Positions 1 to 37,209 of a stretch of DNA of 37,209 bases are shown here, one piece after another; the stretch's first letter is position 1; the number at the start of each line of letters is the position of its first letter. The notes below the pieces were generated by a model that searched no databases, was not told where the DNA came from, and saw nothing but the letters and a program-made list of their open reading frames with translations. The stretch covers positions 1 to 37,209 of the forward strand of contig CACNSW010000019.1 in NCBI GenBank assembly GCA_902623185.1, read 5' to 3'. This DNA is from an uncultured SAR116 cluster alpha proteobacterium (GTDB lineage Bacteria; Pseudomonadota; Alphaproteobacteria; Puniceispirillales; Puniceispirillaceae). The translations under genes and the position numbers were made by a program.

Positions 1-1
1 A

Positions 2-868
2 TACAAGGTAAAAATTCTTGAGCTTGAGAAACTGCGTTCAGAAATCGCTTCCAAAGATTCAGAGTTATCTAAAATGTTGAATAATAATCAATTAATTTCA
101 GCCAAAGAGCAGTCTGCAAATGAAAAAAGTGCAGCCCTCGCAACCCAAAACGCTGATTTTCAGAAAAAGATAACACAAAAAAATATAAAAATTGCGCAAC
201 TCGAAGAAGCGCTGGCTAATGAGAAAAAATCTAGGTCGGCAGACAAAAAGAACCAAAAGCTATTTGCCAAAAAGCAAGAGGCTGAAAAAGAGAAAGAGAT
301 TGCGGTAATTAAAGAGTTACAAATAAAAGTTGCTCAATTAGAAACCGAAAATAGAGAATTAAGCGACGGTTTGGCTAATGCTAAGGCGTCATTGAAAAAG
401 AAGATGTCAGAAAAGGAACGCGAAGAAGAGATAAAGCAGGAGCTAGATAAAAAGCTCAATACACAAGACGATTACATGAAAAAAATTGAAATAACTGACC
501 TCATTTGGCTAGAACCAGTTACCGAACTTGGTGACGGATTTACCAGTTTTGAGGCTTCACAGAACAATCGTTTGACAGTCGTAAGAATGTGTATGTCAAA
601 TATCTCTAACGCGGCATTCAGCTTAAAAAATCAGGACACAAGGATCGGTTTAACTTCAGGAAATGGAATACGAAAATTTGCTATAGCAGAAGCATTAGAT
701 GCGCTAGTCGCCCAGATGGAAGCCGATTTGTTACCATCAAACATCAAACCCGGAGACACAAAATGTGGGCATTCCGTATTCGAGACCCCTATTGGGTTTG
801 ATACTAAATTATCAGAGGTCTTTATTCTCGACGATGGGGAGCTTGTGGCAAGGCAAAAGATCAATTAA
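2..868 (+). CDS. Coiled-coil protein of unknown function, 5' end outside window
   Basis: The reading frame is already open at base 2, so the gene starts upstream; the first internal ATG at 74 need not be the start. About the first 155 visible residues are rich in Lys, Glu and Gln with leucine heptads, as in a long coiled coil. The remaining ~130 residues form a mixed globular tail beginning near the MKKIEITDLIWLEP segment, with cysteines in VRMCMS and TKCGHS. No signal peptide or membrane helix is visible because the N-terminus is missing. I do not recognise the family. It is followed at 157 bp by a small exported protein on the same strand, so it probably belongs to the envelope gene cluster that fills the next 21 kb. 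Confidence 0.8.
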   Translation, partial: YKVKILELEKLRSEIASKDSELSKMLNNNQLISAKEQSANEKSAALATQNADFQKKITQKNIKIAQLEEALANEKKSRSADKKNQKLFAKKQEAEKEKEIAVIKELQIKVAQLETENRELSDGLANAKASLKKKMSEKEREEEIKQELDKKLNTQDDYMKKIEITDLIWLEPVTELGDGFTSFEASQNNRLTVVRMCMSNISNAAFSLKNQDTRIGLTSGNGIRKFAIAEALDALVAQMEADLLPSNIKPGDTKCGHSVFETPIGFDTKLSEVFILDDGELVARQKIN

Positions 869-1024
869 CTTTAGGGGTCGTCATTTTGACCTACGTGTTT
901 GCAAAAAGGCTATCACTCTAAAGGTCGTTTGGCGTTTTGGAACGCTAAATTTCGAGAAAAAAAGGCTCGTGTTTGGTTTAATCTGTGCCCAAAATTTGAA
1001 GCTTGAACACCCAAGGAGATAGAC

Positions 1025-1642
1025 ATGCGTTTAGGATCACACGTAAAAAAATCGATATACCTAATTTGTTTTGTTTTTGGGCTCTCAACGCCACTAAAGG
1101 CCGATATGGACTTTAGCCTAATTCAATTAGGTAGCTCGCAGACACAAACTCAGGAAATTCTCTCAAAGAACGGTTTTCTTTTTGCCAAAGTCACTGAGGC
1201 TGGATTTGATGCAAGAAAAATAGCGCTGACGTCGAAAATTGACAATCCAAGAAAAGAAATAAAAGAAATTCCACCTCGGGTAGATTTTGCAGATCTCTAC
1301 TACTCTACAAAAATATCAGGGAAGTTTTGCGCGGGAAAATTATATGAATTGAACGTCTCATCCTACTATGAAGCAGAAGATGAGCTAAATATCTGGTCAG
1401 GGCGGCGATTAATTTATGAATACTTAGAAAAGAATAAAGCAATTATGGAAAAGCTATCACTGTCAAAAAAAGATGGTGACCCAAATGTCGGTTTTAGGTT
1501 TAACATCGATCGGTCTGCATCTGGAGGATCGGTAAAGGGTGTTGAGAACGTGACGTTAATGATCGATGCTAGCGGTAGTTCGGGATTAAACTTATTGGAA
1601 ATGAGGTATAAGTTCTCCAATAAATGGTTTTGCCCAGAGTGA
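1025..1642 (+). CDS. Small exported protein, unknown function
   Basis: The protein is 205 residues. It starts at an ATG with a clear Shine-Dalgarno sequence AAGGAGAT nine bases upstream. Residues 1-26 are a signal peptide: basic start, hydrophobic YLICFVFGLS core and a probable cut after LKA. The mature protein is periplasmic by inference. It has one cysteine in KFCAGK near the middle and one two residues from the end (WFCPE), which could form a disulphide. The middle is hydrophilic, and a Gly/Ser-rich loop (SASGGS) lies near residue 165. No family is recognised. It sits between the coiled-coil gene and the Tat-substrate gene, all on the same strand. Confidence 0.8.
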   Translation: MRLGSHVKKSIYLICFVFGLSTPLKADMDFSLIQLGSSQTQTQEILSKNGFLFAKVTEAGFDARKIALTSKIDNPRKEIKEIPPRVDFADLYYSTKISGKFCAGKLYELNVSSYYEAEDELNIWSGRRLIYEYLEKNKAIMEKLSLSKKDGDPNVGFRFNIDRSASGGSVKGVENVTLMIDASGSSGLNLLEMRYKFSNKWFCPE

Positions 1643-1773
1643 TTGGACTAATCTTTCAAATCGATCTTAAGGTTTGATGATTTTTGAGGAAGCGTTTGGG
1701 TAGGTAATCATATTTCCCCAATACGACTAAAATGAAAATGCCTTCTCCTTTCAATAACTGACTTGGGGTTGAA

Positions 1774-3051
1774 TTGCTTCGTCGTGATTTTTTTAAGAAT
1801 ACTGGATTAGCTGCCTCAGCATATATCGGCTTTGTGACTCAGTCTCAAGTGGCTCTCGCCGGCTTGCCTGGAACAGTAACATGGGGTGGTGTTTATTTGC
1901 TTGAAGAAAGCCCAGACTTCATGCCATTCACACGCAAAGCGTTACAGCTCACTGGAAATGAAAGTCCCTCCGGAGAAAGTGCTAACAGAACCCTAGTCAA
2001 GGAAATTAAGTCAACCGATTGGGAAAACACTGGTATCGACCTTCGTGCAGGATTAAAAAAGAAAGTGACCAGGTATGGAATGGTATTTGGCCTTGCTGCT
2101 GAGCAGGTACTAGCATCCATACACTTGCCGCAAATATCTGCTACACAATATATTCTCCGTCAGATAGGCTACGTGATAGTTTATGATATTGTCGAACGCA
2201 GGATTGTTTCCTGCATTGCAGTGAGAGGACGATACCTTGACGAGCAACCCGGTGCTCCAAATAAAGAAATACTATCCACTCTATTTTTCAATTTGTTAGC
2301 ACAAAAAAATCAAAGGGGAAGCATAGCTAGCTTTATGCTCGAAAAAATAAGGGAATATCCCTTCGAAGAAAAATATCAAGGTAACTATTTCCAAGTGGAT
2401 GGCATAAAATTTTCAGAACTTTCGCTTCTGCATGCTGAGCAATTAAGTGTGGACACCAACCGCTACGCAGATGAGGTCGGCTTTGCCGCAACAACAGCTT
2501 TCTCAGAAGTTTTACAGTGTCCTTTAGTGCCATATCGAAAAGTCTCTGCTGTAAATAAAAACTTGATAAGTGAAATGAAAATTGTTTCCACTTCTGGTGA
2601 GAGTGCGCTTAATACAACTTTACCTCTTAAATCCGCAGATTGCGGCATACAAATCACTCATGAGGGTTGGGAATTTCAAATCACCAGATCGAGTGATGTT
2701 CGCAATGAAGTGGCCCTGGTCACACGTATTTCAATTATCATGTATGAAAAAACATCTGAGAACACATTTTTCAATCAAAGCTACTATGGCCGGCAAGATT
2801 TTAACGAATTACCTCAAGCAGGATTGAGCATAGACAGAGTATCCCGCCTGTTTATGATGCATGAGACTATTCTCGATAGCGCTTTTAAAGGCATCAGATC
2901 AGATCAAATAAGGGGATCAGTTTATGACGGTATAGAAACACTGGCCCCCGGTCAAAAAACATTTATACAAGCTGACGCCCAAAACTGGGATGAATTCAGT
3001 GCAGAATGCAAAAATGTTTTTGCTCGCTTGCCCCGAAAATTTGGTGGCTGA
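1774..3051 (+). CDS. Tat-exported protein of unknown function
   Basis: A 425-residue protein with an apparent TTG start (1774) and only a weak G-rich ribosome site. The N-terminus has a twin-arginine motif (LRRDFFK) followed by a hydrophobic stretch ending VALAG. It should therefore be exported folded through the Tat pathway, often a sign of a cofactor or obligate folding in the cytoplasm. The body has no motif I recognise. A region around residues 100-200 (LAAEQVLASIHLPQ, YVIVYDIVERRIVSCIAVRG) looks like an alpha/beta fold. The gene converges on the minus-strand operon; the 59-bp gap (3052-3110) is AT-rich without a clear hairpin. Coding confidence is high; function is unknown. Confidence 0.82.
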   Translation: MLRRDFFKNTGLAASAYIGFVTQSQVALAGLPGTVTWGGVYLLEESPDFMPFTRKALQLTGNESPSGESANRTLVKEIKSTDWENTGIDLRAGLKKKVTRYGMVFGLAAEQVLASIHLPQISATQYILRQIGYVIVYDIVERRIVSCIAVRGRYLDEQPGAPNKEILSTLFFNLLAQKNQRGSIASFMLEKIREYPFEEKYQGNYFQVDGIKFSELSLLHAEQLSVDTNRYADEVGFAATTAFSEVLQCPLVPYRKVSAVNKNLISEMKIVSTSGESALNTTLPLKSADCGIQITHEGWEFQITRSSDVRNEVALVTRISIIMYEKTSENTFFNQSYYGRQDFNELPQAGLSIDRVSRLFMMHETILDSAFKGIRSDQIRGSVYDGIETLAPGQKTFIQADAQNWDEFSAECKNVFARLPRKFGG

Positions 3052-3110
3052 TTTAGCCAAAACAAAAAACAAAAAAATTTGCCGCTAGATACTACCCAAA
3101 TTAGATTGAG

Positions 3111-4604
3111 TCACCGTTTTTTCTTCTTTTTTGGTGCTAAGACATTTGTTCCAACCACAACGTTTGTTGGAGTCAGTTCAACATTAGTGCGGGTCGCATA
3201 GTTAATTATTCCCTCACGGACTGAACAGGCCTTTATACGCATCACCCCAATTTCTGACATTAAATCTATAGTGTCTTGATTTAAAACATCACCACTGCCG
3301 GATGCTAGAAACGTCACACCGTAAGCTAAAGTCAAAGAATGAGCATCCGCAACATAGACTTCGGTCTTACCAAAAAGAGCTTTTATTTTTGGTAACGCTG
3401 AAGCTTCCATTTTTTTGAGGGTGCTAAGTTGATTATTTAAACTATTTTGAAAGTCATCTGTAACGACAAGTAATTCAGACAAAGTTGCGATCGATGGATT
3501 TGCCTGGTTGGCTAACTCCGCAAAAACTGCTTTATACCGCTCTAAATCCACTCCGGCCTTACTAATCTCCGCTAGATCAATCAACAATTGACCGCGGGTT
3601 ATTGTAAGGTTGTATACTTCATCTCTGAAGATAGCCGCCACACTGCTGTTTCCAGAGTTTTGTCGAAGTTGTTGTTGGACGTTTTGCCTTGTCTCCTCCG
3701 CAGCATTTATTAGATCAATATACAAGTCACGATTCTCGTAGGACGGGTTTAAAACAACAGACATAAACTCATTTTCAATGATCTGAGCAAGATCTCCCTC
3801 GCGTTGTTGAGATTTTTCAAAGGTAGGACGCATCCAACTTGCAGCATTTGTAAGATTAACGTTGCGACCGTATCCACGCGCCCATCTGAGACCTTCAATG
3901 AACCTCGCCCCGTATTGATCTTTTTTGGCTGCTTCTTTCAGGAGTTTGTCGCCCAACGAGCTATTTCCCCCAACTCTTTCATAATATTTGTGGACAAGCC
4001 CATATGCAAATCTTGCATCATTGGCGATTATCTTCTTTTTCTTATCAAAACCACCCTTTTGCATTGTAGTAGCCATAATGGCCAAATCACGAATATTTGG
4101 CATTTTTACAAAATTGGAAAATAATTGTGAGACTTCCTCACTGTCAAAGGCCATCACATACTGTTCGAGAGAAACAAGATAAGGCGCGCTAGGTCTCACT
4201 GACTTCGATAACATCAACGTTATCTCAGCCTCGCTTTTTCTGAAATCCTTGACCAAAACTGGTATGTCTGGCTTTCCGAGTTGTGCGTAAAGGCCTTTCG
4301 ATGCTAACGGCCTACAAATAAAATTTAGAGTTTTGTTTCCAGAAGCGATAGCATTAATGTTGCCTTCGTTTGAATTTGTTGATTGCAAACTTTGAACTTG
4401 CAAATCACTGCTTGGGTTTACTTGTTGCGTGGCAGGCTGTTGAGTTGTGGTTTCCAAGTTTAGTGTGCCCTCTTGAAGTTTTTTTGCGACTTCATCAAGC
4501 TCATTTTTCATTTTATTTAAATCGTCAAACAACCCTGCAGACGCTAGCGTTGGTAAAACGAGCACGAGGCCCACAACAAAAAATGAAATAGGCTTACACA
4601 TCAT
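3111..4604 (-). CDS. Exported Sel1-repeat-type protein, last gene of minus operon
   Basis: A 497-residue protein starting at tandem ATGs (4604 and 4601) behind a G-rich ribosome site. Residues 1-23 are a signal peptide ending LASAG. A coiled-coil segment follows (DDLNKMKNELDEVAKKL), then a Gln/Thr/Ser-rich linker. Around residues 195-250 the pattern ANDARFAYGLVHKYYER followed by ARFIEGLRWARGYGRN resembles Sel1/TPR helical repeats, which usually bind other proteins. The C-terminus ends in a very basic KKKKKR tail. It lies 9 bp after the previous gene's stop, so it is the distal gene of a four-to-five gene operon with the CsgG/FlgT-like gene. A periplasmic scaffold role is inference. Confidence 0.8.
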   Translation of the reverse strand: MMCKPISFFVVGLVLVLPTLASAGLFDDLNKMKNELDEVAKKLQEGTLNLETTTQQPATQQVNPSSDLQVQSLQSTNSNEGNINAIASGNKTLNFICRPLASKGLYAQLGKPDIPVLVKDFRKSEAEITLMLSKSVRPSAPYLVSLEQYVMAFDSEEVSQLFSNFVKMPNIRDLAIMATTMQKGGFDKKKKIIANDARFAYGLVHKYYERVGGNSSLGDKLLKEAAKKDQYGARFIEGLRWARGYGRNVNLTNAASWMRPTFEKSQQREGDLAQIIENEFMSVVLNPSYENRDLYIDLINAAEETRQNVQQQLRQNSGNSSVAAIFRDEVYNLTITRGQLLIDLAEISKAGVDLERYKAVFAELANQANPSIATLSELLVVTDDFQNSLNNQLSTLKKMEASALPKIKALFGKTEVYVADAHSLTLAYGVTFLASGSGDVLNQDTIDLMSEIGVMRIKACSVREGIINYATRTNVELTPTNVVVGTNVLAPKKKKKR

Positions 4605-4613
4605 TTGTCCCCC

Positions 4614-5810
4614 TTAACGCTCCGCTTGCCGAAGAAAAACCTCTGATATTGCTATGTAACCAGCAAACTCAAGGGCGCTTGCCAAATTTCTAAGTGAGAG
4701 TAACGTTGGTTGTCGCTCAAATTCAACAAATCTTTCTAGTAAAGTAAAAAATTCCAGAGGCTCCAGCATAGGCGAGGTATCTGTTTGGCCATCCAGATCT
4801 ATTGACGTGACCAATAGTTTATCATGATTTTCTGAGTGTGCGCCCGAGTCAAGGTCGTCCAAAAAATTTACTGGAACATCACCGAAACTTCGGATGATGA
4901 GTTTGGTCAACCAAGCCGAGGGGTCTATAATTTCAAATTTCTCTAAAATTTCGAGTTCTTTAACAACACTTTTTTTCTGCTTAACATCAAAAACGGTATC
5001 TCCTCCATAAGATTTTATTTTGAGCACTCCATCGCCTTGGTCTGATATTTTTTCAAGAAATAAACAAGGCTTGTCAAAACGATCAGCCAATGAATGCAAT
5101 TCTTCATTTTTTAGTGAAACTATAAGTTCCTGACAGACGTATGGGTTAAAAGGTGCTCGATCTAATAACCTCAAAAAACCACGCACGTCTGAAGAAGTGA
5201 TATCCATTTCGAGTGGTATACCACTAAATTTAAAGTCACGAGGTAAAAGTTGAGGTTTTTTTAATAGCATAGCATATGAATTGCCCTCCAAAATTTTGCG
5301 CCAAAAAGCCAATGCATCCTCGAACAAATTCAACTCTGGGTACGCTAAAGCCAACTCCATTGCAAATTCAGGTGATAAAAACGAAGAATGACTTTCTATT
5401 AAGCGTGATAACTCATCCATCAATAATTCATCATTTATTTTTGGCGAAGCCGCTGGAACTTCTCCCATAAACGTAAAATCTGACCCACCAGGTTTATTTT
5501 CTCTTTGTTTAATTTTTAGATTGGAGATAGATACTGATTGGTAGAGTGAGAGGCGTAAGATATTCTCAACCTTCTTCCTATGCAGAGAGTTTATTTTCTT
5601 CGGAAGAAATGAAACATTCTCGTAATACAAATCCAAAATCTTCGATTGCGCCATGAGAACAGCACGATCGTTAAATATTTTTTGTTCCAGAGTAGTTTTT
5701 GGGCTCTTCAAAAAAAACGAGACCTCAACCGTTCTAACTTCTGCATGGGAAGAAATTGGGTTGAGAATTAGTAAAGAACCTAAGACTATGTAAATGATTT
5801 TAGAAATCAT
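4614..5810 (-). CDS. Exported protein with an LPP20/FlgT-N-like first domain
   Basis: I chose the ATG at 5810, not the in-frame ATG at 5852, because it puts a normal signal peptide (MISKIIYIVLGSLLILN, cut after SSHA) at the start; this gives 398 residues. The start overlaps the upstream stop by 11 bp, a sign of translational coupling. The first ~100 mature residues (VRTVEVSFFLKS, many A/L/K helices, then ISNLKIKQRE) resemble the small alpha/beta domain of LPP20 and FlgT N-terminal regions; this is a weak similarity by eye. The rest is helical (FAMELALAYPELNLFEDALAFW looks TPR-like). It probably works with its operon neighbours in the periplasm. Confidence 0.78.
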   Translation of the reverse strand: MISKIIYIVLGSLLILNPISSHAEVRTVEVSFFLKSPKTTLEQKIFNDRAVLMAQSKILDLYYENVSFLPKKINSLHRKKVENILRLSLYQSVSISNLKIKQRENKPGGSDFTFMGEVPAASPKINDELLMDELSRLIESHSSFLSPEFAMELALAYPELNLFEDALAFWRKILEGNSYAMLLKKPQLLPRDFKFSGIPLEMDITSSDVRGFLRLLDRAPFNPYVCQELIVSLKNEELHSLADRFDKPCLFLEKISDQGDGVLKIKSYGGDTVFDVKQKKSVVKELEILEKFEIIDPSAWLTKLIIRSFGDVPVNFLDDLDSGAHSENHDKLLVTSIDLDGQTDTSPMLEPLEFFTLLERFVEFERQPTLLSLRNLASALEFAGYIAISEVFLRQAER

Positions 5811-7221
5811 CTTCTGTTGTATTGGCGCCAGACGATCCTGAAACTCCAACACTTAATTTATTTCTAGATATTGAGCTGCTGTTTGAGGAAGAACCTGTAG
5901 CTCCGGACTGCTGTTTTGGATCGGTTGCCTTTTTGATTGGTTGATTATTAGCATTAATTTCAGCACGAGACTTTTCCATAGAGGAAGGCGTCCAAACAAG
6001 AATTGTACCAGCAATAGGTTGATTAGAAACAGGATGTTTTACACCCCAATATTTTGGTGTGGCTCCAACTATATCTAACCCTGACGAGGCTGATTTTATA
6101 GCCACATCTAAGGCCGATCCTCCTTCATAAACTTCTCCACCATCGGCAAGTTCAGCATAAGACGAGTAATTCTGAGACACCTTAGTCTTTACCGCAATTT
6201 CGCCCATAAATGTGCGCAATATACCTTGAGCTCGGGCTAAAGATTCCTCCTTCGCCGATTTAAGCATTAATTTAGAGTTAGACTTTGCGCCAGCTTGAGC
6301 ATATGAAATTACGGCATAATTACCTGTTTCATCTCTTACAATTTGAACCCCATAAGAGGTCAGCAGCTCCAAAAGCCCTGCATTCGTTTTTGGATTGGGG
6401 ATATGCTGTGTAAGTGGCTTGCCGGCTTTTGCGGGAGGTAAATAATTTGCGTCTTGAGCGACCAATGCACGCGCGACATTGCGTAAATTTTCAGATGTCA
6501 CGATGACAACACACAACTCTCCCTTCATTCCTTTTCGTGATGTTTCTGCTACAAAAGCACGACTTACCCCAATCAACATTTCCTGTGATAAAGTGTTCAC
6601 AACATTGTTGAAAGTCCTGCCACCAAGTTGCCCTATAATTTCATCAGCTTCCTCTGCAGTATTTGGTGTTGGCGGCGCTGATTCCTCAAGCTTGCTGTCC
6701 AACTCGCGATGAATTAACTCAAGTGATTTGCCAAAGGCGGAAGCTAAATCGCGATTATCAACAGATGCCGCACGGCCGTCTTCAGTCGATGCTTCAGGAA
6801 AATTACCCGCAAAAAGACGTGAGGAAACTTCACGGGTCACTTTTGCGCGAAGTGACTCAAGCATAAGGCCTTTTGCATCGAGAACAGCCTCTTCATATGC
6901 ATTCTGACGCTCATTGATATAATTAGCGTGACCGGGCGAAACAGCCACGATACCTGTGCCAACAGCCACTGAAAAAGGCTTTTGGGGATTGTCCCAACCC
7001 TTTGCCTGAACATGATCATCACAAACCGTAGAAACACCATCGATTGTTTCAAGAACAATCTCAGCCTCAGCATCAAGGTCTAAAAGATCGTCATTGGCCA
7101 AAACCAGGTTTGGAAAAATTAGCGTGGAAACAACCACAAAAAAGATACCAAAAAAAAGGTTCTTCAAACCAAGACAAACCTTCTGTACTTTTGACAAACT
7201 GGATGCAACGCGGTCGCGCAT
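5800..7221 (-). CDS. Exported LPP20/FlgT-N-like periplasmic protein
   Basis: A 473-residue protein. The ATG at 7221 follows an AGGGAG ribosome site that lies inside the last codons of the gene before it (3-bp gap). Residues 1-43 are a signal peptide with a long N-region, cut after LVLA. After an acidic stretch, a domain near residues 80-150 has the pattern PFSVAVGTGIVAVSP followed by RQNAYEEAVLDAKGLMLESL. A beta strand and then a long helix starting with R/A residues is the LPP20-like layout; from memory it also resembles proteins filed as DUF6844. The C-terminus is Ser/Gly/Asn-rich and disordered. No catalytic motif is seen. Envelope structural role inferred from the neighbouring CsgG/FlgT-like gene. 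Confidence 0.8.
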   Translation of the reverse strand: MRDRVASSLSKVQKVCLGLKNLFFGIFFVVVSTLIFPNLVLANDDLLDLDAEAEIVLETIDGVSTVCDDHVQAKGWDNPQKPFSVAVGTGIVAVSPGHANYINERQNAYEEAVLDAKGLMLESLRAKVTREVSSRLFAGNFPEASTEDGRAASVDNRDLASAFGKSLELIHRELDSKLEESAPPTPNTAEEADEIIGQLGGRTFNNVVNTLSQEMLIGVSRAFVAETSRKGMKGELCVVIVTSENLRNVARALVAQDANYLPPAKAGKPLTQHIPNPKTNAGLLELLTSYGVQIVRDETGNYAVISYAQAGAKSNSKLMLKSAKEESLARAQGILRTFMGEIAVKTKVSQNYSSYAELADGGEVYEGGSALDVAIKSASSGLDIVGATPKYWGVKHPVSNQPIAGTILVWTPSSMEKSRAEINANNQPIKKATDPKQQSGATGSSSNSSSISRNKLSVGVSGSSGANTTEDDF

Positions 7222-7224
7222 AAA

Positions 7225-8499
7225 TTACTCCCTACTGAAACTTTGCTTTAATTCATTAACCCTGCTTTTAGCTTTTTTAACTCTTTCCTGAGCTGCATTG
7301 ATTTCGTCATCACGACCAGCGTGAACAGGTCTAAGGATAAATCTATAATTTGTTATTGGCGCAATATTTGCGTCAAAAAGTTCAATAATACGGCCGGTTG
7401 ATTGCTTCGGTAGCACTCTTTCAATTTCCACAAATCCAACTGGCGTTTCTTTGAACCCGATGCTTTCTCGGGTGTAAGGATCAATCAAGCGCTCACCTAA
7501 ACGTACCAAATCGTATATCTCACCACGCCTCATAGTTCGACCACCTTGACCAACAGTCACGATGTTACCTTCAACCGCAACGATGCGAGCAGGGTAAATC
7601 GCATTTTGGATCACTTGGCCAATAATACCTCCCCCTTTCTTTCCGAGAACCCGGTAGTCTTTGTCAGTTTCAATATAAATTGAGTCAGAGAACTTTATTT
7701 GCGATGTGGCTACATCAAGAATACGGATAACCACCTCACCGAATACTTTTTTACTCTCTTTTATCATATTGATGGTTTTCATCTTCTTTTGAAAGGTGAG
7801 CGTGTTCAAATCTATGAGTTTAATCAATACCAGGTAGTCTGCACCCACCTTGTTACCAAGGCGTGCTAACTCTGCTGTCGCCATTCCAGATGTCGCGATA
7901 TAATTCAGCTCTGCTTGTGTATCAGCAATATTACTTCGGTCAATCATTGCAAATCGACGGGTCTGAGTAAGGTAATTCACCACACTATTTTTTATGTCTT
8001 TAGCTGTTTGTCTAGCACTCTGCTGGTCCGTCACAGCGTTATCCACAGTGATATCAGTAACTGACAAACGGAGGCGTTTAAGCTGCTTTGATTTATTATA
8101 TTTCGCAACTTTGACGCTCAATTGAGCGACGTAGCTATTACCCAAAGCAGGGTCACGATTGACTGCGATAAGATCGTAGCTTTCAACAATCCCCTTTGTT
8201 GCCGTGACAATGGAGTTAGCAAATGCAGATGAAGCCGCATAAGTTTCGATGTTGTCCATCTCCAAGCTAACAGACTTGGTCTCAAAAGAAGTCTTAGATG
8301 ATACCTCTACACCGTTTACCATGCTTACTGCAGATTTTAATCCATCAACTACAGCGTCCCTTAAAGAAATTCCAACTCCCTCGACCGAAACTTCCACGCT
8401 ATTTATACTAGCAAAAGCAAAAGTAGGGCATACCATCGTGATGACTACCAGTAGGCGTAGCCATTTCCCTACCCTCGGATATTTAGGACGATTAAACAT
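7225..8499 (-). CDS. CsgG/HfaB-family protein with FlgT-like N- and C-terminal domains
   Basis: A 424-residue protein from the ATG at 8499; an upstream GTG at 8556 would overlap the previous gene but has no proper ribosome site. A signal peptide ends at FAFA. Residues about 35-125 fit a FlgT N-terminal domain: VEVSVEGVGISLRDAV, then GLKSAVSMVNGVEVSS. The middle (RFAMIDRSNIADTQAEL, ARLGNKVGADYLVLIK) is the CsgG/TolB-like alpha/beta core. The end (GNIVTVGQGG, YDLVRLGERLIDPYT, ETPVGFVEIERV) resembles the FlgT C-terminal domain. CsgG makes an outer-membrane pore for curli, HfaB anchors holdfast and FlgT forms a ring at the flagellar base. No lipobox cysteine is present, unlike CsgG. It is probably the outer-envelope ring of this locus. 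Confidence 0.85.
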   Translation of the reverse strand: MFNRPKYPRVGKWLRLLVVITMVCPTFAFASINSVEVSVEGVGISLRDAVVDGLKSAVSMVNGVEVSSKTSFETKSVSLEMDNIETYAASSAFANSIVTATKGIVESYDLIAVNRDPALGNSYVAQLSVKVAKYNKSKQLKRLRLSVTDITVDNAVTDQQSARQTAKDIKNSVVNYLTQTRRFAMIDRSNIADTQAELNYIATSGMATAELARLGNKVGADYLVLIKLIDLNTLTFQKKMKTINMIKESKKVFGEVVIRILDVATSQIKFSDSIYIETDKDYRVLGKKGGGIIGQVIQNAIYPARIVAVEGNIVTVGQGGRTMRRGEIYDLVRLGERLIDPYTRESIGFKETPVGFVEIERVLPKQSTGRIIELFDANIAPITNYRFILRPVHAGRDDEINAAQERVKKAKSRVNELKQSFSRE

Positions 8500-8545
8500 T
8501 CGACTAATTCCCGTTGCTGGCGCGCCTGCTCCTCTAAAGTCCAAA

Positions 8546-9685
8546 CTAGTTAACACCTTTTGCGTTAAGACGACTTACAATTTCGTTTGCTGTGGCGTCC
8601 CCAGCTAAATGCAACGCATTCCGTACAGCTGTATTATCTTCGGGTCCGCCTGCTTGTGCTTGGACAGGTCCAATTGCTGCAACTTTTTTGGGAAGACGCT
8701 TTGCAAGGCTCAATACCTCGCCATTAATCGACAAAATTACATTATATCCCTCAACACCAGACTGTTGAGGTTGATTAATATCTATTGTGCCTATTGCCAG
8801 ATATTCTATATCACAATCGCGCGCCGCTGTTATCACAGATTTGCGAGTTTCACGTGACATCTTTCCGTTCATCGCTAACTCCTCTTCGACTACATCAGGT
8901 TCTTCCCCGCCACACTCATTTACGAGATCCACATATTCAATTGGTTCGAAGTTTGCTAACGCTAAAACACTTGACATTTTTGTACTAAAATCTGCTGTGG
9001 AAATTATTTCGTAGTCACGAATTACAGACGTTGTTTCTTTACCCCGCTGAGTTGTTTGGCCAGAACTGGAACTCGAAGAATTTTCCTCTACCAGGGTGCT
9101 TTCAATTTCACTGGTGTCATCTTGAGCACTTACTATTTCAACAGAGTTTAAACTGCGGGCATTTGCCTCTTTTTTAACGTCAGCATCATATGTAGTCACG
9201 TCGCCGCCTGCAGTATAGGACGCTTGTTTGGCGGCAAAAATCCACACCATGTATGCGCCATCGCCGTCACCACCTCCTGATGCTCGGGTGAAAAGTCCGT
9301 CGATTAGGCTCTGATTGACGGTTAGGAGTGCTTCTGCATTGACCGTTTTGGTCTTTTTATCAACTTTATGACTTAATTTTTTGTCCAAAATATAACTGTC
9401 AAGATTTCCTAAGATCTCTGATCCCCGCGACAGGTATTCTTGCATTCTGCCCTTGTCCATACACGTACTGATGTATTTATTCCATGCAGCAAGTAATGCC
9501 TGTTTCTCGACGTTTTCGATATCTTCAGGTTCTGGTTTTGAAGAAAAATTACCCTTAGGCGTGTAGCTTGCTGAAGAAGCCCCATAAAACGGTTGATCTC
9601 CTGAACAGCTAGCCAAAGCATTTTGGGTCGGGAGATTAAAAATGACGAATATAAAAAGAGCGACGACAAAAATTTGGCGAGACAT
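8546..9685 (-). CDS. Exported protein, first gene of the CsgG/FlgT-like operon
   Basis: A 379-residue protein starting at 9685 with an AGGAG ribosome site five bases before the ATG. The signal peptide is MSRQIFVVALFIFVIFNLP, cut after ALA. The mature protein begins with a Cys (ASCSG), but this is not a proper lipobox. A helix (VEKQALLAAWNKYIS) and following strands resemble the LPP20/FlgT-N layout. A poly-Ser linker lies near residue 205. The second half (RDCDIEYLAIGTIDIN, VILSINGEVLSLAK, then a helix ending IVSRLNAKG) looks like a CsgG/TolB-type alpha/beta domain. It overlaps the next gene's possible GTG start, indicating tight coupling. Its 5' end faces the divergent gene at 9928. Confidence 0.8.
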   Translation of the reverse strand: MSRQIFVVALFIFVIFNLPTQNALASCSGDQPFYGASSASYTPKGNFSSKPEPEDIENVEKQALLAAWNKYISTCMDKGRMQEYLSRGSEILGNLDSYILDKKLSHKVDKKTKTVNAEALLTVNQSLIDGLFTRASGGGDGDGAYMVWIFAAKQASYTAGGDVTTYDADVKKEANARSLNSVEIVSAQDDTSEIESTLVEENSSSSSSGQTTQRGKETTSVIRDYEIISTADFSTKMSSVLALANFEPIEYVDLVNECGGEEPDVVEEELAMNGKMSRETRKSVITAARDCDIEYLAIGTIDINQPQQSGVEGYNVILSINGEVLSLAKRLPKKVAAIGPVQAQAGGPEDNTAVRNALHLAGDATANEIVSRLNAKGVN

Positions 9686-9927
9686 ATGCGCTCCTAACTA
9701 ATTTCAGTTTAATACTTACCGATAGTGAGACTTTAGGGGAGCGCAGAGGTTTTATGCAAGCGATTGTTGAAAATCACGCTAGCTCACACTTCACTAAATG
9801 AAGCCTCATAGATTTTTCACAAAAAACTACCAAATTTTCTCATTAATCGTTTTAGTAACAAATTGATTGGACCGAAAAGCAGTTGTGTATATGTCTGGTA
9901 TTTTTCCTAATGTGGCAAAAAGGAATT
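9686..9927. promoter_or_regulatory. Divergent intergenic region between the two envelope operons
   Basis: This AT-rich stretch separates the minus-strand CsgG/FlgT-like operon from the plus-strand operon and must carry both promoters. A TTG at 9883 could extend the rightward gene, but the downstream ATG at 9928 has a much better ribosome site (AAAGGAAT). I do not see a convincing -35/-10 pair or a named operator. Shared control of both operons is inferred only from the divergent layout. Confidence 0.4.
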
Positions 9928-10878
9928 ATGATGATAAAAAAACACCCTTACATTGCTACCTTAAGAGTTAAAGTTGAAAACAGCAGGCAGGGACAAAATA
10001 ATATGTGGTTTCCTATTTCCTCTTTATTAGCCATATTTTCAATCTTAACCGCTTTTTTAGTTCCGAGTTGCTTTGTGTTTTCCGCTCATGCAAAGGATTA
10101 CGACGAAATTATAGTCCTCAACGACTACGCGGGCACCTCTCACGAGCTCAAAAATAGTGTGATCGATAAGCTTTCCGCTTCGTTGAAAATGGCACTCTCA
10201 GAACTTGAAATAACACATATAGACCCAAGGTTTTCTATGTCCGCAGATTTCAGTGAAAATCAAATAACCTCCGAAATGGCAGAGGCGTTAAAAGAGTATG
10301 AGGAAGGCCAAGCTGGACGGTTACTCGTGATTGAAGTCTCGGCAGCATTTGATATAGCAATGCCGGAACTAATCGTTCCAAGGGTTTCAATTACTGATGT
10401 TGGAACGGGGTCCATTGTCGCCGTTGTCACAACATTGCCAATTTTACCTCCGTTTAATCTGCCCAACATTGACGCCGGCGCAGCAGCTTTGGCTCGGTCT
10501 ATCGCTAAACGACTGGATGAGAGTGGTTACATAGTTGGAGCGGGCAGAGCCAAACCGTGGGGTAGGACACCCATAAGTGTCAGAATTGCCCTAGAGGGAT
10601 TTGCGGCTTGCGATCAGCAAGCGTTGTTGACAACTATTGAAGAGGAGTTTCCTGGCTTTTTAGGATTAGAGTTAGAAAAAGCACCAAATCCGACCTACGC
10701 GATTTACAAATATGAAACAACAGCCTCGAAAGAAAGGCTAAAAAAATGGGTGCAATTGTTAATCGCCGAGAATGGTGCATGGCGAAGAGACGTTGTGCGC
10801 CTCTATGTTCAAGGCGACGATTTCCGTCTTCAAAAAAACCAGGATTCTACACTATTCAAATCTTTGTGCGGCGACTAA
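9928..10878 (+). CDS. Exported paralogue A of the EFPGF protein pair
   Basis: I chose the ATG at 9928 for its AAGGAA ribosome site, giving 316 residues; an ATG at 10003 directly before the hydrophobic stretch is also possible. The signal sequence (MWFPISSLLAIFSILTAFL) ends at SAHAK. The N-domain (EIIVLNDYAGTSHELKNS, LLVIEVSAAFDIAMPE) looks like the alpha/beta fold of TolB/CsgG-like proteins. The C-domain has a helix ending in EEEFPGFLGLEL, followed by a strand (YAIYKYETTA) and a helix (LKKWVQLLIAE). The same C-domain layout is found in the next gene, so the two are paralogues. No catalytic residues recognised. Confidence 0.8.
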   Translation: MMIKKHPYIATLRVKVENSRQGQNNMWFPISSLLAIFSILTAFLVPSCFVFSAHAKDYDEIIVLNDYAGTSHELKNSVIDKLSASLKMALSELEITHIDPRFSMSADFSENQITSEMAEALKEYEEGQAGRLLVIEVSAAFDIAMPELIVPRVSITDVGTGSIVAVVTTLPILPPFNLPNIDAGAAALARSIAKRLDESGYIVGAGRAKPWGRTPISVRIALEGFAACDQQALLTTIEEEFPGFLGLELEKAPNPTYAIYKYETTASKERLKKWVQLLIAENGAWRRDVVRLYVQGDDFRLQKNQDSTLFKSLCGD

Positions 10879-10957
10879 ATGATCGAACATCCGTTATCAG
10901 AGAAGTATAAAAAAATACCAAAATACTTCGCGCCATTTGTAAAGAGGAGGAAAAAAC

Positions 10958-11842
10958 GTGAGTGTTCTTGTTAGAAATAGGTTTTTTATTTTACTTTTAA
11001 CAACCCTCTTTGGTGCATTGGGAACTGGAACAAGAGCGCAGGCTGATGAACAAATTTTTGTTTTTGCATCAAACCCAAACGAACAGCTCATAGCTAGTAC
11101 TTCTGTTACAACGGTTAAATCTCGGCTTAGTAGGTCTGGCTTTGCGGTCAGAGATGATATGAGCCTGCTAAATTCTATTGGCATTGATGAAAATAGCTCC
11201 AGAGAATTTATCCTGCAAAGAAGCGCCGCATTAGCTCAAATTGCTGGTAATTCTGTTTTGATATTCGTAGATGCGAAGAGTATTAACATAGCGCTTGATC
11301 GCGAAGTGCGCATGCGCGCAGAATTATATAGTACGGCCAGCAAAAGTTTTCTTGCTAGTTGGTCCGTACCCAACAACATTGTAATTATTCCTAATGGTTG
11401 TGATGAGAATTGCGCTTCTAATCTCCTGGAAATTGAGGTTGATAGAATGGCGGATACCCTTGGCGCAAGCCTCGTTCAACTTATTAAAAGACCAACTGGT
11501 GCGAGCGATAAAGATGGTGATGTAATTGCCATAATAGATGTAGAAATAATTGATCTTACAAATAACGAAGTGATCCAATTGATTGATCTGATGCGCAATG
11601 AATTTCCTGGCTTTGTAGACATTACCAGAGCACAGTCTTTTGGCCCACGTTATCGAATGCTATACCATACCACAGCTGACATACAGAAGTTGGGCACTTG
11701 GGTAGATATTTCCTTAGAAGAGATCGGGCTAGTAGTAAACGAGGATGTACAGCGAATAATTACTGAACAACGCATAGACATTCGTAAAATCGAACCTGCA
11801 ACCTTGAAGAGCAGCCCTGGAAACACACTAAAATACAATTGA
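10958..11842 (+). CDS. Exported paralogue B of the EFPGF protein pair
   Basis: A 294-residue protein with a GTG start behind a strong AGAGGAGG ribosome site. The signal peptide (RNRFFILLLTTLFGALG) is cut near TRAQA. The N-domain begins DEQIFVFASNPNEQLIAS and has a central strand (NSVLIFVDAKSINIAL). The C-domain holds MRNEFPGFVDITRAQ, then YRMLYHTTADIQKLGTWV. It aligns by eye with paralogue A: helix, EFPGF, strand, TTA, helix with WV. The mature part has a CDENC motif near residue 148 that could be a disulphide or metal site. It is 79 bp after paralogue A and 109 bp before the ExbD-like gene, probably one transcription unit. Confidence 0.82.
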   Translation: MSVLVRNRFFILLLTTLFGALGTGTRAQADEQIFVFASNPNEQLIASTSVTTVKSRLSRSGFAVRDDMSLLNSIGIDENSSREFILQRSAALAQIAGNSVLIFVDAKSINIALDREVRMRAELYSTASKSFLASWSVPNNIVIIPNGCDENCASNLLEIEVDRMADTLGASLVQLIKRPTGASDKDGDVIAIIDVEIIDLTNNEVIQLIDLMRNEFPGFVDITRAQSFGPRYRMLYHTTADIQKLGTWVDISLEEIGLVVNEDVQRIITEQRIDIRKIEPATLKSSPGNTLKYN

Positions 11843-11951
11843 GTCAATCCACCATATCCAATCATCAGCGGGCAACAAAATTGACCCAAAAATTTTCATG
11901 TTCTTAGTGAATACATAAAACTTAAAGAAAACGAATTTTTGGAGATTTCAC

Positions 11952-12350
11952 TTGATTGACAATAGTGCCAATCCACTTGCCGAAGTAGCTTTGGCTCTCG
12001 CCATGGCCTTTTTCAGCCTGATGGTCCTTACCCTTTTTGCCGTTGTGCATCAACCTCAATATACAGTAACGGAAGACCTAACAATTGCGCATTCCACATC
12101 TGAAACACAAACGGAGTCACCAAAGCTTGTAATAATGCATGAAACTGGATTGTACGATGACATGTTACGTCCCATTGACGCATCAGATTTGCCAGTTGGA
12201 GTGCCTATAACGCTTGCCGTATGGGACGATTTAACCATCGCAGATATGATGAGTTTTCAGCTAGCCAATCCAACACTTGATATCATGATTAGCACCTTAA
12301 CACCCGAATGGACAAATTTGCTAATGGAAAAGATCGGAAAAGCAAAATGA
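11952..12350 (+). CDS. ExbD/TolR/MotB-like small membrane anchor protein
   Basis: A 132-residue protein with a TTG start and GGAGAT ribosome site at 11941. Residues 9-32 are a single membrane helix right after a short cytoplasmic tail, the layout of ExbD, TolR and MotB. The motif before and in the helix (NPLAEVALALAM) matches the ExbD pattern N-P-L-V-D-V; the essential proton-carrying Asp is replaced by Glu11. The periplasmic part is short (~100 residues) and ends with helices (LDIMISTLTPEWTNLLMEKI), with no OmpA-type peptidoglycan-binding domain. Its natural partner would be the TolQ/ExbB-like protein at 18820-19398. The stop overlaps the next gene's start (ATGA). Function by analogy; family call moderate. 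Confidence 0.68.
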   Translation: MIDNSANPLAEVALALAMAFFSLMVLTLFAVVHQPQYTVTEDLTIAHSTSETQTESPKLVIMHETGLYDDMLRPIDASDLPVGVPITLAVWDDLTIADMMSFQLANPTLDIMISTLTPEWTNLLMEKIGKAK

Positions 12351-13171
12351 GCCATCATACAAAGTACAAAAAAAAGTCTATGTCGCAGAAAGCAGCTTCA
12401 ATCTTAATGACGCTAGGAGTTTATTTGATAATTGATGTTGCGACCATGGCATTTATCTCTCCGGTTAGTGCTGCTATTTCACAGGATGAAGTAAAGCACT
12501 TGATCATCCTCGAAGCTGAAAAATCATCCAACGTTTCGGCCAACCTCGCCTTGGCAGTGGCACACGTTGAGTCACGTTTTAATTCCAACGCGCTTAGCCC
12601 AAAAGGGGCTATCGGGGTAATGCAAATCATGCCGAGAACGGGGCGCGATGTATTCGGCCTAACGTCGAAGCAACTTTACGATCCCCGAACCAATATTTCT
12701 GCTGGTATTACATTTCTTAGCCAACTGATCGAACAATATGAGGGTCGCATTGATCTTGCTTTATCACATTACAACGGTGGTTCAGCGGTTTCGAGAAATG
12801 GCCAAAAAAGAATAATTCCATATACTAGGGATTATATTTTAAAGGTATTGGCTGCAGCCCAAAAATACTCCGTTGAAAGTAACACTTTGCCAGAAAAAGC
12901 TGGATTAGAAGCACTGTTCGAAGAACCTCATTTCAAAGAAAAATTGTACCCCCAAATCCTAAGTGATAATCGATTTGGTTTAAGCAAAATAAAAATAAAG
13001 GAGCGCAGTTTCCTCAGCGATCTAAAGCAAGTTGATTTTTGGCTTCATACTGCAAAGGCAACGCGCGACGGGAACGTTAACAACGTCATCACTTCGCCAA
13101 GCGCCCACCTGATTGCACAGATGACAAATAATCGACAGCGTTTTCGAAACCGGTTGAGGCAGAAGCAATGA
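12347..13171 (+). CDS. Lytic transglycosylase, SLT domain (family 1 type)
   Basis: A 274-residue protein. I chose the ATG at 12347, which forms an ATGA overlap with the upstream stop; an earlier in-frame start at 12308 is less likely. Residues 16-43 are a signal peptide or anchor ending VSAA. The SLT domain spans about residues 50-175. It has the catalytic Glu75 in VAHVESRFN, then SPKGAIGVMQIMPRTG and the ALSHYNGG motif. Such enzymes cut the glycan strand of peptidoglycan between MurNAc and GlcNAc, making 1,6-anhydro ends; many open space for envelope machines. The ~100-residue C-terminal tail is basic and specific to this protein. Coupling to the ExbD-like gene suggests wall remodelling for assembly of the machine. 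Confidence 0.92.
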   Translation: MSHHTKYKKKSMSQKAASILMTLGVYLIIDVATMAFISPVSAAISQDEVKHLIILEAEKSSNVSANLALAVAHVESRFNSNALSPKGAIGVMQIMPRTGRDVFGLTSKQLYDPRTNISAGITFLSQLIEQYEGRIDLALSHYNGGSAVSRNGQKRIIPYTRDYILKVLAAAQKYSVESNTLPEKAGLEALFEEPHFKEKLYPQILSDNRFGLSKIKIKERSFLSDLKQVDFWLHTAKATRDGNVNNVITSPSAHLIAQMTNNRQRFRNRLRQKQ

Positions 13172-13250
13172 ACACGCTAATCTGTTACGGTATTTAAATT
13201 TAATTGAGCGGCGCCGCTTGCAAATTTCGTTTTAATTGAAAATCCATGTG

Positions 13251-14972
13251 ATGTTTAACCCTACAGATATACTCAGCTCTTGGTCAGAATTCAGGTTGCA
13301 GCCACCTTCTGAACATTTCGTAAATTGTCTGCGTAGTTTAGGCGATGCCCTTACACCATCGGGACAACCAGTTTACAACCGAGCCACTTTGATAAATTTA
13401 ACAACTAGTATTGCAAGTAGATCCTATGGGCCAGAACTATACAGAGCCTTATATGTATTAAAGGCTGCAGCGCTAACAAACACGAGCATTGACCGATTAA
13501 TCCTGCACGATACGCAGCTAACAGGGGCCATGATTCTACAACTTTTCAGCAACGGCACGCAAAGCCGATTACTAATAATTGAACAGCAGACACTCAACTT
13601 TTTAGACGACGTTACAGACAAACAAGAAATGAAGATAAGTGAGCAGCAACTACCGTTAGCAATAGCGATGATTGAATTCCTCATTGAGGCTCTAGGCTTT
13701 GAAGTTGTTTATCAAGCCTATCGAAAATTTTCGTTAACCGCTGACAACTTTAATGTCAAAACCACTACTAAAGCATTTTCCGCCACCTTGTATAGGTTTC
13801 TCGGCGAACATTTACCGAGTGCAAGCAGCCGACAAATGGCACAATTACTGTCAAATTACCTTAAAAGCTCACTCCAGGCCACCACCCCAAACCGACTTGG
13901 TGATTTAGCACCCAAAGATATCACGCCTGAAGATGTGACAGATGAAATCATCTTTAATTTTTGGTGTGATTATGCAAACGATGAGACCGTCTCTTTCCGT
14001 TTGTTTACCACTGCAGCCCAGGCATGGATAACGTACCGCACCGCGATTAAACTGGCGGCCAGCGATGCGTTTACAACGCATCAGTCCTTTGAACAATTAT
14101 TTCAGGAAGAGCAATACAATCCATCGGCAGAAGGAGGTAATAAAAAACCAATACAATCTGCGAGCACGCTTAGTGACGTTATTGGACAAATCTCCGCACC
14201 TACGAGGTGGATAGATGATCTAACTAGTGCGCCTTGCGACGAGATTAAATTCTTCACAAAGGTCGAACAAGAGGATATTGGTTTACCACTGTTGACTGGA
14301 GAGGCTTTTGGGCAACTTGTTTTGACATGTCTTAGGGTTTCTGTGTTTAGCCCGATTCAAAATAAAATAGTTCAAGAAAAACGTGAAAAATCTTCTGTCT
14401 CCTGCGCCTCAATATTCAATCAAATATCGAAAGATAGCTATGCCACCGTAATGAAAAGATGGCAAGAAATGAAGTTAGTAGCTAGTGGATTGTGCGACAC
14501 AGTTTTCTTCAGACTTTGGGAAGCTAGGGCGCCACAGGCCTTTGACTATTTTACAAAAAGAGGTACCGAGGAAGAGCGAAGCGCTCTAGCCAAAATTTCC
14601 AAAGACCAGTCCCTAACTTTAAGCAGACCGCCGAATCAAAGCATTGACTTGGATTCGATTGCCGCCAAAATTTTCGCCGCACTTGACACCATGCCCAGAT
14701 CGCACCCACTAAACGCTAGGAAATTAGCGATGCAAAAAACATCACATCGGTACCGCAGAAAAGGTTTGGTGCCAAACGAGTTGAATGGAAAGGATGCACA
14801 ATTTGACTGGATCAACGCGCTGGCCATCGGTGGCGACAGACTACACAAAATCGAGAGTTTTTTAAGCAAAGTTGACTTTATCACGCAGAGTCAAACGACT
14901 GAATTAAAGGCCAAAATAAATGCAGATAAAAAAAATTTTAAAGAGAAACTAATTTCCTTGTATGAGGTGTAA
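13251..14972 (+). CDS. Large soluble protein of unknown function
   Basis: About 573 residues from the ATG at 13251; a TTG at 13236 is an alternative and neither has a clear ribosome site. There is no signal peptide or membrane helix, so it is probably cytoplasmic, unlike most neighbours. The sequence is mostly helical, with leucine-rich stretches (LYRALYVLKAAALTN, LPLAIAMIEFLIEALGFEVV). There is no P-loop or other catalytic motif. It is 3 bp before the next small gene, which in turn overlaps the S16-protease gene, so the three should be made together and may form a cytoplasmic complex at the membrane face of the system. Confidence 0.8.
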   Translation: MFNPTDILSSWSEFRLQPPSEHFVNCLRSLGDALTPSGQPVYNRATLINLTTSIASRSYGPELYRALYVLKAAALTNTSIDRLILHDTQLTGAMILQLFSNGTQSRLLIIEQQTLNFLDDVTDKQEMKISEQQLPLAIAMIEFLIEALGFEVVYQAYRKFSLTADNFNVKTTTKAFSATLYRFLGEHLPSASSRQMAQLLSNYLKSSLQATTPNRLGDLAPKDITPEDVTDEIIFNFWCDYANDETVSFRLFTTAAQAWITYRTAIKLAASDAFTTHQSFEQLFQEEQYNPSAEGGNKKPIQSASTLSDVIGQISAPTRWIDDLTSAPCDEIKFFTKVEQEDIGLPLLTGEAFGQLVLTCLRVSVFSPIQNKIVQEKREKSSVSCASIFNQISKDSYATVMKRWQEMKLVASGLCDTVFFRLWEARAPQAFDYFTKRGTEEERSALAKISKDQSLTLSRPPNQSIDLDSIAAKIFAALDTMPRSHPLNARKLAMQKTSHRYRRKGLVPNELNGKDAQFDWINALAIGGDRLHKIESFLSKVDFITQSQTTELKAKINADKKNFKEKLISLYEV

Positions 14973-14975
14973 GTA

Positions 14976-15527
14976 ATGTCAGTTGAAACCGATAAAATTG
15001 AAATAGCTTTTGAACAACTGGTCGATATTCAAAATACAATCGATACTGTATTGAAGGTCCCAAAAAACCCAGGCCATATTGGTGTAAGGGATATGCTCCG
15101 TATCATCATTGGGCCACAAACTGACTCAGACCAAGAAAAGCTCTCAGAAATCTCAAGCAACTTTCTGGCACGGCGACAATTTAAAGCTTTGCTAAAAAGC
15201 CAGACACTGGCATCACAAACAAAACAAGCTGCTGCTTCAAGCAAGACCACAAGTGGTCAAGTACGAAGGTCAGGGGACGATTTTGATTTAAACCTTATCC
15301 CATCGACTGGAGACGACAAGCTTTTCTATATGCAGTTAAAAGTAAAGAACCATGAGCGTTTTGCACAAATTTCAAAAGCTGAAATGTTGTTTGTCGAAAG
15401 CAAAGGCGTGTTTTCTTCGGTCCCATTGCCTGAAATCTTGGATGGCGTGTCACAAATCATGATAAGGCAAGGTCATCCAGTTCTCGACGCATTCCATGAT
15501 CCAGAGGCAGAGTTTTTCATCAAGTGA
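14976..15527 (+). CDS. Small soluble protein of unknown function
   Basis: A 183-residue protein between the 573-residue soluble protein (3-bp gap) and the S16-protease gene (stop and start overlap by 4 bp). It has no signal peptide or membrane helix. A helical N-terminal half ends in a Gln/Ser/Thr/Lys-rich linker near residues 75-95 (LASQTKQAAASSKTTSG). A compact beta-rich C-terminal half follows (DLNLIPSTGDDKLFYMQLKV). The tight spacing points to strict co-expression with both neighbours. No family recognised. Confidence 0.8.
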   Translation: MSVETDKIEIAFEQLVDIQNTIDTVLKVPKNPGHIGVRDMLRIIIGPQTDSDQEKLSEISSNFLARRQFKALLKSQTLASQTKQAAASSKTTSGQVRRSGDDFDLNLIPSTGDDKLFYMQLKVKNHERFAQISKAEMLFVESKGVFSSVPLPEILDGVSQIMIRQGHPVLDAFHDPEAEFFIK

Positions 15528-16837
15528 GTTTGCATAATCTAATTGTTCCAACAACACGACACGCGGCACAGATTCTCTCGATCACTAGAGAGGATCCTGA
15601 TATTAGATCTGTAGTCTGTTTGAATGATAGTTTTCAGGCACTGCCAATAAGCAATGGATATGACCAATTTGTCCGCCGTCCAACCGGAATTATTGAAAAA
15701 CTACTTGGGCGCTCAGCCTATCGGATTGACGTGAGCGCGCCGGTAACGCAAGGAGACAGTTGGCAACTCGGCTTTTGCCTTGCACATCTCCTACATGATC
15801 AAGATCAGTTCTCGCCTACAAATGCAGATATAACTATCTGGGCAACGGGTGAAGTCGATCCACATTTTCGAGTGAGGCAAGTTGATCATATTGATGCCAA
15901 AATTAAAACATCATACGAGTTACTTGTGGCAGAGGAACGAGCGGGCCGAAAAGTAATGATTCTTGCGGCTCCTGAAAACATCCTAGAGCTAAGCGATTGT
16001 GTTCCCAAGGAATGGGACGTGCATGGTGTTGCCACTTTAAATGAAGCTTGCGCTGCTCTTGGAATTCAAATGCCAGACAACCACGTCGTCCAATCACCGG
16101 ATACCGTAAAAACATCGGAAATGGAACCCAACCGCATAAAGAAGTATTTATCTGCCACTGTAATTGCATTAGTTGCTCTTGTTGGTGTCAACATGCCATA
16201 TCAATCATTAACTGATAGTTTTAAGTATGAACGTGATGGTCAATTGCGCGCCCTAAGAATGGAAATGCGCAAAATCAACAGACAGAAAAATTGGGTTGCG
16301 ACAAATGCCTTTTATTTCTTTGAGGTTTTTTTTCTATTGCGTAAATCAAGCCAACTAGAGCGTTCTCTGAGCATCACCACGCTTACTTTAAATCAGGATT
16401 CAACCGCTCAATCTGAAACAGACCTAATATGTGCACGCCTTTCTGGTGCAATAGTATCAGCAAAAAATTTATCACTTGTCCCAAAAACCGGTTGTCCGGT
16501 AACTTTCAATGTAAAGAGCAAAGCCAAATCAGATGTAAGAGTATGGCTAGCTGTTATCGACCAAGATAATGACGGTAGTCCATTAACCATAATGAAGCAT
16601 GGGGCAGACATCAAACCTGGCCAGCAGTTTGTTACACCAACAGTGACTATAAACAACCAAAAAACACTCTTAATCGCAGCCATTTCTGATAGGCCTGATG
16701 AAGCCTGGAGTGGCTGGTTCAATAATCTGCTCCTTTCTGACACTTTTGATATTATTGAACTCGAAGTTGATCGCCTCACATCAACTGGTGTTGGCGTCTT
16801 TCAAGCCCGCTGGCAACCTTTCATCGAGCTTGATTAA
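15524..16837 (+). CDS. Membrane-tethered Lon-type (S16) protease domain protein
   Basis: A 437-residue protein with a GTG start overlapping the previous stop. Residues ~60-150 resemble the Lon C-terminal proteolytic domain: VSAPVTQGDSWQLGFCLAH places a candidate nucleophile Ser79, and ITIWATGEVDPHFRVRQV followed by DAKIKTS places a candidate Lys (126 or 128), then AGRKVMILAAP. There is no AAA+ ATPase domain. A single membrane helix lies at about 206-225 (LSATVIALVALVGVNM). The outer part (~300-437) is beta-rich (CPVTFNVKSKAKSDVRVWLA) and faintly like DUF4384 domains. This layout, cytoplasmic protease domain then helix then periplasmic domain, suggests signalling or regulated cleavage. It ends exactly against the convergent operon's last stop. 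Confidence 0.72.
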   Translation: MSLHNLIVPTTRHAAQILSITREDPDIRSVVCLNDSFQALPISNGYDQFVRRPTGIIEKLLGRSAYRIDVSAPVTQGDSWQLGFCLAHLLHDQDQFSPTNADITIWATGEVDPHFRVRQVDHIDAKIKTSYELLVAEERAGRKVMILAAPENILELSDCVPKEWDVHGVATLNEACAALGIQMPDNHVVQSPDTVKTSEMEPNRIKKYLSATVIALVALVGVNMPYQSLTDSFKYERDGQLRALRMEMRKINRQKNWVATNAFYFFEVFFLLRKSSQLERSLSITTLTLNQDSTAQSETDLICARLSGAIVSAKNLSLVPKTGCPVTFNVKSKAKSDVRVWLAVIDQDNDGSPLTIMKHGADIKPGQQFVTPTVTINNQKTLLIAAISDRPDEAWSGWFNNLLLSDTFDIIELEVDRLTSTGVGVFQARWQPFIELD

Positions 16838-18061
16838 TCATGCACACTTTCCCTCATGTAATCGAATTTGACCTGGTAACAAGACACCATTGTGTGTCAC
16901 CTTATGAAGGAAAAGTCCATCTTGGCTTAACATATATTCGGCTGTGATTTGCCCAGTAAAATGTTCCACACTACCAGTTAATTTGCTAAGCCCTGCCAAC
17001 AACTTAACATCCATATCCTTACGAAATATTCTTATCAAATTACCGGTGCCAGCGACATTTTGCATCGACGCAACGACGCGTGCTTCATCTATGGTCACAG
17101 GTTTTTCTAACGAACGTAAAAGTGGTGAATAAAGATTTTTGTTGAACGAATTAACCCCCTGTCCCGGCGCTAGAATGACGTGTCCTGAAGAATCAATCCG
17201 ACCGACAATCATGCCAAGACAGTGCGTTAATGCTTGATAAATTTGTCTGTGCGTTGATGTATTGGCTGGCCACAGAAATTCTATTGATGGCAGGGAATCC
17301 TCATCGTTTATCTGTTGATATGCTCTGGCGACATCAGCAGCATTGGAATTTATAACAAAGTTAGCAGACTCCTCGCCCGCTAGCGTATTGATCTTGCTCC
17401 GGTTGCTTTTCGCAAGATTTGTTGGCATTTCCTCTGGCGTCAGTATGTTGTCCACTAAAGAGTGCCTTAGATCAATCAGTGGATTACTTGAAGACAAACC
17501 GACAAAATTTGACTCTATTTGCGTAATCGGTGAAATTTGAGTTCGGCGCATTGTTCCACTATCGTCGGTTGTTTTCATTGGCACAACAGAAGGCTTGATC
17601 CGTCTGGGTTCTTGGATAACAGCTACAACTTCTTGATATGTCTGGGTTCCAATTTTTTTGTGGATCTCATTATGTAGTGGTGAGCGTAGAGGCGTCAGCC
17701 TATCGAAACTTGAGATCTCTTTTAAAGGGGTAAGCTTTGTTTTGAGCTCTGTCTTGTTCACCCCTTCTGGCATTTTTTGAACTAACACATCCAAAGCTCC
17801 ACGATCATCACTATTTGCGATCTCTTCTTGCTGTCGCAAAGCCAGAGAGGGTCTAGGTATAGACGCCACCCACAATTTTGCCAGCGTTTCAGGCGTTTTT
17901 CTTGCGTTAAATGGCTCGCTCTTACTCTTCGCTAGCAACTGAGCTTTAATAGTTTCATCTTCTCTATGGGAGAAGGATAGGTCTGGCAACGTTATTGAGG
18001 TAACAATTGCCAGACCCAGGAGGAACCCCATATTGATCCAACCAGAAAAGTGTTTAGACAT
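16838..18061 (-). CDS. Single-pass membrane protein with periplasmic C-domain, unknown
   Basis: A 407-residue protein starting 1 bp after the previous stop, with AGGA as ribosome site. Residues 8-27 are a membrane helix or uncleaved signal (INMGFLLGLAIVTSITLPDL). Residues 30-230 are low-complexity and probably extended, as in proteins that cross the periplasm. The last ~160 residues form a domain (LPSIEFLWPANTSTHRQIYQ, LGMIVGRIDSSGHVILAPGQG) with two cysteines, one in THCLGM and one in the final EGKCA. The anchor, long linker and terminal domain are TonB/TolA-like in shape only, not in sequence. It is the last gene of the operon containing the TolQ/ExbB-like gene. Confidence 0.78.
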   Translation of the reverse strand: MSKHFSGWINMGFLLGLAIVTSITLPDLSFSHREDETIKAQLLAKSKSEPFNARKTPETLAKLWVASIPRPSLALRQQEEIANSDDRGALDVLVQKMPEGVNKTELKTKLTPLKEISSFDRLTPLRSPLHNEIHKKIGTQTYQEVVAVIQEPRRIKPSVVPMKTTDDSGTMRRTQISPITQIESNFVGLSSSNPLIDLRHSLVDNILTPEEMPTNLAKSNRSKINTLAGEESANFVINSNAADVARAYQQINDEDSLPSIEFLWPANTSTHRQIYQALTHCLGMIVGRIDSSGHVILAPGQGVNSFNKNLYSPLLRSLEKPVTIDEARVVASMQNVAGTGNLIRIFRKDMDVKLLAGLSKLTGSVEHFTGQITAEYMLSQDGLFLHKVTHNGVLLPGQIRLHEGKCA

Positions 18062-18062
18062 G

Positions 18063-18809
18063 CTAAATTCCTGTATGTTCCAAATACAACATGTTTAGTT
18101 GCTGAATTATTTGTGACATATCTTCAGCACGTTGCCTTGGTGACATAAATGCTGGTGTTTGCTCAGAAGGCTGAAAAGATTTTTCGTCCTGGAAAACAAC
18201 TATTTCTGACTTTTCTAAAGTGTCGTTTTCAATTTTTTCAAAGGCACTAAAGGCGGCGGCAATCTCAGCATCATTCATTTTCCCAGGATCTTTAATTGGC
18301 TGTTGCTGCACAATTTCATCTAGCCCTTCTGATACTTCGGCTTGTGGTAAAACCGTTTTCGTTTTATTCACCGTATGAGTTTCCTCGGTTCCGTTTACAG
18401 GCGGTTTCTCATGCAAATCTTCAAATGGCGTTGATTTGGATATTTTGGCGGGCACGGATGTAACTTCCTCAGCAGCCGCCTCTTTCATGGCAGTTACAAT
18501 TAACTGCTTTATTTCATCAGCATTCATTGACACCTGTCTTTTTAGTGGGTTCGGCTCTGAAGCGAGGGAACCCTGAGTTTTATCATCCAGCGCCTCCAAA
18601 CTCTCACTTGCTGCCTTGGCAACGGCTTTTGCAAATACGGTGCCGGTCTCAGCAATGCTGTCGTTGGCAATCGTCGTATCCGTGGGTGGCGTATCGCTCC
18701 AAACATCCAAGGTAGTTGTTATCCATTGGGTAAACGACTGATTTGATGAGCCCGTAAAAAGATAGGCGAGAGCTACCAACACAGTAATATTGAAAATCAA
18801 GTATCGCAT
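18063..18809 (-). CDS. TonB/TolA-shaped single-pass membrane protein
   Basis: I chose the ATG at 18809 because GAGGAGA lies six bases upstream; an ATG at 18827 encodes that ribosome site as codons. The result is a 248-residue protein with one N-terminal helix (MRYLIFNITVLVALAYLF). The rest is acidic, Glu/Thr/Ser/Ala-rich and probably extended. It is placed directly after the TolQ/ExbB-like gene (10-bp gap), where TonB, TolR or TolA-type genes are often found. No conserved TonB C-terminal domain is visible, and the helix lacks the ExbD-type acidic residue. A linker or energy-transducing role is inference from shape and position. Confidence 0.72.
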   Translation of the reverse strand: MRYLIFNITVLVALAYLFTGSSNQSFTQWITTTLDVWSDTPPTDTTIANDSIAETGTVFAKAVAKAASESLEALDDKTQGSLASEPNPLKRQVSMNADEIKQLIVTAMKEAAAEEVTSVPAKISKSTPFEDLHEKPPVNGTEETHTVNKTKTVLPQAEVSEGLDEIVQQQPIKDPGKMNDAEIAAAFSAFEKIENDTLEKSEIVVFQDEKSFQPSEQTPAFMSPRQRAEDMSQIIQQLNMLYLEHTGI

Positions 18810-18819
18810 TATTGTCTCC

Positions 18820-19398
18820 TCAAGCATTGCTATGATTTGCGATCAGTCGGCGCGTGCTATTTTTGCACTTACGTTCTACGGTCGCCAACGACGAGGCGTT
18901 GGCAACAATCAACACCGTCCGCAAAAAGGCCGAAAGCGGTAAACCAATTACCGATGTCATGAAGGCAAGACTGAAATGGTCTGTAAGTCCGGCAATAACT
19001 TCATTAATGTTACTTGGGGATAAACTGCTGTCAGAGAGTTGACCTATACCAAGACTAATCCCAAGTAAGGTGAAAGTTAGCGCAAGTGTCGCTATGCCGT
19101 TACAAGTCTGTTGTCCCGCTTGAAACCATTTCCTTCGCTGCCCATCGCGAAAATTATTGTCTCGGATCTTGTTTGCCTCGAAAATTTTTACAACACTCAA
19201 TAGGCTAACAAATACTAGAACGGTGAGGAGCATTAAAAAAGGCAAGCCAAGAACATTAACTGCCCATTCCGTAAACTGTGCCACCGTCCTGTCAAAGAAT
19301 AGGACAATTATAGCTAGAGCAATCACCATACTGCCCAACATGAGGCTTAATGTTTTCAAGCTGGCATCGCATTTTGGTATTAACGCCAAATACCTCAT
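18820..19398 (-). CDS. TolQ/ExbB/MotA-like proton-channel family protein
   Basis: A 192-residue protein with four likely membrane helices (about 16-36, 47-70, 102-121 and 143-168) and a short cytoplasmic loop between helices 2 and 3 (EANKIRDNNFRDGQRRKW). The third and fourth helices carry the family pattern: NGIATLALTFTLLGISLGIG, then INEVIAGLTDHFSLAF and TSVIGLPLSAFLRTV. Compare ExbB/TolQ, where a small-residue, Thr-containing TM3 and the AL..TA.GL..A.P TM4 line the ion path. Pentamers of such proteins surround a dimer of ExbD/MotB proteins and use the proton gradient to rotate. The start overlaps the previous stop by 4 bp. The likely partner is at 11952-12350. Family call by eye. Confidence 0.75.
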   Translation of the reverse strand: MRYLALIPKCDASLKTLSLMLGSMVIALAIIVLFFDRTVAQFTEWAVNVLGLPFLMLLTVLVFVSLLSVVKIFEANKIRDNNFRDGQRRKWFQAGQQTCNGIATLALTFTLLGISLGIGQLSDSSLSPSNINEVIAGLTDHFSLAFMTSVIGLPLSAFLRTVLIVANASSLATVERKCKNSTRRLIANHSNA

Positions 19399-19778
19399 CT
19401 GCTGACCCTTGCATTCATCAAGTCACTTGTTGTCAAACCCATTGTTTCTAGCCAGTGCACCATCACTGGTTTTTGGCTCTCGGTTGCTGCATGGACAAGG
19501 AAAGACAATTCATAGTCTTTGAACGCTCTCAATACAGACGGTTTACGGCTAGACTGGAGTGATTTGTCGTTGAGAGTAATGCGCTCGAGGTCTGCCATCC
19601 GTCTTTTCGTGAAATTCATCCGCTCCCACCTTTGTTGGGCCGACATTGCGGGATCAAGCATCTGCTCTATAGCAACGGCCCGTTCCCGCTCCATGTTTTC
19701 AATTGATCCTGCATGCGCAGTCGCAATAGGACCGATGGCACCAGCCATTGCTATTAAGAGTGATAGATAAAGTTTCAT
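19395..19778 (-). CDS. Small exported protein, unknown function
   Basis: From the ATG at 19778, which has GGAG six bases upstream; an ATG at 19790 would read through that site. The product is about 127 residues with a clear signal peptide (MKLYLSLLIAMAGAIGPIAT, cut after AHA). The mature part is helical and charged (ENMERERAVAIEQMLDP, RMADLERITLNDKS) and ends in a hydrophobic, Met-rich segment. It has no cysteine. Its stop overlaps the TolQ/ExbB-like start by 4 bp (ATGA), so translation is coupled to the motor protein; a periplasmic partner of the motor is a reasonable guess. Confidence 0.78.
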   Translation of the reverse strand: MKLYLSLLIAMAGAIGPIATAHAGSIENMERERAVAIEQMLDPAMSAQQRWERMNFTKRRMADLERITLNDKSLQSSRKPSVLRAFKDYELSFLVHAATESQKPVMVHWLETMGLTTSDLMNARVSR

Positions 19779-19875
19779 TTGTTTCTCCATTAGTCTTCAT
19801 TTTTAGAGTTATTTTTAGGTTTGATTGAACTTTAGGTCCTGCGCGGCTTGCGGTATTTACATGCGGTCACAATAG

Positions 19876-20760
19876 TTAAAACGTGATGAACATTTTTACA
19901 TTTTCCCTTGGTGAAAGCATCGTTTGAACTTTATTTCCAGCTTGATCTTGCCATGCCTGCTCGGCCAATTTTTCTGCAAAGGCCATTGCGTCAAATGAAA
20001 GAAGTTTTGCCATATGACCTATAATTTCCTGCTCCATGCTTAAAGCGGCTAATTCCGCTTCTGTTTCAATAATCATTGCCTGCAATTCGTCCAATTTGCT
20101 AATGGGCTGGCCATCACTAATTTGTTGCCTGTTAGCGGGGTGAGCAGAAATCGCTTCACGAAGCGCTTCAATCGCAGCCCTGTTCTCAGCATAATCCTGA
20201 CTGAATTTGCTTTCAGGTTGGTTTACGCTATAGAACAGTTCTTCTCGGAGTTTGGACTCCACCGCGCTTGATCTAATCCTAGCTTGATCAATAACGAGAT
20301 TTAACTCTTGAGTATCCCTGTTTCTCGACTCACTCTGCCTGGATTGCTTCATTAAACGCTGATAAAGAGCCCGTTTTGTCTCCAATTGCTGGGCTTTGAG
20401 GCTAACCTGACTACCCATCATCTCTAAATAATTGCGCTTACCAACAATAATTTGATGCTCAACTTCAAGAGCTTCCTCTCCTTCGTACAAACTCTGATTC
20501 TCTTGCAGCGAGGTAATATTTGAAATCTCCCCACCAATTTTTTGGTCAAGCGTCTGCATGTCGTCTGCCAAAAGAGAATTCGCAAAATCTCTTTCAATAG
20601 CCTGTTCGAGGTGCTTTGTTGGTAACATAAGGATTTTTTCGCTAATCTGCGGTTGCCATGACACATTGCTTGCTAGCAATTCGCCCGAGTTCATCAGTAG
20701 CCAGTTGCTGCTAACCAAGCTCGCCATAATTATTCGACACAACTTTGATCTCTTGATCAT
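19876..20760 (-). CDS. Exported coiled-coil protein
   Basis: I chose the ATG at 20760, preceded by CAGGAGAA; the longer frame to 20808 overlaps the upstream gene without a ribosome site. The 294-residue product has a signal peptide (RIIMASLVSSNWLLMNSG, cut near LLAS). It is then almost all helical with heptads (LVIDQARIRSSAVESKLREE, LQAMIIETEAELAALSMEQE), so a long periplasmic coiled coil is likely. No catalytic motif. The gene lies 26 bp after the lipoprotein gene and 97 bp before the small exported protein gene, within the same operon. A spacer or tether role between the membranes is inference. Confidence 0.78.
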   Translation of the reverse strand: MIKRSKLCRIIMASLVSSNWLLMNSGELLASNVSWQPQISEKILMLPTKHLEQAIERDFANSLLADDMQTLDQKIGGEISNITSLQENQSLYEGEEALEVEHQIIVGKRNYLEMMGSQVSLKAQQLETKRALYQRLMKQSRQSESRNRDTQELNLVIDQARIRSSAVESKLREELFYSVNQPESKFSQDYAENRAAIEALREAISAHPANRQQISDGQPISKLDELQAMIIETEAELAALSMEQEIIGHMAKLLSFDAMAFAEKLAEQAWQDQAGNKVQTMLSPRENVKMFITF

Positions 20761-20786
20761 AATTTTCTCCTGTTCAGCTTTTGCGA

Positions 20787-21335
20787 CTAATTCTTTTGCC
20801 AGTACCAAGCACGGCGAATTTCGTCCTTTACACGGGACTTGGCATTTAGCGACGAAAGAGCTAACTGCTCACGCTGGTCGTTTTGGAAAAAAAGAAGCGC
20901 GTGCATTGTGCTGGTAAACGAACTTCCATCTGAAAAAATCAGGTCGCCCGGTCCGAACTTTTCTTCAAATTTGTTCAACGCCAAACGAGCTTTTGCGACG
21001 TCTCCTCCCTTAAGGTAATTTTGAACTGCCAAAGCTGATATCTGCATTCGGTCGCGTTTATCTGCAAGTTGAGTAGAACTGCCAAGCTGGTCATCACAAG
21101 TTACAAGCATGTCTGCACTGCTTAAATACAAAGCCGGATCCATTGCCTTTGAAGCTGATATATCCCGTGTTTTACCCTCGTTGACGCAATCATTGAAGGC
21201 AAGCACCGCCTGCATGTCTAACGCACGCTCAACAACATTTGTTGAAGGTCCTGGCGTCTGTGCTGTTGTCATAGGATTACATGCTGCCAGCAACGCTAAT
21301 CCTACAATGCCAACTGATATAGTGAATGGTCTCAT
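20787..21335 (-). CDS. Lipoprotein, unknown function
   Basis: A 182-residue protein with an AGGAGA ribosome site and a textbook lipobox: hydrophobic ISVGIVGLALLAAC with Cys19, followed by Asn-Pro, which does not force inner-membrane retention, so outer-membrane placement is likely. The mature part is helical with TPR-like spacing (VLAFNDCVNEGKTRD, ISALAVQNYLKGGDVAKARLAL), typical of small assembly lipoproteins (pilotins). Cysteines in FNDCVN and VTCDDQ could pair. The gene lies between the glycine-zipper gene (38 bp) and the coiled-coil gene. It could guide or anchor an outer ring; that role is inferred. Confidence 0.82.
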   Translation of the reverse strand: MRPFTISVGIVGLALLAACNPMTTAQTPGPSTNVVERALDMQAVLAFNDCVNEGKTRDISASKAMDPALYLSSADMLVTCDDQLGSSTQLADKRDRMQISALAVQNYLKGGDVAKARLALNKFEEKFGPGDLIFSDGSSFTSTMHALLFFQNDQREQLALSSLNAKSRVKDEIRRAWYWQKN

Positions 21336-21373
21336 TTTTTTCTCCTAATCTGGTTAATGTGTATCTGCCAAAT

Positions 21374-21871
21374 TCAGCGCAGCACACTAAACTCGGACGA
21401 CACGCGGACACGAACCCGCTCGTTAATCTGGTAAGGACGGGAAGAATCAAACTTAAGCCTCTGCGCTCCCGTGCGGACATGGATCACGTAGTGGCTTGGA
21501 TATTTTTCAGTGTGATTTGTATAGGTAGTTTCTCTGACGCATTTATGTCGTTGTTTGTTAGTTGATGCAGTCCACGCACCAGCAACGGCGCCGAGGGTGC
21601 CGGCGCCATGATTATCGCTAAGCTTGTTGCCAATCGCAGATCCGATGAGACCACCCACAACTAGATCGCCAAGCGAGATGTTCTGCGATTTGTTGGCATT
21701 GCGACAGGTTGTTGTAGAAATGGGTTCGCTAACAATCCTTGTTGCCCATACCGCTTGGGAACGTGTAACATAACCGTCGCGGAACTCTGTAATTTGTTCT
21801 GCTATTGCTGCAGAAGCGGATGCATATGTAAGACATACCCCGACAGCTAACTTAGCAATATTGAGCTTCAT
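21374..21871 (-). CDS. Exported glycine-zipper (17-kDa surface antigen-like) protein, first gene of operon
   Basis: A 165-residue protein with a TCCTCC-complement ribosome site (AGGAGG in gene sense) and a signal peptide cut after SAAIA. Residues ~65-100 form a glycine-zipper 2TM segment: LGDLVVGGLIGSAIGNKL, a short Gly/His turn, then GTLGAVAGAW. This is the pattern of Rickettsia 17-kDa antigen and SlyB-like outer-membrane proteins. A basic, beta-rich C-terminus follows (YVIHVRTGAQRLKFD, RVRVRVSSEF). There is no lipobox. As promoter-proximal gene of the operon that includes the TolQ/ExbB-like gene, it may sit in or under the outer membrane. Confidence 0.85.
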   Translation of the reverse strand: MKLNIAKLAVGVCLTYASASAAIAEQITEFRDGYVTRSQAVWATRIVSEPISTTTCRNANKSQNISLGDLVVGGLIGSAIGNKLSDNHGAGTLGAVAGAWTASTNKQRHKCVRETTYTNHTEKYPSHYVIHVRTGAQRLKFDSSRPYQINERVRVRVSSEFSVLR

Positions 21872-21999
21872 TTTTTCCTCCTGTAACTCTCGTCACAGGG
21901 GTTATGAAATGTTTTGAACGATTTTTGACTTGGTTTAAAAATTCATTTTCTAAAATCGACGAAATGGATGATTTAACTTAATTTAAGATATTGAAATAT

Positions 22000-22200
22000 A
22001 TGATTTTTCAATCCGATTATGAATTTTATTTACACTTGTCCAAATATTCGAAAGGCACAACTCGTAAACACCACCATTCTTTGTTGCATTACGCCCATAG
22101 GAATGATCAAATTACGCCTGCCCAGTTGAAATCAAACTATGAAACGAGACTGGCAGTAGTCACCAAAGTAATCGTTATTGATGCTCAACCTAACACCTGA
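22000..22200 (+). CDS. Possible small protein upstream of the desaturase, uncertain
   Basis: A 66-codon frame from the ATG at 22000 (a TTG nine bases upstream is also in frame). It ends 12 bp before the desaturase start, which would fit a two-gene unit. The product is basic and His/Tyr-rich (YEFYLHLSKYSKGTTRKHHH) with no recognised domain. No ribosome site is visible. It may be chance. Confidence 0.3.
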   Translation: MIFQSDYEFYLHLSKYSKGTTRKHHHSLLHYAHRNDQITPAQLKSNYETRLAVVTKVIVIDAQPNT

Positions 22201-22212
22201 TACTTTCTGCTT

Positions 22213-23319
22213 ATGACAGATTATCGTGATTATTCCCTTCTCGGCCGTGATGGCAAAGTAGCCCTGGAAAACGGTCTTGCCAGCATACGCTGGTACCAGA
22301 CCGAAATTTCGCGTAACTCACTCAAGGCTCTGATGAAGCCAACTGACAGCCCAGCCATCCGCGATACGATAATCCTGTTTACCGCGATGGCCGTATTTGC
22401 TTGCTTGGCGGGGATACTTTTCCCGTCGTGGCTTTCTGTACCTTTTTTCCTAGCTTATGGAGTTCTCTATGGTTCGGCAATGGACTCTCGCTGGCATGAA
22501 TGTGGTCACAAGACAGCGTTCAAGACACGCTGGATGAACGACGTCGTCTATCATATTGCGTGTTTCTGTATGATCCGAAACCCATACACTTGGCGATGGA
22601 GCCATACGCGACATCACACTGATACCATTATTGTTGGACGTGATCCGGAAATACAACTCATGCGACCCCCGGAATTTGCAAAGTTAGTAGCTAATTTCTT
22701 TGGGCTCATGGATGTGCCAATTGGGCTACGTTTAATGTTGGTCAATGCCTCTGGGGAGCTTGACCCACAGGAGGCAACCTACATCCCAAAAAACGAGCAT
22801 CACAAGGTAGTAAGAGTGGCACGTTTTTGGGTTCTGATATATATTGGAACCATTAGCATATCCGTTTTAGTGCAGAGTTGGTTACCCTTACTGTTGGTTG
22901 GCACGCCTCGACTTTATGGCGCTTGGCATCATGTTATGACCGGAATGTTGCAGCACGGTGGCCTTGCTGACAACGTTACTGACCATCGGCTAAACACAAG
23001 GACGGTATTAATGAATCCCGTCTCACGCTTCATTTATTGGAATATGAATTACCATGTGGAACACCACATGTACCCTAAAGTGCCATACCACGCGCTACCA
23101 GCACTTCATAACTTGGTTTCTCACGACCTACCACCACCCTCACCCTCAATCGCAGCCGGCTTTGCCGAAATGTGGCCGGCACTTATTAGACAGCTCAATA
23201 ACGAAAATTATTTTGTAAAACGCACACTACCCAAAAGTGCGACCCCTTATCGTGAACTGACTCAAAGCAATTTGGGCAGAGAGCAAGTAACTTCGAAACC
23301 AAATAATGCTACGCCATAA
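22213..23319 (+). CDS. Membrane fatty-acid-desaturase-family oxygenase
   Basis: A 368-residue integral membrane protein with the three histidine boxes of the di-iron desaturase/hydroxylase family: HECGH (95-99), HTRHH (131-135) and NYHVEHHMYP (about 277-286). Four hydrophobic helices in two pairs surround the boxes (first pair near 50-90, second near 205-235). These enzymes use O2 and electrons from a ferredoxin or rubredoxin to desaturate or hydroxylate lipids, alkanes or related substrates. MocD of rhizopine catabolism belongs to the same broad group. No ferredoxin gene is next to it, but an aldehyde dehydrogenase follows at 229 bp, so an aldehyde may be the product of the oxidation. Substrate unknown. 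Confidence 0.9.
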   Translation: MTDYRDYSLLGRDGKVALENGLASIRWYQTEISRNSLKALMKPTDSPAIRDTIILFTAMAVFACLAGILFPSWLSVPFFLAYGVLYGSAMDSRWHECGHKTAFKTRWMNDVVYHIACFCMIRNPYTWRWSHTRHHTDTIIVGRDPEIQLMRPPEFAKLVANFFGLMDVPIGLRLMLVNASGELDPQEATYIPKNEHHKVVRVARFWVLIYIGTISISVLVQSWLPLLLVGTPRLYGAWHHVMTGMLQHGGLADNVTDHRLNTRTVLMNPVSRFIYWNMNYHVEHHMYPKVPYHALPALHNLVSHDLPPPSPSIAAGFAEMWPALIRQLNNENYFVKRTLPKSATPYRELTQSNLGREQVTSKPNNATP

Positions 23320-23548
23320 ATGCTCATATCAATGCCAGCGATAGCGGTAATATTAGAAAGATTGCATGGGGTTATTGGAGAAAACCAGTATTATGCATCT
23401 AGTTCTCCATTCCTATCAAGATCTGTCTCAATTTAAGGCTTCTATCGCAGATTTTTAGGCCATAACCCGAACCCTAAACCTTGTCAACATATACAAAAAT
23501 CACAACAGTTGTGCCTATCTCACAGCTTAAAAATAATAGGAGAATTAG

Positions 23549-24985
23549 ATGTCGTATCCAGAGTTGAAAATGCTAATCGCGGGCGAATGGACCGATGGTA
23601 GTTCTGGCAAAAACGAGCCAGTTATCTGCCCAGCGGATGGTAGCACAATAGGCACCCTCCCCCATGCCAGCCCGACCGATCTTGACACGGCGTTACAAAG
23701 CAATCTGGACGGATACAATCTTTGGCGAAAATTAACTCCTCATGACCGCCAAGCAGTTCTGGAAAGGGCTGCTCAGATCCTTGAAGAAAGGTTCGAGGAA
23801 ATTAGTGCAAACCTGACACGCGAGATGGGCAAGCCGGTTGGCGAGGCGCGGGTTGAAATGCGCGTTGCAATCGACCTTCTGCGCTGGTATGCCGAGGAAG
23901 GCAAGAGAGTCTATGGTCGGATTATCCCGTCACGTTTTCCCAATATGCAGCATGAGGCCCGTAAACAACCAGTCGGACCGGTAGTCGCATTTGTCGCTTG
24001 GAATTTTCCGGCGACAAATGTTATGCGCAAAGTTGCCGGAGCGCTGGCGGCCGGATGTTCGATCACTATAAAACCAAGCGAGGAAACCCCTGCAACAGCA
24101 ATCGCAATCGGCGAAGCGCTTACAGATGCAGGGCTTCCAGCCGGTGTTCTGAACATTGTGTTTGGAGTGCCGTCCGAGGTTTCGGAACATCTTCTAGGAT
24201 CACCAATACCGCGCAAACTCAGTTTCACTGGGAGCGTACCTGTTGGCATCCATCTCCAGAAACTGGCGGCGCAAAATATGATCCGCTGCACTATGGAGCT
24301 GGGAGGCCATTCTCCTGTTATGGTCTTTGAAGATTGCAATATAGAGGCAGCAGCAAAGTTATGTGCGGCCGGCAAATTTCGAAACGCGGGGCAAGTCTGC
24401 ATCTCGCCAACACGCTTTTTTGTACAAGACAGCATTCATGACAGATTCCTTGCGCTTTTCAAGGAACAAGTGGAAGCGGTTAAGGTCGGCAATGGGCTTG
24501 ACGAACAAGTGAGTATGGGCCCTTTAGTGGCTGAGCGCCGGATCAGCATTATGGATGGCTTTGTTACCGACGCAGTCGCAAAGGGCGCCGAGTTAGTGGT
24601 CGGCGGCACATCAATCCATAGAGCAGGAAACTACTTTGCACCAACATTACTGCAAGAAGTTCCAGATACAGCGCAAATCATGAACGAGGAACCGTTTGGC
24701 CCAATCGCGCCCACGGCTCGCTTCTCTTCACTTGACGAAGTGATTGAACGGGCCAATAGCTTGCCCTTTGGACTTGCAGCCTATGCCTTTACAGGTAGTG
24801 CAAAGACTGCCGGTGTGCTTAAGCAGGAAATTGAGACCGGCATGCTGGCGGTGAATTCACTGCATGTGCATTCTGTAGAGACACCTTTTGGCGGACTAAA
24901 ATTTAGCGGATATGGCTATGAGGGGGGGATCGAAGGACTAGAGGTGTTCCTTGCCACCCGCTATTCCAGCGAAATTTACAACTAG
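23549..24985 (+). CDS. NAD(P)-dependent aldehyde dehydrogenase
   Basis: A 478-residue full-length member of the ALDH superfamily, starting at an ATG with AGGAGAA upstream. The cofactor site motifs are present (VAFVAWNFPATN with Asn152, TIKPSEETP, FTGSVPVG). The general-base Glu250 is in MELGGH, the nucleophile Cys284 is in FRNAGQVCIS, and the C-terminal EEPFGPIAP and NSLPFGLAAY motifs are intact. It oxidises an aldehyde to the acid. By eye it is closest to succinate-semialdehyde or alpha-ketoglutarate-semialdehyde type enzymes, but substrate cannot be fixed. It is probably functionally linked to the upstream oxygenase; the 229-bp gap may hold its own promoter. Confidence 0.95.
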   Translation: MSYPELKMLIAGEWTDGSSGKNEPVICPADGSTIGTLPHASPTDLDTALQSNLDGYNLWRKLTPHDRQAVLERAAQILEERFEEISANLTREMGKPVGEARVEMRVAIDLLRWYAEEGKRVYGRIIPSRFPNMQHEARKQPVGPVVAFVAWNFPATNVMRKVAGALAAGCSITIKPSEETPATAIAIGEALTDAGLPAGVLNIVFGVPSEVSEHLLGSPIPRKLSFTGSVPVGIHLQKLAAQNMIRCTMELGGHSPVMVFEDCNIEAAAKLCAAGKFRNAGQVCISPTRFFVQDSIHDRFLALFKEQVEAVKVGNGLDEQVSMGPLVAERRISIMDGFVTDAVAKGAELVVGGTSIHRAGNYFAPTLLQEVPDTAQIMNEEPFGPIAPTARFSSLDEVIERANSLPFGLAAYAFTGSAKTAGVLKQEIETGMLAVNSLHVHSVETPFGGLKFSGYGYEGGIEGLEVFLATRYSSEIYN

Positions 24986-25321
24986 TTCCCTATCCGCTAG
25001 CGAAGATTTTGTTGGAACACAAACGCCTTCCAACCCAAAGGAATGCCGTTTCACAAAATTTCCTGTTTTTCATGAAGTAACCCTTAATTACCAGCAAAAA
25101 TCGGTGGCTGGAGAGGTTATTTTTAATACAACTAAAAATATTTTCGCAAGAAACCGCCAACTTCCTGACTTGGCGCCAAAAGAGCTTGTAAGATTTAAAA
25201 AAACTCCCATAAAAAAATACGAGTTGAACGTGGGGTCCATTGCCTGATTGTCAGTTATTTTCTCTCCCCTTCTTGGAGCACGTTTATGGCAAGACTAGTC
25301 AAAAAGTGTCCTCTTTGGGGA

Positions 25322-25350
25322 TTGACGAAAAAACGTAGTTAAGCTACCCA
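25322..25350 (+). promoter_or_regulatory. Possible promoter of tRNA-Ser
   Basis: A TTGACG box (25322-25327) is followed after 17 bases by TACCCA (25345-25350). Transcription would then start about 20 bases before the mature tRNA end. The -35 box is good, the -10 box is poor, as often seen for alphaproteobacterial stable-RNA promoters. Confidence 0.35.
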
Positions 25351-25375
25351 GTCAAATAGTAACGTTTTTTGCGCT

Positions 25376-25465
25376 GGAGAGGTGGCAGAGCGGTTGAATG
25401 CACCGGTCTTGAAAACCGGCAAGGGTGCGAGCCCTTCGTGGGTTCGAATCCCACCCTCTCCGCCA
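25376..25465 (+). tRNA. tRNA-Ser (anticodon UGA), host gene of the island insertion
   Basis: The 90-base gene folds as a class II tRNA. The acceptor stem is GGAGAGG/CCTCTCC with discriminator G and an encoded CCA (25463-25465). The anticodon stem is CCGGT/ACCGG around a CTTGAAA loop with TGA as the anticodon. A variable arm follows (AAGGGTGCGAGCCCTT), and the T-loop is TTCGAAT. It reads UCN serine codons. Its last 20 bases plus one form the left copy of a direct repeat whose right copy lies 5.6 kb away, so the tRNA was rebuilt by the integrated element and should still work. Confidence 0.97.
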
Positions 25466-25466
25466 T
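25446..25466 (+). repeat. attL: left 21-bp direct repeat of island
   Basis: The 21 bp begin GAATCCC and end GCCAT, covering the T-arm 3' side, acceptor 3' strand and CCA of tRNA-Ser plus one base. An identical copy is at 31069-31089. Tyrosine integrases commonly use tRNA 3' ends as attachment sites. Confidence 0.93.
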
Positions 25467-25484
25467 TATTCGAGATTACAGTAT

Positions 25485-25517
25485 AATCAGCAGCTTAATT
25501 GGCTAGCTGATTTTTTT
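25485..25517 (+). terminator. Terminator after tRNA-Ser, supplied by the island
   Basis: Stem AATCAGC (25485-25491) pairs with GCTGATT (25506-25512), with inner pairing around AGCT, followed by a run of T to 25517. It lies inside attL, so it came with the element. A second, different hairpin lies just outside attR. Confidence 0.75.
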
Positions 25518-25535
25518 GTACCCAAAATGTACCCA
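25517..25535. repeat. Left pair of TGTACCCA arm-type sites
   Basis: Two copies of TGTACCCA start at 25517 and 25528, 11 bp apart, about one helical turn. The same motif with the same spacing occurs at the other end of the island (30988 and 30999). Probably arm-type binding sites for the integrase. Confidence 0.7.
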
Positions 25536-25673
25536 GCTATATTTGTCCGTTTTTGGCTGGTTAGGCTTCTTCCCAATCCACATATCACCTGATAGCGTTA
25601 TTCGCATGAACAAGTTCTTTGGCAAATTAATTCGATTGCCAATAGTGTGAGTGATTAAACGGATAGAAGTTCA

Positions 25674-26111
25674 ATGAATAGCGAAGAAGCAAAAGCTGCC
25701 AAAACGATCAATGATGCGATCGAAACGATGGCCAAAATAAGTGGTACATATCCCAAGGCACCAATCCAGAAGTTTGTCGAACAATGGTTTCTGGACGGGG
25801 ATAAGGACCCCGAATATGTATTAAATATTATTTATTACATTCGAAATAAAAAATACCAGCAGACCGCATTAAACCATTTGAAAATGATAAAGACTCATGG
25901 GTTGGCTCATTCAAATCAGCCTAAAACTGTTAAACAATTGCCCGAAGCAGAGCCACCAAAACGAAATCCATCTCCTCTTTATTGGTCAAATGATGGAACA
26001 GACGACCAGTTCCTCGGCGAATTTACCTCGCCAATGGGTATGGTGATCAGCCTATTAAAGATTTTTGGCGGTATGGCCATTGTCATTTATTTAGTTGGTT
26101 CATTTTTGTAA
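25674..26111 (+). CDS. Island cargo: C-terminally membrane-anchored protein, unknown
   Basis: A 145-residue protein from the ATG at 25674, with a weak ribosome site. The first ~85 residues are helical and charged (VEQWFLDGDKDPEYVLNIIY). A Pro-rich linker (EAEPPKRNPSP) follows, and a C-terminal membrane helix lies at about 121-144 (MGMVISLLKIFGGMAIVIYL), so it is tail-anchored with the bulk in the cytoplasm. It is the first gene inside attL. No family recognised. Confidence 0.7.
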   Translation: MNSEEAKAAKTINDAIETMAKISGTYPKAPIQKFVEQWFLDGDKDPEYVLNIIYYIRNKKYQQTALNHLKMIKTHGLAHSNQPKTVKQLPEAEPPKRNPSPLYWSNDGTDDQFLGEFTSPMGMVISLLKIFGGMAIVIYLVGSFL

Positions 26112-26336
26112 TAAAGAGTGTGAGTTTTTTTTGAGGTATTAGCATAGAAATAAAAAAGGTAGGAGTTTCAACTAGATCTTATGCCTAAGAGACCAAAACC
26201 GTTTGCCCTTTATAAAATGAGTTGTTTGTCAACTTGCACAAAGCCAAAAATCTACTGCCCCTAAAACTCCTCCAACAGAACACAATCAGAACAATTTTAA
26301 AGCCATAAACTGAATCTCAAGTAGCGAGGTTTTAGT
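26112..26336. other. Intergenic gap in the island, nothing recognised
   Basis: I see no convincing ORF, hairpin with T-run or repeat here. The end of the gap presumably carries the promoter of the small secreted protein gene at 26337. Confidence 0.4.
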
Positions 26337-26540
26337 GTGTTTTTAGCTATTGTTATGATGTGCTCTTTGGTAACTGAGGGTGACTGTATGAAGCTAACCG
26401 ATACACGTGGTCTCCACATCGATGAGGATGCCTGCATGGTCAGAGTGGAAGAAATGATCTCTGATGTGAGAAGAGAGTACGAACTAAAAGAAGTTAAGTT
26501 TTGGCATAAATGCGAGGAAACTGAGGGAACTCAGGTTTAG
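26337..26540 (+). CDS. Island cargo: small secreted protein
   Basis: A 67-residue protein with a GTG start. The start is hydrophobic (FLAIVMMCSLV) like a short signal peptide. The rest is acidic with Cys at three places (GDCMKL, EDACMV, HKCEE), suggesting a small disulphide-stabilised domain. The layout resembles small conserved marine bacterial proteins of unknown role. Coding is likely from its composition. Confidence 0.6.
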   Translation: MFLAIVMMCSLVTEGDCMKLTDTRGLHIDEDACMVRVEEMISDVRREYELKEVKFWHKCEETEGTQV

Positions 26541-26568
26541 AAAAATGATACACTAATTTACAAAACAA

Positions 26569-27195
26569 TCAGAATTCCTGCCTTATCAATTCACGCATTT
26601 GTTCATTGAAAAGTAATCCATTTTGAAAAGATGGATGCTTTAGCGCTTTAATATCGGGAAAAGTGCGTTTGAGTCGCTTCGCTGCCAAGTTGTGTAAAGT
26701 GACTATTCGCTTAGGGCGAAGAAACTTTATAATCTCGATGGTGTTTTCTTCGCAAAATTGCCGTACCTCTTTGTGGAACTGATTAGAAAATGGGCTGCCA
26801 ACATACTGGAAATGCCATAAATTCATTCCCACACAGCCTTCAAGTAAATCCATCCGGTTTTCTGACTCAAAAACTGCCTGAATGGTCTGACCAAATTTGT
26901 GTTTGGAATCAATACATGAGTTCCGAGTGGGCAACTCTCCAGAAAGGTTTAATTGATTTGCTTCCAAGTCACCAAATGATGTTACGCAACACCCACAAAA
27001 TAAAATCTCTGCTTCAAATTTTGGAGATGTCCATAGAATTGAAAAGCCGAATTTGTCACCAATTTCGGACGGTCCAAATTTATTTTTTCTTAGAGTTTCA
27101 GGACAAGCAGCATTCCTGAATTCGATAGAATCTGACTTCGACCATTCCTCAAATTTTAATTTAGTTTCATTGTATATAGTTCTGATTTTATTCAT
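26569..27195 (-). CDS. Island cargo: uracil-DNA glycosylase-like protein
   Basis: A 208-residue protein starting at an ATG that overlaps the upstream stop by 8 bp. Near the C-terminus the order resembles the UDG superfamily: helix FCEENTIEIIKFLRPKRIVT, then LHNLAAKRLKRTF (the strand-turn-helix following the core strand) and LKHPSFQNG (the HPS loop that enters the DNA minor groove). The N-terminal motif I (G.DPG.. type) is not clear; the corresponding stretch ILFCGCCVTSFGDLE has a Cys-rich turn. It could excise a modified base, or be an inactive or divergent homologue. In a small island a base-excision enzyme may serve defence or counter-defence; this is speculation. Confidence 0.5.
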   Translation of the reverse strand: MNKIRTIYNETKLKFEEWSKSDSIEFRNAACPETLRKNKFGPSEIGDKFGFSILWTSPKFEAEILFCGCCVTSFGDLEANQLNLSGELPTRNSCIDSKHKFGQTIQAVFESENRMDLLEGCVGMNLWHFQYVGSPFSNQFHKEVRQFCEENTIEIIKFLRPKRIVTLHNLAAKRLKRTFPDIKALKHPSFQNGLLFNEQMRELIRQEF

Positions 27196-27412
27196 TATTA
27201 TTACCTATATATCTCTCTCCAAGATCATAAACCCAGGCCCCAATAATCACAAAAGCAAAGATAAAAAACAGGAACTGAATAACCATAATCGGTTTCTCGT
27301 TAATACCAAGCAACCCCATTATCCCTCCCACTATGGCTGTTGCACGACCGACAATTAAAAATAAAACTAAGCCGGATATCGAGTTAAAGCAGTCTCTTAT
27401 CGTATCTTTCAA
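27188..27412 (-). CDS. Island cargo: small two-helix membrane protein
   Basis: A 74-residue protein with an apparent TTG start. Two hydrophobic helices (LVLFLIVGRATAIVGGIMGL and MVIQFLFFIFAFVIIGAWVY) flank a short Asn/Glu/Lys loop; the tail is GERYIGNNNE. Its stop overlaps the UDG-like gene's start, so the two form a unit. No family recognised. Confidence 0.6.
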   Translation of the reverse strand: MKDTIRDCFNSISGLVLFLIVGRATAIVGGIMGLLGINEKPIMVIQFLFFIFAFVIIGAWVYDLGERYIGNNNE

Positions 27413-27457
27413 TTCACAAACCCTATCTGTGTAATGGTATGAGTATAACTATCGCAC

Positions 27458-27485
27458 GGGGGTGGCGTGGCCCTGCCCCACCCCC
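27458..27485. terminator. GC-rich hairpin after the HTH/basic-protein pair
   Basis: GGGGGTGG (27458-27465) pairs perfectly with CCACCCCC (27478-27485) over a 12-base loop. It lies 17 bp after the stop of the minus-strand gene at 27502. There is no T-run on either strand, so it may be a weak or factor-dependent terminator or an RNA-stability element. Confidence 0.45.
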
Positions 27486-27501
27486 ACGCTGATGTTTGCT
27501 T

Positions 27502-27705
27502 TTAGGTGCGTTTAAGTGAGTTACCAGTTTCCATCTTAAGCCGCAGTTCAGGTTTAATCGGTATATGCCTTACAGGACTGGCTGCTCCGTACTTACTGCC
27601 CCTTAAGCCACGCATACGATTAACCTTATGACCTCCCCAACGATTGTTGGAGAGCCCTCTGAGATATAACGGCAGGTCTTCCAGCTTATCCGCCTTACGA
27701 GCCAT
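27502..27705 (-). CDS. Island cargo: small basic protein, unknown
   Basis: A 67-residue, very basic protein (Arg/Lys/Gly-rich: NNRWGGHKVNRMRGLRGSKY) with a strong GGAGG ribosome site six bases before the ATG. It overlaps the end of the Fis-type HTH gene by 11 bp. It could bind nucleic acid, judging from charge alone. No domain recognised. Confidence 0.6.
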   Translation of the reverse strand: MARKADKLEDLPLYLRGLSNNRWGGHKVNRMRGLRGSKYGAASPVRHIPIKPELRLKMETGNSLKRT

Positions 27706-27901
27706 GAGTGGCCTCCATATGGCGTTTAAGACTTATGCCATTGCGCTTCATCTTGGTGAGCAAGGCTGAATAGTGAATATCCAATGCCTCTGCTGCTTTA
27801 CGCAGTCGGCAGCCATTAGCTTCAATAGCTTGCTCAATATATGCTTTCTCAAAGTTAGTCTTTGCGGCTTTGAGAGATTGGTTTGATTGCATTAACACCA
27901 T
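27695..27901 (-). CDS. Island cargo: stand-alone Fis-type HTH protein
   Basis: I chose the ATG at 27901, nine bases after a perfect AGGAGG; a longer frame reaches 27976 without a ribosome site. The 68-residue product is essentially one Fis/NtrC C-terminal DNA-binding domain: AKTNFEKAYIEQAIEANGCR, then the HTH RKAAEALDIHYSALLTKMKR. NtrC-family regulators carry this domain after an AAA+ domain; here it stands alone, as in Fis. It probably controls the island's own genes or the divergent gene to its right. Note the candidate sigma-54 promoter at 31268, just outside the island; NtrC-type sites are read by related domains, but any link is guesswork. Confidence 0.75.
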   Translation of the reverse strand: MVLMQSNQSLKAAKTNFEKAYIEQAIEANGCRLRKAAEALDIHYSALLTKMKRNGISLKRHMEATHGS

Positions 27902-28267
27902 GATTTGTATCCTCCTGTAATGATGTAATAAAATACTCCTTAAGATTGATTTTGACGGATGATATTTAGTTCCCATTAAACCATAGGCGGGGAACGTAAT
28001 CGGCTTTGAAGCTAAAAACGTTTTGCCTGCTTTTGGATGCTATGAGGGGGAGTTTTCCCCGGCTAATGAATGCCTCTAATCAGGATGCAGTTTATTGCAG
28101 TTGCCCAGCTGCTATTCAGAACTTGGCTGACGATTTAATTAGAGCCTGTTTTTACACGGACCTGGGTGCATGGACCAAGTCAACGTGAACCCGTTCCCCA
28201 GAGGTCGGGCATTCATCAGGTTTTTATGGAGTGGCTTTGCAGTGCACATTCTCAAAGGGCCCATTTA

Positions 28268-28283
28268 TGTATATAGTTATACA
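28268..28283. promoter_or_regulatory. Palindromic operator-like site
   Basis: TGTATA-tagt-TATACA is a perfect 6-4-6 inverted repeat 57 bp upstream of the gene at 28340 and next to the LexA-type box. It has the size expected for a dimeric HTH repressor. Confidence 0.45.
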
Positions 28284-28303
28284 CATTGATGATAATTTGT
28301 CAA

Positions 28304-28318
28304 GAACAAATATAGAAC
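28304..28318. promoter_or_regulatory. LexA box of the alphaproteobacterial type
   Basis: GAAC-AAATATA-GAAC is an exact GAAC-N7-GAAC direct repeat (GTTC-N7-GTTC on the other strand), the LexA operator form known from alphaproteobacteria. It sits 22 bases before the GTG start of the gene at 28340, where bound LexA would block transcription. Confidence 0.65.
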
Positions 28319-28339
28319 AAAAAGTGAGATATTGCTAAA

Positions 28340-29011
28340 GTGTCTGTTACGCAGCGGTTAATAACAGTGCTTATTTTAGGTTACGTTTCGCTTACGCAAA
28401 CAGCGAACGCATCATTATGCACAAGCCAAAATCCTGAGAACCCCTGCTTCTACAATTTGACAACAGATTTTGAAATTTGTCTTCGTGCAGCCAAGTGGAC
28501 CGGAAATATATTTGTCTGGAGAGGTACTGCGGCAACCAATGGTTATGTAAAGGAGGCGAAGCGAAGAGGGTTAGACTGCACCAAAGACATCAACTTTTAT
28601 GAATTCAATTCGAACCCCTACACCCCTTCAGCCTCAGAGTTACAAGCTGAACTGAATAAGGAAGCAGATGCTTTAAGGAAAAGGAAAGAGCAAGCTGCCG
28701 TTTCTCAAGCCCAATCGGAAAAGAAAGCCCGTTACAACAAGCGCCTACAAAAGGACAAATGTCTATTAGAACTCTCAGAGAGAACCTCTGAGCAAAACCA
28801 GGCCCAAGCAGATTACTTCTGTAATATTATAGCGGAAACAGACGGAAATAAAATTTTCTTTAACTGCATGATGGAGAAAGGTGCAAACAAAAACAGACGT
28901 TTAGTTGACGCTGCAGTGAACGTTTGTGCGGACATTGCAGTAAACCCAAGCGGTGCAGAAATCCTCAAATACAATATTCCAAACTGGCTTTTTCCTCGGA
29001 GCAACGATTAG
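28340..29011 (+). CDS. Island cargo: secreted protein, probably SOS-controlled
   Basis: A 223-residue protein with a GTG start. Residues 1-25 are a signal peptide (LITVLILGYVSLTQ, cut after ANA). The mature protein has a Cys-rich first part (SLCTSQ, NPCFYN, EICLRA, LDCTKD), a charged coiled coil at ~105-150 (LNKEADALRKRKEQAAVSQA), and a second Cys-rich part (DKCLLE, FCNIIAE, FNCMME, NVCADI). Eight Cys in an exported protein suggest disulphides. The first part fits a Sel1/caspase-like repeat only vaguely, so I assign no family. The upstream LexA-type box suggests that it is made after DNA damage, when mobile elements often excise. Confidence 0.72.
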   Translation: MSVTQRLITVLILGYVSLTQTANASLCTSQNPENPCFYNLTTDFEICLRAAKWTGNIFVWRGTAATNGYVKEAKRRGLDCTKDINFYEFNSNPYTPSASELQAELNKEADALRKRKEQAAVSQAQSEKKARYNKRLQKDKCLLELSERTSEQNQAQADYFCNIIAETDGNKIFFNCMMEKGANKNRRLVDAAVNVCADIAVNPSGAEILKYNIPNWLFPRSND

Positions 29012-29100
29012 TTCACTTAAATATAACGTATTTTAGAGTAAATTGTGGCTTAGATGATTGAAGGCCACGTCAGAGCATGAAAAATTAGAGGTGGAAATCA

Positions 29101-29589
29101 ATGTCAAAACAAATTGAAAATTTGACCAGCGCCTGGTCTCAACTGAGAACCAATCCAGATGTTTCAGTTGCTTCTGTCTGTGCAAATTTAGGGCTTGGTG
29201 ATGGGGATGAGGTGCTACTTCTTACTGCAAGATTTGAACAACGCATTCTTAGGGTGGCACTTTTGTTGGAAATGGAAATCGAGGTTGGTGGCAAAACACG
29301 ATCTGATGGGCCAGACCTCATGCTGGAATTTAGACATCAATATAACAGTTTTGAAAAAGAGGAAAAGTTTGGACTCATGCCACTTTTCTTCGATCTAGAG
29401 ATGAAAAAGCCTAAGTCAGGATACATGAAAAAAGAATTAATTGCAGCTTACTACCCCTGTTTAAAAAGTTGCCTCGAGGAAGACGACATATCAGAGGAGG
29501 ATCTAAAAGCTGAATTTCTGGCGTCCGGTTACAACAAATTGATGCCCTTTATTCACTTGGTTGATGACGATTACAAAGCAAAAAGATAG
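29101..29589 (+). CDS. Island cargo: soluble acidic protein, unknown
   Basis: A 162-residue protein with a GAGGTGG ribosome site and ATG start. It is acidic and mostly helical, with no signal peptide or membrane helix (LLLTARFEQRILRVALLLEM; EEDDISEEDLKAEFLASGY). Its 3' end faces the integrase gene's 3' end 12 bp away. No family recognised. Confidence 0.7.
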   Translation: MSKQIENLTSAWSQLRTNPDVSVASVCANLGLGDGDEVLLLTARFEQRILRVALLLEMEIEVGGKTRSDGPDLMLEFRHQYNSFEKEEKFGLMPLFFDLEMKKPKSGYMKKELIAAYYPCLKSCLEEDDISEEDLKAEFLASGYNKLMPFIHLVDDDYKAKR

Positions 29590-29601
29590 TTATAAATTTC
29601 A

Positions 29602-30978
29602 TTAAATAGGTTTAATACTCTCAACCATATCTCTCAACTTTGCCATTTCTTGTCTGTGAAAATAAGTCTTTCCTGCTTCCGTGCGTCCAATATTGGACTT
29701 TTTATGGCCAGTAAGGTCAGCAATTTCCACTTCATTATATCCGGCTGCTAGCATAGCCGTTATGAAGCCATGGCGGAATGAGTGATGGCCATAATGACGC
29801 TTATCACTCCCTTTACCCATAATTTCCAACATCCTGTCCTTAAAGCGTCCAAAACGTTTTCCCAGAGCAGTTACGGATTTGGTCTGGAATTGAAAGGCAT
29901 CTCCATCCCTCGGGTCATCCAGAAATTCATACAACCATGAGTGCAATGGAATGATGCGTCTCGCTGATGCGGTCTTACCACCTTCAGTGGCGACATCAAA
30001 ACAAAGCACTCCATCAACAGTTTTATATCTGGCAGAGAATACCTCGCTAATCCTCATTCCAGTGAAATAGCTTATCCAGAATAGCTGACGAATATCGTGG
30101 TCGTCTTTTACTTCTGGCATCTCCTTCATTTGAACAAGCATCTCGTTGGTGAAAGGCCACCTTTCTGTCTTTGCTTTAAGACCTTTAATTCGCAAATCAC
30201 GGAAAGGATTTGCAATATTATCAAACCATCCTTCTTGCTTTGCCCAGTTAAATACACTCCCTAGATAGTTGATATCATTCTTAAAGGTATTTTCAGCCCT
30301 CTGCTCAACCCTCGCCTGTTTGACATATTGATTTACTAGCTTCGGTGTTATGCGTTCTAATTCCATGTCAGGTAATTCTCTGAATTCAAGAAAACGTTTG
30401 GCTGCATTTTTAACCTTGCTTCGTGTTTTCTTTGGACGCCCCTCGCTAGCCATTTCTTCCATGTACTTCTTTGCCGCATAGTTCAACGTTATTTTGTGCG
30501 GCATTGGTTCATCAAAGAACTTTCCTTCACTACGTCTTCGTAATTCCCGTGAGATAGCATTAATGGATTCTATTGCGTTGCTATATCCCTCTGGATAGTC
30601 GATTACAGCATTCTGACCAAACTCACTATCTGGGGAGATGGTCGTGTGAAGGAAATCAGTATATTCTTCATATAGATTTCCAAGTTTTTCAGTTGGCATT
30701 GTTTCAACACGCTGGAGTGTTTCCATGTAGGCGTCCACTCCAACCTTCAAGGCTGGACGTTCAGGACGCTGCTTGACCTGAAGTTCAAGTAAAATAGATT
30801 CTGCCCTTATGGCAGCTTCACGTGGGTCTGAAGTTCTTAACGTGCGTTTGAAATTCTTTTTGTTGGCAGGCCATTCCGTAAAAGCAGGAAGCTGCTTCAT
30901 CCAATCTGCGACATGGAATTGCAGATAGTAATTGTTGCCATTTTTGCTAATGTAATCTTTGCGATATTGGCGAGGCAT
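29602..30978 (-). CDS. int: Tyrosine-recombinase integrase of the island
   Basis: A full-length 458-residue tyrosine recombinase. The N-terminus (QYRKDYISKNGNNYYLQF) is like the DUF6538 arm-binding start of many tRNA-island integrases. A SAM-like core-binding domain spans ~160-260. All catalytic residues are visible: Arg309 in TGMRISE, Lys335 in EGGKTASARR, His399 and Arg402 in HSFRH, His425 in TGHKKSN and nucleophile Tyr439 in TYFHRQ. It should join and excise the element at the 21-bp repeats. The start lies only 91 bp from attR, and the two right-hand TGTACCCA sites lie between its likely promoter and the ATG, so the protein may repress itself. No excisionase gene is recognised, though the Fis-type HTH could help. 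Confidence 0.95.
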   Translation of the reverse strand: MPRQYRKDYISKNGNNYYLQFHVADWMKQLPAFTEWPANKKNFKRTLRTSDPREAAIRAESILLELQVKQRPERPALKVGVDAYMETLQRVETMPTEKLGNLYEEYTDFLHTTISPDSEFGQNAVIDYPEGYSNAIESINAISRELRRRSEGKFFDEPMPHKITLNYAAKKYMEEMASEGRPKKTRSKVKNAAKRFLEFRELPDMELERITPKLVNQYVKQARVEQRAENTFKNDINYLGSVFNWAKQEGWFDNIANPFRDLRIKGLKAKTERWPFTNEMLVQMKEMPEVKDDHDIRQLFWISYFTGMRISEVFSARYKTVDGVLCFDVATEGGKTASARRIIPLHSWLYEFLDDPRDGDAFQFQTKSVTALGKRFGRFKDRMLEIMGKGSDKRHYGHHSFRHGFITAMLAAGYNEVEIADLTGHKKSNIGRTEAGKTYFHRQEMAKLRDMVESIKPI

Positions 30979-30987
30979 AAAAGCAAA

Positions 30988-31007
30988 TGTACCCAGTTTG
31001 TACCCAG
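30988..31007. repeat. Right pair of TGTACCCA arm-type sites
   Basis: TGTACCCAG starts at 30988 and again at 30999, 11 bp apart, the same motif and spacing as at the left end. The pair is directly upstream of the integrase start codon (on its strand CTGGGTACA twice), giving a chance for autoregulation. Confidence 0.7.
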
Positions 31008-31068
31008 TTTTGATATGCTATAATATTGACATACAGGGAATTACTGGTCAAATTGAGCATTGAGAGGG

Positions 31069-31089
31069 GAATCCCACCCTCTCCGCCAT
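31069..31089 (+). repeat. attR: right 21-bp direct repeat of island
   Basis: Identical over 21 bp to 25446-25466. The bases just before it (GAGAGGG) pair with CCCTCTC inside it, so the right junction still carries a small mimic of the tRNA acceptor stem. The original tRNA-Ser 3' end probably lies here. Confidence 0.93.
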
Positions 31090-31108
31090 ATTATTTACTG
31101 TGTATAAT

Positions 31109-31140
31109 AATCAGTTGGTTAGCGGAGCAGCTGATTTTTT
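31109..31140 (+). terminator. Likely original tRNA-Ser terminator, now stranded by the island
   Basis: AATCAGTTG (31109-31117) pairs with CAGCTGATT (31128-31136) with one G-T pair over a 10-base loop, followed by a T-run. It is 20 bp after attR. Before insertion this hairpin would have followed the tRNA. Confidence 0.7.
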
Positions 31141-31267
31141 GTTTTTAATAATGGAAACGAATAATCAACCCCTTCAATCTGCATTTTAAAAATTAAAATA
31201 GCAAATTTTATATATACTTGGGACACTAATCTCATTAATCACTTTAGGCTTAGGTGTTCTTTGGTTT

Positions 31268-31282
31268 TGGCACGGTAATTGC
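31268..31282 (+). promoter_or_regulatory. Candidate sigma-54 (RpoN) promoter
   Basis: TGGCACG-gtaa-TTGC has GG at 31269-31270 and GC at 31281-31282 exactly 10 bp apart, matching the -24/-12 consensus closely. It points to a transcript start near 31293. No gene follows directly, but a strong terminator lies 105 bp downstream. Confidence 0.6.
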
Positions 31283-31292
31283 GAGTCAGTTC

Positions 31293-31436
31293 AGTTAGTT
31301 ACGATTCATACTTGAATCTTTCTCTTATGCATTGAGACGTGGGTTTTCAGCCACCCTCGTCTTTCCCTTAGTCGGGGATGAAAAACTCGGCGGAACTGGA
31401 CCACCGTATAGCCAAATCTACGGTGGTCCTTTTTTT
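31293..31436 (+). ncRNA. Candidate small RNA of about 144 nt, sigma-54 dependent
   Basis: Bounded by the RpoN-like promoter and a very strong intrinsic terminator. Within it AGACG/CGTCT (about 31344-31371) encloses a GTGG/CCAC stem, giving a second hairpin. It has no good ORF; a 28-codon frame beginning ATGAAAAACTC near 31378 runs through the terminator and is not convincing. It does not match any small RNA family I know. It lies just outside the island in the phage-like mosaic. Confidence 0.45.
31398..31436 (+). terminator. Strong intrinsic terminator of the candidate small RNA
   Basis: GGACCACCGTA (31398-31408) pairs perfectly with TACGGTGGTCC (31419-31429) over a 10-base loop and is followed by seven T (31430-31436). 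Confidence 0.85.
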
Positions 31437-31563
31437 AAGGTTTCACAAGATTGCTCCAGTTTAGCACGACCCTTGTCTTTATAAGGAAGTGTTGATGATT
31501 GTGTTCACTATTTGACATTCATTGTTCCTCCCTAAACTCGGGGCCGCTTCGCCGATCCATTTT

Positions 31564-32127
31564 TTAGCCCGAGGGAATTACAATCCCTCGGACATCTTCT
31601 TTGCGCTTCAAGATGGTGAGTTCGTCTTCATCGATTAGATCCTTTTGCTCGAAGTGAGCTTCCTTCAAATCCATGTTGTGGGACTAAAGTGCGTGTGTTG
31701 CTACCAGCTCGGCATCTTTCTGAGCTTTAGACGCTGCGCCAGCTGCATGGATAAGAATGGCTTGTGTGCCGCATGGGATTAAGTAAGACGTGGCAGAGGT
31801 CAAAACTGTGATGACTTGGGGCTAGCCAGCGATGTTGTTAATCTGTGTCAGCACGTTTCTTGTGACGCAGTCTAGGTGACCAAGTTCCGTGCTTGTGATT
31901 GCTGAGACCGCAACCTTGCCGCTACTGATCGACACAACTGCACGCGAGGCTGTGAGGTCAGCATCATCAATCGTGGTGGCTGTGACTGCACCTGCGATGT
32001 TTGAGGAAGTCGCTTTTACAGTCGACTTGATGAGGCGCATATGGTCATCAGCCTGTGCAAGGCCGTCAGTCAACACGGGGTTTGAAGCGTTCAGCGAGTC
32101 GATGAACGTGCCGCTTTCGAGTGCCAT
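31564..32127 (-). pseudogene. Phage tail-fibre gene in one frame broken by two TAG codons
   Basis: The ATG at 32127 follows AGGAA by eight bases. The first 101 residues look like the start of marine phage tail fibres: MALESGTFIDSLNASNPVL, then ADDHMRLIKSTVKATSSNIAG. The frame meets TAG at 31824-31822. It then stays open in the same frame (PQVITVLTSATSYLIP, GTQAILIHAAGAASKAQKD), meets TAG again at 31686-31684, continues (SHNMDLKEAHFEQKDLIDED) and ends at TAA 31566-31564: 187 codons in all. There is no frameshift and no internal TAA or TGA. Either this is a decaying prophage gene with two amber changes, or TAG is read as an amino acid in the source phage. A perfect hairpin (CCGAGGGA/TCCCTCGG) lies at the 3' end. 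Confidence 0.7.
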
Positions 32128-32193
32128 GTTGGAATTCCTAGGAATTTAGATTGCGGGTGTTAGCGTTGCGTTATTTAAGGAAGCCTTCTTAAA

Positions 32194-32451
32194 CTAATTG
32201 TTGTGATGCTCTGGACCGCCGTTGCTTATTGCATATGGTTTGTCCTTTTTGGACTGGGTGATAACGTCACTTGTTACCAAAAAGCATGGTATTGCATCAT
32301 TTTTGCGGGCGGTGGCTGGGTATTTAATAAAGTAATCAATTGGATTCTTGGGACGCCCTTCTTGATTTGATCGGCACTGATAGATTTTCTGAGATTGCCC
32401 CGCCCGTGGCGAAAGTCGAATAACAACAAAAAGGCCGAGCTTTAGTGGCAT
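32194..32451 (-). CDS. Doubtful ORF upstream of the tail-fibre gene
   Basis: About 85 residues from the ATG at 32451 (an ATG at 32523 is also in frame). It is polar and basic, with Pro and Asn (RAGQSQKIYQCRSNQEGRPK; SNGGPEHHNN). No ribosome site and no recognised domain. It lies on the same strand as and 66 bp before the tail-fibre start, so a phage protein fragment is possible. Confidence 0.3.
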   Translation of the reverse strand: MPLKLGLFVVIRLSPRAGQSQKIYQCRSNQEGRPKNPIDYFIKYPATARKNDAIPCFLVTSDVITQSKKDKPYAISNGGPEHHNN

Positions 32452-32636
32452 TTTTAAATTAGTCAATATTTGACACTGCCGGGAGTCGATAATCGGTGCA
32501 TGGGACCCGATCGACATCGTCACAATACGCTTAGCTATTGATATTGCAGTATAGTTAATAGCCGTTGATCCGTACTCAGCTGACCTTGGCCTAGCTTGCC
32601 CTACTCGAAATTAGACCATTAGAGAAATTTATTGCG

Positions 32637-32798
32637 ATGGGCTACAATCTAGTCATTACAAATCGGAACACTAGCGAGCCCGCTGAAAAGTCTAAAAGCT
32701 TTCTGCCTCCAGAGCCACCTTAGCGTAAGCCTGAACATAGTCTGTTGGACTATATGTTCTTTTTTTTAGCTGGTGTACATGGGTGTGTGGGTTTTTGA
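32637..32798 (+). pseudogene. Small membrane protein frame broken by one TAG
   Basis: The ATG at 32637 opens a frame of 28 polar residues ending SKSFLPPEPP. A TAG at 32721 follows, and then the same frame runs on as RKPEHSLLDYMFFFLAGVHG to TGA at 32796-32798. The second part is a likely membrane helix, and the Pro-rich stretch before the TAG continues into a basic segment as a linker would. Read through, it gives a 53-residue tail-anchored peptide. The ribosome site is weak. It may be decay, readthrough or two unrelated pieces. Confidence 0.35.
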
Positions 32799-33060
32799 TT
32801 GCAGCTGCCCTTCTGGTTGATCGTGATAACAAACACTCTTTGAAATCTTGGGAATTTTGACCTTCATTTTCTTTGTCACATGGTTCATTGCTCGATTATT
32901 TCGATGGCTTGCTATGTCAACGACAAGACCATTCGAGTAACGACCATCAAATCGGGACATAATTGCGAGTCATTCTCGCTGGCCAACCTACGTTCACGGT
33001 GCGACAATCTGTCAATGGGAGTTCGCCACTAACCTCCGTTAACAAAAGGCAGGAGACATC
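32799..33060. other. Intergenic stretch, no supported gene
   Basis: Apart from the ribosome site of the next micro-ORF (AGGAGA at 33052-33057) I see no coding or RNA signal. A 64-codon minus-strand frame at 32766-32960 lacks a ribosome site and is not called. Confidence 0.35.
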
Positions 33061-33195
33061 ATGAATGACTTTTCTCGTATCCATGCGACGAATGCATTAA
33101 CGACATCATCCTTCAAAAGAAAACGACGACGATGGACACCCATGCTCCTAATGGCCATTGCAGCTGGTGTGACCCTAGTGACCTTAGTTGACTAG
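33061..33195 (+). CDS. Micro-ORF: 44-residue single-helix membrane protein
   Basis: The ATG at 33061 has a strong AGGAGA four bases upstream. The product starts polar (MNDFSRIHATNAL), has a basic cluster (FKRKRRRW) and ends with one membrane helix (TPMLLMAIAAGVTLVTLV), so it should insert with the N-terminus inside. The stop is TAG. The frame stays open through a second TAG (33241-33243) to a TAA six codons further on or so, but the part after the first TAG does not look coding. Confidence 0.55.
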   Translation: MNDFSRIHATNALTTSSFKRKRRRWTPMLLMAIAAGVTLVTLVD

Positions 33196-33327
33196 CGGAG
33201 ACAATCGTACACCGTATGGATTACGGCAACGACAACAAAGTAGCCCACATAACAACCAATGAGAGCTATCAAAACCCACAAGAGCCATAGTTCCTTACTT
33301 ATCTCTTAGTTTTATTGAATTGAAATC

Positions 33328-33462
33328 GTGTTTGCCGATTATCGCAAACACCTTTTTCTTAAGTTGCTCAAAGGTGGAATATGCTCAAAACGACCTATTT
33401 GTGTGGTTATTGGCCTGTTAATTGCTATATCTCTATTGGCTCTGCACATTAAGCCCACCTAG
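33328..33462 (+). CDS. Micro-ORF: 44-residue single-helix membrane protein
   Basis: A GTG at 33328 opens a frame with a basic first half (ADYRKHLFLKLLKGGICSKR) and a helix (ICVVIGLLIAISLLALHI), ending with a tandem TAG-TAA stop (33460-33465). There is no clear ribosome site. The layout, basic then hydrophobic, matches the preceding micro-ORF. Confidence 0.4.
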   Translation: MFADYRKHLFLKLLKGGICSKRPICVVIGLLIAISLLALHIKPT

Positions 33463-33474
33463 TAACGAGGGGCT

Positions 33475-33558
33475 GTGGAGGTCATATTGGGTGCTTTGGC
33501 CGCTTTGGGGGCGCTTGGTCTTTATTATTATTGGACGCTGCCGCCAAAAACTTTTTAG
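33475..33558 (+). CDS. Micro-ORF: 27-residue membrane peptide
   Basis: A GTG at 33475 just after GAGGGG gives MEVILGALAALGALGLYYYW and then TLPPKTF, ending at TAG (33556). The Ala/Leu/Gly helix with aromatic and Pro-Pro end is typical of short membrane peptides. The start is 10 bp after the previous double stop, so the two may be read from one message. Confidence 0.4.
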   Translation: MEVILGALAALGALGLYYYWTLPPKTF

Positions 33559-33586
33559 GCCACAACGTTCGCAGTGACAGCCGTAA

Positions 33587-33784
33587 TCACTTCTTTATGT
33601 GCCTCGAGGAACCATTTGATTGGCTGACGCTTAATCTTCCAACCGGAATACATCTTATTCTGTACTTTTCCCAGCCCGGTAATTCGTTCTCAACATGGAC
33701 GATACAGTATTGATCTCGTTTCTTTGCTACGTTGCCGTGATAAATGCCAATCACACATTGCTCATCTTTGTAATCATCCAGCAA
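33587..33784 (-). pseudogene. Fragment of an unknown small protein, 5' end replaced
   Basis: On the minus strand the frame reads LRVLLDDYKDEQCVIGIYHG, then KKRDQYCIVHVENELPGWEK, ending at TGA 33589-33587. Its composition looks coding, whereas the opposite strand here reads as nonsense. Upstream of about 33785 the minus frame is only the antisense of an integrase fragment, so the gene's start was lost at that junction. Confidence 0.35.
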
Positions 33785-33928
33785 AACCCTAAGCTTATTT
33801 GTGAGATCCTGGGACACAGCAGCGAAAAAACCACAAGCAAATATGTGCATCCTCAAGACAAAGCTAAAAAGGGCGCCATCAGCAACCTCGTTATGGACAT
33901 CTGGGAGCAGCGTGTCATGGTAAAATGA
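33785..33928 (+). pseudogene. C-terminal remnant of a second tyrosine integrase
   Basis: The 47-codon piece reads NPKLICEILGHSSEKTTSKY, then VHPQDKAKKGAISNLVMDIW. This is the C-terminal motif of tyrosine recombinases: LGH with the box-II His, then the nucleophile Tyr in TSKYVHP. Nothing upstream of 33785 in any frame is integrase-like, so the rest of the gene is gone. It is not a copy of the intact island integrase, whose equivalent reads TGHKKSNIGR. It marks an older integration. Confidence 0.7.
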
Positions 33929-34011
33929 TTTAAGACACCAAGGCCGTCCGGGGCCACCTGGCGCACTGCTCAGCTCCCATAGTTTGGGCGCGTACTCCCC
34001 GTTTCTAAAAG

Positions 34012-34040
34012 GACCTTTATAAAAAAAGGGTTAAAGGGTC
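34012..34040 (-). terminator. Possible terminator of the MotA-like gene
   Basis: On the minus strand GACC-C-TTTA pairs with TAAAGGTC (34040-34032 with 34019-34012, one bulged base) and is followed by CTTTT. It lies 28 bp after the stop of the MotA-like gene. Confidence 0.4.
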
Positions 34041-34067
34041 AATTTGTTGTTTTTGTTCAATGCGTTC

Positions 34068-34427
34068 TCAGTCTATATGCATTGATAAAAATTTGAGTGT
34101 GTAGCCGTAAAATAACGGGAGCATACACACCGACATCGCGGCACCCAAAGCGGGGACGTTCATTGATGCAAAGATTTGGGCGTCAGCAATTAGGATAAGG
34201 CCGATTAGAAAACCGATCCAAGCTCCTCTTACACAACCGTCACCAAATTTCGTAAGTATACTGTCATCACCCTTTGCCCCGATCACATTACCGACCCCAA
34301 TTATAGCTACTAATAATAAAGATGGCATATCTAGGAATTTTTCCTGTCCCCCTCCATAGATAATTGCAGCAACAACTGCTCCTAAAACAATGACAAGGCC
34401 AATAATTCTGGTTGGGTTTTCAAACAT
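34068..34427 (-). CDS. Compact four-helix protein, MotA-like
   Basis: I chose the ATG at 34427, nine bases after GGAG; a TTG at 34442 is in frame. The 119-residue protein is almost all membrane: TRIIGLVIVLGAVVAAIIYG, SLLLVAIIGVGNVIGA, GAWIGFLIGLILIADAQ and MSVCMLPLFYGYTLKFL. The first helix pair and the final LFYGYTLKF resemble the helices of MotA (GGxL loop, and TTLYGVLLAN in helix 4), but the long cytoplasmic loop of MotA, which contacts FliG, is missing. It may be an ion channel-like stator remnant or a distinct small family. No MotB is adjacent, although an ExbD-like gene lies far to the left. Confidence 0.6.
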   Translation of the reverse strand: MFENPTRIIGLVIVLGAVVAAIIYGGGQEKFLDMPSLLLVAIIGVGNVIGAKGDDSILTKFGDGCVRGAWIGFLIGLILIADAQIFASMNVPALGAAMSVCMLPLFYGYTLKFLSMHID

Positions 34428-34442
34428 AGTCTCAAGCTCCAA

Positions 34443-34758
34443 AATCCAAAAGAAGTGAGGTCAAATTTACTGGGCCAACTCCTACAATGTCAAATGGCCT
34501 GTGTGTGGAAACCGCCTCGTATGCGTGGTGGTAAGCCGTAAATGGGTGAGGTTATGTACACCTGTTCAACGAGCAAAGTGGCATATGCACCGCTGTGAGT
34601 GGGGCCATCTGAAGGTGAATTACCAGTATAATAGATCACTAGGATTACAGGTGAATTTCGGTGGCCCTTTTTTTTGCGTGTGCTTATTCACTTGAAAATA
34701 ATGCTCGAAAAACAGGAACAAACTCCACAGCAACCCATCCTTAAAAAGGAAGTAAAAA
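34443..34758. other. Divergent gap with a structured leader before the 109-residue gene
   Basis: This gap holds the promoter of the leftward MotA-like gene and, on the plus strand, the long hairpin with T-run at 34602-34675. I see no supported ORF; a 64-codon frame at 34501 has no ribosome site. A ribosome site AAGGAAGT precedes the ATG at 34759. Confidence 0.45.
34602..34675 (+). terminator. Long-stem intrinsic terminator or attenuator
   Basis: GGGCCATC-t-GAAG (34602-34614) pairs with TTTCGGTGGCCC (34656-34667), about 12 pairs with one bulge, around a 41-base apical part with two near repeats (GGTGAATTAC and GGTGAATTTC). Eight T follow (34668-34675). The next gene starts 83 bp downstream, so this may end a small RNA or act as an attenuator in its leader. 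Confidence 0.6.
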
Positions 34759-35088
34759 ATGAGTAGTGCAAATCCCGCACTTATAAACTACACGCTCGAG
34801 ACATTTACTAATGAAAGAGATATGCATTTTCATCTCAGCCAGTGGAAAAAAAGAAAGGCAGAATTCATTCCAAAACTCAGAACAGCTGGTTTGAGAAAGA
34901 TGACCGGAACGAAGATTTGGAACAATAAGGGTGAGGCCGCGGTCGGCTGGATATTTGAATACGAGGACAGCGACTCGTTCAAAAAATGTCAGGAGATTTT
35001 TTCCGAACTTTCCGTGGTCGAGGAGAATGAAGTTCCAGTCAGAAGGCAAGCTTTCAGAGGTGTGGTTTTTGATGAGGAGGTTTTATAA
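34759..35088 (+). CDS. Small soluble protein, probable dimeric alpha/beta-barrel (NIPSNAP-like)
   Basis: A 109-residue protein with AAGGAAGT before the ATG. The order of strand (INYTLETFT), helix (SQWKKRKAEFIPKLRTAG), strands (KMTGTKIWNN; AAVGWIFEYED), helix (SFKKCQEIFSEL) and final strand fits a ferredoxin-like fold of the dimeric alpha/beta-barrel group, in which NIPSNAP and antibiotic-monooxygenase-like proteins fall. This is based on pattern only. No catalytic residue can be named. It may be controlled by the upstream long hairpin. Confidence 0.6.
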   Translation: MSSANPALINYTLETFTNERDMHFHLSQWKKRKAEFIPKLRTAGLRKMTGTKIWNNKGEAAVGWIFEYEDSDSFKKCQEIFSELSVVEENEVPVRRQAFRGVVFDEEVL

Positions 35089-35097
35089 CTCAAAGAC

Positions 35098-35122
35098 GAA
35101 AAAAGGGTCACCGAAGTGGCCC
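35098..35122 (-). terminator. Terminator of the ribonucleotide-reductase operon
   Basis: On the minus strand GGGCCAC-TTCG-GTGACCC (35122-35105, one G-T pair, stable UUCG loop) is followed by a run of T (35104-35098). It lies just after the last decayed small gene downstream of the reductase. Confidence 0.8.
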
Positions 35123-35128
35123 CTAGTG

Positions 35129-35335
35129 TCAGTCATTGTGGAAATAATGTTGCAGTGTATCTACCCTGTCCGAATGAATGGTCAGCTTGTCTAATTCTGC
35201 CTGTACAGATTCTAAAAAGTCTGAGTGTTCCCCTGCGCCTACAGGGTGGCGCAGGTAGATTTCGATGTTGGCTTTATGCAGCTTTATGTTCGCTTTCGCG
35301 TGGCTTTACAAAACCTTCAGCATTTGTCGTCGCAT
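35129..35335 (-). pseudogene. Frame-broken small gene downstream of the zinc-ribbon gene
   Basis: An ATG at 35335 follows a good AAGGAGA, but the frame stops at TAA (35308-35306) after nine codons. Beyond it the same frame is open and clearly protein-like: KANIEIYLRHPVGAGEHSDF, then LESVQAELDKLTIHSDRVDT, ending at TGA 35131-35129. It has no standard start codon after the TAA. Two adjacent 10-bp units, GCTTTATGCA and GCTTTATGTT (35271-35290 on the plus strand), form an imperfect tandem duplication that shifts frame by one. Removing one unit joins the zinc-ribbon frame's end (ESEHKA) to NIEIYLRHP. The protein resembles tiny phage proteins of unknown role. Confidence 0.5.
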
Positions 35336-35504
35336 CTAGTCTCCTTCCATATCCAGTATTTGGGTTGAGAGAGTGCGGAGAGTCATACTCCCAAGCATTG
35401 TATTTGGGAGTCCAAATGGCCTCACCATTACATATCTAGCACGAGTAGAAATCCTGCCGCTCTTGGGTCATTCTGTGACCGCAGCAATATGGTATCGACG
35501 TCAT
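35274..35504 (-). pseudogene. Zinc-ribbon-like small gene broken by TAG inside its CxxC
   Basis: The ATG at 35504 overlaps the reductase stop (TGATG). The first 22 codons read PYCCGHRMTQERQDFYSC and then meet TAG (35438-35436). The same frame continues ICNGEAIWTPKYNAWEYDSP to TAA (35276-35274). The first part carries Cys-Cys-x-His and the TAG sits inside Cys-TAG-Ile-Cys, the second CxxC-type knuckle. Reading TAG as any amino acid restores a small zinc-binding protein of 76 residues. Downstream position and size fit a phage nucleotide-metabolism cassette. It is either a pseudogene or an amber-readthrough gene. Confidence 0.55.
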
Positions 35505-37209
35505 CAGTCGCACTCCTTCTTCCCAGTTTCACTATCGATAAAACAGGCTTCTGCCTTCGGTTGGTTGTCGTTGTCGGGTTTGATTTCGTTCAGGACGCCG
35601 TAGCGTTTACCAGCGGCACGGAATGTAGTTATGCCTTTGCAGCCACCCTTCCACGCCTTGTAGTAGATGTCCTTGAACTCGTCGTAGGTAACGTGGTCGC
35701 CGACGTTGCACGTTTTCGAGACAGCACTGTCAACATATTGTGAGGCCATGATGAGCACTCGCAGGTGGTCGTCGACGCTAATTTCGTTGGCTGTGCGTCC
35801 TTTGATGCCAAGCGAGTAAGCATAATCCTCAACACGCTCGATCTGCTGGCCATCGAAACCAGTTATTGTCCTGTCGTAGAACAGAGCAAATGGGGGCTCT
35901 ATCCCGCCAGAAACATTGTCAGCGGTTAGGCTGATTGTTCCTGTCGGTGCGATCGAAGTCAGGTGAGAGTTGCGAATACCTGTGACTTCAATCTTGTCTT
36001 GTATTCTTCTTGGTAACCGCTGAATGAACTTACTTTGTCCGTATTTGTCGTGGTTCCAGAGCGGAAATGGCCCTTTCTCCATCGCAAGGTCAGCCGATGC
36101 GTCATAAGCTGTGTTACGCAGCTCGCAGAATACATCCTCCATAAACTCCATGAAGTCAGTTGATGCGTAGCTATAACCGAGCATCTCACCAGCGTTCGCT
36201 AGGCCGGTGACGCCTAAGCCCATTCTACGCTTACTTTTAGCCTCAAGTTTTTGTTCCTCGAGAGGATAAATGGTCCTATCGACGACGTTGTCCATTGCTC
36301 GAACCACGCAGCGAATATCGGCATCAAACCGCTGGAAGTCGAACTTCTGCATTTCCATATCAACGTATTTTACGACGTTGAATGAGCCAAGTAGACACGC
36401 TCCAAAAGGTGGCAAGGGTTGTTCAGCGCAAGGGTTAGTTGCCTCAAGCGTTTCCAAGTAATGTAAATTGTTCATCTCATTCATACGATCGATAAACAGA
36501 ATGCCGGGTTCGGCATAATCCCATGTGGACCTCATGATCATGTCCCACAGGTTCACGGGGTCTACCTCTTTATAAACTTTGCCGTCATGGATCAGCTGGA
36601 ATGGAATATTGGCGTCTAAGCACACCATGAAATCATCGGTTACACCCACTGAGACGTTGAAACCCGTCAATTTGTGGGAGTTGTGCTTAGCTGCGATGAA
36701 CTCCTCAATGTCAGGATGGTCTATGCGCAAAACACCCATCTGTGCGCCTCTACGGTGACCGCTCGAGGCGATTGTCTGGCAGATAGCGTCATAGATGCCC
36801 ATGAAGCTCACAGGACCGCTAGACCGACTCGCCAAGCTCTTAATGAGGTCGCCTCGAGGACGAATTTTGGAAAAGTCGTAGCCGATACCACCTCCCCTGC
36901 GCATAGTCTCAGCTGCCTCAGTGGCACGAGACATAATGCTGTCCATACTGTCCTCGATAGTGCCTGACACGAAGCAATTATAGGCTGTTGTCTGCCTCGC
37001 AGCCCCCATTGCATTCTGCACCCGACCAGCTGGTATGAACCGCATATTTTGCAGCACATCCTTAAACTCTTCAAAGTGTTCGTCACTATCTTTCAGACTG
37101 TCCGCAATTCTGACGACCTTTGAATAAAAGTCTTCACCAGCCTGTCGGTACTTCTGCTCGTCTATCTCTTGGGACAGACGAAGCTGTGGCCCGTAAGTCG
37201 GGCGGGTGT
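35504..37209 (-). CDS. nrdJ: Adenosylcobalamin-dependent (class II) ribonucleotide reductase, 5' end outside window
   Basis: The frame is open to the right edge (first visible residues RPTYGPQLRLSQEIDEQKY), so at least 568 residues are seen and the N-terminus is missing. The catalytic cysteines are present: TAYNCFVSG, and NPCAEQPLPPFGAC with the radical Cys and its partner 11 residues later. Substrate-loop sequences (ETMRRGGGIGYDFS; TSIAPTGTISLTADNVSGG) and the C-terminal redox end (EACFIDSETGKKEC) match class II. It makes deoxynucleotides using coenzyme B12, with no need for a NrdB radical subunit. The wording GACLLGSFNVVKYV and the small genes behind it look more like marine phage NrdJ than a chromosomal one, so it may be of phage origin. 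Confidence 0.92.
   Translation of the reverse strand, partial: TRPTYGPQLRLSQEIDEQKYRQAGEDFYSKVVRIADSLKDSDEHFEEFKDVLQNMRFIPAGRVQNAMGAARQTTAYNCFVSGTIEDSMDSIMSRATEAAETMRRGGGIGYDFSKIRPRGDLIKSLASRSSGPVSFMGIYDAICQTIASSGHRRGAQMGVLRIDHPDIEEFIAAKHNSHKLTGFNVSVGVTDDFMVCLDANIPFQLIHDGKVYKEVDPVNLWDMIMRSTWDYAEPGILFIDRMNEMNNLHYLETLEATNPCAEQPLPPFGACLLGSFNVVKYVDMEMQKFDFQRFDADIRCVVRAMDNVVDRTIYPLEEQKLEAKSKRRMGLGVTGLANAGEMLGYSYASTDFMEFMEDVFCELRNTAYDASADLAMEKGPFPLWNHDKYGQSKFIQRLPRRIQDKIEVTGIRNSHLTSIAPTGTISLTADNVSGGIEPPFALFYDRTITGFDGQQIERVEDYAYSLGIKGRTANEISVDDHLRVLIMASQYVDSAVSKTCNVGDHVTYDEFKDIYYKAWKGGCKGITTFRAAGKRYGVLNEIKPDNDNQPKAEACFIDSETGKKECD

Follow-up and report, generated by a model that had tools for sequence, protein, structure and literature searches.

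A conserved gene block of marine bacteria that may encode an ion-driven machine of the cell envelope

What kind of apparatus is encoded by about 20 neighbouring genes whose products mostly carry an N-terminal signal or membrane segment, and do these genes belong together? The question is raised by contig C19 of a SAR116 (Puniceispirillales) assembly that is 65% complete; the contig's 37,209 nucleotides form the window analysed here, and we letter its genes a to v by order of start. An earlier note on this DNA had read positions 1025-21871 as one locus, with nearly all genes encoding exported or membrane proteins. The conserved unit comprises genes c-v (1774-21871, about 20 genes); no other carrier has a counterpart of gene b (1025-1642), which places the start of the unit at c and drops the first stretch of the proposed locus. 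The ORF coordinates bear out the three gene sets described earlier, in divergent and convergent arrangement and with short overlaps: c lies on the plus strand (1774-3051), d-h on the minus (3111-9685), i-o on the plus (9883-16837) and p-v on the minus (16838-21871), such that d-h and i-o diverge and the pairs c/d and o/p converge. Overlaps measure 4 bp (n/o and r/s), 8 bp (q/r), 11 bp (g/h), 22 bp (t/u), 43 bp (k/l) and 53 bp (e/f). An exported or membrane location appears right for most of the products, but m and n (13236-15527) look cytoplasmic.

Separate searches of 61 relatives with genes r (18820-19398) and g (7225-8556), which lie 11 kb apart, found r in 12, g in 14, and both in 10 genomes besides the window's own. 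Around them, carriers hold the same genes c-v at 21-76% identity, with flanks that differ every time. In two genomes (G039 and G042) the modules are rearranged with each one intact, and a third, split over two contigs (G045), looks alike. A wider scan with r covered 84,980 genomes and yielded 80 named loci, of which 60 are alphaproteobacterial (Rhodospirillales 26, Puniceispirillales 15, Hyphomicrobiales 2, Sneathiellales 1, unplaced 16), 16 gammaproteobacterial (13 of them Alteromonadales) and 4 unplaced. HMMs built from the block genes and run across all loci define a core of eleven families, k l m n o and u t s r q p, which frequently form one run in that order; the order is common to Rhodospirillales, SAR116, Sneathiellales, Alteromonadales and one Oceanospirillales MAG, with unrelated flanks. 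When both members of a pair were found, they were same-strand neighbours almost without exception (u-t 60/60, t-s 58/58, s-r 54/54, r-q 47/47, q-p 51/52, n-o 40/40, m-n 39/39, k-l 32/34, l-m 30/34). All eleven families occur together in only 14 loci, and many loci are contig ends.

Co-occurrence outside close relatives, which the earlier note had put forward as its test, thus extends to two classes and several orders. An even draw of 386 alphaproteobacterial genomes had r in 20, p in 21 and both in 19, where about 1 would be expected by chance, and a phylum-wide draw gave 6 strong carriers outside Alphaproteobacteria. In one quick tree of five joined core proteins, which carries no formal test, the gammaproteobacterial loci form one clade and SAR116 another; this grouping by taxon suggests long residence of the block, with loss explaining its patchy distribution. 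Searches of plasmid records with p, and of plasmid and phage records with t, gave no match. The block is a real and ancient unit, kept in the same order across many marine bacteria.

As a candidate motor subunit, r (minus strand, 192 aa, 4 membrane segments) is, on profile evidence, a remote member of the MotA/TolQ/ExbB superfamily, closest to ZorA. It matches seven ZorA profiles in PADLOC (best 4.5e-5), and in member-by-member scans the NCBIfam ZorA model was matched by 17 of 37 r-family members (best 3.5e-5). The commonest Pfam match in the family is PF01618 (MotA_ExbB), weak at 0.035, and a single-sequence Pfam search with r was silent. A first r profile drew a single PDB match, 8vvn (a MotA/TolQ/ExbB domain protein, E 0.019), a broad r profile matched no PDB chain, and comparing the r profile with SAR116 TolQ and MotA profiles, which were built on shallow alignments, returned nothing. 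The original label, 'TolQ-like', was right at the level of the superfamily, with ZorA as nearest relative by both PADLOC and NCBIfam. Within the channel helices, Thr104, Thr108 and Thr110 are present in 37/37 sequences and Thr148 in 36/37. Further PF01618 matches above cut-off lie elsewhere in carrier genomes and have the length and sequence expected of TolQ and MotA.

The likely partner of r is k (11952-12350, plus strand), a protein of 132 aa with one membrane helix, in which Glu11 is invariant (29/29), and a short periplasmic domain. The B subunits of ZorAB and MotAB each have an Asp that packs against Ser/Thr of the A ring (PMC11890865). We infer that k is an ExbD/MotB-like partner because of the pattern of invariant Glu in k and invariant Thr in r, together with gene linkage. 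The 'ExbD-like' assignment made earlier thus agrees with topology, invariant Glu and linkage, but HMM searches returned no match of k as ExbD or MotB. PADLOC likewise gave no match for k, and a ZorB-type wall-binding domain is absent from its 132 residues.

Two further core proteins are candidate transducers. The first, p (16838-18061, minus strand; family n=75), has a TonB/TolA-like layout: its AlphaFold2 model places a membrane helix at residues 6-24, then a stretch of about 215 residues modelled with low confidence, then a folded domain at 241-405, and the linker is disordered and Pro-rich (16% Pro). The Ser-x3-His (SHLS) motif of TonB/TolA occurs in 1 of 42 p sequences. No Pfam family and no PDB fold match was found for p (scattered low scores, best VIA Z 2.3). 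The second, q (18063-18827, minus strand), is also without a Pfam family; in alignment it has a conserved N-terminal membrane helix, a variable linker and a short conserved C-terminal helix.

On the wall side, l (12308-13171, plus strand; 287 aa) is a membrane-anchored SLT lytic transglycosylase (PF01464, E=1.7e-24), and the predicted outer-membrane-type lipoprotein is u (20787-21335, minus strand; 182 aa), with its lipobox at Cys19; both had been recognised from the first reading. They are joined by t (19876-20808, minus strand; 310 aa; family n=80), mostly helical by pattern, predicted to be exported and with a mean column identity of 42% over alpha- and gammaproteobacteria, and by the small s (19395-19790, minus strand; 131 aa; family n=71), also predicted to be exported. 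None of s, t and u has a Pfam family. A candidate outer-membrane ring is provided in SAR116 by the accessory gene g (minus strand; 443 aa, predicted exported), of the CsgG/LpoB superfamily. The window copy falls just below the Pfam cut-off for LpoB (E=0.00095), and relatives in three loci (L034, L085, L087) exceed Pfam cut-offs, with CsgG at 27.9 bits in L034 and LpoB at 32.9 bits in L087; judged through these relatives, which pass a curated threshold, g belongs to the CsgG superfamily. The CsgG-like protein of the earlier note is thereby upheld, and its 'LPP20-like' proteins found no Pfam support, CsgG/LpoB being supported for g instead. In carriers other than SAR116, 27 alphaproteobacterial loci have a lipoprotein with a weak GNA1162 match behind p. 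Neither a receptor in the outer membrane nor a substrate for export was recognised in the cluster.

CsgG-superfamily proteins generally resemble flagellar outer rings, and FlhA is found in 10/12 carriers vs 31/49 other genomes, so that an accessory of the flagellum, an H-ring or stator-type add-on with FlgO/FlgP/FlgT-like parts, might be considered. However, the block holds no flagellar gene and has motor subunits of its own, and G039, at 99% completeness, carries the block with FlhA absent. Because of this genome we have set a flagellar role aside as very improbable.

The other accessory genes mostly encode proteins predicted to be exported. Next to d-h or p in SAR116-type clusters stands c (1774-3051, plus strand; 425 aa; family n=15), a SAR116-type accessory whose RR-containing N-terminus is a possible Tat signal. 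On the minus strand, d (3111-4604; 497 aa; family n=15) has a signal-like N-terminus, e (4614-5852; 412 aa) is fast evolving with a weak TPR match, f (5800-7221; 473 aa) has a relative in L085 with a sub-threshold DUF6844 match, and h (8546-9685; 379 aa), with no Pfam family, bears a lipobox-like Cys. The plus-strand genes i (9883-10878; 331 aa) and j (10958-11842; 294 aa; family n=41, no Pfam family) are paralogous by mutual blastp matches; visual inspection showed a domain resembling j in FHA proteins that gammaproteobacterial carriers encode. The glycine-zipper protein proposed earlier is v (21374-21871, minus strand; 165 aa; family n=26), a SAR116-type accessory with weak glycine-zipper matches.

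The cytoplasmic side is probably represented by m, n and o. The last of these (15524-16837, plus strand) combines an S16 (Lon-type) domain with a membrane helix and an extracytoplasmic domain, much as first described. Its profile matches Lon protease structures around the catalytic Lys (E=7e-4), and Ser79 and Lys126 are invariant (39/39); o carries a Lon-type Ser-Lys dyad and is a putative peptidase, with Ser79 the probable catalytic Ser because of its spacing. Relatives of o contain DUF4384 (E=3.4e-13, in L090) and, in another case, an FHA domain. The protein m (13236-14972, plus strand; 578 aa) is mostly helical and apparently cytoplasmic; it has no signal, and its single weak hydrophobic stretch lies within what is modelled with confidence as a soluble helical protein (pLDDT 88, pTM 0.81). 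Pfam and PDB fold searches gave no match for m (scattered low scores, best VIA Z 5.8); we take the low fold scores of the p and m models to mean no match, and not to prove new folds. Also apparently cytoplasmic is n (14976-15527, plus strand; 183 aa; family n=51), with no Pfam family. Gammaproteobacterial clusters often hold a Ser/Thr kinase, an FGE-sulfatase domain and FHA proteins, and a caspase-like gene lies beside some clusters.

These features bear on the main rival reading, an ion-driven envelope sensor or defence device in which r-k would detect damage to the wall or membrane, a role proposed for ZorAB, while m-n-o would respond with kinase/FHA signalling, sometimes with the caspase-like protein nearby. 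The closeness of r to ZorA, the Lon-type domain, the kinase, FHA and caspase-like genes adjoining some clusters and the patchy distribution all agree with it. Yet k is only 132 aa and lacks the ZorB-type wall-binding domain, periplasmic and outer-membrane parts dominate the gene set, and, when ten core proteins of the window were scanned with PADLOC, r alone matched, as ZorA-type, with no ZorC, ZorD or ZorE and no other Zorya or PADLOC protein. The block was also not found in the plasmid and phage records tested and its tree groups by taxon, unlike fast-moving defence islands. We therefore regard a sensor or defence role as unlikely.

We favour an undescribed PMF-powered trans-envelope machine that would most likely spend its energy on assembling or exporting a surface component via a CsgG-type ring, a proposal in which we place slightly more belief than doubt. 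In such a machine, r would surround the helix of k as a membrane channel of the MotA/TolQ/ZorA type, the invariant Glu of k would take the place of the Asp in MotB/ExbD/ZorB, and ion flow through r-k would yield mechanical work. It is possible that p, and probably q, dock on this motor via their N-terminal membrane helices, with long disordered linkers that would span the periplasm (cf. TonB, TolA), and that p uses its folded end to pull on or reshape an assembly in the outer membrane. This assembly may consist of the lipoprotein u, the helical t, the small s and a CsgG-superfamily lipoprotein, which would be g in SAR116 and the GNA1162-like protein elsewhere. The transglycosylase l would open a passage through the wall; the Lon-type domain of o, together with m and n, may serve as a cytoplasmic gate or control point, to which gammaproteobacterial versions would add Ser/Thr kinase and FHA domains. 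'Proton-driven' and 'envelope-spanning', as the earlier note put it, are terms that we likewise infer from sequence, and, as far as anatomy goes, its motor-driven envelope machine without a known match is supported. The complete picture is more tentative, and here we lean somewhat towards doubt: an entirely new kind of PMF-powered trans-envelope system in which a ZorA-like motor of minimal build, paired with a Glu-based partner, would drive a TonB-like arm with an unseen end fold, under control of a membrane-tethered Lon-type domain and a new helical protein, so that a CsgG-type ring exports or assembles a surface product.

A TolQ-superfamily motor with periplasmic and outer-membrane parts would also suit an engine for surface motility (gliding) of the Agl-Glt kind, with other adhesin-linking parts. 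The carriers are marine and several belong to particle- or polysaccharide-associated genera, a general ecology in keeping with such a function. However, no Glt/Gld-type protein was recognised and no large adhesin lies in the cluster, and most carriers are not known to glide; we consider this reading quite improbable. If the export machine that we prefer is real, it would be a further member of a motor class known in few machines (flagellum, Ton, Tol, gliding, type 9 secretion and Zorya), long kept in abundant marine bacteria and built mostly from unnamed families, and would open a new branch of envelope biology. The proposal can be tested in the cultured carriers Terasakiella pusilla, Paraglaciecola hydrolytica and Glaciecola pallidula.

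How does the block compare with known systems? For the core proteins scanned, Pfam and NCBIfam gave no usable family beyond SLT, and a description of the cluster is absent from the literature searched (on DUF4384, Zorya and envelope machines, with subscription papers outside its scope). The first reading was to fall if all the genes together matched an already named system; no such match was found in Pfam, NCBIfam, PADLOC or this literature. Likewise, no flagellar, curli or Tol-Pal genes were found in the block, in agreement with that reading. Papers on motor evolution and force transducers treat related but different sets and state that more await discovery (PMC12204202, PMC12505986). Zorya ZorAB (PMC11890865) is close to r-k in that ZorA is the nearest relative of r and that both have Thr/Ser in the channel and a carboxylate in the helix of the partner; it differs in that the long cytoplasmic tail of ZorA is absent from r, k has Glu instead of Asp and no wall-binding domain, and ZorC/D/E were not found among the ten core proteins scanned. 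The Tol-Pal and Ton systems (TolQRA, ExbBD-TonB) are alike in having a motor, a transducer that runs from a membrane helix through a Pro-rich linker to a folded end, and an outer-membrane lipoprotein; they differ in that p lacks an SHLS-type motif, no TolA/TonB end domain and no TolB, Pal or receptor was found, and carriers have separate PF01618 motor genes elsewhere. The vWA force transducers with TolQ-like motors (PMC12204202) are also undescribed PMF-motor systems of TonB-like layout predicted from genomes, but the end domain of p has no vWA fold match and the gene set differs. GldLM/type 9 secretion and AglRQS-Glt gliding are likewise motor-powered envelope-spanning assemblies, although no Gld, Spr, Por or Glt protein was recognised in the block. 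Finally, CsgG curli secretion and the Vibrio FlgOPT ring share CsgG-superfamily outer-membrane parts with it (g and the GNA1162-like lipoprotein), whereas the block is free of curli and flagellar genes and couples these parts to a putative ion-driven motor. The best reading is that the block encodes a machine distinct from the Tol-Pal and flagellar motors located elsewhere in the carrier genomes.

Within the window, a tRNA-Ser gene (25376-25465) is followed 4 kb on by a gene that, judged by eye, is tyrosine-recombinase-like (29602-30978), with few long ORFs farther on; this region is possibly an integrated element adjoining the block of proposed envelope-machine genes. Several clusters are adjoined by caspase-like (Peptidase_C14) genes, as seen at carrier loci L077:379-2220 (a Pfam match), L065:407-2215, L094:278-2110, L060:12730-14124 and L031:741-2642.

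Core genes are present in two copies in some genomes: in G323, on contigs C109 and C118, and in the MAG DUZD01, at loci L058 and L061. In G021, a single 856-aa open frame (L033:15692-18259, + strand) spans the exported accessory gene h and the CsgG/LpoB-superfamily gene g, reflecting either a fusion or a lost stop.

Most of the SAR116 genomes that were inspected encode an additional protein of ~350-400 aa matching PF01618 (MotA_ExbB), ~10-12 kb away from tolQ (G010:C1:2498856-2499164 and its counterparts).
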